Under the pieces are notes generated by a model, which was given only the letters and a program-made list of their open reading frames with translations, was not told the DNA's origin and ran no database searches. Positions 1 to 64,000 of a stretch of 64,000 bases of DNA are shown here, piece by piece. The stretch spans positions 6,398,167 through 6,462,166 of the forward strand of contig OZ024785.1 in assembly GCA_964017065.1 (NCBI GenBank), given 5' to 3'. The stretch's first letter is position 1. Every line of letters begins with the position of its first letter. Source of the DNA: Haliclona indistincta. Taxonomy: Eukaryota; Porifera; Demospongiae; Haplosclerida; Chalinidae. A program made the translations under genes and the position numbers.

Positions 1-129
1 TGTCTTTTGACGTATACAATTCATCACCAGGCGAAATATCAGCGTTTGAACGCTAATACATTGTATGTAGCCGCCATCTTATTTTCCCGTTCAACCCTAC
101 ATAGGGAGGCACTACGGTGCCTCCCTAAT
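1..129 (+). mobile_element. 3' end of hairpin-ended non-autonomous element (copy 1 of 5, 'element Hp')
   Basis: This stretch closely matches the last ~130 bp of the elements ending at 7532, 24619, 39493 and (reverse) 45091. It ends in an inverted repeat built on AGGGAGGCAC and GTGCCTCCCT that runs straight into CTAA, followed by T in all five copies. A terminal hairpin plus CTRR end before a T resembles Helitron 3' ends; no helicase is present, so the class is inference. The 5' part lies outside the window. Confidence 0.7.
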
Positions 130-185
130 AAACTGGACCTGATGTCACAGTTACATTGTCTTGTGGAGTGGTCAATAAAGTGACC
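130..185 (-). pseudogene. Fragment of a receptor Ig3 exon
   Basis: The reverse strand of this short stretch matches the middle of the third Ig exon of genes D and H (around 14600-14660 and 50300-50360), with the same run from the ThrThrProGln-like segment to the SerAspPro-like segment. It is cut on the left by element Hp and on the right by the duplicated spacer, so only a relic of a receptor gene remains. Confidence 0.6.
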
Positions 186-189
186 GGGG

Positions 190-560
190 TATAACCTAAG
201 TCCTCAGACCTACGACAAATCAAAATTAATGATTAGTAAACTAACTTCTTCGACAGCTCCAGAACTATGAACGTGGTGCACTGACTTTGATATACAAGCT
301 CATGTTGACTCTACACATACCTCTTCAACAAATCAATACACAGTGTTTGTTCAGCTCTGCTGGTTTTAAGATAGACAATCAACAGTACAATTCTAACTGT
401 GAGCAATTTTTAAGCTCAGTACATAACTACTATCTCGTTAAACATGGAAATTAATACATAATAATGCATGGAAATTGAAATCTCATCACAACTCCTATTA
501 TTATTCTCTTATTACTATAAAGCTCTTGTGCAATAGCTTGACACTGTCAGTTTGTTAAAT
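190..560. repeat. Duplicated intergenic spacer (MT 3' flank to receptor tail)
   Basis: The same spacer is found at about 34480-34900, 52540-52970 and 61840-62170, each time just downstream of an MT gene. No coding exon is seen in it. It marks this position as the former gap between an MT gene and the tail exon of an FN3-type receptor, and it helps define the borders of the duplicated cassette. Confidence 0.65.
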
Positions 561-754
561 AAACTGCACCGTAGTCAAACCAAAGTTAGAGTACATAAAA
601 ATAATAATGCTAATCGTTTTATCAAATATTTTTGTTTCTGTGCTACAGCAAAAGCTACCACAATTCCACATGTAGTAACAATATTATTGTTCTTGTTTTT
701 ATATTTTAAGTTCTGGATAAATATTCTATGCCTGTATTTGTATGTTGTACCAAA

Positions 755-965
755 GCATGATCTATATATTGACAGGAACATCATAAACATGGTCTGCTTT
801 TACTGTCACATATGCAACATTGTCCTCCATTGCTATGGACTGGTTGCGAGGAGCACTGAGCAGATACTGAGGAATAGGCAGCATTGTCCTTCAGTTCAAT
901 AGACTGAGTAACACCTCCACCCAGTACTTCATAACACTCATTCTCTACTGAATGAGGTTCACCTA
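755..965 (-). pseudogene. Orphan cytoplasmic-tail exon of an F-type receptor, frameshifted
   Basis: On the minus strand, after an AG acceptor, this is the homologue of the F tail exon (35086-35294): it shares the GluLeuLysAspAsn segment followed by AlaAlaTyrSerSerVal. Soon after, a net 5-base loss relative to F shifts the frame and the ORF stops near 783. In the shifted frame the DNA still encodes VAYVTV (ITIM-like) and YDVP (a pYxxP-type SH2 site) before a stop near 755. No membrane-span exon lies between this exon and gene A. The promoter relic at 1300-1460 shows that the body of this receptor gene was deleted. It could still be an alternative last exon for gene A, but no splice evidence supports that. 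Confidence 0.6.
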
Positions 966-1269
966 TTATAAAGTAAAAATGTTGTGATTGTAAAAGAAGA
1001 AATTGATACATGACTTGCTAATAAACATACACAATTTGTTGTTCTTCCCAAACATGATGTTATTGTGTTTTTGTTATAATAATGTTTTCATACTCTCTAC
1101 TATAAACACCACTATGAGCAATGATGCAGCAACTGAGTGTATTTAACAGCTATTGCAGTTGGTTACCATACTAAGCTAGCTACACAATATGCTATACATA
1201 ATTTATGTACTAATAATGTTGACATAAATAGCCACAAACTCTATTAGCACATAAATAGCTACAACACAC

Positions 1270-1460
1270 ACAACACAGCAGGGCTGAACTAAGCTTAATG
1301 CACAAACTTGGTTTATTAGTAAAGATCCACACTATACACAGGGAATAAGGCTAACACAGAATCATATTCATATTGAAGCTCCAATTCAAAAGCTAAGCAA
1401 GGACGCGGGGCTCTAAAATCAAGAAATTATCGGAAACGACGTCACTGCTCTTAAGCATAA
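1270..1460 (-). promoter_or_regulatory. Relic promoter of a deleted FN3-type receptor
   Basis: This segment aligns with the region upstream of gene F (41610-41765) and gene I (57330-57405): the same CACTATACAC-containing run, then a G-rich box (about 1402-1411) and a GACGTCA core (1438-1444). The gene body it should drive is missing; only the tail exon at 755-965 remains. Bases 966-1270 hold nothing else recognisable. Confidence 0.5.
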
Positions 1461-1534
1461 TAAAATTTTGTAGAATTAAAATAGCTGTTACATAAACAGT
1501 GTTTGCAAAGTAAAAATTATTTTCAATAAAATCT

Positions 1535-3540
1535 TTACTGTGAGTTAGCTGAATGAACTGTAGAATAAACTACTCTGTCAATGCTGGGAGGAGTCATTGG
1601 TGCATTTGGTGGGTGGAATCCTACTTGAGCATACACCAATTCCTTGGGTCTTTGACGGCATGGCTGCTCAACCTGAAACCATAAATAATAATGCTAAAAA
1701 TAAACTATTATGTATAAACACCTGATTTGAAGAAAAATAGTAAAGACATTCCGCCTTATCAGTTTCAATGGTTGCATGCACCTGCAGAAATAATGTCAAT
1801 GGCGGAAGCAAAATAATCTATAACAAACATTATTCTGCTGCAGAGGCGTTGAATCGTATAGCTGATTTCCAAGCATCAATTCCTGAAGTGACGTATAATT
1901 TTAATATACTTCATTATCACTGAGTACTTACTTTTTGCTCTACACAACTTGGTCTAATGAAGAATAAAATAAATTATTGAAAAACAGTTACAGTTTTTTA
2001 CCTGGTTGATTGCAGGCGATTCTTTCCTACAGGTATATAGGTACGTATCAATGATAAAATCACGTATATTATCAGCAAAATTTACCTTTTAAGCAAATAA
2101 TTGCGGCTAAAATGGTTCCAACAGCTAAGAACAGGATTAACAGAACTGTTGCTACTACAGTGCCTGCAATGATGTAAACTGTTGCATCCTGTGCTTGCTT
2201 TGATGGTTCAACTGATGCTGAAAGTTCTGCTGCTATACCCACAAGATAAATTGCCTCAAGTTAGCACACAATGAAAAACAGCTTACAAACAGTTGAGGTA
2301 GCTGCAGCTTCAGTAGTAGTTTTATCTGTGCAAAATTATTACTTCTGATTAGTCAAAACTAGAAAATAGATTTGCATGAATATGGTCTTAGCCCATTCAC
2401 TTGAACTTTATTCAGAGGCATGAAGGAGTTAATGTTTATGTGTACAAAAGAAAAGAATCATCACATCATGTGGTAGCATGCATACTTTGTTCCTGAGATA
2501 ATAAACAGAGGTCAATCAGCAACTAAGAAAATGCCCATAAACAGAAATGTATACTCATGCACATCACAATTTAGTGCAAACATAAGAATAGTAACATTAC
2601 TTTAAACAACCTAAGACTTAGTAGTTTTAAACGTATTGTATCAAGCATCAACATAGTAATCTCTTAAAGATAACGCTTTCCAATTTACGTTGCAGCCAAG
2701 TGGCACCTTTAGTGTACGGCTTTAATGAAAACATTAGTTTACAAAAGGTTATACAGAATGTAGTCGATAATTCTATTAGGACTCACTTTGCACATTGACG
2801 GTGACTGCAGCGCTCCTGGTGACAATGTAGCGTGGAGCACTTCCAGATCCAATAGAATGCTCAAGTGTGCAATTGTATACACCAGACTGACTCCGCATTA
2901 TGTTAGTGTATGAATATATCACATTGTCAGTTGAAGTAGCTAGTGTAGTGGAACCAAAGGTCCATCTGGCATCAATACCATCAACAGTACCAGGACTGCG
3001 AGAGCAGGAGAGAGAACCACTGGTTCCTTCTACTACATTGATTGTGCCATTGGGGTTAAGTACCGGGTCACCAAATACTAAAATAGACAACATTAGACAG
3101 TGATAAAAAATTATGATAAGCAGGTACACTTACCTAACTCACTAAAACGAACGACCTCTTGATTCGAACCTGTAGTACAACCAATAATAGTATCTGTAGT
3201 ATTACTCAATATATCTCGAGGAACAGGTATCATCAGTGAATACTGTGTCTCACTCCCACTAGGTGGTAGTATTGTTACACCAGTTGAGTTAGTGAGTGAT
3301 GCTGGACTGACACCTGAGCCAGCTACCAAGATGGTAAAATTGTTCCTTTTACATCGGAGGCAGGTAAAAATGTCATAGATAATAGCATGGCCCTGATTAA
3401 AACCACCTCCAGGATAATCAAAGTTCTGCTGACACTGGCAGTCACCTGTAGCGTGAAAAAAAATGATCACGACAGCATAGCAGATAAATCATACCTTGAA
3501 CGATGGCTAACACGAGAACGACCAGCGAGGCAATTGCCAT
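1535..3540 (-). CDS. Receptor A: signal peptide, two Ig-type domains, TM, two-ITIM tail
   Basis: Nine exons join into one frame of 364 residues: 3540-3495, 3445-3134, 3077-2787, 2232-2086, 2026-2002, 1953-1932, 1882-1829, 1781-1722 and 1672-1535. All have AG acceptors and GT donors; the 1829 donor (GTTTGT) is the weakest. Residues 1-16 are a signal peptide (MAIASLVVLVLAIVQ). Residues 16-119 form the Cys-rich first domain (CQC, CLRC, IIGC). Residues 120-216 are an Ig domain with SLSC, a core Trp and SGVYNC. The span is about 235-264. The tail holds LYDS (Y290), a YY pair (Y313/314), LVYAQV (Y333) and VVYSTV (Y355). The last two fit the ITIM pattern (I/V/L)xYxx(I/V/L), 22 residues apart, as in vertebrate inhibitory receptors that recruit SHP-type phosphatases. 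Ligand unknown. The Ig3 and stalk exons of its neighbours are absent. The next gene upstream is an MT relic. Confidence 0.78.
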
Positions 3541-3771
3541 GTTGTCAGGGACGAATGACTGTCATTCTCTGATGCTGTCACACAAAGCTAGAACTGGAGC
3601 AAGAAGCAACACAGACAGTCTTCAGTCTTTGTAATGAGATAATCATAGTGTTGATGGATAGACCCACGAGTTCGGAATGCCAAGTTAGCGTGTGCTGTAA
3701 GAGGGAGGGGCTCAGAAAGACGTCATCATTCACCAGAAAGCTTAGTGCAAACTTGTGTTCATACCATGTTT
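3541..3771. promoter_or_regulatory. Shared upstream region of receptor A and MT relic, with CRE core
   Basis: The gap between the start of gene A (minus) and the MT relic (plus) holds a G-rich box (GGGAGGGGCTC, about 3703-3713) followed by GACGTCAT (3719-3726). The same pair stands at this place in the other cassettes. No TATA box like the one at 16180 was seen here. Confidence 0.5.
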
Positions 3772-4065
3772 TCTTTGCTGTACCAGTGTGTGCAAGAGAT
3801 GTGGGAGGCCATGTAGCTGTGGTTGACTGTAGATGCAGTAAAGGTTGCTGTGAAATGACTATCAACAAGAAATGTAGTAAGTAGGTAGACCTACAATTTG
3901 TTCTTCTCCAGCAAACTGACAGTGTGGTCCAAGCTGCAAGTGTTCTAGCTGTGATGACAACTCCTGCTGTCAGTGCACCTGCATTGGTTGTGATGGAGCC
4001 AGTTGCTCATGTGACAAGGACAAGTGCAAAGATTGCTGCACCGTGCAAAAATTGCCCGAACCTTT
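3772..4065 (+). pseudogene. Metallothionein-like pseudogene (exons 2 and 3)
   Basis: Exon 2 relic runs to about 3881 and is followed by a GTAAGT donor; exon 3 relic starts near 3913. Compared with the intact copy at 16290, exon 2 has lost its first half and reads into TGA after the CSCG-type segment. Exon 3 begins with AAC TGA, although its CQCGPSCKCSSC-like remainder is well kept. No first exon is visible. It sits head to head with receptor A. Confidence 0.7.
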
Positions 4066-5850
4066 ACTGAGATGAACTTTATTGTAACACATTATCATCC
4101 TGTTAATACTGTATGTGGTTAGATATGTCATGTAGAAGAGACCCAGTTCAACAAGTCAAAGAGACTAACTCTGGGCTTAAAGCCAGATACACCTGATACT
4201 TTAACAGCTACAATCACAAATGCATGACCGCCATGATTTTTCATGCAAAGCTGACTTGAGCAACTCACCTACTACTATACAGTCCTCTCTCGCCCTCTAC
4301 TCATAACAAGTAGCTGTAAAGAATCATAGATATTTTAGACTACGTGAAAGAATTCACGATTGACTAAATACCGGTTGCACACACCTTTTAAAACAGGACT
4401 GATAGTTAGTTTTATGAAGAAAATTCTAGTTTTGTAAAAGTAATAGGGTTTAATTTTAATTATAGTTATTGTTAAAGTAATAACACTGTCTAGTTGCAGT
4501 TATATTGGCGTGCTATTAATGAATTATTATTAAGGTGGCGGTGCAATGACTTAATATTCAAATTATTCATAGTTGAATAACTATTTATAAACAAACCGAT
4601 CTCCCAGCAGAAATAATACACGGATGGTTTGTACACGTTTTCTCGACTTCTGAGCAAGAGATCGACGCGCTGTAAACGCAGTGCTATTCAGTAGCATCTT
4701 GCGCACAAACGTATAGAGCGAATTTTCGTAATAGCGCTTACTTTTTTTACAGCGTAGTTTTTTCTAGTGCACGAACGCTGCTTTGCTATCTTCGCGAACG
4801 AATATCGACAAATCGCTCTATACGTTTCTGCGCAAGATGGTACTGAATAGTACTGAGTTTACAGCGCGTCTATCTCTAGCTCAGAAGTCGAGAAAACGTG
4901 TACAAACCATGTAGCAGAAGCGAGGTCTTTTGTGCGTACCCGAGAGCGTCACCAGCTCGCCATAGTTGCACGGCAGGTAGTGTTAGACTTGGTCTAATCA
5001 ATAAAAGCACTTTTGTGCATATATGCTAAGCAGAAAACAAGATGCAGCACATCAAAGTCCCCCATAAAATCATGCACCGCCCCCTTAAAATACTAAGATG
5101 AGGTCTTGTTTTTATTACAACGATACAACTAATGACAGAAAAGATGTTGTGTTTCACATGATTTGCTTTCGCCATTTTAAATGTTAGTGCAAATAGAATT
5201 TTAGTTGTGAATTGTACAAGTTCGATCTGATAATAAATATTAGTTATAGTTTGTTATTGTTAACAATAATGATTTGACCCTTAAAAGCTCCTCTGCCATA
5301 TTGGCTAAGAAACAGGCAGCTACAGACCAATTGAAGTTCAGCTCTCACAACACCACTACTAACGGGAGAGAACATCAATAGTGAACAGCTGTGAACTAAC
5401 AGTTGACTTGCAGTAGAGAGACTTCTGGTAGATGTCCATGAATGGTTGGCACTGCTAATATTGCAGCTGCTGAAATATTATGGAACACATACTGCTAGCT
5501 ACTACCCAAGATACCTACCCCACACCAGGAAATGTATATTGTAGAGATTAAGGGTACAACCTAGATCAATCTCCAGATTGGATAAGTCCTTGCCCTCACA
5601 GTGACATAATTATTGGATGAGCTCTCTTGTGCAGACAAAAAAATTGCAACACCAGGTAGTGCGTATAGCTACTAGTGTACAGATAATCTCAAGTCAAAAT
5701 GAGAAAAAAGATAAAAGATCAACCTAAGCAGCAAATGCATGTTATGAACTGCTACCTAAATACAGTACGATAATATCAACAACAATAAACCAAGCTACGA
5801 ATGAATAAAAAAACTCTAAGGTGTCAGGGTTACTTTCAAACTTTATGATT
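4066..5850. other. Intergenic spacer, duplicated at 9370-10630
   Basis: Apart from the foldback at 4624-4910, I see no exon here. Most of the stretch is closely repeated between MT relic B and gene C (9370-10630), without the foldback. This shows that the receptor-MT-spacer unit was tandemly duplicated and that the foldback arrived in this copy or was lost from the other. Confidence 0.6.
4624..4910. mobile_element. Foldback (long inverted repeat) MITE-like element
   Basis: The left end ATGGTTTGTACACGTTTTCT is mirrored at the right end (4891-4910), and the arms of roughly 120 bp pair through most of their length around a centre near 4760. The equivalent spacer at about 9800-9880 lacks it. No coding capacity. 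Confidence 0.75.
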
Positions 5851-6479
5851 TCACCAATTATTATTATGAGAACTTTTGTTCATTCCTTTCAATACTGTTC
5901 CATCCTTTGTCTTTTCTTTTGTTAGACAAGCAATTGCAGAAAAGGCACCAACACCAAGACAGCAGCAGATCAGTACAGGAACCAGGATACTGATAACAAC
6001 AGCTATATAATGATCACTATAGTGACAACACCAACAATGAGACCAGTTGAAAGACCTGAAAAAAAAAAAAACCATAACAGTTATTCCAACCTATTCTAAA
6101 AATTTACTTTATCCCTAATACTCTCAATCTACCCACCACATAATAATATACCACACATGTGTATGCATAGAGGCTGTCCCCACCCACTGAAGGAAAAATG
6201 TATGAGGCTGGTAGGTCAAGTAAATAATACTTTCTTCAATCAGGACTCTGAAGCTGGATAATATACACACACCTTACCGTCCCAGCCGAACAATGGTGAT
6301 TGAACCACCAACTAAGTATGAAATTTAACTTAAAACTGCAGAAAATACTTGTCTGAGTGCCGCGAGTTAGTTGAAAGTGCATGTGCAATTGTGCAACACA
6401 ACTGACTCCTCCAGTAGAGGATCCTTGTGTCTTAAATGGGAGTAGTTATAATACAAGTAGTTATGTGTACTATCTATGG

Positions 6480-7532
<1,053 letters not shown>

Positions 7533-8840
7533 TTAATTCTATAGACTATACCTTGACCAGATGCAACACCATTGTCTGTACTAGTTAGTGATGGTGATGG
7601 TGATGGTGATGTACCAAGAGATGAAATAGCTACAGGAAGATTCAATAAATGTAGGTTATACACCGAGGTAGAAGTGTATATGGGAATTTGGATACCGAGG
7701 GCGAAGCCCAAGGAATCCAAATTTATTGCCTTGTGGAGCGATCAATAAAATGGTCAGGTTGGGAGGAAAGCAAGAATCTATGATAGTGCAGTACTAGTTG
7801 ACTGCATATTTATCGCCAGCATAAATACTTATCACTTGAGAGCTAGATGCAAACACTGGTGGATCTGCAGACATACATGGATACAGAGTTTATAAAATTT
7901 GGTTGTCAATTGGTATAAGAGTAGCATAGCAACAGAAGATACAAAGCACTTAGCTATTAATAAACAAGGGACACTGTTGTTAAACAGTGTCCATAGCATA
8001 CATACAATAAAGTACAGTTCAACTGGTAAAGTAGCATGCACCAACATAATTATGCATAGAATACTCCTCACATTGCACATTGATGGTGACTACTGCATGT
8101 CTTGTTACAATGTAGAGTGGTGCACTTCCAGATCCAATAGAATGCTCAAGTGTGCAATTGTATACACCAGACTGACTCCGCATTATGTTAGTGTATGAAT
8201 ATATCACATTGTCAGTTGAAGTAGCTAGTGTAGTGGAACCAAAGGTCCATCTGGCATCAATACCAGAAACAGTCTCAGGACTGGGGGCACAGGAGAGAGA
8301 ACCACTTGTTCCTTCTACTACATTGATTGTGCCGCTGGGGGTTAGTACTGGGTTATTACCAAATACTAAATTCAAAATAGATAACATCAGACAATGAGTG
8401 ATACAAGAAATCATGGTAGACAGGTACACTTACCTAACTCACTAAAACGAACGTCCTCTTGATTCGAACCTGTAGTACAGCCAATAATAGTATCTGCAGT
8501 ATTACTCAATACATCTCGGGGAACAGGTATCATCAGTGTATACTGTGTCTCACTCCCACTAGGTGGTAGTATTGTTACACCAGAGGTTGAGTTAGTGAGT
8601 GGTGCTGGACTGACACCTGAGCCAGCTACCAAGATAGTAAAATTGTTCCTAGCACATCGGAGGCAGGTAAAAATGTCATAGATAATAGCATGGTCCTGAT
8701 CAAAACCACCTCCAGGAAAATCAAAGTTCTGCTGACACTGGCAGTCACCTGTAGCGTGAAAAATGATCACGACAGCGTAGCAGATAAAGCATACCTTGAA
8801 CGATGACTAACACGAGAACGACCAGTGAGGCAATTGCCAT

Positions 8841-9071
8841 GCTGTCAGGGATGAGTGATTGTACTTTTCTATGCTGTCACACAAAGCTAGAACCGGAGCA
8901 AGCAGCAACACAGACAGTCTTCAGTCTTTGTTATGAGATAATTATAGTGTTGATGGATAGACCCACGAGTTCGGAATGCCAAGTTAGCGTGTGCTGTAAG
9001 AGGGAGGGGCTCAGAAAGACGTCATCATTCACCAGAAAGCTTAGTGCAAACTTGTGTGCATACCATATTTT
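8841..9071. promoter_or_regulatory. Shared upstream region of receptor B and MT relic, with CRE core
   Basis: It carries the same GGGAGGGGCTC box and GACGTCAT core (9018-9025) as the region at 3541-3771, of which it is a tandem duplicate. Confidence 0.5.
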
Positions 9072-9370
9072 CTTTGGCTGTACCAGTGTGTGCAAGGGAT
9101 GTGATGGGAGCCCATGTAGCTGTGGTTGACTGTAGATGCAGTAAAGGTTGCTGTGAAATGACTATCAACAAGAAATGTAGTGAGTAGATAGACCTACAAA
9201 TTCTTCTTCTCCAGCAAACTGTTGGTGTGGTCCAAGCTGCAAGTGTTCTAGCTGTGATGACAACTCCTGCTGTCAGTGCACCTGCATTGGTTGTGATGGA
9301 GCCAGTTGCTCTTGTGACAAGGACAAGTGCAAAGATTGCTGCACTGTGCAAAAATTAATTGCCAGAACCT
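9072..9370 (+). pseudogene. Metallothionein-like pseudogene (exons 2 and 3)
   Basis: Exon 2 relic keeps CTSVCKGCDGSPCSCG and then meets TGA; a GTGAGT donor follows near 9180. Exon 3 (from about 9217) is open, with the CWCGPSCKCSSC start and a CDKDKCKDCC segment, but reads past the usual stop. Exon 1 is not found. Paralogue of the relic at 3772. Confidence 0.7.
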
Positions 9371-10630
9371 TTACTGAGATGAACTTTGTTGTAACACATC
9401 ATCATCCTGTCAATACTGTATGTGGTTAGATATGTCATGTAGAAGAGACCCAGTTCAACAAGTCAAAGAGACTAACTCTGGGCTTAAAGCCAGATACACC
9501 TGATACTTTAACAGCTACAATCACAATGCATGACCGCCATGATTTTTCCTGCAAAGCTGACTTGAGCAACTCACCTACTACTATACTGTCCTCTCTCACC
9601 CTCTATTCATAACAAGTAGCTGTAAAGAATCATAGATTTAGACTATGTGAAAGAATTCACGATTGACTAAATACCGGTTGCACACACCTTTTAAAACAGG
9701 ACTGATAGTTAGTCTTATGAAGAAAATTCTAGTTTTGTAATAGTAATAGGGTTTAATTTTAATTATAGTTATTGTTAAAGTAATAACACTGCAGTTATAA
9801 TTTTTTAACAAGAAAATTCAGCACATTTAGCGTGAATTATTGCTATTGTTATTGGCGTGCTATTAATGAATTATTATTAAAATACTAAGATGAGGTCTTG
9901 CTTTTATTACAGCTATACAACTAATGACATAGAAAGATGTTGTGTTTCACATGATTTGCTTTTGTCATTTTAAATGTTAGTCCAAATATAATTTTAGTTG
10001 TAAATTGTACGAGTTCAATCTGATAATAATTATTAGTTATAGTTTGTTATTAATGATTTGACCCTTACAAGCTCCTCTGCCATATTGGCTAAGAAACAGG
10101 CAGCTACAGACCAATTGAAGTTCAGCTCTCACAACACCACTACTAACGGGAGAGAACATCGATAGTGAACTGTGGACAAACAGTTGACTTGCAGTAGAGA
10201 GACTTCTGGTAGATGTCCATGAATGGTTGGCTATGCTAATATTGCAGCTGCTGAAATATTACGGAGCCCACACTGCTAGCTACTACCCAAGATACCTACC
10301 CCACACCAGGAAATGTATATTGTAGAGATTAAGGGTACAACCTAAATCAATCTCCAGATTGGATCAGTCCTTGGTGACCTCACAGTGACATAATTATTGG
10401 ATGAGCTCTCTTGTGCAGACAAAAAATTGCGACACCAGGTAGTGCGTATAGCTACTAGTGTACAGATAATCTCAAGTCAAAATGAGAAAAAGATAAAAGA
10501 TCAACCTAAGCAGCAAATGCATGTTATGAACTGCTACCTAAACACAGTACGATAATATCAACAACAATAAACCAAGCTATGAATGAATAAAACACTCTAA
10601 GGTGTCAGGGTTACTTTCAAACTTTACGAT
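9371..10630. other. Intergenic spacer, copy of 4066-5850
   Basis: No exon, promoter or RNA gene was recognised. Its only clear property is close identity to 4066-5850 minus the foldback element. Confidence 0.6.
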
Positions 10631-10631
10631 T

Positions 10632-12925
10632 TCACCAATTATTATTATGAGAACTTTTGTTCATTCCTTTCAATACTGTTCCATCCTTTGTCTTTTCTTT
10701 TGTTAGACAAGCAATTGCAGAAAAGGCACCAACACCAAGACAGCAACAGATCAGTACTGGAACCAGGATACTGATAACAACAGCAATAATGATCACTATA
10801 CTGACAATACCAACAATGAGACCAGTTGAAAGACCTGAAAAAAAAAACAACCATAACAGTTATTCCAACCTATTCTAAAAATTTACTTTATCCCTAATAC
10901 TCTCAATCTACCCATCACATAATAATATACCACACATGTGTATGCATTGAGGCTGTCCCCACCCACTGAAGGAAGAATGCATGAGGCTGGCAGGTCAGGT
11001 AAATAAGCTCCGCTTTTTTTCTTCAATCAGGACTCCGAAGCTGGATAATATACATACCTGACCGTCCCAGCTCAACAATGGTGATTAAACCACCAACAAA
11101 GCATGAAAGTGAGATTGAAAACTGCAGAAAATACTTGTCTGAGTGCCGTGAGTCAGTGGAAAGTGCATGTGCAATTGTGACAAAGACTGACTCCTCCAGT
11201 AGAGGAGCCTTGCGTCTTAAATGGGAGAGTTAGTTATTATTATTATTGAAACTTTTCGACAAAATTAACAGTCGAAGGACAAACTCCAACTAGTGGAGCA
11301 GCCTACTACAATAAAATTTAACTAATATGTGAACATGACAAGCAGAGACACAAGAAGTGATAAGTACACGATATGTCAGATTTAAAATGATTAATGAAAT
11401 GATTCCAGAGAAACACAAAATAGAAAATGATTTATACTTTTAAATGGAAGAAACAAGTCAATTGTAGGAAGGGCGTTCCATAGCCTAATGAAACGCCCTT
11501 CCCACAATTAACTTGTCTCTTCCATTTCATGTTAAACTATTAATAAAATTATACCTTGACCAGATGAGTCACCATTAATAATAATACTAGTTGGTGATGG
11601 TGATGTACCAAGAGATACAGTTGCTACAGGAAGATTCAATAAATTTCTATACTAATTCTGCAGACATGTAACTTACATGTAGGTCTAGGCAACACTGAAA
11701 TCGTGAATGAAAGTGTTGATATAGAATTTCCATTGTCAGCAATACAAATGTAGTGAAATGAAGATTGAATATTTGTAACCGTATAAGCTGGATCTGATGT
11801 TATAGTTACATTGCCTTGTGGAGTGGTCAAAAAAAAAGAGTAAGGTTGGGAGGAAAGCCAGGATCTATGACAGTGCAGTTGACTGCATAGTTATCACCAG
11901 TATAAACACTTATCACTTGAGAGCTAGATGCAAACACTGGTGGACCTGCAGACATACATATAATTACAGAGTTTTTCATAATAATCAATTGATGTAAGAG
12001 TAGTGTAGTACACAGGAATAATACAAAGCATTTAGCTTTTAATAAACAAGGCACACAGTTATTAAACAAAATTTCCATAGGATACATGTAATAAAGTACT
12101 GGTATAGCAGCATGCAACGACATTATTGACTACTCCTCACATTGCACATTGATGGTGACTACAGCGCTCCTAGTGACAATGTAGCGTGGAGTACTTCCAG
12201 ATCCAATAGAATGCTCAAGTGTGCAATTGTATACACCAGACTGACTCCGCATTATGTTAGTGTATGAATATATCACATTGTCAGTTGAAGTAGCTAGTGT
12301 AGTGGAACCATAGGTCCATCTGGCATCAATACCATTAGCATTAGTATCACGACTGCGAGAGCAGGATAGAGAACCATTTGTTCCTTCTACTATATTGATT
12401 GTGCTGCTGGGGGTTAGTACTGGGTCACCAAACACTAAATTTAAAATAGACAACATCAGACAGTGAGTGATACACACAATCATGGTAGGCAGGTACACTT
12501 ACCTAACTCACTAAAACGAATGTCCTCTTGATTTGTACCTGTAGTACAGCCAATAATAGTATCTGCAGTATCACTCAATACATCTCGAGGAACAGGTATC
12601 ATCAGTGTATACTCTGGCTCACTCCCACTAGGTGGTAGTATTGTTACACCAGAGGTTGAGTTAGTGAGTGGTGCTGGACTGACACCTGAGCCAGCTATCA
12701 AGATGGTATAATTGTCCTCATCACATCGGAGGCAGGTAAAAATGTCGTAGATAATAGCATGGCTCTGATCAAAACCACCTCCAGGAAAATCAAAGTTCTG
12801 CAGACACTGGCAGTCACCTGTAGCGTGATAAGAATGATCACGACAGTATAGCAGACAAAGCATAGTCTACCTTGAGCTATGGCTAACACGAGAACGACCA
12901 GCGGGGTCAATAGTCCACGTGCCAT
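10632..12925 (-). CDS. Receptor C: Ig x3, Ser-Pro stalk, TM; one 2-base frameshift
   Basis: Exons: signal 12925-12871 (MARGLLTPLVVLVLAIAQ), first domain 12817-12503, Ig2 12434-12141, Ig3 11945-11677, stalk 11623-11555, TM/tail 10834-10632. All introns are GT-AG and phase 1. The only lesion is in Ig3: a run of nine T on the coding strand (11829-11837) gives two extra bases compared with D and H, shifting the frame to TGA. Without it the gene would encode 400 residues. This could be a recent inactivation, a polymorphism or a homopolymer sequencing error. The TM is followed by CCC and a 30-residue tail ending HNNNW with no tyrosine, so no ITIM-type signalling is expected. Confidence 0.7.
11235..11550. 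other. Unassigned intron sequence in receptor C with a small inverted repeat
   Basis: The intron between stalk and TM exons holds an inverted repeat around GGAAGGGCGTTCCAT and ATGAAACGCCCTTCC (about 11468-11504) and ATT repeats near 11235. It is probably a small mobile-element remnant; no coding content. Confidence 0.35.
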
Positions 12926-13080
12926 GTTGTCAGGGATGAGTGAAAGCACTTCTCTATGCTGTCATACAAAGCTAGAATTGGAGCCAGCAGTAACACGTAC
13001 ACTTCGTAAAAGGGCGGGGCTCAGAACGACGTCATATTACGCGTCAGTATTATCAGGGAGTTTTCTTTACCTCAGATAAT
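12926..13080. promoter_or_regulatory. Receptor C upstream region with GC box and CRE core
   Basis: AGGGCGGGGCTC (about 13011-13022) is followed by GACGTCAT (13028-13035). The equivalent upstream of G is at 48823-48844. The space to the MT relic is only ~150 bp here because MT exon 1 and its TATA region are missing. Confidence 0.5.
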
Positions 13081-13081
13081 T

Positions 13082-13345
13082 GGTTCAGACTGCAAGTGTG
13101 TTGGACAGCAGTGTGCTGAGGGATGCTGTACCTGTGTGTGCAGGGGATGTGATGGGAGCCAGTGTAGCTGTGGTGATGACTGTAGATGTTGTACAAGAGG
13201 TTGTCAGCGTAGTAAGTAGACCTGGCTCAAACTAAATGATCAAATTGTTCTTCCAAACTAACGTCCAATCTGCAAGTGTTCTAGCTGTGATGACAAATCA
13301 GTCCTGCTGTCAGTGCACCTGCATTGGTTGTATAAGTACAATAAT
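13082..13345 (+). pseudogene. Metallothionein-like pseudogene (exon 2 open, exon 3 cut)
   Basis: After an acceptor-like CCTCAG, exon 2 is open with the Cys order of the intact MT (DCKCVGQQCAEGCCTCVC, then CDGSQCSCGDDCRC) and ends at a donor near 13212. The first exon is absent, and exon 3 (from about 13265) carries an inserted TCA-like stretch and stops early after CTCIGC. Its duplicate is at 48890. Confidence 0.7.
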
Positions 13346-13748
13346 TTAGCACATTGCCTGGCGTGAGGTTGCGTGGAGCAGGTATATCTTGTTGATGTTG
13401 GATCAGAGCTTGGTGACCTCACAATAGCAGAATCAATATTATTGGATGTGTTCCGGGGCTCTTTTGCAGCTAAACAGGTCTGCAACACCAGCTTAGAGTT
13501 AGTGAATAATGTATGTGCTGCTACTAGAGTGCTGGTAGTAAGACATAAGATCGCCCATGCACACATAACTGAACTACCGGTACTATACTAGTCCATCTAG
13601 TACCAAACAAATAATTATTACAGCAGTAAATCACATTATGAATAATAAATAACACTGCTAGTATTAATAACACTGCAACTATGTAACTTGTTCAGGCTAC
13701 TTCATACTTGAAATAAACTATGACATTTCAATATCATTTTTTCTTTTG

Positions 13749-15855
13749 TTAGACAAGTGATATTGAAGCAAAGACACCATTGCCAAGACAGCAGCAGATC
13801 AGTACTGGAATCAGTATACTGATAATGCCGGCTATTAGGGTTCCTAAGATAACAATAATAACAATGAGACCAATTGAAAGATCTGTAAAACACAACCATC
13901 ATTATAGTTATTGTAGAAAATTTGTTCACATACGATGATGATTTGCACAAATATACCTCACTTACACTACAACTGCGCATACATAGATGCTGGCCCTGCC
14001 TCACGGAAGGAAGAGGTGTCAAAATGCATGAGGCTGGTAGCTGCAGATACACATCTACAGCTGGTAAAATAATCGTGACTGGTATTAATTTTTTTCTGAC
14101 CTGCCCACACAAATATCGTAACGTGGTTAGACCACCAATATTAACAAGGCATAATGGCAGACAGCTGCAGGAAATGCAAGAGGGCACATGTCAAATCTGC
14201 ACAATCCTCTAGTGTGAGAGCCTCATATCCCCTTATGTCATTTAAATGGGAGTGTAGATCTATACATCTGACGTGCTAAACACTGAATTCTATGAACTAT
14301 ACCTTGACCAGATGCATCACCATTATCTGTACTAGTTGGTGATGGTGATGGTGATGGTGATGGTGATGGTGATGGTGATGGTGATGGTGATGGTGATGGT
14401 GATGATGATGGTGATGGTGATGTACCAAGAGATGCAGTTGCTACAGGAAGATTCAATAAAGTTCTATAATAACTCTGCAGACATGTAACTTACATGTAGG
14501 TCTAGGCAACACTGAAATCCTGAATGTAAGTGTTGATATAAAATTTCCGTTGTCGGCAATACAAACATAGTCAAATGAAGATTGAATATTTGTAACTGTA
14601 TAAACTGGATCTGATGTCACAGTTACATTGCCTTGTGGAGTGGTCAATAAAATGGTCAGGTTGGGAGGAAACCCAGGATCTATGACAGTGCAGTTAACTG
14701 CATAGTTATCACCAGTATAAGCACTTATCACTTGAGAGCTAGATGCAAACACTGGTGGATCTGCAGACATAAATGATTACGCAATGTTTAACAATAATAA
14801 TTATTATCATTATTGATATCAGAGTAGCTTGGCAAGAGTATATGAGCACACAGTGATACTGTTAGTAAATAAGGCACACAGTGTTAATAAATTAATTGTA
14901 TGTTGCATAATAATAATTTATTACATTGACAATCATACATGCACATGGATAGCAACATCTGTAACTAATGCAAAGCAGTACATCAAATGCATAATTATTC
15001 TGTTACACACAAGAAGAATCCCGTGCTATTGTTATAATAGCGAAATACAAAATTTATATAGTACATGTATACTTTTATGTTTTAATACTCACATTGCACA
15101 TTGATGGTGACTACGGCATGTCTATAGTGACTGTGTAGTATGGACCACGTCCAGATCCAATAGAATGTGTGAGAGTGCAATTGTATACACCAGACTCATT
15201 CCTCATTATGTTTGAGTATGAATATATTGAAATCTCAGATAAAGTAGCTAGTGTAGTGGAACCAAAGGTCCATCTGGCATCAGTACTAGTAACAGTATTG
15301 GTATCACGACTGCGAGAGCAGGAGAGAGAACCACTGGCTCCTTTTACAATATTGATTGTGCCGTTGGGATTAAGTACAGGGTCACCAAATACTAAAAGAC
15401 AACGTCAGACAGTGACATTAATTATAGCAGGTACACTTACCTAACTCACTAAAACGAATGTCCTCTGACCCACAACCAATGATAGTATCCGCAGTATTGC
15501 TCAATACATCTCGAGGAACAGGTATCATCAGTGTATACTGTGTCCCACGCACAACAGGTGGTATTATTGTTACACCAGAGGTTGAGCTAGTGAGTGGTGC
15601 TGGACTGACGCCTGAGCCAGCAACCAATATGGTAAAAGAGTTCTCTTCACATCGGAGGCAGGTAGAAATGTCATAGATAATAGCATGCTCTTGATTAAAA
15701 TTACATGTACCCCCAGGATAAGCAAAGTTCTGCTGACACTGGCAGTCACCTGTAGAAAATATAAGAGCAGGAAGGCAACTGCACAGTAGATAGAACTTAC
15801 CATGAGCTATGGCTAGCACGAGAATGACTAGAGCGGTTAGTACTACACGTGTCAT
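13749..15855 (-). pseudogene. Receptor D: Ig x3, long Ser-Pro stalk, TM; frameshift in Ig2
   Basis: Exons: signal 15855-15801 (MTRVVLTALVILVLAIAH), first domain 15749-15441, Ig2 15391-15093, Ig3 14760-14494, stalk 14440-14303, TM/tail 13882-13749. It is the paralogue of intact receptor H. The Ig2 exon is 299 rather than 297 bases: two extra bases near 15123 shift the frame and give a stop just after the SerGlyValTyrAsnCys core. All other exons are open. The stalk exon encodes about 14 Ser-Pro pairs against 2 in H. The tail is short, without tyrosine. It starts 434 bp from the only intact MT gene, head to head. Confidence 0.7.
14335..14425 (-). repeat. Coding hexanucleotide repeat (TCACCA on coding strand), Ser-Pro stalk
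   Basis: About 14 copies of a six-base unit within the stalk exon of receptor D encode (Ser-Pro)n, with one Ser-Ser interruption. The same exon has 2 pairs in C and H and about 4 in B. The repeat keeps frame whatever its number. Confidence 0.9.
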
Positions 15856-16289
15856 GCTGCAAGGAGTGATCGATAAACTGCCGCTATATCTTCAGTGGTA
15901 GTTGACCAAGACAGCAACCACACGGACACTCACAGGCCTGTGATTCATTAATGCTTCCATACTGATATATGCTCGAGTTCCTTTTAGATAGGGATGATGC
16001 AAACGTCTTTGATGCACAGGTCAAGTAGTAACTATAAAAGGCGGGGCTCGTTAAAATGACGTCATTGCTTGAAGAGTGCTGCGCATCGTGCACACGGTAG
16101 AGCTCACTGTGCTCGCTGTGTGCATGCTGCACCTCGGGTTAGGTGCAAAGCTCGTGTGCGTACCATTCACATCACTGGGTATATAAAGACACAGGCCCAA
16201 TCACCTCACAATTCACTGAGCGACATAACTAACCAAACAAGAAACAACTCAGGAGTCCTAACAGTTCTCTTTTCAAGATACCAAGAATA
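15856..16289. promoter_or_regulatory. Bidirectional promoter, receptor D / intact MT
   Basis: 434 bp separate the two start codons. Toward the MT: TATATAAAG-type TATA box at 16180-16188, 102-110 bp before the ATG. Mid-way lie a GGCGGGGCTC box (about 16040-16049) and a perfect TGACGTCA palindrome (16057-16064). Two matches to the metal-response core TGCRCNC occur: TGCACAC at 16089-16095 and, reversed, GTGTGCA at 16118-16124. The same layout is kept at 51533-51964. Divergent use and metal response are inference from these motifs. Confidence 0.6.
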
Positions 16290-16765
16290 ATGGCTGATCC
16301 TACAGCTGTTGTTACTACCACAGCCACTTGCAAGTGTGGTAAGTAAAGGAGCTAATATTACAGACTACCTTTACCAAGTCCATTATGTTCTGTACTCAGA
16401 GAATTGTTCCTGTGGCGGTTCAGACTGCAAGTGTGTTGGACAGCAATGTGCTGAGGGATGCTGTACCTGTGTGTGCAGGGGATGTGATGGGAGCCAGTGT
16501 AGCTGTGGTGATGACTGTAGATGTGGCAAAGGTTGCTGTGAAACAGCTGTCTGCAAGAAATTCAGTAAGTGAGACCAGGGCTCAAACTGAATGGTTGTTT
16601 CAATCAAATTGTTCTTCTCCAGCCAACTTTCAGTGTGGTCCAAGTTGCAAGTGTTCTAGCTGTGATGACAACTCCTGCTGTCAGTGCACCTGTGATGGAG
16701 CCAGTTGCTCATGTGACAAGGACAAGTGCAAATGTGACATAGATTGCTGCAGAAGAATCGTCTGA
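16290..16765 (+). CDS. Metallothionein-like cysteine-rich protein, the intact copy
   Basis: Three exons, 16290-16338, 16400-16564 and 16623-16765, join to 118 residues starting MADPTAVV and ending RRIV. Both introns are GT-AG, phase 1 and about 60 bp. I count 33 cysteines (28%) in CxC, CC and CxxC arrangements, with no histidine, tyrosine or tryptophan; this composition is typical of metallothioneins, which bind Zn, Cd or Cu through thiolate clusters in the cytosol. Exon 1 gives CKC, exon 2 seventeen cysteines, exon 3 fourteen, suggesting two clusters with the KKFSTNFQ-like stretch as linker. The family name is by composition only. Spacing of Cys does not match the vertebrate 20-Cys pattern. 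All other copies in the window are damaged. The start is set by the ATG that follows the TATA box and by conservation of this exon at 51965. Confidence 0.8.
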
Positions 16766-17334
16766 ACCTTTTACTAAGATGAACTACCTTATTGTAACAC
16801 ATTATGGTCATAGCTAGAGTCTTGTCACTATTACATGCAATTGACATGTTGTTAAAAATGAAAAAGTATTTATGCTGCAAAAAAAGAGTTTGAAAAGACA
16901 TCAGTTTAGAATTCATGATGTCACAACAATGCGTCTAAGACTCTGGGCGGGCTGTACTTGACAACCAGGCATGAATTACTGTAATTTTGAATAGCTACAA
17001 CTGACTTCTTTGATATTCAAGGCTGACTCGAGCAAATAACTTATTGCAATAGCCCCAGGAGTAAAAATGCTGGGTTTGATTTGCCTTTCACTTTGACCAA
17101 GCACTACGCTACATACAACTAGCTTGTAACTATCACAATAGTTCTACAGCAATCAAAGAAGGCCCTACCAGCTAACTGTAACTCTTATATGCAATGTGTT
17201 ACTATTGTAGAGTGTATAACATTTCACTCAAAGTGTATTACATAATACGTACTGAGTGCATGTTGTAGCACATAATACTACAGCATAAAAGCTTATATGC
17301 ACTCAAAGTAAGAACTCATTAAACCTACAGTAGT
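16766..17334. other. MT-receptor E spacer without tail exon
   Basis: This is the place where F (35086-35294) and I (53106-53313) have a tyrosine-motif tail exon. I searched for that exon on the minus strand and did not find it. The right part (17200-17330) matches the F region near 35420-35510, so the exon was lost from this copy or gained in the others. Confidence 0.55.
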
Positions 17335-20300
17335 TCACTCTTCTTTACGCCATTTCTTTATGCAAATCAATACTGCTGCTTGTAGCACTACAGTCACTAC
17401 TAATATCAGAATGACTGCTATCAGTCCAACAACAACACCAACAAAGACACCAGTTGAGATATAACCTGAAGAAAATTCAGACAAAATTCAGGAACAGCAA
17501 ATGTTGCTATGATCTAACACTGTTATTACCTTCAAATCCTGTGAAGGAATATAAATCTGATACTGAAGCACTTCTACCAAATGGATTACTAGCACTGACT
17601 GTAAACCGATGTCGTCCTGATCGAGTGAAGGGAACAACAATCGTATAGTTCATTGGACCTGATGGGACACCACTCTGTATGTCTGATAATACTAGTACAG
17701 TACTGTTTTGTTCATCCATCACAGATACGTTGAAATACAGTAAAATATGTCCAGCAAACACTCTCACTGTCACTGTCAATAGTTGTATACCCACAGTAAC
17801 ATCAGTGATCATTGGTACTGATGGAACACCTGAGAACACACACACACACAGAATGTGTAGTGATCATACAGTCTCACTGACTCACCTGATGTAGCCAATA
17901 TGTAGTTGGTGGTTTGTCGTTCACTATTACCAAGCTCATTGGTAGCAGTGATAGTACAGGAGTAGTTCATTCCAGCTGTCACATTCTCTGGTCCAGTTGG
18001 TATCACAGCCATACCATCACCACACATGTTAGCACTACAGCTCCTGTCACTGGCTAGTCCACTACCACTACCCTCCTCCTCACTGCGACATGCCACAGCC
18101 ACACTAGTGAGAAGTGCTCCACCTGTGTGCCTGAAGTTCCAAGTTACCATGAGCTTTCCATTTGTGCTCACAAGATTGGTCGCCAAAAATTCAGGAGCTA
18201 GAGAATATTCAAGAATTGATATCTAAATCAAACCGATCAAAAGTGAGTTTCTCACCTCCTGCCATTGTCATGAAGGCTACTGTATTACTGGGTTGAATAC
18301 GAGCGACACCTTGCTCTATACAGGACATGTCAAGCTGTGGAGATACAGCTCTGACACTGGCAGTGTAGCTGGTGTTGGGTTTCAGTCCAGTCACAGTGAA
18401 GGTGTTGGTGTAGGATGGATCAGTACTGATGGCATTGAATGATCTAGTAACATTAATGAATGGTGGACTCATTGATACAAGCTCCACTAGAAACGCATTG
18501 AATGCTGGTACTCCACTAGTGAGTGGGTTCTGCCAGTAAAGAATAATAGAGGTTGAACTATCATCAGTCAAATTGAGAGCAAGGTTTCTAGGAGTAGTGG
18601 GTAAATCTGAAAATAGTATGAGATACTAGTTAGAACTCATAGTTAGTGTTGCCATATAATTAATTTTAATGAAGTTTCATCTACAAAAAATTGACTGGTA
18701 TAATGTAATTATAGCAGGTACTTTGCATCTTAGTGGTGTTAATTTTGATGAAAATCACCAATTTTTTTTTAATTCAACAAAATTTTCTCCTGCCAAATTA
18801 ATTACCCACTATAGATGACTTTGGTGTGAACTCTCACCTCGTTCATAAACGATGAAAACGTCGATATTACGCCCATTTCACTTAAATTTTGCTCCAGCTT
18901 GCTTACTGAGACTTGAGCAGGCCTGAGACGCCAACAGAGCAGTGATGCAACATAACCTATACCTATCGTAGGTCTAACTATTCCAGCCTAGTCTGTAGAG
19001 AGCTGTTTTCTGATTATAGCACAGCTTGATAGCCCCTCAGACCTGCTAAAATTTGTATTGTAGCCATTGGCGAACTCGGAGCTCTGACCCAACGGGGTGT
19101 GACTTAATGTACGTCATAATTTTGAACGAGGTGAGAGTTCACTCCGAAGTCATCTATACAGTAACTTACTAATAACACTCAGTGTGAAGACGTATGAATC
19201 AGATCCCAAGAAGTTGCTTGCTGTCACTCTGTAAACACCTGCATCTCCAAGACTGACATTTGATATATTAAGTGAGGTTGCTGATACATCTCCTTGGTAT
19301 GCTACACCATCTTTAGTCCAACTGAAGCTTTCTACAGGTTGTGCTTCTAACTTTAAGAGGAGTGAAAGATCTTCACCCTCTCCAACACAAGAACTGTTAA
19401 GACCATCAGTAAATTTAGGATAAACTATATAAAAAAATTTTTTAGTTTAAGGTATGTTTCGCATGGATATGCATGCAAATTTGTGTTATATTATAGTTAT
19501 AAGCAGAACTCGGTTTAAGTAATAATCAATGCTTGTACATGCATGCACCTTTACTGACACACTTCCATGCTTTGTTAGTAGATGCTTTGTTACTTGATAT
19601 CTCGTCAATTTTGTGACTGGAGTATTTCATTAACTCACATTGCACATTAATGGTGACTGCCATACTCCTGGTGACAATGTAGCGTGGAGCACTTCCAGAT
19701 CCAATAGAACGCTCAAGTGTGCAATTGTATACACCAGACTGACTCCGCATTATGTTAGTGTATGAATATATCACATTGTCAGTTGAAGTAGCTAGTGTAG
19801 TGGAACCAAAGGTCCATCTGGCATCATTTCCAGAAACAGCACCAGGACTAGGGTTGCAGGAGAGAGAACCATTGGTTCCTTCTACTACATTGATTGTGCC
19901 GTTGGGGTTAAGTACTGGATCATCAAAAACTGAAACAGAACAACGTAATTATCAGACAGTGATATATGTGTTCCGCGTATTTTAGGAATTTGCGCATTCT
20001 ATAGAATGCGTTGCGCTTTTTAGGAATTCCTAGATTGCCCGCCATTCTATAGAATGGCGGGCATTCTATAGAAAGCGCAACGCAGAATGCGCAGTCTACA
20101 GAAAGCGCAAGTGACTTGCTCATTCTGTAGAGGGCAAACACGCGGTGTTGTGTCTGAGAGCATTCCTACGCTAAGGTGCAGCGATTAAGTTAGCAACGAG
20201 CAGATTTCACAAAACCCTCGGCGTGTCATGCACATTGTGTAGTGTTAGGTCCTTGTTTGGAGCAGCTAGTGCTAGCTAATTAACGAGAAGACGGCAAAGT

Positions 20301-23300
20301 GCTGACCACAAGGGCGTGACCATGAACACGTGAGTAGGCAGCCATTGCTGTAGCGTAGGCTCTTTCCTAAAATTTCTACGCACCCTCATAGCTGTTCTGC
20401 AGTTTGGATGGAATCTACAAGTACATAGGTAGTCAACTATGGGCATTTTTGTAGTCAGAGAGGTCCAAGATAGCCGTCAAGGTGAGTCAGCCATAACTCA
20501 AGAATGAAAGCACTTTAGCAAAATCCACGAGTCTAATTGCAAGCCATTGCGGTGCTTATCATGTCATAACCTTACCAGCGCGTAAAAGTGATCCCTGAAC
20601 TCTGCAGCTCGATGGGATATGGACAGCGAATGACAAACCAAGTACCGTAACCCTCGCGCATGCGCCGAGGGTTAATAAATCCAGTCAGCGAGGCTTTCAA
20701 TGTAAGATCACCTGTGCTGACGATTATGGTAAACTACAGACAGACATAAACAGTATCTACAATTGCATCTCTGCGAGATCCTTAACTTTGAACGCTGAAA
20801 AGTGCAAGTATCTTGTCTGCTCGAAAAAATCATCTCCAACGCTGCCACCATTTGGATTACACTTAAATAATGAAGTGCTAGAAAGGGTACGGCAGTACCG
20901 TTATCTGGGTGTACTTGTCACTGAAAGATTGTCATGGAATGATCATATATCAAACATCTGTAAGAAGGCTAGGAAACTTATAGGCATGCTGTACAGACAA
21001 TTCTATGCGTGGGCAGACAAGAGCACTTTAAAGACTATTTACTTGACTTCAATTCGGCCACATCTAGAATATGCCTGTCAACTATGGGACCACCAGACAG
21101 CCTCTCAAATACAATCTCTTGAATCAGTACAGAAATTTGCTTGTAAGGTATGCCTAAAGAGATGGGATATGAGGTATACAGACATGCTAAATGAACTTGA
21201 CTTACCTCCATTAAAATTACATAGACAATATTTAAAATTAACCACTCTACATGGTATCTTGTACAATTACTCTTACTTTCCTGTAAATATATTTAACTTT
21301 AATAACTCACCTTATACTAGTAATCGTAATTTAAATCTTATTAAACCTATTGTACGTACAAATTATTTCTTACACTCCTTTGTTCCTAATTCTGTTGTTC
21401 TTTGGAATTCACTCCCTTTTTCTCTCCAATCGACTATTTCTATCTCTTCTTTTAAATATAATTTAGTTAAATTTCTTTCAGAACATGATTTGTATTAGCT
21501 TTTGCTATTTTCATGTTAAAGAGTTAAAAAAAAAAAAATAATAATAATAATCAATCAGTGCTGAACCATCGTTTCTTTTAGTCTCAACGTTGATTTTGCA
21601 GTTGTACATGTAGAGAGCGTAATTTCTAAAAGTTGACCATGCTGGAGAACAAAGTTGATACTCTAAATTTACAGTGATAGCACACAACTATAGACAAGAG
21701 TATATGCATGATTGTACTATCGAAATCAAAGGGATGTAGGGTTGTGAAATCTACCACTGGTTCACAATGTGAACTAACAAGGAACAAGCATGGAATGGTA
21801 ACACGATTAACTTGCTAACAGACCATAGATCCCTACATCAGTGGCTGTCAACAGCAACTAGCTGAACTAGCTATAGCCAACCACAGCAGCCACTGATGTA
21901 GGGATCTATGGTCTGTTAGCAAGTTAATCGTGTTACCATTCCATGCTTGTTCCTTGTTAGTTCACATTGTGAACCAGTGGTAGATTTCACAACCCTACAT
22001 CCCTTTGATTTCGATAGAAATCTTTTTAATTTACTTGTTTGTGTCCTTTTTTAGTGCAGTGCAGTTCATTGCACGTACTGAGCCGTCTTTGTTTCTACCA
22101 TTGGTTTAGTTTTTTCCAGCTGTTGACGGCTTTCTTTATTATTAAAAATTTTAAACTTGTAGCTAAAAATAATTGTTATGCTGTACATATCAGCTCGCCT
22201 ACGCATACATGACATGCATGAAGTGCATACGAGCCCCGCCCATACTAGTTTGTAGACCTGTACGGCGGTTATAATTATCTGGCAAGCGCAGAATGGTGAT
22301 CCTATGCTTCTTCGAAGACTCCAGACAGATATGTGTTCTCCGTGATCCATACGGCACGGAGATACTCAAACTAGTGCTTGGTCACGTGCGCTAACCACTG
22401 CTTGGTCACGTGCGTATTGCGCAATCACAATAATGGCGTCTAACACCAGAGGAGGTTGGAAGCAGAGGAGGTTGGCCACGCGTCATACTTACACGCACGA
22501 TCACATGACATTGAAATAGCAAAGAGCCCCGCCCACCGATGCTGCAGCATAGCTGCTGGCAGTCCAGCTACAGTCAGTGCTGTGCGAATGGAGACCAAAT
22601 GTACACGAGGCTGTCCACGGGTGATGTAGAATTGCTGCTAGCAGTGATTGAATGCTGTAGCCTTGACTGGCGGTAGGCTGTGCTCAATATGCTGTACGAC
22701 TGTTATAAGCGGTCCTACAATAATGTTGGCAAGCTCCAATGCTGTTTCAAATGCTCACAGCGTTCCTTCGGCGCTCATGGTCACCGTAGACCATCTTCTG
22801 CTTCTTCCCAATGTTTCACAGTGTGGCAACCAAAACGGCCAAGCCGAGCCAAGCCTCCTGAAATACGACCTTCTTTTGGTCGGTTAACAACTTCTTGAAC
22901 GCTTGCAAACAGTTTCGCTCTGTCCTGCACCTCCAACTAGTTGCAAATCAGCAAATTCATATAATATGAATAAATTCATGAGGTTGGAAAAGGTTGGAAA
23001 AAGTCTATTAATTTAAGTTATTCATGTTGGAATTACGTCCGGCCTGTGCGGTCACATGAACTCGGCCTACGCATTGCATACGTAGAAATGATGATCGATG
23101 ACGCGTGGCCAACCTCCTCTGGGTTGGAAGCATTAATATTCAGTCATGTGACTTGTGGCTTGTAAATTCTCTCCAAATCAAAATGTATGGCGAATCTTAG
23201 TTGTCAATTTTACGCTATTCTCTGGACAGAATTTAACGACTTTAGTATGAATCGAAAGCTCTTGCACAGCAGATTACAAATATGCGATCTACCCGATCCA

Positions 23301-26300
23301 ACCCAGGGGTTCCTGAGCTGCTATGGGCGAGAAAGTAGTGACGATTCTTAACTGTGGAAAACACTACAGTTATTGTTCGTGCAAGCAATCAGCTTATTGA
23401 CAAGCCTACTACAGACGTCCTGAAGCAAAATTTGGCGTTTAAAACGGCTAGGCTCCATTGTTGTCTGCAAAACCCAGTATACAGCTGACGAGACCTGGTC
23501 AGAGCTAGAACTAAGAAAGTTGCTTAAATTTAAGCTGTTTCACAGAAGAAAGATTCCTGAATCCAGCACAAGTGTGCTGTATACTGGAGTTGTGCTACTT
23601 CTTCCTAGATTTCACGACATACAAAGCACAGAAACTGGTGTGCAGTGCACTATGCAAATAGCTAAACCAATTATTCTAAGATCATATCTTTAAGTAAGAC
23701 CAGTAATCAAGCTCTACGCAATACCATTTTAGAAAGAATCCACGAATGAGTTCTAGTGCTGTATGCTAGCGCCATTGAGCCACGCCTCACGATGGAACGT
23801 TAGCTATGCTCATTCGAAATCACGTGCGCATAATAACATCCTACAATCACGTGCGCATACCAACCTCCTCTGGTCTAACACTTAGCTGACAATGGATCAC
23901 GATCAAGAAATCGCGGAATTTATACATAGCTCCGGCACGAACTCGCACGTCGTTCAGATTTCAATGTTACGCCCACTGCAGATCATGTTTATTCCAATTG
24001 GTTGGCAAAAGCTGCTTCAAGCTGCAATAACTGCGGCAAACAACGCTGTAGCGACAATCTGACTGCTGCTATCGTCTTTTCTACTATCCAGGAATCCATA
24101 AGACACTTTTTCAACTGACTGACGTCGGTTTTCGAAAAAGCTCCACTTTGCAACTCGGCGGCAAAGCACTGAACGCGCTTTTGAAAAAATCGACGTTTAA
24201 CAGTCTTCTGGATAGTAGAAACGACGATAGCAGCAGTCAGATTGTCGCTACAGCATTGTTTGCCGCAGTTATTGCAGCTTGAAGCAGCCTTTGCCAACCA
24301 ATTGGAATAAACATGATCTGCAGTGGGCGTAACATTGAAATCTGAACGATGTGCGAGTTCGCACCGGAGCTAAGAAAGAAGAAGATGACGAGACTCGATT
24401 TTCACCGTTTCCAGGTTCGTCACTTTAGAAACAATTTCGAGCGATCTCCTTGCTACTGTAAGATGGGGCAACGCCAGATAGCGGATGTAAGTGTCTTTGG
24501 ACGTATAAAATTCACCACCAGGCGAAATATCAGCGTTTGAATGCTATTACATTGTATGTAGCCGCCATCTTGTTTTTCCGTTCAACCCTACATAGGGAGG
24601 CACTACCGTGCCTCCCTAATAATGACACACTTTTGCAGTGATGATACACAACTAGAATGATTTTTGCTTGAGTTGTCACTCTCACACCATTAAGTAATCT
24701 ATAGCGATTAACTGTCATTTTTACAAGAAGGTGGAGCTACAGTGTTAGCATGTCGCATGATAGTGGTCAGGGAGAACTATATGTACAATCGTAAACCAAG
24801 ACTGGACAGCAATGGGATTGACTATGGTGTGTTCACTATCTTGGTAATTTATGCACGGCAGCTGATCTAGCTGTACATGTATCATTACTTTTTTCACCAT
24901 GTAGTATGGACTGTACAAGATTTGTGATGCTGACCATGATTTCAAAACAGTATGTGAACAAAATTACCACTATTAAAGATATCTTATGCTTTTTTTAGGC
25001 TGACATGCCACAAATACGATGGTGGGACTGGCTAGCACTAATTATCACAGACTGTGCCAATATCTTGTATGAGTTGGCTACATTGCTGTGTGTTTTGTTT
25101 AGTACTATCAAAATAGGTCAAACCACAAGGTAAACACATGCCTTCAGCACTGAATAGTTGTGTGTAATAGCGGTTTTCCAAAAGTACTCATCTACAACAA
25201 TTACTCAGATTATTATGTGCTCAACCATAACAGCTAGGGCTGTAAATGAAGACTTGTCATCAATTGTGTGGCCTAGCTATGCTAATGCTATTGATGATAA
25301 GGTACATAGCTGCAAAGACATTATCATCATATCGATCTTGTGATGTTAAAGCAGTGTACATGCAGGAGCAATTTAAAACTTACTCCCTGTACACTAAAGA
25401 CTTGCAGTTCCATGCTTTGTGAAATTCACATGAACATTTTAGGAGCGAAGAGATCTTGAACGGTGCGTGTTTAATTATAATTTTATTTCTTATTCTGTGT
25501 ATAGCTAATGTACAAACTTGATGAAGAGGAGTCGAGAAAACTGATAAAATAACGATGAGAAAGCATTTTCGTTTGAGCCATGACATATTCATAATTTGTG
25601 TTAAAAATTAATGTTTTCACACAGTCTGTGGTGGGTGCTATGAGGAAGATTAACCCTGGAAGAAGCTGTGAGGAAATTGAACTAGCTTTTGACCACTTAA
25701 CGTTACATGTACAGTACTACAGCTACAAACAGCTATACCCATTTATTATTATTTAAAGTTCTACCCATCTTTATTATTAATTTTAAAGCTATAGCTCAGG
25801 AGTACATTTCAGTATTTGTTATTTAAAGTCATACTCATGTCGTTTTGGTGGTGACACAGAATTGCATGCACAAGGCAAAATTCGGTTCGTTACTTATTTT
25901 GCACTAAAGACCTCGCGCGCTTACTGGATTTACTAAACGCTCAGCGACGCCCTTTGAGTGAGTTACTACAGAATGAGCAAGTCACTTGCGCTTTGTGTAG
26001 ACTGCGCATTCTATAGAATGCGTTGCGCTTGCTATAGAATGCCTAGAAAGCGCAACGCATTCTATAGAATGCGCAAATTCCTAGAATGCGCGGAACATAT
26101 GCAGGTATACATGTAAGCTTACCTAACTCACTAAAACGAATGTCCTCTTGATTCGTACCTGCAGTACAGCCAATAATAGTATCCGCAGTATTACTCAATA
26201 CATCTCGAGGAACAGGTATCATCAGTGTATACTCAGGCTCACTCCCACTAGGTGGTAGTATTGTTACACCAGAGCTTGAGTTAGTGAGTGGTGCTACACT

Positions 26301-26553
26301 GACGCCTGAGCCAGCTACCAAGATGGTAAAAGTGTTCTCTTCACATCGGAGGCAGGTAAAAATATCATAGACAATTGCATGGCTCTGATCAAAACCACCC
26401 CCAGGAAAATCGAAGTTCTGCTGACACTGGCAGTTACCTGTATCGAACAAAAAGTAGCCTAGCACTGCTGCACAAGAGATAGGACATACCTTGAGCTATG
26501 ACTAGCGCGAGAATGACCAGTCGCAGCGAGGACAAGTGTAGTCCAAGTGCCAT
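17335..26553 (-). CDS. Receptor E: three Ig-type and three FN3 domains, TM, short tail
   Basis: Eight exons join to 672 residues: signal 26553-26490, first domain 26437-26123, Ig2 19929-19639, Ig3 19424-19170, FN3-1 18606-18256, FN3-2 18197-17886, FN3-3 17829-17530, TM 17465-17335. All junctions are phase 1. Residues 1-21 are the signal (MALGLHLSSLRL..). Ig2 shows SLSC, Trp and SGVYNC. Ig3 (224-308) shows the I-set pattern SFSWTKDG and DAGVY. FN3-1 has the Pro/Trp/TGLKPNTSY core. The span is about 635-665, followed by KKWRKEE and stop. The tail has no tyrosine. Intron 2 is 6.2 kb because of a transposon. Gene F has almost the same ectodomain with a signalling tail. The promoter upstream of about 26640 has been replaced by a GPCR fragment, so E lacks the CRE seen at F. 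Role in adhesion or self/non-self recognition is inference. Confidence 0.8.
18813..19156. mobile_element. MITE with ~35-bp TIRs, TA target site
   Basis: Both ends carry ATAGATGACTT-type inverted repeats continuing into ACTCTCACCTCGTTCA. The paralogous intron of gene G (47447-47470) has the empty site CCACTATACAGTAAC, proving the insertion at TA. The right half of the same MITE remains in gene F (39548-39648), so it predates the E/F duplication. Confidence 0.8.
20690..21550 (+). mobile_element. 5'-truncated non-LTR retrotransposon (LINE), RT C-terminal part
   Basis: An open frame from about 20701 to 21498 encodes the end of a reverse transcriptase. It starts just before the catalytic box, here CADD (20713-20724) instead of YADD, then continues with the conserved NAEKCKY, YRYLGVLV, ISNICKKARK and SIRPHLEYACQLWD segments typical of CR1/Jockey-like LINEs. 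The 3' end is an A-rich run followed by ATA repeats (21527-21552). The missing 5' part is the usual result of incomplete target-primed reverse transcription. A related but more decayed copy is at 41880-43025. Confidence 0.85.
21717..22026. mobile_element. Palindromic MITE family M1, copy 1
   Basis: Two ~130-bp arms in inverted orientation: CTATCGAAATCAAAGGGATG ... mirrored by CATCCCTTTGATTTCGATAG, both including the ACCATAGATCCCTACATCAG run. The left end is slightly trimmed. Copies 2-4 are at 27629-28030, 38263-38659 and 45947-46356. Confidence 0.85.
22447..23872. mobile_element. Outer nested DNA transposon, 9-bp TSD GTCTAACAC
   Basis: Ends are CAGAGGAGGTTGG and CCAACCTCCTCTG. The flanks 22438-22446 and 23873-23881 are identical 9-mers (GTCTAACAC), and Hp copies elsewhere read through the site (39069-39076 and 45513-45520, reverse). 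A 9-bp duplication suggests a Mutator-like superfamily; no transposase is present. Its own left end was hit by a second copy of the same family. Confidence 0.8.
22463..23121. mobile_element. Inner nested DNA transposon, same family, 9-bp TSD GGTTGGAAG
   Basis: 659 bp with 24-bp perfect inverted ends (CAGAGGAGGTTGGCCACGCG plus four more bases). Flanking 9-mers GGTTGGAAG at 22454-22462 and 23122-23130 are identical. It inserted 7 bp inside the left end of its sister element. Confidence 0.85.
23929..24370. mobile_element. Foldback element, TA flanks
   Basis: GCTCCGG at the left and CCGGAGC at the right start ~170-bp arms that pair almost throughout, with a short centre near 24130. It is flanked by TA on both sides and is absent from the matching place in Hp copies 2, 4 and 5. 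Confidence 0.8.
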
Positions 26554-26599
26554 GTGAATAAACAAAGTAAGTATGTCATAGGACAGGCAGCAGAGATAC

Positions 26600-27610
26600 G
26601 CAGAGATTCTGTTAACAGCAGAGATTCTGATAACAGCAAAGACTCTGATGCAGCGCTTTGCGGTTAGGTTGTCTAGTTTTGATACAGTATACACAATGTA
26701 CCACAAACAGGCACCCACGCATTGTGAATATCCAATACTGTATCAAAACCATAAGAGAAACATGAACCCTGCTAGTAATGCTACTAGTAGTATCTTGTCT
26801 TGCAAGCATCCTTTGATGACATTGGCACTTTATTCTTATTCGAAAGTGGCTGATTTCTCTTCTGTTGATTGATTTTAAGCCTAATAACGACATAACTTGA
26901 AGAGATAAAGATACAGGCATTAAATACCATAATAAGTATGATTGGAACAAGAAATGCTCCAAAGAACACACCAATATCACTGATGAAGTAACTATGAAAG
27001 ACAATAATAATGTAAATAACAAAATGTGCACAATCACTATGTTATTGACTCACAATCCTCTAGTTGTGTTGGACTGTGTGATGTAGTAGTCAGGATTGAT
27101 GCTAACAGATATCACTACTGGTAGCAGAGGACAAGCTATTAATTTAAGGATAAAATTTAAGATGTGAGTAAAATATGCTGCTCACCCAAGCATACAATCG
27201 AAGTAATCACGATGTATAGCGTTGTAGATTTTTTGAACACAATTACAAGCTTTTGAAACAGTAAGACAGCTTCAGCACCCATCCACATCCAGGCTACCAG
27301 GATGAGGTAGTGGAGGAGCACACCCACAGTGATACAACCAGCTCTGTTCTCAGTACGATCAATACCAGCCACAAACACTATCAACATGAGCATCAGTGAC
27401 ACGGCTAACTGAACATGGAATTTACTGATGTCTTTCTGACGAAGATTCCTACAAGATGTCAAGTATAATAAGAATTTACATATACCTGGATTAAACTTAC
27501 TTAAAGACCAGGTAAGTTAACAAAAGTAATATCAAGCCCAGATTACACCAACATAGGTGGTGATATCCAATGCCAAAATATATTCTTTAGGTAAGCCTGC
27601 TGGACTGGCT
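26600..27610 (-). pseudogene. Adhesion-type (class B-like) GPCR 7TM fragment
   Basis: Minus-strand exons: TM1 part about 27609-27501, TM2-TM4 27448-27186, extracellular loop 2 27135-27054, TM5 from 26991. The TM2-TM4 exon has KFHVQLAVSLML, an extracellular Cys (RAGC), LLHYLILVAWMWMGAEA and a TM4-like stretch, the pattern of adhesion/secretin receptors. TM5 reads GVFFGAFLVPIILIMVFNAC. After it the frame stops (26784); a TM6-like LLVALLAGFMFLLW lies in another frame and then meets TGA. No GPS motif or ectodomain lies upstream, where an M1 MITE begins. So this is a truncated, frameshifted fragment. It sits directly upstream of receptor E and has displaced E's normal promoter. Confidence 0.7.
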
Positions 27611-27628
27611 CCTTGTACTCTAATAGAT

Positions 27629-28030
27629 AGAAAATTAAAAAGATTTCTATCGAAATCAAAAGGATGTAGGGTTGTGAAATCGACCACTGGTCACAATGTA
27701 AAATAACAAGGAACAAGCATGGAATGGTAAAATGATTGACTTGCTAACAGACCATAGATCCCTACATCAGTGGCTGTATATAAGATCAATATTAATTTTT
27801 GTCACAAGCCGGCTGAATGCACGTCAGGTGTCAGTCAACAGCAACTAGCTGAACTAGCTATAATCAGCAAAATTGCAAAGCAGCCACTGATGTATAGGGA
27901 TCTATGGTCTGTTAGCAAGTCAATCGTTTCACCATTCCATGCTTGTTCCTTGTTATTTACATTGTGGACCAGTGGTAGATTTCTCAACCCTACATCCTTT
28001 TGATTTCGATAGAAATCTTTTTAATTTTCT
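27629..28030. mobile_element. Palindromic MITE family M1, copy 2
   Basis: Ends AGAAAATTAAAAAGATTTCT and its mirror. It shares the arms of the other M1 copies but is not joined to an Hp element, showing that M1 can move by itself. Confidence 0.85.
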
Positions 28031-28042
28031 TGTGAATTATGG

Positions 28043-29207
28043 CGTTGAGTTATAATTTTTGGAACAGGAATCACCACCTACTGTGGAGACTGCTTATGAG
28101 AAATGGTCTATGACTCCAGTCAGGAGCGTATAAAAGGAAGGAGCGTGTAACTAACAGAAATATCGGAGCCTAAAGTCCGCCGCTTGCGCTTCCTTATAAG
28201 GAAGGAGGCCGCATAAGACGGCGACCATAGCTCTGGCTGAACGCTTGCTTGTTTTAGCCGGAGACGGGCAGGACGAGACGTGGATGAATGTATAGGTAGG
28301 AAATCGCGAGCCACAACACGCAAACAAAGGCCCAAGTTCCAAGTAGCAACAGCGCACGGCGGCGGACTTTAGGCTTCGATATTACTAAGCGTATATGGTG
28401 GTTGAACGCTCCTTCCTTTTATACGCTCCTGCTCCAGTACAGGTACATGCAGAGTCATGCAGGTGTCTGATTTTATTTTATAGTCATTTTGTACTAAAAA
28501 CAGGAACAGGGATCCCAAATAGCTCCTTCACAACCTTCTGAGCCCACTCAAAAACTGTCTCACCCTACACAGGTAATCTTCAATTGCTGTTTGAACCTTA
28601 ACGATTTTCACATCTAGCATACATATGAGAATTCTACATCTGGTTACCATCTGGCATATAGTGTGGGTGTTTCTGGCATGTCTACTGGACCTAATAAAGA
28701 AGACTCACAACACCAGACCACTAACACTGTGCTTGGCTCAAATACACCACAAGGTATGCTATTACTGTTAGGGAATTCCCAGTGCTTTGAAGCAGTATGC
28801 ACATGCACGCACACACACACACAAAAAGTAAAAGCAAAGTTTCTAGCTACCACAAGGGTCACGCGTGCACCAAGCAGGTACTATGTGCCGGTGCTGCGCA
28901 ATCTCCTGGAGCCGGGCAAGGAACTCGCAGGAGCACCAACTGTGTCTCGCACTGCAGGTGTGGGCACCCGAAGTCCCACCAACGCCTTTAGTGACCAATG
29001 AGACACGGCCAGTGTACTTTGCTCCCCAGTACAAGACCAGGTACCCGTTTTACAGATGGGTGGGCTGGTGGGCTGGAGTACTTGTGATGGTTTTTTTCCT
29101 CCCACTCTGGGATTCGAACCAGTGTCCTCTGGGTTGTAAGCCCAAGACTCTACCAGTTGAACCACCAGGGCACCCACACACACACACGTGTGTGTGGGTG
29201 CCCTGGT

Positions 29208-29249
<42 letters not shown>

Positions 29250-29557
29250 GTATACTTTACTTGTACATTATCCTGATTATTATGTGATTTGTTGACCTAA
29301 AGAGACTACTGGTCAGCATTACTACCACAAGCAATCAGAGGAATGTGATATTACTTCTAATTATAAGCTGATGTTTTGTCATCTGATACTGATTTTATTA
29401 TTTTACTCAGCGAGAGACCAGCATGTCATTTATAGTCCAGTTACTCCTGGTGTGACAGAGACTAGAGATGGTGGAATAAATGCTGAACCTACCAGTGAAG
29501 ATGGCCATAGTGGATTGTTTCAGCACTTTTTGTGTCTGAAAGAGATTGCCGAAGAAG
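28043..29557 (+). CDS. Possible exons of an unrecognised plus-strand gene
   Basis: Three or four open blocks are bordered by AG and GT: about 28515-28573 (..SQPSEPTQKLSHPTQ), 28662-28752 (VGVSGMSTGPNKEDS..) and 29409-29557 (HVIYSPVTPGVTETRDGG.. to FLCLKEIAEEG), with a possible earlier one at about 28067-28120 (ESPPTVETAYEKWSMTP). They are rich in Ser, Thr, Pro, Gln and Glu, like a cytoplasmic tail or linker; VIYSPV resembles an ITIM. The hAT-like element at 28121 and the SINE near 29000 lie between them. I cannot name the product and the exon joins are not verified. Confidence 0.25.
28121..28431. mobile_element. Foldback element with CAGGAGCG ends, 7-8 bp TSD
   Basis: 311 bp, ends CAGGAGCGTATAAAAGGAAG and its mirror, arms pairing through the GGCGGACTTTAGG segment. 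Flanks CTCCAGT at 28114-28120 and 28432-28438 are identical. CAG..CTG ends with 7-8 bp duplications fit the hAT superfamily. Confidence 0.7.
28800..29180 (-). mobile_element. tRNA-derived SINE
   Basis: Reading leftward from 29175, the head has a perfect A box (TGGTTCAACTGG, 29164-29153) and B box (GGTTCGAATCC, 29119-29109), with a tRNA-like anticodon arm whose loop CTTACAA would carry UAC (Val). Acceptor and T stems do not pair properly, so it is a SINE head, not a tRNA gene. The body continues to about 28860. CA/GT microsatellites border both sides. Confidence 0.7.
29170..29247. repeat. (CA)n microsatellite with a GTGTGTG inversion
   Basis: A run of CA dinucleotides is broken by an inverted GTGTGTGTGGGTGCCCTGGTG piece that repeats the first bases of the SINE head in the opposite direction. 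Confidence 0.9.
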
Positions 29558-29559
29558 GT

Positions 29560-30280
29560 ATTGTCAACTAAAATGAATTACCATGTCTCACTAAAACAAG
29601 ACCAACTAGTGTTTACAGTCAATCCAGTGGTATGTGTACCTATACTCATGCATATAGTTACTTGATTTGACCATTATGTTTTTGTAATCCTCTGCACTAT
29701 ATAGATGGTGATTAAAAGCAATAAAACTAAAAAGGTTTTGTTGCCATTCTTGGTGAGTATGTAATTTTTCCTGGTCTCAATACATTGATTAGAAAATCCT
29801 GATTGTACCTACACTAGGCTGTCTGTGCTTACCACAGTTATCTTTAGAGCAACTGCAATAATTATGGGTGGGTGGGTTCAAGTAGCAAGTGGTATGTCAG
29901 ACAGAAATAGATTACATTAGCTGGGTAGGTATAAAACGTGGAACGGAACATGGAATGAAACGGTTCTATGGTCAAACAGTAAAGAAAACAGCCAAATTTC
30001 GACTTGAAAAGAAAAAGGACACTTGCTTTGACTTGTTGAGCTTGCATACTGCTGCACGCAAAGAGTGGAGAGCAGTAGTGGAGTGTGAGACGCGTTGATA
30101 GCTGGTGTCAGACTCGGTCAGACTAATGCAAGCAGCTCATCCTGAGATTTCTGCTTGAGCGTAACTCATAAGAAATGAATCAGAGGTTAAGCTCACTAGA
30201 GTAAGCCACCGATATTCGGCCACCATCTATTATTGGCCACTCGTTCGTACACTTACAAATACGCTACACAGATCAAACTT
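29560..30280. other. No recognised feature
   Basis: I see no convincing exon or repeat. A 69-codon frame at 29889-30098 has no recognisable motif or splice context. Confidence 0.4.
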
Positions 30281-30282
30281 GA

Positions 30283-31992
30283 CCGACGTATAGACACACA
30301 CTTCCTCTGCCTGCATTGCAAATATGCAGCTCATATCTGCTTCTTTGTCTACTGTGGAGACGAAGAAAGTGGGTAGCCGAAAACATTGATGTTCGGCAAA
30401 AGCAATCTATTATCTGGCACCAGTCCTAGTGACTGATAGACGAATAGGGCGGGATTGCAAGTCAGTACTGCAAACACCTTTATCCATCAGCATTACAACG
30501 AGCTACAATTGAAAAGCTCTCGTCTTGCCGTCCGGGTAATTTTCTTTTCCAAAGACCCCGGGGTCGAGCAATCTATGTTCGGCAACTCATGATATTGTTT
30601 CAGAGCAATTTATGCTCAAAGAAAACACGATTGCGATACAGAAACACGTCGGCTGAGTAGAGCCATCTCAGGTCTATTACAATCACCAAAATTCAGTAAC
30701 CCTGCGTTCGTCTCTTGATCGCACAAGCTGCAAACAGCCAAAATAGTGGGCGTGGCTTCCAAGGAGTAACCCAGTGTTTGTAAAACAAAGAATAAACCGA
30801 GCATTCCAGAAGTTAAATTTGATTCTAAGCCTCTTTGTCTGCACTCGCAAAGTAGTTTAGCGCTGATCAGTGACTGCATTAGTGATGGATAGTAATTGTA
30901 TAGAGAAGTCCTCAAATCAGCAAGCACTGTCCATATCCATCACGAGTGCAGTCATTGATCAGCGCTAAACTACTTTGCGAGTGCAGACAAAGAGGCTTAG
31001 AATCAAATTTAACTTCTGGAATGCTCGGTTTATTCTTTGTTTTACAAACACTGGGTTACTCCTTGGAAGCCACGCCTACTATTTTGGTTGTTTGCAGCTT
31101 GTGCAATCAAGAGACGAACGCAGGGTTACCGAATTTTGGTGATTGTAATAGACATGAGATGGCTCTACTCAGCCGACGTGTTTCTGTATCGCAATCGTGT
31201 TTTCTTTGAGCATAAATTGCACTGAAACAATATCATGAGTTGTACCATAGGAAGCCTTATTTTCAAGGGCACCGCCAGTGGTATATTTCAGATATACCAT
31301 GGAAAGTCACATGATTTCCTGTGGAATAACTAGATATTCCAAGGTTTATTATGTGATTTCCTGTGGTATATCTGGATATTCCACGGGAAGTCACATGACT
31401 CCAACTGGGCAAAAAAGATCATCTACCTTCCAGAGAGAAAAATAGGAAGGGGTGAGAGTTGCGAGTCAACCTCACCAGTAAACTATAAAGAGTGTGCAAT
31501 CCGCCCTTATTTATCCTATAGAAACCTACAGACATCAGTGGGCATTGTAGTTGCCATGATACAAGTCAGTTATACCATGCCTACCTGTGGTGTATCATGA
31601 ATACACTCAGCAATACCCCCTCGGGCTACGCCCTCGGGATTAATAGTTATTGCTTCGTGTATTCGTGATACACCACCCACGGGCAGGCATGGTATTAACG
31701 TATACTTGCCGAACATAGATTGCTCGACCCCGGGGTCTTTGGAAAAGAAAATTACCCGATGGCAAGACGAGAGCTTTTCAATTGTAGCTCGTTGTAATGC
31801 TGATGGATAAAGGTGTTTGCAGTACTGACTTGCAATCCCGCCCTATTCGTCTATCAGTCACTAGGACTGGTGCCAGACAATAGATTGCTTTTGCCGAACA
31901 TCAATGTTTTCGGCTACCCACTTTCTTCGTCTCCAAAGAAGCAGATACGAGCTGCATATTTGCAATGCAGGCAGAGGAAGTGTGTGTCTACA
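30283..31992. mobile_element. Giant palindrome (foldback element) with ~640-bp arms
   Basis: The left arm (30283-30900) and right arm (30935-31992) are inverted copies, for instance GACCCCGGGGTC at about 30556-30567 and 31727-31738, and the ATGTTCGGCAAAAGCAATCT segment mirrored near 31888. The right arm is interrupted by a 467-bp insertion (31240-31706). Both arms carry mirrored open frames of 87-103 codons, which probably reflect one ancestral sequence rather than two genes. Confidence 0.8.
31240..31706. mobile_element. 467-bp insertion inside the palindrome
   Basis: The mirrored arm at 30575-30600 has no gap here, so the insert is defined exactly. It contains its own hairpin: ACCATGCCTACCTGTGGTGT near 31576-31595 pairs with the GGGCAGGCATGGT segment near 31681-31693, around a CTCGGGCTACGCCCTCGGG core. 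Class unknown. Confidence 0.6.
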
Positions 31993-31999
31993 AGCGAAA

Positions 32000-33000
32000 C
32001 GCGCATAGTGACACAAGATTGTCACAAAATCCCGGCTTTCATTACTACTGTATAGTCTAGCTTAGTCGCTGTTGTTAAAGGCCTCTATGCTGCAGTCATT
32101 TACAGGTGCAGTAATGTCTGCATAATGAAATTAATGTTGCATTGCTGGATGTTATTTCCGGGTAATAATTATTATTATATTGTGGGTTATTTCCCAATAG
32201 CGTATTATTTGAAAAGGTACATGTACTGAAATAAAACCGAAATTGTACATGTTGTACAATTGTGTGATGACAAAATAAAACTGAGCTATGACAAAAGGGA
32301 AAAATATAGTCTAGCTACTTGCAGTTAGAACAGAACCATTTTCGTAACAACCTCTGAGGATTTCCAATACACTTAAAATTAATGGTACCACTCCTTGCAT
32401 CGACTGCATTCCACCATATCCTCATCATAAGAGTCTGGTAGCAAGCATGGACAAAAGATAGGTATGGAGCACTTCTTTGTGGTGCTCATCTTGATGTTAT
32501 TATTCGCCTGTGCTAATGGGAATGGGAAAGGTTACAGCCAGCTCTTTGTCTTTAACTGCATCACGGTAGATTATTGCAAACTGTATTTCAATAGTAGAAG
32601 GCAAGTCATCATCTGAATTACTTACCATTTTACCATTTTGTCTCTTGAACCTTCCTTTTCAACCTATTACAATGTAAAATAATAAAAACCCAATTATCAT
32701 GTAAATGCCTAAAATTAGTTACTTTCTATTTGCACTTTGATGTTGATTCATCCTGCCAGCTATCATTCACTGTTGCCTATGTGAATTATTATGTGAATGA
32801 AAAGATAAAAATGACTTGACAAGCATGCTTACATGCAAACCTAAGCCATCACACTTTATTGATGGACTTGACATAAGAAATGTGTCATCAGTAGTACCGT
32901 CTGTTTCTAATAGTATGATTATTATAATTAATTTTGATAATACTTGCTCTTTCAAACTTCTGTTCACTGGCAATAGGAGGAGAAGGTACACGCAGTTCAT
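32000..33000. other. AT-rich stretch without assigned gene
   Basis: Only a short inverted repeat around 32145-32205 (TTATTTCCGGGTAATAAT / ATTGTGGGTTATTTCC-like) was noticed. No exon could be supported. Confidence 0.4.
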
Positions 33001-33017
33001 CCATAATTGTTCTCTTT

Positions 33018-33141
33018 AGCCTCCGGGTCTTTTGTTAGAGTTAGTGGTGCATTATCCAATGATGCTGACTGCTTGATCTTGCATACGATTTCTTCTGGAC
33101 TGCTGCAAGAGATGTACTGGCTATGGGCAAGAACATGCTAC
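33018..33141 (+). CDS. Possible single exon of an unknown gene
   Basis: An open block from an acceptor (TTCTCTTTAG) to a donor (CAAGGTACGAG) encodes about 41 residues beginning SGSFVRVSGALSNDADC and ending WLWARTCYK. I found no neighbouring exons to join. Low confidence; it could be a remnant. Confidence 0.2.
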
Positions 33142-33259
33142 AAGGTACGAGTCACGCCCTCCCACCCTTATGCGTCCCGCATTTTAGTATGCGGGACGGG
33201 ACATCCCGCCTGAGTCCCGTCCCGTCCCGTGTTTTAGTAACAACCGTGACAGAACAAGT

Positions 33260-33938
33260 AAAAAAGTTTTAATAAAAACTAACTAAAACGTGTAGGGATG
33301 ACGCTTGCAAAAGTAAAGGAACAAGATGGGATGATGCTTGCAAAGTAAAGTAACAAGATGGGATGATGCTTGCAAAAGTAGAGAAACAAGATGGGATGAT
33401 GCTTGCAAAAGTGAAGGAACAAGATGGGATGATGCTTGCAAATGTAAAAGTCCCAAGTATCCCTACATCAGCGGCTTAAAGGAGGACGCAGTCCGATGAA
33501 GTAATTGACGGTTGTAAATAACTAGATGTATCTGTACATGTGTTTAGGAGGACGCAGTCCGATAAAGTAGTTGACAGTTGTAAATAACTAAAGGTATTAT
33601 GTTTGGAGGACGCAGCCCGATGAAGTAATTGACAGTTGTAAATAACTAGAGGTATCTGTGTTTAGGAGGACGCAGTCCGATTAAGCAATTGACGGTTGTA
33701 AAAGGTATAGGAAGAGGATTCTGCATTTGTCAGTTTCATGTCGTCACAGCAAGCCGCTGATGTAGGGATACTTGGGACTTTTACATTTGCAAGCATCATC
33801 CCATCTTGTTCCTTCACTTTTGCAAGCATCATCCCATCTTGTTCCTTTACTTTTGCAAGCATCATCCCATCTTGTTCCTTTACTTTTGCAGCGTCATCCC
33901 TACACTTTTTAGTTTTTTTTATTAAAACTGTTTTTAAA
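33260..33938. mobile_element. Foldback element built of tandem repeats, next to an MT start codon
   Basis: Each end has AGTTTTAATAAAAACT-like sequence and GTGTAGGGATGACGC. The left side holds about five ~36-bp repeats (GATGGGATGATGCTTGCAAA), the right side the same repeats inverted (33775-33895), and the middle four ~60-bp repeats containing AGGACGCAGTCCGAT (33483-33690). It ends 5 bp before the ATG of the MT at 33944. Confidence 0.75.
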
Positions 33939-33943
33939 TTAAT

Positions 33944-34406
33944 ATGGCCGAGTCTATTGCTACTGCTGCTATTAACACAGTCACTTGCAAGTGTGGTAAG
34001 ATGAGGACCATGCACCTGTGTCACACAGCAATGCAACTATCTTCTTCACAGACAATTGTTCCTGTGGTTCAGACTGCAAGTGTGCTGAGGGATGCTGTAC
34101 CTGTGTGTGCAGGGGATGTGATGGGAGCCAGTGTAGCTGTGGTGATGACTGTAGATGTGGCAAATTAAGGTTGCTGTGAAACAGCTGTCAGCAAGAAAAC
34201 CAGTAAGTGATACCAGGGCTCAAACTGAATGGTTGTTTCAATCAAATTATTCTTCTCCAGCAAACTGTCAGTGTGGTCCAAGCTGCAAGTGTTTTAGCTG
34301 TGATGACAACTCCTGCTGTCAGTGCACCTGTGATGGAGCCAGTTGCTCATGTGACAAGGACAAGTGCAGATGTAACAAAGATTGCAGCTGCACAAGAATC
34401 GCCTGA
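33944..34406 (+). pseudogene. Metallothionein-like gene, frameshifted in exon 2
   Basis: Exon 1 from ATG 33944 (MAESIATAAINTVTCKC) ends at a GTAAGA donor; exon 2 runs from about 34052 to 34200; exon 3 from about 34261 to 34406, ending TRIA. A four-base insertion (TTAA near 34163) shifts exon 2 into KLRLL and TGA, so the third exon would be lost. Exon 2 also lacks the VGQQC segment of the 16290 gene. The foldback at 33260-33938 has replaced its normal upstream region, so no TATA box of the usual kind remains. Confidence 0.7.
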
Positions 34407-34439
34407 ATTACCTTTATGATTGATATAGCTATAGAGGAA

Positions 34440-35080
34440 GGTCATTGTTATGTATGATGGACATATCTAATAATAATTGTGTCTACCTAAGTCTTCAAAC
34501 CCTACGACATCAAAATAATGATTAGTAGCTAAAACTATAACTATTTCGACAGTAATAAGCTCCAGAACTATGAACGTGGTGCACTGACTTTGATAAACAA
34601 GCTCATGTTGACTCTACACATACCTCTTCAACAAATCAATACACTGTGTTTGTTCGGTTTTAAGATAGACAATCAACAGTACAATACCAACTGTGAGCAA
34701 TATTAAGCTCGGTACATAACTAAAATTTCGTTAAGCATGGAAATTAATTCAAATACACCTGTACGTAACAATGCGGGCAAATTCAAATCTTATTATCAAC
34801 TCCTATTATTATTCTCCTATTCTCTTATTACTATAAAGCTCTTGTGCAATAACTTTTCACTGTCAGTTTGTTAAATAAACTGCAGTGTAGTCAAACCAAA
34901 CTTAATTATTTTAGTGCACATAAAAATGCATTACATACAGGCGAAAATGTAACAGCATGTAATTAAAAATGTTATGCATTGAGCCTTGACCACTAATAAT
35001 ACAGGACCACTAATTTCTGTAATAAAAAATACAGTTAGTATACATGTAAAATTAATAGAAAAATGGAGAAAATTTTGTTG
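34440..35080. repeat. Duplicated spacer between MT and receptor tail
   Basis: Same spacer as 190-560, 52490-53100 and 61740-62170. No exon seen. Confidence 0.6.
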
Positions 35081-35085
35081 GTATA

Positions 35086-38000
35086 CTAGATATTTTCATA
35101 AAACTGATCCGTTTCCTCTGTAGTTGTTCCATAAGCTACATTATCATTCACTGCAATGGACTGTCTATGAGGAGCTGACTGTGTCTGCAGTACTGAAGAA
35201 TAGGCAACATTGTCCTTCAGTTCAATAGGCTGAAGAAAACCTCCCAGTACTCTACAAGACTCATTCTGAACTGTCTGGAGTTTATCAGGTTCACCTAAAA
35301 AAACAAAATCAATGCTGTTTCGACTAGTCATGTTAGTATTATTATAACAGTGCACTAACACGTTAAGTTGTTTTCATACAACAATTGTAACTCTTCGATG
35401 TAATGCGTACTATTGTAACATGCACTCAAAGTGCATTACATTATACGTACTGAGTGCATGTTGTAGCACGTATAGCATAAAAGCTTATATGCACTCAAAG
35501 TAAGGACTCATTAAACCTCACTCTTCTTACGCCGTTTCTTTTTGCAAATCAACACTGCTGCTGGTAGCACTACTAATATCAGAATGACTGCTATCAGTCC
35601 AACAACAGCACCAACAGAGACACCAACAAAGACACCAGTTGAGATATAACCTGCATGAAGAAAATTTAGACAAAGTTCAGGGACAGCAGATGTTGCTATG
35701 ATCATTACCTTCAAATCCTGTGAAAGAAAATAAATCTGATACTGAAGCACTTCTACCAAATGGATTACTAGCACTGACTGTAAACCGATGTCGTCCTGAT
35801 TGAGTAAAGGGAACAGCAATCGTATAGTTCATTGGACCTGATGAGACACCAGTCTGTGTGTCTGATAATACTAGTACAACACTGTTTTGTTCATTCATCA
35901 CAGATACGTTAAAACACAGTGAAGTATGTCCAGCAAACACTCTCACTGTCACTGTGAATAGTTGTATACCCACAGTAACATCAGTGATCATTGGTACTGA
36001 TGGAACACCTGAGAACACACACACACAGAATGTGAAGTGATCATACAGTCTCACTGACTCACCTGATGTAGCCAATATGTAGTTGGTGGTTTGTCGTTCA
36101 CTATTACCAAGCTCATTGGTAGCAGTGATAGTACAGGAGTAGTTCATTCCAGCAGTCACATTCTCTGGTCCAGTTGGTATCACAGCCATACCATCACCAC
36201 ACATGTTAGCACTACAGCTCATGTCACTGGCTAGTCCACTACCACTACCCTCCTCCTCACTGCGACATGACACAGCCACACTAGTGAGAAGTGCTCCACC
36301 TGTGTGCCTGAAGTTCCAAGTTACCACGAGCTTTCCATTTGTGCTCACAAGATTGGTCGCCAAAAATTCAGGAGCTAGAGAATATTCAAGAATTGATATC
36401 TAAATCAAACCGATCAAAAGTGAGTTTCTCACCTCCTGCCATTGTCATGAAGGCTACTGTATTACTGGGTTGAATACGAGCGACACCTTGCTCTATACAG
36501 GACATGTCAAGCTGTGGAGATACAGCTCTGACACTGGCAGTGTAGCTGGTGTTGGGTTTCAGTCCAGTCACAGCGAAGGTGTTGGTGTAGGATGGATCAG
36601 TACTGATGGCATTGAATGATCTAGTAACATTAATGAATGGTGGACTCATTGATACAAGCTCCACTAGAAATGCATTGAATGCTGGTACTCCACTAGTGAG
36701 TGGGTTCTGCCAGTAAAGAATAATAGAGGTAGAACTATCATCAGTCAAATTGAGAGCAAGGTTTCTAGGAGTAGCGGGTAAATCTGAAAATATTATGAGA
36801 TACTAGTTAGAACTCATAGTTAGTGTTGCCATAATTAATTTTAATGAAGTTTCATCTACAAAAATTGACTGGTATAATGTAATTATGCCTCGGTGGGCTG
36901 AGCCACGAGGCATACAGTAATGCGCGTATCAATGAAATGCCCCACTCCCCCCCACCCGGGGTAGGGTGGGATTTGTCAAAATTCGTGTGTCAAAAGCCCC
37001 ACCCCTGGGGCAGTGTAACTACGCAGCCGGTTCACAGTTTGCCTACACGATGACACACTACGCAAGTTTGTTGCTGGCAACAGTTGTGCAAAACAAATTT
37101 GCCTAGTGAATCATCATTTATGGCAAACTGTAGACCGGCTTCGAATTTACTCTGCCCCAGGGGTGGGGCTTTTGACACACGAATTTTGACAAATCCCCCA
37201 CCCTACCCGGGAGGGGGGGAGTGGGGCATTTCATTGATACGCGCATAATCGTGCGTACGCGTGTCTGTGTGTCTGTCTGTCCGCTCTAGCTCTGAAAGAC
37301 GGCGAAGAATCCGCTGGTGGTAAGTGCAATATAGACAGAACACGTTAATAGCTCGAACTTGATGGTCTTAGATTTTTTAATTTAAAGCTTTGTTCGTGAG
37401 TTATGGCGTGATTTGCTTACTTTGTTTACCGTTGCTGGCGATCTGGACTTCTCCGAAGTCGAATGTGTCCATCGTTAACTGGCTAGCAGATTGTAGGTTT
37501 GATCTGGACTACGGGATAGCGTGGCGGGTCCGAACAAAAATCAGCAAAACCGAAAAAAGCTAGCTGCTACAAGCATGGCTAGCCTCGTCCCCAGGCTCTC
37601 TGTTCCGTCAGAGAGCCTGGTCTCTAATCTCACGTGAGCGCACCCAAAAAAGTGCAAATATTAATGAGCGTGGGTGTAATAAACCGCACGCCCACGATGC
37701 TTGATGTCGGTCTCGTGCTAGGGCATAGTTACAGCGTAGCGTAGCGGCGTCTCTTTGTGCTGGACATCGGAAAAGCTTCCTTGATGAAGCCTTTGACGAC
37801 TAGGTCATTGTACGTACGGTGAGGAAAGTGTAGCTCGATATCGTCCAGCGTCTGGTACTTTACCCGTTTCGACGGAGTAGGAACATCCCCAGTAGCTGCT
37901 TCCTCATAGTGGCTCTTTAGCCATTTAGATTCATCTGACGGCTCCGCGGCCATCCCGAACGTGATGCTACAGACCTTGATCGCCTCTGACAGCAAGACTG

Positions 38001-41000
38001 TGACGAACGCTACGCATGTGCGTGGGCAGGTTGGGTCGAGAGCGTTGATCGTGCCCACGCACACTAATCACCTGTCTACCACCTGTCTACCCCACGTGAG
38101 ATTAGAGACCAGGCTCCCTGACGGAACAAAATTCCGAGAGGGGTGGAGCCTGGGGACGAGGCTAAAGCATGGCTGCTTTGTGCACGCCCATCTAACTATT
38201 ACACTGTGGTAGCATACTATTGGCTTCTGTTATTTTTGCCAGCTTGTATGACCATTGTACTTTACAAGAAATTAAAAAGATTTCTATCGAAATCAAAAGG
38301 ATGTAGTGATGAAGAAATCTACCACTGGTTCACAATGTAAACCAACAAGGAACAAGCATAGAATGGTAACACGATTGACTTGCTAACAGACCATAGATCC
38401 CTACATCAGTGGCTGCTGTGGCCAGACTATAGCTATAGTTAAGCTATTTACTGTTGACTGACACTTTGAATAGAATTCAGCTTGTGACAAAATATTGATC
38501 TTATGTACAGCCACTGATGTAGGGATCTATGGTCTGTTAGCAAGTCAATCGTGTTACCATTCTATGCTTGTTCCTTGTTGGTTTACATTGTGAACCAGTG
38601 GTAGATTTCTTCATCACTACATCCTTTTGATTTCGATAGAAATCTTTTTAATTTCTTGTTCGTGTCCTTTTTTCTTTTTAGTGAAGTGCAGTTCAATATC
38701 ATGCATGTACGGAGAAGTCTTTGTTTCCACCATTAGTTCAGTATTCCTGTTGTTGATGGCTTTTCTTAAACTTGTAGCTAAAATTGTTAAGCTGTACGTA
38801 TCAGGTCTGCCTATTCGCCTACGCATGCATGCAGTGCATACGAGCCCCGCCCACACTTGTTTGTAGACCTATACGGCGGTTATAATTATCTGGCAAGTGC
38901 AGAACGGCGATCCTACACGAGCTTACCGTCCTTCGAAGACTCCAGACAAATGCCGGGTGTGTGTTCTCCGTGATAGTGATCCATACGGCGCAGCGATACT
39001 TTGGCTCCTTGGTCACGTGCGCTCCCATTGCTTGGTCACGTGCGTATTGCGCAATCACAATAATGACGTCTAACACTAAGCCGACAATGAATCACGATTC
39101 ACGATCGAGAAATCGCGGAACATAGATCGCCGTTACGCTAAAAACAAAGCTCAAAAGGCACATGCCAGGAGAATTTCACGACTGTTCGTGGATGTTAAGG
39201 TCTCGGTACTGCTCGCGTAAAGGCGCTAGGCGAGTGGAAGAAAGAAAGAAGAAAGAAGAAAACGAAACTCGATTTTCACCGTTTCCAGGTTCGTCACTTT
39301 AGTAACAATTTCGAGCAATCTCCTTGCTACCGTTAGATGGGGCAACGCCAGAGAGCAGATCTAAGTGTCTAAAGACGTATAAAATTCAACACCAGGCGAA
39401 ATATCAGCGTTTGAACGCTAATACATTGTATGTAGCCGCCATCTTGTTTTTCCGTTCAACCCTACATAGGGAGTCACTACCGTGCCTCCCTAATAAATCT
39501 GTTACAATCATCATCTGCTGATGGACTAGTTGTGTGTTGTATTGCAGCTATTGGCGAACTCGGAGCTCTGACCCAACGGGGTGAAACTTAATGTACGTCA
39601 TAATTGATTTTGAACGAGGTGAGAGTTCGCTCCGAAGTCATCTATACAGTAACTTACTAATAACACTCAGTGTGAAGACGTATGAATCAGATCCCAAGAA
39701 ATTGCTTGCTGTCACACTGTAAATACCAGCATCTCCAAGACTGACATTTGATATATTAAGTGAGGTTGCTGATACATCTCCTTGGTAGGCTACACCATCT
39801 TTAGTCCAACTGAAGCTTTCTACAGCAGGTTGTGCTTCTATGTTTAAGAGCAGAGAAAGATTTTCACCCTCTCCAACACAAGAACTGTTAAGCCCATCAG
39901 TAAATTTAGGAGAAACTAAATAAATAAAATTTCAAATTTATATTTAAGTTTAAGGTGGCGGGATACCGTTTTAATGAGATTCATGACTTTAAAAATGGCT
40001 ATTTCTTTTTTAGCCAAGTCTATCTGTGCAGACGGATTTGCAGTGTGCGCTTTGTTTGTCTATAGATAGGCATCGATAATAGCAAGTTTCAGCCACGTAG
40101 TGTTCGCCATCACGGAACGACGAGCTCGCCATGTGAAGACTAAACACGATCGAGTTTTTACAATTTTTCTTTAGTTGTGTGAAAAGTACGAACCTAAAAC
40201 TGCTCCTGCAAGCTCATCTTCCATTCGTGGAGGAGCCTGCGTATCGAATTCGCCGAGCAATGCTCGTACGCGATACTACAGCTGCGTACTCTGTACATAC
40301 TCTGTACACTGATGTACTGTCTGGCAGTACTGACGTAGCTGCAGTATCACGTACGAGCATTGCTCGGCGAAATCGATACGCAGGCTCCTCCACGAATGGA
40401 AGATGCGCTTGCAGGAGCAGTTTTAGCTTCGTACTTTTCACACAACTAAAGAAAAATTGTAAAAACTCGATCAAGTCGTGTTTAGTCTTCACATGGCGAG
40501 TTCGTCGTTCCGTGATGGCGAACACTACGTGGCTGAAACTTGCTAATATCGATGCCTATCTATAGACAAACAAAGCGCACACTGCAAATCCGTCTGCACA
40601 GATAGACTTGGCTAAAAAAGAAATAGCCATTTGTAAAGTCATGAATCTCATTAAAACGGTAACAAATTTGTGTTATATGGTTATAAGCACTGAGAACTCG
40701 GTTTAAGCAACAATCAATGCATTAACTCACATTGCACATTAATGGTGACTACAGTGGTCCTGGTGACAATGTAGCGTGGAGCACTTCCAGATCCAATAGA
40801 ATGCTCAAGTGTGCAATTGTATACACCAGACTGACTCCGCATTATGTTAGTGTATGAATATATTACACCATCAGTTGAAGTAGCTAGTGTAGTGGAACCA
40901 AAGGTCCATCTGGCATCCGTACTAGAAACAGTACCAGGACTGGGCTTGCAGGAGAGAGAACCATTGGTTCCTTCTACTACATTGATTGTGCTGTTGGGAT

Positions 41001-41505
41001 TAAGTACTGGGTCATCAAATACTGAAACAGAACAACGTAATTATCAGACAGTGATATATGTAGGTATAGGCTTACCTAACTCAGAAAAGCGAATGTCCTC
41101 TTGTTTCGCGCCTGTAGTACAGCCAATAATAGTATCCACAGTATTACTCAATACATCTCGAGGAACAGGTATCATCAGTGTATACTGTGTCTCACTCCCA
41201 CTAGGTGGTAGTATTGTTACACCAGAGGTTGAGTTAGTGAGTAGTGCTGGACTGACGCCTGAGCCAGTTACCAAGATGGTAAAAGTGTTCTCTTCACATC
41301 TGATGCAGGTAAAAGTATCATAGACAATAGCATGGCTCTGATCAAAACCACCCCCAGGAAAAAAAAATTTCTGCTGACACTGGCAGTCACCTGTAGCGAA
41401 GAAAAGTAGCCTAGCACTGCTGCACAAGAGATAGGACATACCTTGAGCTATGACTAGCACGAGAATGACCAGTCGCAGCGAGGACAAGTGTAGTCCAAGC
41501 GCCAT
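35086..41505 (-). CDS. Receptor F: three Ig-type and three FN3 domains, TM, tyrosine-motif tail
   Basis: Nine exons join to 739 residues: signal 41505-41442, first domain 41390-41076, Ig2 41021-40731, Ig3 39915-39658, FN3-1 36783-36433, FN3-2 36374-36063, FN3-3 36008-35709, TM 35650-35531, tail 35294-35086. The ectodomain is nearly that of E. The span is about 637-666, followed by CKKKRR. The tail exon adds VAYSSV (Y702, an ITIM match), VAYGTT (Y725) and a terminal YENI (Y736, a YxN Grb2-type SH2 site). If the donor after 35531 (GTAAGA) is not used, the frame stops at 35511 with a KKSEV end, giving a tail-less form. Introns hold several transposons (36886-39493 and 39964-40661). Inhibitory or adaptor signalling is inferred from the motifs. 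The upstream region has a TGACGTCA core at 41748-41755. Confidence 0.8.
36920..37245. mobile_element. Foldback MITE, TAA duplication
   Basis: Ends TGCGCGTATCAATGAAATGC and its mirror, ~110-bp arms rich in CCCCAC/GTGGGG, flanked by TAA on both sides (36917-36919, 37246-37248). A 3-bp TAA target fits PIF/Harbinger-type MITEs. Confidence 0.75.
37580..38164. mobile_element. 9-bp-TSD transposon carrying an internal reading frame
   Basis: Inverted ends TAGCCTCGTCCCCAGGCTC; identical 9-mers AAGCATGGC at 37571-37579 and 38165-38173. The ends continue into a second shared block (AGAGACCAGGCTC / GAGCCTGGTCTCT). Between the ends lies a 111-codon frame (37729-38064, minus). A 9-bp duplication suggests a Mutator-like mover. 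Confidence 0.8.
37729..38064 (-). CDS. ORF inside transposon, weakly RFX-like
   Basis: 111 codons. The middle part, from about residue 46, reads WLKSHYEEAATGDVP, then ELHFPHRTYNDL and FIKEAFPMSSTKRRR. The order Trp-Leu-x2-His-Tyr-Glu-x-Ala-x-Gly, then Phe-Ile-x3-Phe-Pro and a basic TKRRR, recalls the winged-helix DNA-binding domain of RFX factors, though much is different. There is no intron sign. It may be a captured host exon or a transposon-encoded DNA-binding protein. Start codon choice is uncertain: a second Met lies directly before the AAEPSDES segment. Confidence 0.4.
   Translation of the reverse strand: MCVGTINALDPTCPRTCVAFVTVLLSEAIKVCSITFGMAAEPSDESKWLKSHYEEAATGDVPTPSKRVKYQTLDDIELHFPHRTYNDLVVKGFIKEAFPMSSTKRRRYATL
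38263..38659. mobile_element. Palindromic MITE family M1, copy 3
   Basis: Ends ACAAGAAATTAAAAAGATTT and mirror, with the shared GACCATAGATCCCTACATCA arms. Directly joined to Hp copy 4. Confidence 0.85.
38660..39493 (+). mobile_element. Element Hp, copy 4
   Basis: Uninterrupted copy, about 830 bp, from the junction with M1 to the CTAA hairpin end. It contains the short GAAAGAAAG tract (39238-39260) that expanded in copy 2, and two CTTGGTCACGTGCG repeats. No long frame, so non-autonomous. Confidence 0.75.
39548..39648. mobile_element. Right half of the TA-site MITE seen at 18813
   Basis: It matches 19063-19156, including the GAGGTGAGAGTTC and GTCATCTATAC end next to the Ig3 exon donor. Its left half is missing, cut off by sequence that follows Hp copy 4. 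Confidence 0.75.
39964..40661. mobile_element. Foldback element with ~330-bp arms in receptor F intron
   Basis: TACCGTTTTAATGAGATTCA at the left is mirrored at the right; arms pair to a centre near 40310. Both arms contain matching frames on opposite strands. The introns of E (19440-19500) and G (47750-47830) lack it. Confidence 0.8.
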
Positions 41506-41870
41506 GTGAATAAACAAAGTATGTCACAGGACAGGCAGCAGAGATACGCAGAGATTCTGTTAGCAGCAAAGACTCTGATACGCCGCCGGCTAACAGAATC
41601 CAAGGCTGAACGCACAAACTTGTTAGTAAAGATCCACACTATACACCAGGTGCACATAGGCAACGATGCTAATACAGAATCACATCGAAGTTCTTATTCA
41701 AAATCTAAGGACGGGCTCATTAATCACGAAATGCCTCGGACCGAAAATGACGTCACTGCTCAGCTCTCTGCTCATGTATTGCGCCAAAATTTAAGAACAG
41801 CACACATCTACTAGCTGTGCTTTCAGGTTAGTTCGACAATCTAAAGTCCAGAGCCACAGGGACCGAGAGT
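41506..41870. promoter_or_regulatory. Receptor F upstream region with CRE core
   Basis: It holds the block shared with 1270-1460 and 57262-57410, including a GGACGGGCTC box (41709-41718) and TGACGTCA (41748-41755). No MT gene follows on the plus strand here; a LINE remnant begins instead. Confidence 0.5.
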
Positions 41871-41879
41871 GTAATGTTA

Positions 41880-43025
41880 TTTATTTTTTTATGAGAAATC
41901 ACGCTCAATAGCCAGTGGCTAATAGAAAGCAAAAGTAAAAATAAACACGAATAAATTATTAACATATTCACTAATGTCACTAATGAAATTATTTAGTGGG
42001 GTGTAGTAGGTTTGAACATATGACTAGAGACTTTAGAAGAGAAAGTGGACAGTGAGGATGAAGACTTAATAGAAGAGTCAAGAGAGTTCTACAGAAGAAT
42101 TGTAGAGGGAAAAGGATTTAGAGAAGGAACTGGGACGGGAAAAAAATAGGAGGGAAGTTGTTAGGGTCATAGTAACAAATGGGATAGGGAGGACAGGGGT
42201 ATTTTGAGGAGCAAGGAAAGTGAGAAGGGCTGTGGGATATTTTGAAGAGAGTTTTTAAACTGTAAATTTTACGACGAGAGGAGAGACTTGATGAAGGGAT
42301 TGAGTCAGAATTAAATTTGATGCAAGTTTTAGAGCAAAAAATTGGACAGAATCGAGTTTAGAAGAGAGTGTAGGAGAGGAAGGAGACCAGACAGGAGAGA
42401 AGTACTCAAGAATTGGACAGACTAACGAGAAGAAAATAATAAAAATGTCTGAAAATTAAACCTAGTACTTTACGGGACTTTTTACAAATGTGAGAAATGT
42501 GCATGGAGAAGGAAAGAGATGGAGAGACAAAAACACCAAGATACTTAAAGAAATAAACACGATCAATAAGGGAGTCAGAGATAAGCAGAGGAGAGAAAGA
42601 ATTAACAAAAGAGGACTTGGAGCGTTGGAAAAACATAATTATATTTACACTTAGCTAGAGGAGTTAAAGAAAAAAAAATTAGAAGAGAGCCAGGAAAAAA
42701 ACACGAGAGGACAGATTGGAGGTTATAAAAATCATAAGAGGAGTTAATAGGTTTGAAGATAAAGATGTCGTCAGCATAGAGGATGAGGTAGCAATTGAGT
42801 GAGAGGGAAAGTTGAGTGATACCATTGTCATATAAAATAAAGAGAAGAGGACAAAGAATTCAGCCTTGCGGAATGCGAGAGAAAACAGACTGAGAAGAAG
42901 AGGAGGAGCCATTGAGATGGACAGATTGACACCTGTTAAGAAGGTAGGAATGCAGCCAGTTTAACATGAGAGGAGGAAAGTTGTGAGAAGAGAGGAGGTC
43001 AAGTAAAGGTTGGTTTGTTAGAAAA
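41880..43025 (-). mobile_element. Degenerate LINE reverse-transcriptase remnant
   Basis: On the minus strand, broken frames spell conserved RT blocks in order: RIPQGCILCPLLFILYDNG (about 42880-42825), LILYADDIFIF (about 42785-42755), then KCKYNYVF and YFFKYLGVFVSPSLSFSMHI (about 42550-42490) and HICKKSRKVLGLI. Several stops and frameshifts lie between. Same broad clade as the copy at 20690. Confidence 0.8.
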
Positions 43026-43224
43026 GTATCCATTCACTAGTTATGCAGTGAAATGTCCGCCAGCGAGTTTAGACCAGTTTGTCTGTAAGTCGGGCTATGT
43101 TGATCAGTAGCCGAGTATACAGGTTCGGGCACTCGAGGAGGTCCTGGAGTACTAATAGATACTATTTTCGCTAACTGCCATCAAGCCGATTGAGAGAATT
43201 ACGAGCTACAGTTTATACGAGACT

Positions 43225-43720
43225 CACACTGCACATTAATGGTGACTACTGCATGTCTAGTGACAATGTAGCTTGGAGCACTTACATCCAATAGACTGCT
43301 CAAGTGTGCAATTGTATACACCAGACTGACTCCGCATTATGTTAGTACATCACATTGTCAGATGGATGGAGTAGCTAGTGTAGTGGAACCAAAGGTCCAT
43401 CTGGCATCAATACCATTAGCATCTGTGCTGGGGTCGCTCAAAGTCGTATCAGTGCTGGGGTCCATTAGTGTTTTGTACTACTTTGATTGTGCTGCTGGGG
43501 GTTAGTACTGGGTTATCAAACACTAAAATAGACAACATCAGACAGTGAGTGATACACAAAATCATGGTAGGCAGGTACACTTACCTAACTCACTAAAACG
43601 AATGCCCTCTTGATTCGTACCCCAATAATAGTATCCACAGTATTACTCAATACATCTCGAGGAACAGGTATCATCAGCGTCTCACTCCCACTAGGTGGTA
43701 GTATTGTTACACCAGATCAC
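43225..43720 (-). pseudogene. Receptor relic: Ig2 exon and part of the first-domain exon
   Basis: Minus-strand matches to the Ig2 exon (about 43520-43225) and first-domain exon (about 43720-43588) carry several deletions, such as loss of part of the TyrSerTyrThrAsn segment and of the CysThrThrGly segment. No signal, TM or tail exon is near. The first-domain exon is cut at 43720. Confidence 0.7.
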
Positions 43721-43827
43721 AGCTCCAGATGAGGTAGTTTACAGCTTGTAGATTGGCTTGTATATGCTAGAGTACAAACTAGTATACAAGAGTTGTACAT
43801 GTATACGAGGCATTTCCTTGTGTAAAC

Positions 43828-44035
43828 TACCGTACAGCTAGAAATTTTGGTGGACAAAATTTTGGCGAATGTCCCAGATTTTGCGTTTGGCGACTAATAT
43901 TTTGGCGCCCAGCGCCTGGCTCACGTATTGCTGTAATAGAAAAACAGATTTTGGCGACTAATATTTTGGCGGATGCTTGACGATTCGCCAAATTCGCCAA
44001 AATTTTAGTCCACCAAAATATCTAGCTGTACGGTA
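43828..44035. mobile_element. Foldback MITE, TACCGTACAGCTA ends
   Basis: Inverted ends TACCGTACAGCTAGA / TCTAGCTGTACGGTA (one or two mismatches) and inner TTTTGGCGACTAATATTTTG repeats. About 208 bp. Confidence 0.75.
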
Positions 44036-44329
44036 GTTGTAAATGAACTAAATCTACAAGCCTGGTTTGCAAGGATTGTACATGTAAATGAGGAGTTTCC
44101 TATTTGTACACTCTTTGTATACCATTGGAAACCATCTGTAAACTATGCTGTGTACACGTAGTGATTTTAAAAATTCGATTGTTTGAAATACTGAATAAAA
44201 TAATAATTTTGAAAAAATCAATGTTTTAGAGTAAGCTAATGTACTCTTGAAAGGTGTCACTTGTCTTCATCTTTCTATTGCAGAAGGAAAAAGATAAACT
44301 TGGCTGATATAGATATGAGGATTTGGTCA

Positions 44330-46682
44330 CCTGATGGACAAGTTCTACAGAATCCACTTGGCTGGGAACTTCTTCACTACCTAAACAGTTAAAACATGTT
44401 GTCTGAACAGGAATGACTTACTTTGTTTGACTTCCCAAGTTGGAGCATTAGGTGGTGGTACTGACTTTGATTGGACACCTTCAACCTTTTTCCTGGCAAC
44501 CAAGCCTGACGTATCAGTCCCTTTCATGCTCACACATTTCCTCTTATCCAGTAATTATATTATTATTGATCTAATTCTGAGCAAAACTGAACTTTAAATG
44601 ATGATGGACTACAATAACATACTTTCTGATCTCCAAGGTAGTTTGTGGAGAATTATTGTATCAGGATTCTCAGGGTCATCTGACTCTCCTGTCATGTAAG
44701 CTTGAGAAAGGTGTTTCCAGAACTTGTTAAGCTCCTTTTCTGTTACTGCAAGAGCTCTTTTATCAGACAGCTGCCAAAGAAATATTATAATACTAATGTA
44801 TGTTAGTTACTTACTCTCTGTCGTCTTGAACAGTACTTTCGCCGTCTTGCTTGGTCATCGATATATTCTTCCTTTTTCTTTTCTTCATAATGTATCCTTC
44901 GTAAATTCTCATAGCATTTTCTAATGGCAACTGAAAGTGTAGTAAAGCATGACAATAATTATGATCCATACTAACCTCTCACTACATCTTCAGAATACTT
45001 GCAATTAGGATGGCTAATAATTTCTTCACACAAAGCTTGTACCACGGTCATGTTGTGCTCGCTAAGTATCAGAACGCATTTTGGCCTTAATTAGGGAGAC
45101 ACGGTAGTGTCTCCCTATGTAGGGTTGAACGAGAAAACAAGATGGCGGCTACATACAATGTATTAGCGTTCAAACGCTGATATTTCGCCAGGTGATGAAT
45201 TTTATACGTCCAAAGACACATAGATCTGCTCTCTGGCGTTGCCCCATCTTACAGTAGCAAGGAGATTGCTCGAAATTGTTGCTAAAGTGACGAACCTGGA
45301 AACGGTGAAAATCGACTTTCGTCATCTTCGTCTTCTTCTTCTTCTTCTTTCTTTCTTCAACTCGCCTAGCACCTTTACGCGAGCAGTGCCGAGACCAAAA
45401 CACCCACGAACATTCGTGACATTCTCCTGGCAGGTGCCTTTTGAACATTGTTTTTAGCGAAACGGCGATCTAAATTCCTCGAGTTCTCGATCGTGATCCA
45501 TTGTCAGCTAAGTGTTAGACGCCATTATTATTGTGATTGCGCAACACGCGCGCACGTGACCAAGCAGTGGCTAGCGCACGTGACCAAGCACTAGCTTGAG
45601 TATCGCCATGCCGTATGGATCATGGAGAACACATATTTGTCTGGAGCCTTCGAATAAGGGCAAGCTCGTGTAGGATCGCCATTCTGCGCTTGCCAGATAA
45701 TTATAACCGCCGTACAGGTCTGCAAATAAGTGTGGGCGGGGCTCGTATTCACTGCATGCATGAATGCGTAGGCGAGCTGATATGTACCACATAACAAATA
45801 TTTTTAGCTACAAGTTCAAAATTGTTAATAATAAAGAAAAGCCATCAACAACAGGAAAACTAAACCAATGGTGGAAACCATGACAAAGACGACTCAGTAC
45901 ATGGATGATATTGAACTGCACTTCACTGAAAATGAAAAAGGACACAAACAAGAAAATAATAAAGATTTCTATCGAAATCAAAATGATGTAGGGTTGTGAA
46001 ATCTACCACTGGTCCACAATGTAATCTAACAAGGAACAAGCATGGAATGGTAACACGATTGACTTGCTAACAGACCATAGATCCCTACATCAGTGGCTGT
46101 ACATAAGATCAATAATTATTTTGTCACAAGCAGAATCCAATTCAATTTAATGCATGTCTGGTGTCAGTCAACAGCAACTAGCTGAATTAGCTATAGCCAA
46201 CTACATCAGCCACTGATGTAGGGATCTATGGTCTGTTAGCAAGTCAATCGTGTTACCATTCCATGCTTGTTCCTTGTTAGATTACATTGTGGACCAGTGG
46301 TAGATTTCACAACTCTACATCATTTTGATTTCGATAGAAATCTTTATTATTTTCTTTATTATAATACAAATGGCTACCTTTCGCTGGCATTAAGCTGCTT
46401 GGCTGAATCAACGATGGATTTTCGTCATTTTGACCTAAAAAATCTTTACATAATAATACATTGTGTCGATGAGCTTACAGATAAACCTCGTGGAACCAAG
46501 TGCTTTCTCTTGGAAGATTGTTGCATGGCTTTGGGTGGTGATGCATCATTATTAATCTTATCATCCAGCGCAGTAATCTTGTATTGCAGTGCTGACTGGT
46601 TCTCTTTGAGAGCTTTTTGACCATCTACCAAACCCTGCAGTGTTGCCTGTTGCTGTTGTAAAAGAGAAAACAGATCAGACAT
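44330..46682 (-). CDS. Coiled-coil protein of unknown function, multi-exon
   Basis: Exon 1 (46682-46479, 68 codons) starts MSDLFSLLQQQQATLQGLVD, a Gln-rich coiled coil, and ends KHLVPRGLS at a GTAAGC donor. Further minus-strand exons: about 45050-44975 (MTVVQALCEEIISH..), 44930-44815 (..RKCYENLRRIHYEEKKKEE), 44770-44623 (LSDKRALAVTEKELNKFWKH.. to LPWRSE), about 44520-44420 (..PPPNAPTWEVKQ) and about 44390-44330. Exons 3 and 4 join cleanly; the joins of exon 1 to 2 and 4 to 5 do not fit phase, so an exon may be missing or the gene broken. M1 and Hp copies sit in the first intron. I do not recognise the family; charged helices suggest a nuclear or chromatin-type protein, which is a guess. Confidence 0.45.
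45091..45946 (-). mobile_element. Element Hp, copy 5 (reverse orientation)
   Basis: Full-length like copy 4, hairpin end at 45091-45116, with an expanded CTT/GAA tract near 45330-45360. Joined to M1 copy 4 on its other side. Lies in the first intron of the coiled-coil gene. Confidence 0.75.
45947..46356. mobile_element. Palindromic MITE family M1, copy 4
   Basis: Ends ACAAGAAAATAATAAAGATT and mirror, same arms as copies 1-3. Confidence 0.85.
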
Positions 46683-46689
46683 GTCATTG

Positions 46690-47460
46690 GTTAGAGTTCG
46701 GAGGGCTCACGTCTGTATAAACTGCTCTGGTTGATTTCGGGAAATTCACTCTGGCAGTTTCTTGTTCAATATGGGCCAATCATTTCGATTCCTTTCCTTT
46801 CTTTGTTCACGTTCCTTTAACTCAACCAAGTGTGCAGCTTCAACCCTTTTACAATGCTCACGACTTCTTTGACGTAACGCCTCCTCTCACAACAACTCCC
46901 ACCCTTCCTTCTGACTCTTATGTGAATGTTTCTTATTGAGCCTGTATATATCCGTCTCCTTCGCTTCTTTGCCTCTGATGATCGTTTTCCTCTATTATCC
47001 TGCATTAAATGAAAAACAAATCTAGTCAGCTTAAGGTCAAGAAAATGGTAGCTGCGTTACAGGTCAGCATCGTGATGCTATTATTGTACATATAAAAAGA
47101 AATGAGAGAACATCTCTACATCATTAAGTCAATACAAATGCCTGCTTATAATTATGTGTAACTCAGTAAAATTCACAAATACACACAAACAAGTCTGCCT
47201 ACCAGACCGCACAAGGCTGATCGCCAGTCAGATACACATAAACAAGTCTACCTACCAGACCGCCGCAATTTTCATCTACAAAAATAATTATTGTTCGTAG
47301 TACTGGTATAATGTATTTGCTTATAATTGTACTGTATAGCAGGTCAAATTCACCAAAATGTTCTCCCACCAAAATTACCATTAAAAATTACTTTTGACGA
47401 AATCTCACCAATTTGTCAAATTTGCTAAAAACTTTTCCCGCTAAAATTACCCACTATACA
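46690..47460. other. Spacer between coiled-coil gene and receptor G
   Basis: A minus-strand frame (about 46995-46770) is rich in Arg, Lys and Glu (EEALRQRSREHCKRVEAAHL) but has stops and could be an upstream exon relic. A local duplication around ACAAGTCTGCCTACCAGACC (47188-47265) was noted. Nothing else assigned. Confidence 0.3.
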
Positions 47461-47469
47461 GTAACTTAA

Positions 47470-48721
47470 TAACACTCAGTGTGAAGACATGTGAACCAGA
47501 TCCCAAAGAGTTGCTTGCTGTCACATTGTAAACACCTGCATCTCCAAGACTGACATTTGATATATTAAGTGAGGCTGCTGATACATCTCCTTGGTATGCT
47601 ACACCATCTTTAGTCCAACTGAAGCTTTCTACAGCAGGTTGTGCTTCTAAGTTTAATTACAGAGAAAAATTTTCACCCTCTCCAAGACAAGAACTGTTAA
47701 GGCCATCAGTAAATTTAGGAGAAACTAAATAAAAAAAAGATTTTCTAGATTATGCTTAAGTTAAAGTTATGTTTCACATGGATCATATATGCATGCAAAT
47801 TTGTGATATAGTTATAAGCAGAACTCGATTTAAGCAAGAATCAATGCTTGTACATGCATGCACCTTTACTGACACACTTCCATGCTTTGTTAGTAGTAAT
47901 AGTTTGTTACAACTGAACTGGATATCTGATTAATTGAGTATTTCATTAACTCACATTGCACATTGATGGTGACTACAGCGCTCCTGGTGGCGATGTAGCG
48001 TGGGGCACTTCCAGATCCAATAGAATGCTCAAGCGTGCAATAGTATACACCAGACTGACTCCATATTATGTTAGTGTATGAATATATCACATTGTCAGTT
48101 GAAGTAGCTAGTGTAGTGGAACCACAGGTCCATCTGGCATCAATACCATTAGCATTAGTATCAGGACTGCGAGAGCAGGATAGAGAACCATTTGTTCCTT
48201 CTACTATATTGAATGTGCCGCTGGGGGTTAGTACTGGGTTACCAAACACTAAATTTAAAATAGATAACATCAGACAGTGAGTGATACAAGAAATCATGGT
48301 AGGCAGGTACACTTACCTAACTCACTAAAACGAATGTCCTCTTGATTCATACCTGTAGTACAGCCAATAATAGTATCTGCAGTATTACTCAATACATTTC
48401 GAGGAACAGGTATCATCAGTGTATACTCTGGCTCACTCCCACTAGGTGGTACAGAGGTTGAGTTAGTGAGTGGTGCTACACTGACGCCTGAGCCAGCTAT
48501 CAAGATGGTAAAATTGTCCTCAGCACATCGGAGGCAGGTAAAAATGTCAGACAATAGCATGGTCCTGATCAAAACCACCTCCAGGAAAATCAAAGTTCTG
48601 CTGACACTGGCAGTCACCTGTAGCGAAGAAAAGAATGATCACGACAGTATAGCAGATAAAGCATACCTTGAGGTATGGCTAACACGAGAACGACCAGCGG
48701 GGTCAACAGTCCACGTGCCAT
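47470..48721 (-). pseudogene. Receptor G: three Ig-type exons only, broken
   Basis: Signal 48721-48669 (MARGLLTPLVVLVLAI), first-domain exon about 48616-48316, Ig2 about 48252-47957, Ig3 47724-47470. The first domain has a two-base loss at the HisAlaIleValTyrAsp position (near 48550) that gives TGA, and six fewer bases further on. The donor of Ig3 is deleted: the AATAACACTCAG side lacks the ACTTACTA junction seen in E and F. No FN3, TM or tail exon follows. Its intron keeps the empty site of the MITE found in E. Confidence 0.7.
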
Positions 48722-48885
48722 GTTGTCAGGGATGAGTGAATGTACTTCTCTATGCTGTCATACAAAGCTAGAATTGGAGCCAGCAGTAACACGGACACTG
48801 ATAGTTCCTTTTTCGTAAAAGGGCGGGGCTCAGAACGACGTCATTACGCGTCAGTATTATCAGGGAGTTTTCTTTGCCTAAGATA
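48722..48885. promoter_or_regulatory. Receptor G upstream region with GC box and CRE core
   Basis: GGGCGGGGCTC (about 48821-48831) then GACGTCAT (48837-48844), duplicate of 12926-13080. Confidence 0.5.
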
Positions 48886-48889
48886 ATTG

Positions 48890-49135
48890 GTTCAGACTGC
48901 AAGTGTGTTGGACAGCAGTGTGCTGAGGGATGCTGTACCTGTGTGTGCAGGGGATGTGATGGGAGCCAGTGTAGCTGTGGTGATGACTGTAGATGCGGCA
49001 AAGGAGGTTGTCAGCGTAGACCTGGTTCAAACTAAATGATCAGATTGTTCTTCCCAACAAACGTCCAATCTGCAAGTGTTTTAGCTGTGATGACAACTCA
49101 TGCTGTCAGTGCATCTGCATTGGTTGTATAACTAC
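48890..49135 (+). pseudogene. Metallothionein-like pseudogene (exon 2 and part of exon 3)
   Basis: Exon 2 is open over DCKCVGQQCAEGCCTCVC and CGDDCRCGKGGCQR, but no GTAAGT donor follows (the duplicate at 13082 has one). Exon 3 starts near 49072 and ends early. First exon absent. Duplicate of 13082-13345. Confidence 0.7.
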
Positions 49136-49500
49136 AATTTACCTCATTGCCTGGTGTGAGGTTGCATGGAGCAGGTATATCTTGTTGACCATGTTGGATC
49201 GCCTCTTGGTGACCTCACAATAGCAGAATAACTTTTATCGGATGTGTTCTGGGGCTCCGGATTTTGCAGCTAAACAGGTCTGCAACACCAGCTTAGAGTT
49301 AGTGAATAGTGTATGTGCAGCTGCTAGAGTGCCGGTAGTAAGACATAAGATCGCCCATGCACGCATAACTGCACTGCTATACTAGTCCATCTTAATACAG
49401 TACCAAACAAATAATTATTACATTGACAACAGTAAATTGATAATAAAATTAATAATACTGCTAGTATTAACAACTATGTAACTTGTTCAGGCTACTTTAA
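49136..49500. other. Spacer duplicated from 13345-13735
   Basis: Matches 13345-13735, including the GACATAAGATCGCCCATGCA segment. The minus-strand frame seen in the 13-kb copy is broken here, so I do not call a gene. Confidence 0.5.
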
Positions 49501-49523
49501 CCTCAATATCACTTTTTCTTTTG

Positions 49524-51532
49524 TTAGACAAGTGATATTGAAGCAAAGACACCATTACCAAGACAGCAGCAGATCAGTACTGGAATCAGTATACTGATAA
49601 TGCCGGCTATAAGGGTTCCTATGATAACGATAATAACGATGAGACCAATTGAAAGACCTGTAAAACACAACCATCATTATAGTTATTTTAGAACATTTGT
49701 TCACATACGATGCTTATTTGCACAAATACAAATATACCTCACTTACACTACAACTGCGCATACATAAATGCTGGCCCTGTCCCACGGAAGGAAGAGGTGT
49801 CAAAATGCATGAGGCTGGTAGCTGCAAGATACACATCCACAGCTGGTAAAACAATCGTGACTGGTATTAATTTTTATTTCTGACCTGCCCACACAAATAT
49901 CGCAAGGTGGTTAGACCACCAATATTAACCAGGCATTATGACATACAACTGTGTCAATTGCAGGAAATGCAAGAGGGCACATGTCAATCCTCTAGTGTGA
50001 TGTCATTTAAATGGGAGTGTAGATCTATACATCTGACGTGCTAAACACTGAATTAAATGGACTATACCTTGACCAGATGCATCACCATTATCTGTACTAG
50101 TTGGTGATGGTGATGTACCAAGAGATACAGTTGCTACACGTACAGGAAGATTTAATAAAGTTCTATACTGATTCTGCAGACATGTAACTTACTTGTAGGT
50201 CTAGGCAACACTGAAATCCTGAATGAAAGTGTTGATATTGAATTTCCGTTGTCAGCAATACAAATGTAGTCAAATGAAGATTTAATATTTGTAACTGTAT
50301 AAACTGGATCTGATGTTATAGTTACATTGCCTTGTGGAGTGGTCAATAAAATGGTCAGGTTGGAAGGAAAGCCAGGATCTATGACAGTGCAGTTGACTGC
50401 ATAGTTATCACCAGTATACACACTTATCACTTGAGAGCTAGATCCAAACACTGGTGGATCTGCAGACATACATGATTACGCAATGTTTATTATTATAATC
50501 AATAACTATTGATATCAGAGTAGCTTAGCAAGAGTATATGTACACACAGTGATTACTGTTAGTAAAACAATAAGGCACAATGTGTTAATAAAATTAATTG
50601 TATGTTGCATAATAATAAACAATCATACAATTTCAGCATGAACAGAAAACATGCATGGTTAGCAACATCTGTGACTAACGCAAAGTAATGCATTTTCTGC
50701 TACACACTAGAAGAATCCTGTGCTATTGTTATAATAGCCAAATAGCTCTGCCCACAAAAATTCAATTTAAAACTCACATTGCACATTGATGGTGACTGAT
50801 GCATGTCTAGTGACAATGTAGTATGGACCACGTCCAGATCCAATAGAATGTGAGAGAGTGCAATTGTATACACCAGACTCATTCCTCATTATGTTTGAGT
50901 ATGAATACATTGAAATCTCAGATGAAGTAGCTAGTGTAGTGGAACCAAAGGTCCATCTGGCATTAACACTAGTATCAGTATTGGTATCACGACTGCGAGA
51001 GCAGGAGAGAGAACCACTGGTTCCTTCTACAATATTGATTGTGCCATTGGGATTAAGTACAGGGTCATCAAATACTAAAACACAACGTCAGACAGTGACA
51101 CTAATTATAGCAGGTAAGCTTACCTAACTCGCTAAAACGAATGTCCTCTGACCCACAACCAATGACAGTATCCGCAGTATTACTCAATACATCTCGAGGA
51201 ACAGGTATCATCAGTGTATACTGTGTCCCACGCACAACAGGTGGTATTATTGCTACACTAGGGTTTGAGTTAGTGAGTGGTGCTGGACTGACGCCTGAGC
51301 CAGCTACCAATATGGTAAAAGAGTTCTCTTCACATCGGAGACAGGTAGAAATGTCATAGATAATAGCATGGTCCTGATTAAAATTAGCCCCGGGGTATGC
51401 AAAGTTCTGCTGACACTGGCAGTCACCTATAGAAAATACACGAGTAGGAGCGCAACTGCACAGCAGATAGAACTTACCATGAGCTATGGCTAGTACGAGA
51501 GTGACTAGCGCGGTTAGTACTCCACGTGTCAT
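49524..51532 (-). CDS. Receptor H: three Ig-type domains, Ser-Pro stalk, TM, short tail (intact)
   Basis: Six exons join to 373 residues: signal 51532-51478 (MTRGVLTALVTLVLAIAH), first domain 51426-51124, Ig2 51074-50778, Ig3 50459-50193, stalk 50133-50068, TM/tail 49657-49524. All introns are GT-AG, phase 1. First domain (19-119): CQC, CLRC and VIGC cysteines. Ig2 (120-218): SLSC, core Trp, ESGVYNC. Ig3 (219-307): YAVNC and FDYICIADN. The stalk has two Ser-Pro pairs. The span is followed by CCC and NGVFASISLV, with no tyrosine or basic patch. It is the working paralogue of D. It starts 432 bp from an MT pseudogene, head to head. A surface recognition or adhesion role is inferred. Confidence 0.8.
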
Positions 51533-51964
51533 GCTGCAAGGAATGATTGATAGACTGTCGTTATATCTTCAGTGGATGTTGACCAAGAGAGCAACCACAC
51601 GGACACTCACAAGTCTGTGATTCATTAATGCTTCCATACTGATATATGCACGAGTTCCTTTTTGATAGGGATGATGCATACGTCTTTGATGCACATGTTC
51701 AAGTAGCAACTGTAAAAGGCGGGGCTCGTTAAAATGACGTCATTGCTTGCAGAGCGCATCGTGCACACGGTAGAGCTGACTGTGCTCACTGTGTGCATGC
51801 TGCACCTCGGGTTAGCTGCAAAGCTCGTGTGCATACCATTCACATCACTGGGTATATAAAGACACAGGCCCAATCACTTCACAATTCACTGAGCGACATA
51901 ACTAACCGAGCAAGAAACAACTCAAAGTCGGTCTAACACTTCTCTTTTCAAGATACCAAGAATA
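51533..51964. promoter_or_regulatory. Bidirectional promoter, receptor H / MT copy
   Basis: Same plan as 15856-16289: GGCGGGGCTC box (51718-51727), TGACGTCA (51735-51742), TGCACAC metal-response-like core (about 51760-51766), TATATAAA (51853-51860) on the MT side. Confidence 0.6.
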
Positions 51965-52448
51965 ATGGCTGATCCTACTGCTGTTGTTACTACCACAGTC
52001 ACTTGCAAGTGTGGTAAGTAAAGGATCTAACATCTCGGACTACCTTTACCAAGTCCACCATGTTTTTTACCACAGAGAATTGTTCCTGTGGTGGTTCACT
52101 CTGCAAGTGCGTTGGACAGCAGTGTGCTGAGGGATGCTGTACCTGTGTGTGCAGGGGGTGTGATGGGAGCCAGTGGTGATGACTGTAGATGTGGCAAAGG
52201 TTGCTGTGAAACAGCTGTCTGCAAGAAATGCAGTAAGTGAGACCAGGGCTCAAACTGAATGGTTGTTACATGGAATTCTTCTCCAGAAAACTGTCAGTGT
52301 GGTCCAAGCTGCAAGTGTTCTAGCTGTGATGACAACTCCTGCTGTCAGTGCACCTGCATTGGTTGACGGTTGTGATGGAGCCAGTTGCTCATGTGACAAG
52401 GACAAGTGCAAATGTGACAAAGATTGCAGCTGCACAAGAATCGCCTGA
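51965..52448 (+). pseudogene. Metallothionein-like gene with frameshifts
   Basis: Exon 1 (MADPTAVVTTTVTCKC) and its GTAAGT donor are intact, as is the TATA box upstream. Exon 2 has lost eight bases of the CysSerCysGly segment (near 52173), changing it to SQW and stop. Exon 3 has a 13-base insertion near 52360 that gives TGA after CTCIG. Promoter and exon 1 are still as good as in the working copy, so it may be transcribed but not translated to a full MT. Confidence 0.75.
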
Positions 52449-52489
52449 ATTACCTTTATGATTGATAAACCGTATTATTATTCATAGCT

Positions 52490-53100
52490 ATGGAGGATGG
52501 AAATGTCTTTGCAAGTTAAAATTAATTATAATAAAATGTAGTGTCGACCTAAGTCCTCAAACCTATGACAAATCAAAATCGTAATAACTTCTTTCGACAG
52601 TAATAGGCTCCAGATTCCAGAACTGACTATAACGTGGTGCACTGACTTTTATAAACAAGCTCATGTTGATTCTACACATACCTCTTCAACAAAACAATAC
52701 ACAGTGCTTGTTCGACTCTGCTGGTTTTAAGATAAACAATCAACAGTACAGTTCCAACTGCCGGTGAGCAATTTTAAGCTCGGTGCGTAGCTACAATTTT
52801 GTTAAGCATGGAAGTTAATTCAAATACGTTACAATGCGTGCAAATTCAAATCTTATTACAACTCCTATTATTATTCTCCTATTCTCTTATTACTATAAAG
52901 CTCTAGTGTAATAACTTTTCACTGTCAGTTTGTTAAATAAACTGTGGCGTAGTCAAACCAAATAATTATTTTTGTGTACATAAAAATGCATTACATACAG
53001 GCTAAAATGCCAAAATTTTACATGATGTAATAAAATTTCATGCTTTGAGCCCTGTACAAAAATACTGTAATTTAATAGGAAAATGGAGAAATTTTGTTTT
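52490..53100. repeat. Duplicated spacer between MT and receptor tail
   Basis: Copy of 34440-35080. No exon seen. Confidence 0.6.
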
Positions 53101-54121
53101 CTAAGCTAGAAATATTCATAAGACTGATCCGTTACCTCTGTAGTTGTTCCATAAGCTACATTAATGCAATAGACTAGCTATGAAGAGCTGACCGTGTCTG
53201 CAGTATACTGAGGAATAGGCAGCATTGTCCTTCAGTTCAATAGACTGAGGAACACCTCCTCCCAGTACTCCACACTCGTTCTCTACTGACTGGACTTTAT
53301 CAGATTCACCTAATTATAAAAAAAAAAAAAAAAAATCAGTGCTGTTTCGAATAGTCATGTTAGTATTATTGTAACGGTGCTAATAAGGCCTGTTCACATA
53401 CGTGCTAAGTTGTTTTCATACTTCCCTATATTCAACAATTGTAACTATCATGAAAAGCGTACTGTTGTAGAGCATATAACATGTGCTCAAAGGAAGGACT
53501 CTCATTAAACCTATAGTAGTTCACTCTTCCTTACGCCATTTCTTTTTGCAAATCAAGACTGCTGCTAGTAGCACTACTAACATCAGAATGACTGCTAACA
53601 GTCCAACAACAATACCAACAAAGACACCAGTTGAGATATAACCTGAAGATCAGAAAGATATTAGACAAAGTTCAGGAACAGCAGATGTTTCTATGAACTA
53701 ACACTGTTATTACCTTCAAATCCTGTGAAGGAATATAAATCTGATACTGAAGCACTTCTACCAAATGGATTACTAGCACTGACTGTAAACCGATGTCGTC
53801 CTGATTGAGTGAAGGGAACAACAATCGTATAGTTCATTGGACCTGATGGGACACCAGTCTGTGTGTCTGATAATACTAGTACAACACTGTTTTGTTCATT
53901 CATCACAAATACATTGAAATACAGTGAAGTATGTCCAGCAAACACTCTCACTGTCACTGTGAATAGTTGTATACCCACAGTAACATCAGTGATCATTGGT
54001 ACTGATGGAACACCTGGGAACACACACACAGAATGTGAAGTGATCATACAGTCTCACTGACTCACCTGATGTAGCCAATATGTAGTTGGTGGTTTGTCGT
54101 TCACTATTACCAAGCTCATTA

Positions 54122-54924
54122 TGCCTCGGTGGGCGGAGCCACGAGGCATACAGTAGTTCGTTTGTGTATGTATGTATGTATGTGTCTGTCTGTCGGCAGG
54201 ATTTCTCGTCGCTCGCTGAAAACTAAGCGCTGAAACGTGCAACACAAGCTAAAGTCGATATTTGCTTGAAAATGAATTGTAAGGATTTTGGTTATAAAGC
54301 TATGTTCGTGAGTTATAGCGTGATTGCTTACCTCGCGATCGCCGGCTGGCGATCTAGTTGCTGATGTAACGACAAAATTGTCTAATGCTGGCTGCCTTAC
54401 AGCTAGTGAGTTCGCCTTTACTTCAGAACAGTACGGCAGACTTGTATATGAAGCTGCGTTCTAGAGTTATGGCGTATAGCTTTGCTTACCTCGCGATCGA
54501 TGGCCGTTGCTGGCGATCTGGAGTTCTCCGTAGACAGAACTATCCACAGTTGACTGCCTAGAAGCTGATAGGTTACATCGTATGTCTAAAGAAACTGTGT
54601 AAGCAAGCTATCTCGCTCGTTGTACGTGCTGTTGCCCTGATCAATATAGACACGCCCAGTTGAATTAGTGGTCAGCACTGATTGGCTTCTGATTGCATAA
54701 CTATTATACTGCATTGTGATTGCTGTACAGAAAGGTACAACTGCTGCAGTTTAACTTTACTGTGTATGTTTGTAACAGCAACTGCTAAATAATGAGCTAA
54801 AGATCATGTTCAACTAGCAACAGCAGACTTTCATTACTGCTTGTGTATTTCAGTTCAGCGTATTTAGTCAGACAGGCATGTATGCATAACATTCCACCGA
54901 GGCATAAGCACCTTCGGTGCCTAG
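54122..54924. mobile_element. Asymmetric-end element (TGCCTCGG family), copy 2, inside an FN3 exon
   Basis: Begins TGCCTCGGTGGGCGGAGCC and ends ...CCACCGAGGCATAAGCACCT followed by TCGGTGCCTAGT, so the terminal inverted repeat at the right is followed by a small hairpin (GCACCTTCGGTGC). TTA flanks both sides. Genes E and F have the uninterrupted exon. Either a 3-bp TTA duplication (Harbinger-like) or a Helentron-like asymmetric end explains this. Confidence 0.8.
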
Positions 54925-55782
54925 TTACTAGCAGTGATAGTACAGGAGTAGTTCATTCCAGCAGTCGCATTCTCTGGTCCAGTTGGTATCACAGCCATAC
55001 CATCACCACACATGTTAGTACTACAGCTCATGTCACTGGCTAGTCCACTACCACTACCCTCCTCCTCACTGCGACATGTCACAGCCACACTAGTGAGAGG
55101 TATTCCACTTGTGTGCTTGACACTCCAGGTTACCACGAGCTTTCCATTAGTGCTCACAAGATCGATAGCCAAAAATTCAAGAACTAGAGAATATTCAAGA
55201 ATTGATATTAAGAGCTGTTAAGACCATCAGTAAATTTATAGGACAAACTAAAAGAAAAAGATTGTTCTTAAGTTTAAGCTATGTTCGTATGGATATGCAT
55301 GCAAATTATTTTGTGTAATAGTTATAAGTAGAACTCGGCTAAGCAAGAATCAAGGCTTGTACATGCATGCACCTTTACTAACACACTTCAATGCTTTGTT
55401 AGTAGTAGATGTTTGTTACAACTGGATATCTCATCAATTATGTGACTGGGGTATATTTCATTAACTCACATTGCACATTGATGGTGACTGCAGCGCTCCT
55501 GGTGACAATGTAGCGTGGAACACTTCCAGATCCAATAGAATGCTCAAGTGTGCAATTGTATACACCAGACTGACTCTGCATTATGTTAGTGTATGAATAT
55601 ATCACATTGTCAGTTGAAGTAGCTAGTGTAGTGGAACCAAAGGTCCATCTGGTATCAATACCAGAAACAGTACCAGGACTGGGGTTGCAGGTGAGAGAAC
55701 CACTGGTTCCTTCTATCACATTGATTGTACCGTTGGGGTTAAGTACTGGATCACCAAATACTGAAACAGAACAATGTAATTA

Positions 55783-56798
55783 TGCCTCGGTGGGCGGAGC
55801 CACGAGGCATACAGTAGTCGTGGTGTCATTCTGTCAGTCAGTCAGTCAGTCAGTCAGTCAGTCAGTCAGTCAGTCAGTCAGTCAGTCAGTCAGTCAGTCA
55901 GTCAGTCAGTCAGTCAGTCAGTCAGTCAGTCAGTCAGTCAGTCAGTCAGTCAGTCAGTCAGTCAGTCAGTCAGTCAGTCAGTCAGTCAGTCAGTCAGTCA
56001 GTCAGTCAGTCAGTCAGTCAGTCAGTCAGTCAGTCAGTCAGTCAGTCAGTCAGTCAGTCAGTCAGTCAGTCAGTCAGTCAGTCAGTCAGTCAGTCAGTCA
56101 GTCAGTCAGTCAGTCAGTCAGTCAGTCAGTCAGTCAGTCAGTCAGTCAGTCATTCCGTCGCAACGATTTCTCGTAGCTCGCTTAAAACCAATCGCTGAAA
56201 CAAGCAACACGGGTAGAAATCGATACTTGCTCGGATTTGAATTTTCAGAAGTTTGATTTTAAAGCTTAGTGCGTAAGTTACAGCGTGAATTGCTCACGGC
56301 TGGCTTAGTTTTGTAGCGCACGCTGAAAGTTAAGCTCTGAAACTAGCAATGCAAGTAGTACACGGTATTATCTCGCTCTAGAACATGTGAAAACGTTATA
56401 CGAAGCTTTGTTCGTGAGTTATGGCGCAATTTGCTCACCGGCTCGCCATCGAGCTGTTGCTGGCGATCTCAAGGCAAAGCTATCCACAGTTGACTACCAA
56501 GGAGCTTATAGGTTAGAATTTCACTACAGGATAGCAGCACAGGTCCTGAGAAATTGTGCGAGCAAGCTATGGAAGCTATCTAGTATGCATGGGCTGTACA
56601 GAACATTGTAGACACGCCCAGTTGATTGTGGTCAGCACTGATTGGCTTCTGATTGCATAACTAAAGCACTGCATTGTGATTGCTGTACAGAATTCCTGTA
56701 TACATGCATCTGAAGTTGCTGTGTTTGTGGAATTCTGGATTGTTGTGTTTGTGGATAATGTGACATTCCACCGAGGCATCTGCACCTTAGGTGCTTCA
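55783..56798. mobile_element. Asymmetric-end element (TGCCTCGG family), copy 3
   Basis: Same left end; right end CCACCGAGGCATCTGCACCT then TAGGTGCTTCA. Flanked by TTA (55780-55782, 56799-56801); the empty site GTAATTATCAGACAG is intact in F (41037-41051). Contains a 320-bp CAGT repeat. Confidence 0.85.
55833..56152. repeat. (CAGT)n microsatellite, about 320 bp
   Basis: About 80 perfect tetranucleotide units inside the copy 3 element, at the same place where copies 1 and 2 have short TGTC/TGTA runs (37260-37285, 54165-54200). Produces an artificial (Ser-Gln-Ser-Val)n frame. Confidence 0.97.
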
Positions 56799-57262
56799 TT
56801 ATCAGACAGTGATATGTAGGTATAAGCTTACCTAACTCACTAAAACGAATGTCCTCTTGATTCGAACCTGTAGTACAGCCAATAATAGTATCTGCAGTGT
56901 TAATCAATACATCTCGAGGAACAGGTATCATCAGTGTATACTGTGTCTCACTCCCACTAGGTGGTAGTATTGTTACACCAGAGGTTGAGTTAGTGAGTGG
57001 TGCTGGACTGACGCCTGAGCCAGCTACCAAGATAGTAAAAGAGTTCATACTACATCGGAGGCAGGTAGAAATATCATATACAATAGCATGGTCCTGATCA
57101 AAACCACCTCCTGGAAAATCAAAGTTCTGCAGACACTGGCAGTCACCTGTAGCGAAGAAAAAGTAGCCTAGCACTGCTGCACAAGAGATAGGACATGATG
57201 ACTAGCACGAGAATGACCAGTCGCAGCGCCGAGGACAAGTACTGCACTTGTTCTCGCAGCAT

Positions 57263-57420
57263 GTGAATAAACAAAGTATGTCACGGGATCCGAAGTGGCA
57301 GCAGAGATACGCCGCTAACAGAATCCAAGGCTGAACGAAGTTTAATGCACAATTTTGGTAAAGATCCACACTATACACCGGGTGCATATCGAAATGACGT
57401 CACTGCTCAGCTCAAGCAAA
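57263..57420 (-). promoter_or_regulatory. Receptor I upstream region with CRE core
   Basis: Shares the CACTATACACCGGGTGCATA-type block with F and ends with TGACGTCA (57395-57402). The tail of receptor J begins directly beyond it, as at the left end of the window (relic promoter, then gene A). Confidence 0.5.
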
Positions 57421-57515
57421 TGAGCTACAACAATTTTTGAAAAATTTTGTAGAATTAAAAAAGCTTTTACATAAACAGTGCATGCAAAATAAAATTCCCA
57501 ATAAAATCTTCACTG

Positions 57516-60500
57516 TCAGTTAGCTGAATGAACTGTAGAATAAACTACTCTGTCAATGCTGGGTGGAGCCATTGGTGCATTTGGTGGGTGGAATCCTACT
57601 TGAGCATACACCAATTCCTTGGGTCTTTGACGGCATGGCTGCTCAACCTTAAACCATAGATAATACTAAAAGTAAACAACTAGCACTATTATGTATAAAC
57701 ACCTGGTTTGAAGAAAAATCATAAAGACATTCAGCCTTATCAGTTTCAATGGTTGCATCCACCTGCAGAAATGTCAATGCAGCAAAATAATAATAATCCA
57801 AGATGCACAAACATTATTCTGCTGCAGAGGAGTTGAATCGTATAGCTGATTTCCAAGCACCAATTCCTGAAGTGACGTATAATTTTAATACTTCATTATC
57901 ATTGAGTACTTACCTTTTGCTCTACACAACTTGTTCTAATGAGGAATAAAATAAATTGTTGAATGATTTTTAAAAACAATTATAGTTTTTTACCTTGTTG
58001 ATTGCAGGCGATTCTTTCCTACAGGCACAGGTTTTAATGATTAAATCACGTACATGTATGTCAGCAAAATTTACCTTTTAAGCAAATGATTGCGGCTAGA
58101 ATGGTTCCAACAACTAAGAGCAGGATTACCAGAACTGTTGCTACTACAGTGCTTGCAATGATGTAAACTGTTGCATCCTGTACTTGATTTGATGGTTCAA
58201 CTGATGCTGAAAGTTCTCCTGGTGCTGATGGTTCAACTGATGCACAAGATCAATCACCACAAGTTAGCAAACAATGATAAACAGCTTACAAACAGTTGAG
58301 GTAGCTGCAGCTTCAGTAGTATAGTTTCATCTGTGCAAAATTATTACTTCTAATAGATTTGCAATATTGGCCTTTGCCCATTCACTTGAACTTTATTCAG
58401 AGGCTTAAAGGAGTTAATGTTTATGTGTACAAACGAAAAGAATCATCACATTATGTGGGAGCATGCATACTTTGTTTCTGAGATAATAAACAGAGGTCAA
58501 TCAGCCACTGAGAAAATGCCAAACAGAAATGTATACTCACATCACAATTTAGAGCAAACATAATTGCCGAGCGCCTTAGCGCGAGGCATGTAATCGTGGA
58601 GTACTGTGTCGAAATTGTATGTTTGTATATATGTATATATGTATATATTTATGTACAGTGCATACAGCCTAAAGAGGGCACTCAGCTGATTTTAGCAACT
58701 CAGTACATATTTTGTTGTAAAAAAATTATTCTGGGAGCTATTGCTTCCAAAGTTGGTGTAAGTGTAGAATGATCCTCTCTGCCTATGTTAGTCAAATTAG
58801 AAATAGTAATTCTATGTGGTTCTGAAAATAATAATGTTTAAGTGATACAAGTTGACACCTTCCAATTGCAAATGACCTTTAAGCCAGCATTTTAGTGCTG
58901 TTTTGAGTTAAGCAAAAACCATTTACTGTTTGATTGTAAGGTAGGTCTTTGTTCATCTCACAAAGTTTGGAGGCTTATCTTTGATCCATGCTAATGTAGG
59001 AAGCCAAAAAGGACAGAAATTTTTGTGTTTTTGAGTTGAAAATTGCTTTAAGCTGAGAATTCAACAGCTTTGTGAGTTAAGAAAAACCACTTGATATATG
59101 GATAGCCGAATACTTGTAGTTTTCACTAGTTTTTAAACTAGCGTGATACGTCCATCCATGCGCAAACGCGGTCGTCGAGAACACCAACTTTTAGCTGTCA
59201 CTTCGACTCTCTGCCGTTTTATAATGATATTCATCCAATATGAGTGTTTATCGATTACGCATTTCTGCGTGCGCTGCGCCGCTAACCGTCGAGCGGCAAG
59301 AATGGCGCCGATCAAAATCTGTGTTTTGCGCTTTGCCCGTTCTTAAGCGTGCTTCTGCAGCATAGATACTAGCTAAGCTCGAGGAAATAATAACCACTAA
59401 GCGTCGTTGTGGCGCTAGACAGTGGCTGCTGTGTCGTAGGTGTGGTTCGTCGTGACGTCGTACAAATTGTAGTGATGTCACAAACATGGCGCCATTGTAT
59501 TAGCTTCAATGGGAGAGAGCTGTAGAGCATCGTGTGTCTTGCATTTTCTCATGCTCAAAGTTGCAATCTGCATTAATGCAATAGAAATAGCGATGTAGAA
59601 AGTTTTGTAGACTAAATTAAAAAATCAGATGAGTGCCCTCTTTAGGCTGTAAGCACTGTATATATATACATTTGTATGTCACGCTTAGGAATGCAATCAG
59701 TCCATATGGCGAGGCCCATACTGTAGTATTGTATGCGAGGGCCACGAGGGCAGCTATTGCAAAGCCCCGGGATTGCACGTTCTTTCATAACTACTCGACG
59801 TTCTTTCATAACTCGACTACAAAATGGACGATTCGCCTTCCCATCTCGCTTTCCATGCACCGCCCTCATCAGCGATACTGTGACTGATGCTGCAGCAAGA
59901 ACCAGGGCTTTGGCGAGGGAGGGGAAGCGCAGACAGCGTGAACTTGAAGAGAGACGCCACTGCTACTCGGTAAAAACATAATCCAGCGCTGTATTTACTC
60001 TCCATTACAAGTATTAGAGCAAACAGACTTTCACACCTTCGAATTCGTGAAAGGGCTAATAAAAGACAGTCTACAGAAACTGAAGAACAGGTTATGATTC
60101 TTGACTCAATGCTAAGACATTTCATGCTTATGACTCCTCCTTTTTCCCGGACACTGTTAAACTATGGAACCTGCTGATCATGAGATTGTCCCTGCAGCAG
60201 ATTGTCTCTGCTTCATCGATCCCTCTCTGTTTTCAAGAGAGATATTTGTGGCTATCGATCTAATTTAATCTAGTAACTTATGTTGTTTGTCTTTTCTTTT
60301 GGTTGGTACCATGCATTATTATTATTATTAATGAATTTTATTTCCGTGCGAGGCAAATACATGCTGTAAGTATACCTAGTAATAACATACTATAAACAAC
60401 CTAAGTAGTTTTAAAAGTGTATCAAGCAACAATACAATAATCTCTAAAATAACTCTTTCCAATTAATTTTATGTTGCGGCCAAGTGGCACCTTTAGTGTA

Positions 60501-61060
60501 CAGCTTCAATGAAAACATTAATTTACAAAAGGTTTTACAGAACGTAGTCAATAATTCTATTAGGACTCACATTGCACATTGATGGTGACTGCAGCGCTCC
60601 TGGTGACAATGTAGCGTGGAGCACGTCCAGATCCAATAGAATGCTCAAGTGTGCAATTGTATACACCAGACTGACTCCGCATTATGTTAGTGTATGAATA
60701 TATCCCATTGTCAGTTGAAGTAGTCAGCCAATAATAGTATCTGCAGTATCACTCAATACATCTCGAGGAACAGGTATCATCAGTGTATACTCTGGCTCAC
60801 TCCCACTAGGTGGTAGTATTGTTACACCAGAGGTTGAGCTAGTGAGTGGTGCTGGGCTGACGCCTGAGCCAGCTAACAAGATAGTAAAAGAGTTTATACT
60901 ACATCGGAGGCAGGTAGAAATATTATAGACAATAGCATGGTTCTGATCAAAACCACCTCCAGGAAAGTCAAAGTTCTGCAGACACTGGCAGTCACCTGTA
61001 GCGAATAAAAAGTAGCCTAGCACTGCTGCACAAGAGGTAGGACATACCTTGAGCTAGAGC
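57516..61060 (-). pseudogene. Receptor J: A-type ITIM receptor with fused Ig exons
   Basis: The tail is preserved: last exon 57647-57516 with LVYAQV and VVYSTV, and the exon before it (about 57770-57710) with CLYDFSSNQ. The TM exon is about 58240-58080 and has a duplicated SVEPSAPGE-type segment before the span. Upstream, the first-domain exon (60998-60724) is fused directly to the 3' half of the Ig2 exon (60723-60567) by a deletion, giving TGA at the join. The signal-exon place near 61050 is scrambled into GAGCTAGAGCTAGCTC-like repeats. A 1.8-kb insertion (58562-60370) lies in the intron. So the ectodomain is dead while the signalling exons look sound. Confidence 0.75.
58562..60370. mobile_element. 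1.8-kb insertion in receptor J intron, Helitron-like traces
   Basis: Gene A has the uninterrupted intron (2570-2620). The left end has the palindrome GCCGAGCGCCTTAGCGCGAGGC; a GCGAGGC motif recurs at the right (60347-60353). Internally, GTGCATACAGCCTAAAGAGG (58660-58679) has an imperfect mirror near 59635-59660. A plus-strand stretch near 60015-60080 encodes RLSHLRIRERANKRQSTETE, resembling the Arg/Glu-rich repeats in the N-terminal part of Helitron proteins. Class uncertain. Confidence 0.5.
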
Positions 61061-61240
61061 TAGCTCTAGAGCTGACTGCGGCCCAAGAGCTGACTGCTGC
61101 CCAAACATGTGCACTCAGTCGTGTGCATGCTACCAATTGGGTATATAACGTCGCGAAGATGACCGCTTTGTAGATGAAGCTATTTTATTACAAAGTGGAA
61201 GATTTCGAATAAAAAAGTAAATTCCAACTTCAAAAAAATT

Positions 61241-61716
61241 ATGGCCGAGTCTACTGCTGCTGCTGCTGCTATTACTGACACAGTCACTTGCAAGTGTGGC
61301 AAGCAGAGGAGCACCTGTATCATACAGTAACTATCTTCTTTCCCTTCACAGAGAATTGTTCCTGTGGTTCAGACTGCAAGTGTGTTGGACAGCAGTGTGC
61401 TGAGAGATGCTGTACCTAGCCTGTGTGTGCAGGGGATGTGATGGGAGCCAGTGTAGCTGTGGTGATGACTGTAGATGTGGCAAAGGTTGCTGTGAAACAG
61501 CTGTCTGCAAGAAATGCAGTAAGTGAGACCAGGGCTCAAACTGAATGGTTGTTTCATGTTTCTTCTCCAGCAAACTGTCAGTGTGGTCCAAGCTGCAAGT
61601 GTTCTAGCTGTGATGATAACTCCTGCTGTCAGTGCACCTGTGATGGAGCCAGTTGCTCATGTGACAAGGACAAGTGCAAATGTGACAGAGATTGCAGCTG
61701 CACAAGAATCGCCTGA
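61241..61716 (+). pseudogene. Metallothionein-like gene with frameshift and GC donor
   Basis: Exon 1 from ATG 61241 (MAESTAAAAAITDTVTCKC); the donor reads GCAAGC where paralogues have GTAAG. Exon 2 starts near 61352 and reads ENCSCGSDCKCVGQQCAERC, but four extra bases (AGCC near 61418) give an in-frame TAG. Exon 3 (about 61570-61716) is intact, ending TRIA. A GTATATAAC TATA-like box lies at 61140-61148. No CRE core is found between it and receptor J. Confidence 0.7.
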
Positions 61717-62171
61717 ATTACCTTTATGATTGATAAACCTTATTATTATTCACAGCTACAGATTGTTATGTATGATGGACATGTTCTTTAAAAAAATTGA
61801 TAATTTATAATAAATTAATTGTGCTGTTAGGGTTTGAGTACCTAAGTCCTCAAACCTATGACAAATCAAATTAATGATTAGTAGCTAAAACTAAATAGTA
61901 ATAGGCTCCAGAACTATGAATGTGGTCCACTGACTTTGATAGACAAGCTCGTATTGACTCTACACATACCTCTTCAACAAAACAATAATTATATAGTGTT
62001 TGTTCAACTCTGCTGGTTTTAAGATATTAGACAATCAACAGTACAATTCCATCTGTGAGCAATTTTAAGCTCGATACGTAACTACAATTTTGTTAAGCAT
62101 GGACATTAGTTGAAATACGTAATAATGCGTGCAAATTCAAATCTTATTACAACTCCTATTATTATTCTCCA

Positions 62172-63033
62172 ATAAGCCTTTCCCATGAAATTAATTGGTA
62201 GCGTTAATTAAACGTGACGTCACTTCCGGAGTCCCAAAGCAACTCCACTAGCGGCTGTAATGTATGGGAGTGATTGAGAAAATGGTCGAACTTAGAGCTT
62301 ACCGTACTCGAGCTGGGTTTTGATTATTCTTGCTAAAATCGGGTAACTTCGAGTGCACAAGCCTTGCTATTAATACGAACTAAAATCAGCACGATCGTGC
62401 TTGGTTGAACGGCAAAACAGCGATGCCAGAAATAGCTGTATAACTGGAAGGAACACGTTACTGAAAGAAGCACAGGTTTGTGGAAGCGCCAACCATATGC
62501 GAGCAGTTCCGCTTTGTCGGTGTAGAGTGTTTAGCGCCGGTAAGCAACGGTAATAACGAAGGCAAAGACGAGGATAAGCTTGCTACCGCGTACGGTAGCG
62601 TGGCGTGTTGGTAGTCACGAACAACGGTTGTTTACAGCGGGAAGAACACTAGTACAGCTTGCTACAACGTTAAGCAGAAGTGCAGTATTGTGCAGCGCCG
62701 GCAGTCATTGTCGTTAGTGAAGTAAAACAAAAATGAGTGAACGCTACAGCATGCATCTATGTACCCTGCAGCGCTGGTTGTCAACGTAGATCGCGTGTGA
62801 AATTAATAGTAAAGAATAGCCAAAGTACTGCCAATTACACTAGCGGAGTTTTAAAACTTGTGCCTGAAAGGTGTAAGAGCACGCGCAGTCTAAAGTTCGC
62901 CTATTTTAGGTTATTTTCTCAATCACTCCCATACATTACAGCCGCTGGGCGGAGCTAAATGGGACTCCGGAAGTGAATTAACGCTTCATTAACGCTTAAT
63001 TACATTCCTTAGCCCGTTATTGGGAAAGGCTTA
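62172..63033. mobile_element. 860-bp MITE with TAAGCCTTTCCCA ends
   Basis: Left TAAGCCTTTCCCAT and right TGGGAAAGGCTTA; subterminal inverted blocks around GACTCCGGAAGTG and CACTCCCATACATTACAGCC. The homologous spacer at 52870 is uninterrupted. No transposase frame. Confidence 0.8.
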
Positions 63034-63469
63034 GAGTATAGTCTAGTGATATTGACCAATGAGATTGACTACAGCTTGGACTCTAAATAGCTTAGTATCC
63101 AAACCGCGCACTTAGTATCCAAGCCGCGCTACTTAGAAGCCAACTTGAATCAGTACATGAATTGTTGGATTCATTCTCTCTGCATAACGAAAAGACTATC
63201 ATAAACAAGAGCGACGACTAGTTGACACGTAGCGCAGATAGACGAGTGGAGGCGACCTAGAAATGTTGCTCGCTTTCGATCGTTGGTCGCAATGGTCGCG
63301 AGTCCGCAGGACCGCAGTGCAGTGCGCACAGGGGTCTGGCTAAGTTCACCCGTTTTCATGCCGGAAGCATGCATAATCAAACAATGATGTCATTGCGCGG
63401 GCTTTGGCGCGAAAGTTGCAAATAGTAAACACACGTGTGTGCATAGTTTCAGCTGTCTTGTTGGTTCTC

Positions 63470-63960
63470 TAGAGTTCAGTTGGAAGTTCCAGTTGCTACC
63501 TACATTCTACCATCCCTCTAGCTCAGTGTTAGCCTCATCTCAGTCTTGTAGAACTATCTCTTCCATTCTACCATCCCTCTAGCTCAGTGTTAGCTACGTA
63601 TACATCTCAGTCTTGTAGAACCATCTCTTCCAGCTGCTACCTACAATCTACCATCTTAGTTTCAGCTGTCCTTTCGGCTTGTCGGTTCTCTAGAGTTCAG
63701 TTGGCTAGTTTGTTTGTGGGTCCGTTCTTGCTATCTCTGATCTCAGTGTCACAGCTACTTACATTCTCCTGTCTGTAATAGGTACATCTTAGTCTTGTAG
63801 CCTGAAACCATCTCTTCCAAGTTCCAGTTGCTACCTACATTCTACCATCCCTCTAGCTCAGTGTTAGCTACATCTCAGTCTTGTAGAACCATCTCTTCCA
63901 GCTGCTACCTACAAACTACCATCTCTTCCAGCTGTAGATCTCAGTCTTGTAGAATACCTA
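63470..63960. repeat. Irregular tandem repeats
   Basis: Units containing CTACCATCCCTCTAGCTCAG, ATCTCAGTCTTGTAGAACCA and TCTCTTCCAGCTGCTACCTA recur four or more times with variable spacing. They run to the window edge. No coding signal. Confidence 0.75.
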
Positions 63961-64000
63961 ACTGTTAATACCATCATTCTTACTGTTGTTAATCGTCAGT

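Follow-up and report, generated by a model that had tools for sequence, protein, structure and literature searches.

Results

Organization of the E and F genes

The window, that is, the whole 64,000-nucleotide stretch that was analysed, contains two predicted receptor genes, E and F, which belong to one large cluster and share a common outer-domain plan. All window features described here lie on the minus strand. The spliced models encode 672 aa (E) and 739 aa (F), are open from ATG to stop and, judged by exon lengths, have introns that are all of phase 1, eight of them in F. E begins with a signal-peptide exon (26490..26553) possessing an ATG and a phase-1 donor; 62/64 of its nucleotides (96.9%) are identical to the F counterpart at 41442..41505. 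The first ectodomain exon, ‘Ig1’, is open in E (26123..26437) and 92.1% identical to that of F (41076..41390). It is followed by Ig2 (E, 19639..19929; F, 40731..41021; 92.8-93.1% identity), Ig3 (E, 19170..19424; F, 39658..39915; 94.2%, in frame and one codon shorter in E), FN1 (E, 18256..18606; F, 36433..36783; 98.9%), FN2 (E, 17886..18197; F, 36063..36374; 98.7%) and FN3 (E, 17530..17829; F, 35709..36008; 94.7%, the E exon being 96.3% identical to that of paralogue G). The shared seven-exon plan proposed in the sequence-only reading is borne out, but ‘almost base for base’ overstates exons that are 92-99% identical, or 95.4% over the ectodomain. The Ig1-Ig2 intron of E measures 6.2 kb and carries insertions, compared with 54 nt in F, and for this reason E may be poorly expressed.

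The proposed count of three Ig-type and three FN3 exons holds in part. Among the ectodomain modules, Pfam recognized only Ig2 (Ig_2, 3e-08), Ig3 (I-set, 1.1e-10) and FN1 (fn3, 1e-09 in spliced F). The predicted fold of FN2 resembles FNIII domains (mean pLDDT 68.8) and returned no Foldseek match at E <= 0.001, and FN3 gave a weak PKD match below the Pfam cut-off. ‘Ig-type’ is unproven for the first module: neither the E nor the F copy, and none of the 18 copies scanned, had a Pfam match above cut-off, and its fold prediction was poor (pLDDT 48). Matches among solved structures (Robo, contactin, NCAM and titin) were of a generic Ig/FN3 kind only. Pfam detected neither a kinase nor a TIR domain in the F model, and no sushi domain in the scanned models. 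With the complete F protein as query, 5.8 billion predicted proteins yielded no hit at E <= 0.001 among the 7,995 candidates scored, which were those with the most words in common; with a read-through FN2-FN3 frame, 22 of 844 candidates showed 64-99% identity, all of them ‘ena’ entries, which is no gauge of the breadth of the family.

The two genes part company after the membrane. In F, the membrane exon (35531..35650; presumed donor GGC/GTAAGA, phase 1) joins in frame and in phase 1 to a tail exon (35086..35294) that encodes VAYSSV, VAYGTT and YENI, as had been proposed. The E membrane exon (17335..17465) has a presumed tail donor GGC/GTAAAG and reads through to KKWRKEE and a stop, so that the model ends ICIKKWRKEE, with zero tyrosines after the membrane and a tail exon absent downstream; the earlier description of a tyrosine-free E tail is upheld. 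The final KEE and stop are intron sequence, and five tailed relatives, if left unspliced, would end likewise. Read directly, the E membrane span has T and Q as its sole polar residues and, in agreement with the sequence-only reading, no charged residue.

The absence of the tail in E coincides with a replaced segment. The E/F alignment breaks off at 17217 (35416 in F) and restarts at 16766 (34407 in F); between these points lie 1,008 nt in F, the tail exon among them, and 450 nt (16767..17216) in E. About 1 kb that follows the F membrane exon is absent from E. A search for the consensus tail in 17340-16000, about 1.3 kb past E, gave no match with an E value below 0.8. A tail lying farther off was also considered for E and rejected, as the next downstream tail exon in the window is that of gene A, which is broken and lies about 16 kb off with other genes between. 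Among the 14 first-type membrane exons, only E and its copy at C3:6311298 have G changed to A at +5 of the presumed tail donor. The sole full-length match to the 450-nt segment among the sequences compared is that E-like copy of the 3′ half of E, in L037, which is 98% identical over 1.8 kb; it carries a frameshift in FN3, and neither Ig3 nor FN1 was found in it. Because this second copy is also tail-less, loss of the tail likely preceded a segmental duplication; the sister copy decayed afterwards.

The receptor cluster

The cluster (cluster 1) spans about 0.33 Mb, at C3:6.23-6.56 Mb, and contains 47 first-domain exons or fragments, a number obtained after merging split search rows. Its 44 membrane exons fall into three types. 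The receptor plan recurs across the genome in more than 40 paralogous exons, which is more than chance would provide. A tail exon was found after 12/14 membrane exons of the first type, 6/17 of the second and, within 3 kb, 0/13 of the third, leaving 26 of the 44 without one; these assignments were made from search hits no more than 3 kb away, and strongly diverged tails would escape them. An in-match stop occurs in 7/44 membrane exons. The third-type membrane exon of gene C (10635..10859) has an open end without a tyrosine. Eight of the 12 first-type tail exons are open to their own stop and, with a tail present after 12 of 14 such membrane exons, tail presence is likely ancestral. The remaining tail exons of the window, in paralogue G (53109..53307) and in paralogue A, of the second membrane-exon type (780..951), are both broken, the frame being lost past AAYSSV.

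Tail motifs and candidate readers

Homologues of the tail exon occur at 48 places on four contigs, again after merging split search rows. Our alignment comprises 32 of them, eight interrupted or partial copies having been excluded and eight more not included. Tyrosines 2, 3 and 4 are kept in 31/32, 32/32 and 31/31 copies, respectively, and pN/pS between groups is 0.41-0.54 (from pooled pairs that are not independent). In the F tail the first tyrosine is missing and, relative to cluster-1 tails, pN/pS is 1.06, with no constraint apparent.

A strict ITIM takes the form [IVLS]xYxx[LVI], and an ITAM comprises two YxxL/I motifs separated by 6-12 residues. The VAYSSV of F fits the former but is atypical, and the ITIM label does not readily extend to the family. 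The usual motif is AAYSSV, 30/32 copies having A at position -2 relative to the second tyrosine, and this consensus departs from the strict form at -2; a strict ITIM of any kind is present in 6/32 aligned tails. The consensus tail as a whole carries YGVL, AAYSSV, VAYGTT and SYEY. An ITAM reading was rejected on spacing, the consensus (read from the alignment by eye) being YGVL, 15 residues and YSSV.

The genome contains 90 SH2 matches, as well as two SHP2-like genes, each with SH2-SH2-PTP uninterrupted in one frame (572 aa in the first and 581 aa in the second). A search of solved structures with the first of them gave PTPN11 at E 1.9e-181, the match covering residues 1-528 of 564. Silicatein-like exons are also present in the genome, one of five read having Ser at the catalytic Cys position; they make an early-animal origin likely, and they fit a demosponge but are not proof of one.

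Homogenization of the tail exon

Between cluster 1 and a second receptor region, a 185-nt stretch of the tail retains 96-98% DNA identity (two copies against two). When 10-kb pieces of the two regions are compared, only an 84-nt FN1 patch aligns beyond this stretch. Relative to cluster 1, the main group of the second region shows silent differences of 0.08-0.09 in the tail and 0.57-0.66 in FN2, a discrepancy that points to a homogenized cassette. A variant-group receptor differs less from cluster 1, with silent differences of 0.13-0.18 in Ig1 and 0.18-0.27 in FN2. It is, therefore, a nearer relative, and the 0.07-0.10 of its tail core lies only moderately below the neighboring exons; the second half of its tail is diverged (0.60) and may be of other origin. 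On these sequence comparisons, the strong contrast is the one seen when the second region's main group is set against cluster 1.

Discussion

Taken together, our findings suggest, with a probability of about one half, that receptors of this cluster signal through SH2 proteins and that E is likely a tail-less competitor of its tailed relatives, as predicted from the genes. The tailed receptors would likely signal once their tyrosines were phosphorylated and bound by SH2 proteins, for which the two SHP2-like phosphatases are plausible readers. E, having kept the binding domains of the family and lost the signal, would likely be a surface protein that acts as a decoy, in competition with the tailed members, or serves as an anchor only.

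The most serious challenge to this proposal is that E is a duplicate heading towards a pseudogene, its tail deleted by chance in a cluster of fast birth and death, with no decoy role. We consider this possible, though less so than a competitor role. Broken tails are common: 4/12 first-type tail exons of cluster 1 are interrupted and, in another at C3:6556653, the second tyrosine is replaced by Cys. Hence, tail erosion is frequent and E may represent one step of decay; the sister copy of its 3′ half is already frameshifted, and the 6.2-kb inserted intron is in keeping with such a fate. However, the entire E reading frame is open, its donors are intact apart from the tail donor and, among the complete exons compared, only FN3 of the decayed copy has an indel that is not a multiple of three. 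Nor are replacement changes in excess in E: private changes (replacement/silent) number 9/6 in E and 9/8 in F, and a silent excess among them is not significant (P 0.13). The E ectodomain is, therefore, not visibly decaying, being free of stops and frameshifts and having private changes like those of F. Per-exon E/F ratios were too noisy to show positive selection.

Less probably, the cluster encodes adhesion or self-recognition molecules whose DNxAY repeats act in sorting or in docking of the PTB type rather than in SH2-mediated inhibition, the tail-less forms being anchors. The DNxAY context is also compatible with PTB or sorting adaptors; N at -3 is kept in 32/32 copies for the second tyrosine and 31/32 for the third, and Robo, contactin and NCAM, but also titin, are among the structural matches. 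Set against this are the recurrence of YxxV and YxxL cores in the tails and a genome equipped with SHP2-like genes and numerous SH2 matches.

It is tempting to regard E and F as a competing pair in the vertebrate sense, binding one ligand and kept alike by gene conversion. Between 18635 and 17805, E and F are 97-100% identical in 120-column windows, and a window in the FN1-FN2 intron is 100% identical between them and 81-85% identical to five other members. Such a pattern would be in keeping with conversion of the kind reported for SIGLEC11 and SIGLEC16 (PMC5701461), in which one gene has a tail and the other lacks it. Nevertheless, three of these seven windows include at least one other member that equals the E/F identity and, among the members whose sequences were compared, E and F are not clear closest relatives in Ig1-Ig3, the domains most likely to bind ligand. 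For E Ig1, F is nominally closest in DNA identity (92.1%, followed by G at 91.5% and another at 91.4%), and the F Ig1 protein is 88% identical to two other copies and 86% to E; E Ig2 is nearer to g6289 (94.1%) and G (93.4%) than to F (93.1%), and E Ig3 is nearer to g6314 (94.5%) than to F (94.2%). Indeed, outside FN1-FN2, other members match E as well as F does, or nearly so, across Ig1, Ig2, Ig3, FN3 and the membrane exon. The likeness specific to E and F is limited to the FN1-FN2 block, and the private pair envisaged in the sequence-only reading is not supported; moreover, membrane exons with no tail exon found within 3 kb are the majority in the cluster. An exclusive pairing of this kind appears improbable. 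Least probable of all is signaling by E through a separate tyrosine-bearing partner, in the manner of short-tailed activating receptors: the frequency of tail-less membrane exons (26/44) would be expected if these forms were functional in their own right, but the E span has no charged residue.

Returning to E as a tail-less competitor, the cluster resembles the vertebrate paired receptors (KIR, LILR, SIRP, Siglec and CEACAM) in its tandem array of Ig-type genes with like ectodomains and unlike tails and in its signs of sequence exchange between members. Similar ectodomains and a tail present in F and absent from E accord with that comparison; a charged residue in the span of E is lacking. It differs also in that its tails do not as a rule carry a strict ITIM, in having no clear one-to-one pair, in its additional FN3 domains and in structural matches that are generic for Ig/FN3.

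Among early-branching animals, the Hydractinia Alr family is reported to have 41 genes with ITAM/ITIM motifs (PMC11999971, PMC12065747). Like the present locus, it brings together many Ig-type receptor genes that bear tyrosine motifs; in contrast to it, the receptors reported here have FN3 domains, one common tail-exon cassette and tail-less forms that arise by exon loss. The Botryllus fester co-receptors (53 loci with ITIM or hemITAM tails; PMC12065747) likewise vary between cluster members in their tail tyrosine motifs, but are described there as having a sushi domain between Ig domains. Sponges are reported in PMC2248247, PMC11999971 and PMC6208332 to possess Ig-type receptor tyrosine kinases, adhesion molecules and Ig-TIR receptors; these share Ig domains with F, whose model has a short tyrosine tail in place of a kinase or TIR domain. 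The review PMC12065747 further notes that candidate allorecognition receptors of animals ranging from cnidarians to mammals bear ITIM/ITAM-type motifs, and describes sponge, cnidarian and ascidian candidates as mutually unrelated. Among the literature matches listed (titles and abstract openings, with few subscription journals), we found no sponge receptor cluster with tyrosine tails.

On the evidence of its genes, this cluster of tailed and tail-less receptors is likely a parallel, in an early animal, to vertebrate inhibitory and decoy immune receptors. More tentatively, a single phosphotyrosine tail cassette may have been converted among receptor groups on four contigs and deleted from single genes, such that recombination would re-sort binding heads and signaling tails; inhibitory and decoy receptors would then form an economy of their own in an early-branching animal. 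The homogenized tail exon would then offer an example of a signaling tail in concerted evolution across otherwise distant receptors. If the organism is a sponge, the receptors and tails of the locus, together with the SHP2-like readers, allow one to ask whether phosphotyrosine-controlled recognition predates the divergence of sponges from other animals.

Results

The gene models of E and F, two predicted receptors rebuilt from the minus strand of the window, have introns with GT-AG ends in phase 1 throughout (eight of eight in F, seven of seven in E), and their predicted spliced frames are open up to a single terminal stop, at 739 aa for F and 672 aa for E. The last exon of F is a 209-nt tail exon (35294-35086), while the E model terminates at 17335. 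The observation made in the sequence-only reading, of a shared plan with a tail in F and none in E, thus stands with corrections; the description of the exons as alike almost base for base overstates their likeness, which is 92-99% identity. Pfam supports Ig2, Ig3 and FN1 as domains, places FN3 below its cut-off and assigns no domain to the first ectodomain module. The predicted fold of FN2 resembles FNIII domains with modest confidence, and a Foldseek search with it returned no match at E <= 0.001.

Searching the genome assembly (144 Mb, 46 contigs), in which the window corresponds to C3:6398167-6462166, placed both genes within a large family. With split rows merged, the first ectodomain exon occurs as 47 copies or fragments in a cluster on contig 3 (C3:6.23-6.56 Mb), alongside three types of membrane exon: 14 of type 1 (that of E and F), 17 of type 2 and 13 of type 3. 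A tail exon was found within 3 kb downstream of 12, six and none of these, respectively, so that membrane exons with no tail exon found are the majority (26/44), a count that may miss diverged tails and that includes some broken genes. A second region (C3:7.61-7.88 Mb) carries 24 tail exons downstream of receptors of two or more kinds, the first with an FN2 about 40-45% identical to that of F (two copies read) and the second comprising E/F-type relatives, with 74-88% identity in the FN3 exon at seven places. Membrane exons related to type 2 occupy a third place, C3:6.80-6.93 Mb.

Within the membrane exon, GGC/GTAAGR is a predicted donor that fits all tailed type-1 members; joined to the tail acceptor it would give R-EPDK in phase 1, tail splicing being predicted here from sequence. 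E reads GGC/GTAAAG at this position. The KEE ahead of its stop is would-be intron, and the window paralogue G and cluster members g6314, g6319, g6529 and g6556 would end in KEE too without splicing; the short end of E is therefore what an unspliced relative would likewise give. E differs from them in having no tail exon available for splicing. The E/F alignment runs to 17217 (35416 in F) and restarts at 16766 (34407), leaving 1,008 nt in F, tail exon included, against 450 different nt in E. Among the sequences compared, the sole full-length match of these 450 nt is a segment at C3:6311792-6309961, 98% identical to the 3' half of E and to sequence beyond it. FN3 is frameshifted in this E-like copy, and a search there for Ig3 and FN1 found neither. 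The type-1 tail exons comprise eight open to their own stop and four interrupted; the two type-1 membrane exons lacking one are those of E and this decayed copy. The simplest history is a single tail loss that preceded the segmental duplication.

The proposal that E and F form a private pair was not borne out. Other members with sequence compared equal or nearly equal F in closeness to E in Ig1, Ig2, Ig3, FN3 and the membrane exon, and the Ig1 protein of F shares 88% identity with two other copies as against 86% with that of E. FN1-FN2 is the exception: a window over its intron is 100% identical between E and F and 81-85% with five others, although in some neighbouring windows one or more other members match the E/F identity. 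Sequence exchange of a tail-less gene with a tailed one would account for this likeness.

With split rows merged, contigs 3, 5, 6 and 8 together carry the tail exon at 48 places. Two cluster tails and two from first-kind receptors of the second region share 185 nt at 96-98% identity, while the remainder of the two 10-kb pieces compared shows no alignment save an 84-nt FN1 patch. Between these groups, silent sites differ by 0.08-0.09 in the tail (9 versus 16 copies) and by 0.57-0.66 in FN2 (one copy versus five). Because selection on the protein alone does not preserve silent sites, we infer that the tail exon has been homogenised among receptors through conversion or exon copying. In a variant group of five tails, the first 29 codons are common with other groups (silent differences 0.05-0.10) and the second half differs by 0.60 at silent sites. 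In Ig1 and FN2, one receptor of this group shows silent differences of 0.13-0.27 from the cluster; here the tail core is therefore only moderately closer than its neighbours, and the exon has the look of a mosaic. The F tail core is an outlier (0.16-0.18).

Replacement differences per site between groups are about half the silent ones (0.41-0.54), and tyrosines 1 to 4 are retained in 27/32, 31/32, 32/32 and 31/31 aligned tails. One tail (C3:6556653-6556859) has Cys for the second tyrosine and retains the third and fourth.

Several other features were noted. Cys-rich, metallothionein-like frames, seen by eye, recur on the plus strand between receptor genes (9184-9426, 13010-13216, 16291-16757, 48805-49032, 52164-52445 and 61420-61713), on the strand opposite to the receptors and near the start of the one that follows (its 5' end), from which they diverge; a joined sample had no Pfam match. 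Immediately upstream of the E start lies a minus-strand secretin/adhesion-type 7TM stretch (27516-27160; PF00002, 2.7e-12) that may be part of another or broken gene. The 6.2-kb Ig1-Ig2 intron of E contains a long plus-strand open frame (20599-21495) with a weak, below-cut-off reverse-transcriptase match. An inverted repeat at 30583-31242 (309-nt arms, 97% complementary, 42 nt apart) is likely a mobile-element remnant, and long simple repeats at 6610-7338 and 55780-56195 read as KKER/FLSF and QSVS runs. Silicatein-like exons on contig 10, with Ser at the cathepsin catalytic Cys position in one of five read (L051), are consistent with a demosponge genome.

Discussion

Taken together, at about even odds, the best reading is that the tyrosine-tailed receptors would signal via SH2 proteins and that E would compete as a tail-less member. 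The competing system first proposed for a pair keeps its basis in a like ectodomain plan with and without a tail, but would now concern a family. The main rival is plain decay of E, with no competitor role.

VAYSSV of F fits the ITIM motif; the usual sequence of the family, DNAAYSSV, misfits at -2, and a strict ITIM of any kind occurs in 6/32 tail copies. The conserved element is a repeated DNxAY context, for which PTB or sorting adaptors could also be readers. The F tail lacks tyrosine 1 and its pN is about equal to pS against other copies of the cluster, which weakens the case for F as a maintained inhibitory receptor. Possible tail readers are two SHP2-like phosphatases encoded by adjacent tandem genes on contig 9 (C9:7649661-7653885), each with an SH2-SH2-PTP order in a single frame (572 and 581 aa); the search against solved structures covered the first, which gave PTPN11 matches spanning residues 1-528 of 564 (E 1.9e-181).

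For a specialist, the most surprising part would be the tail exon itself, common to these receptors and apparently homogenised among them.
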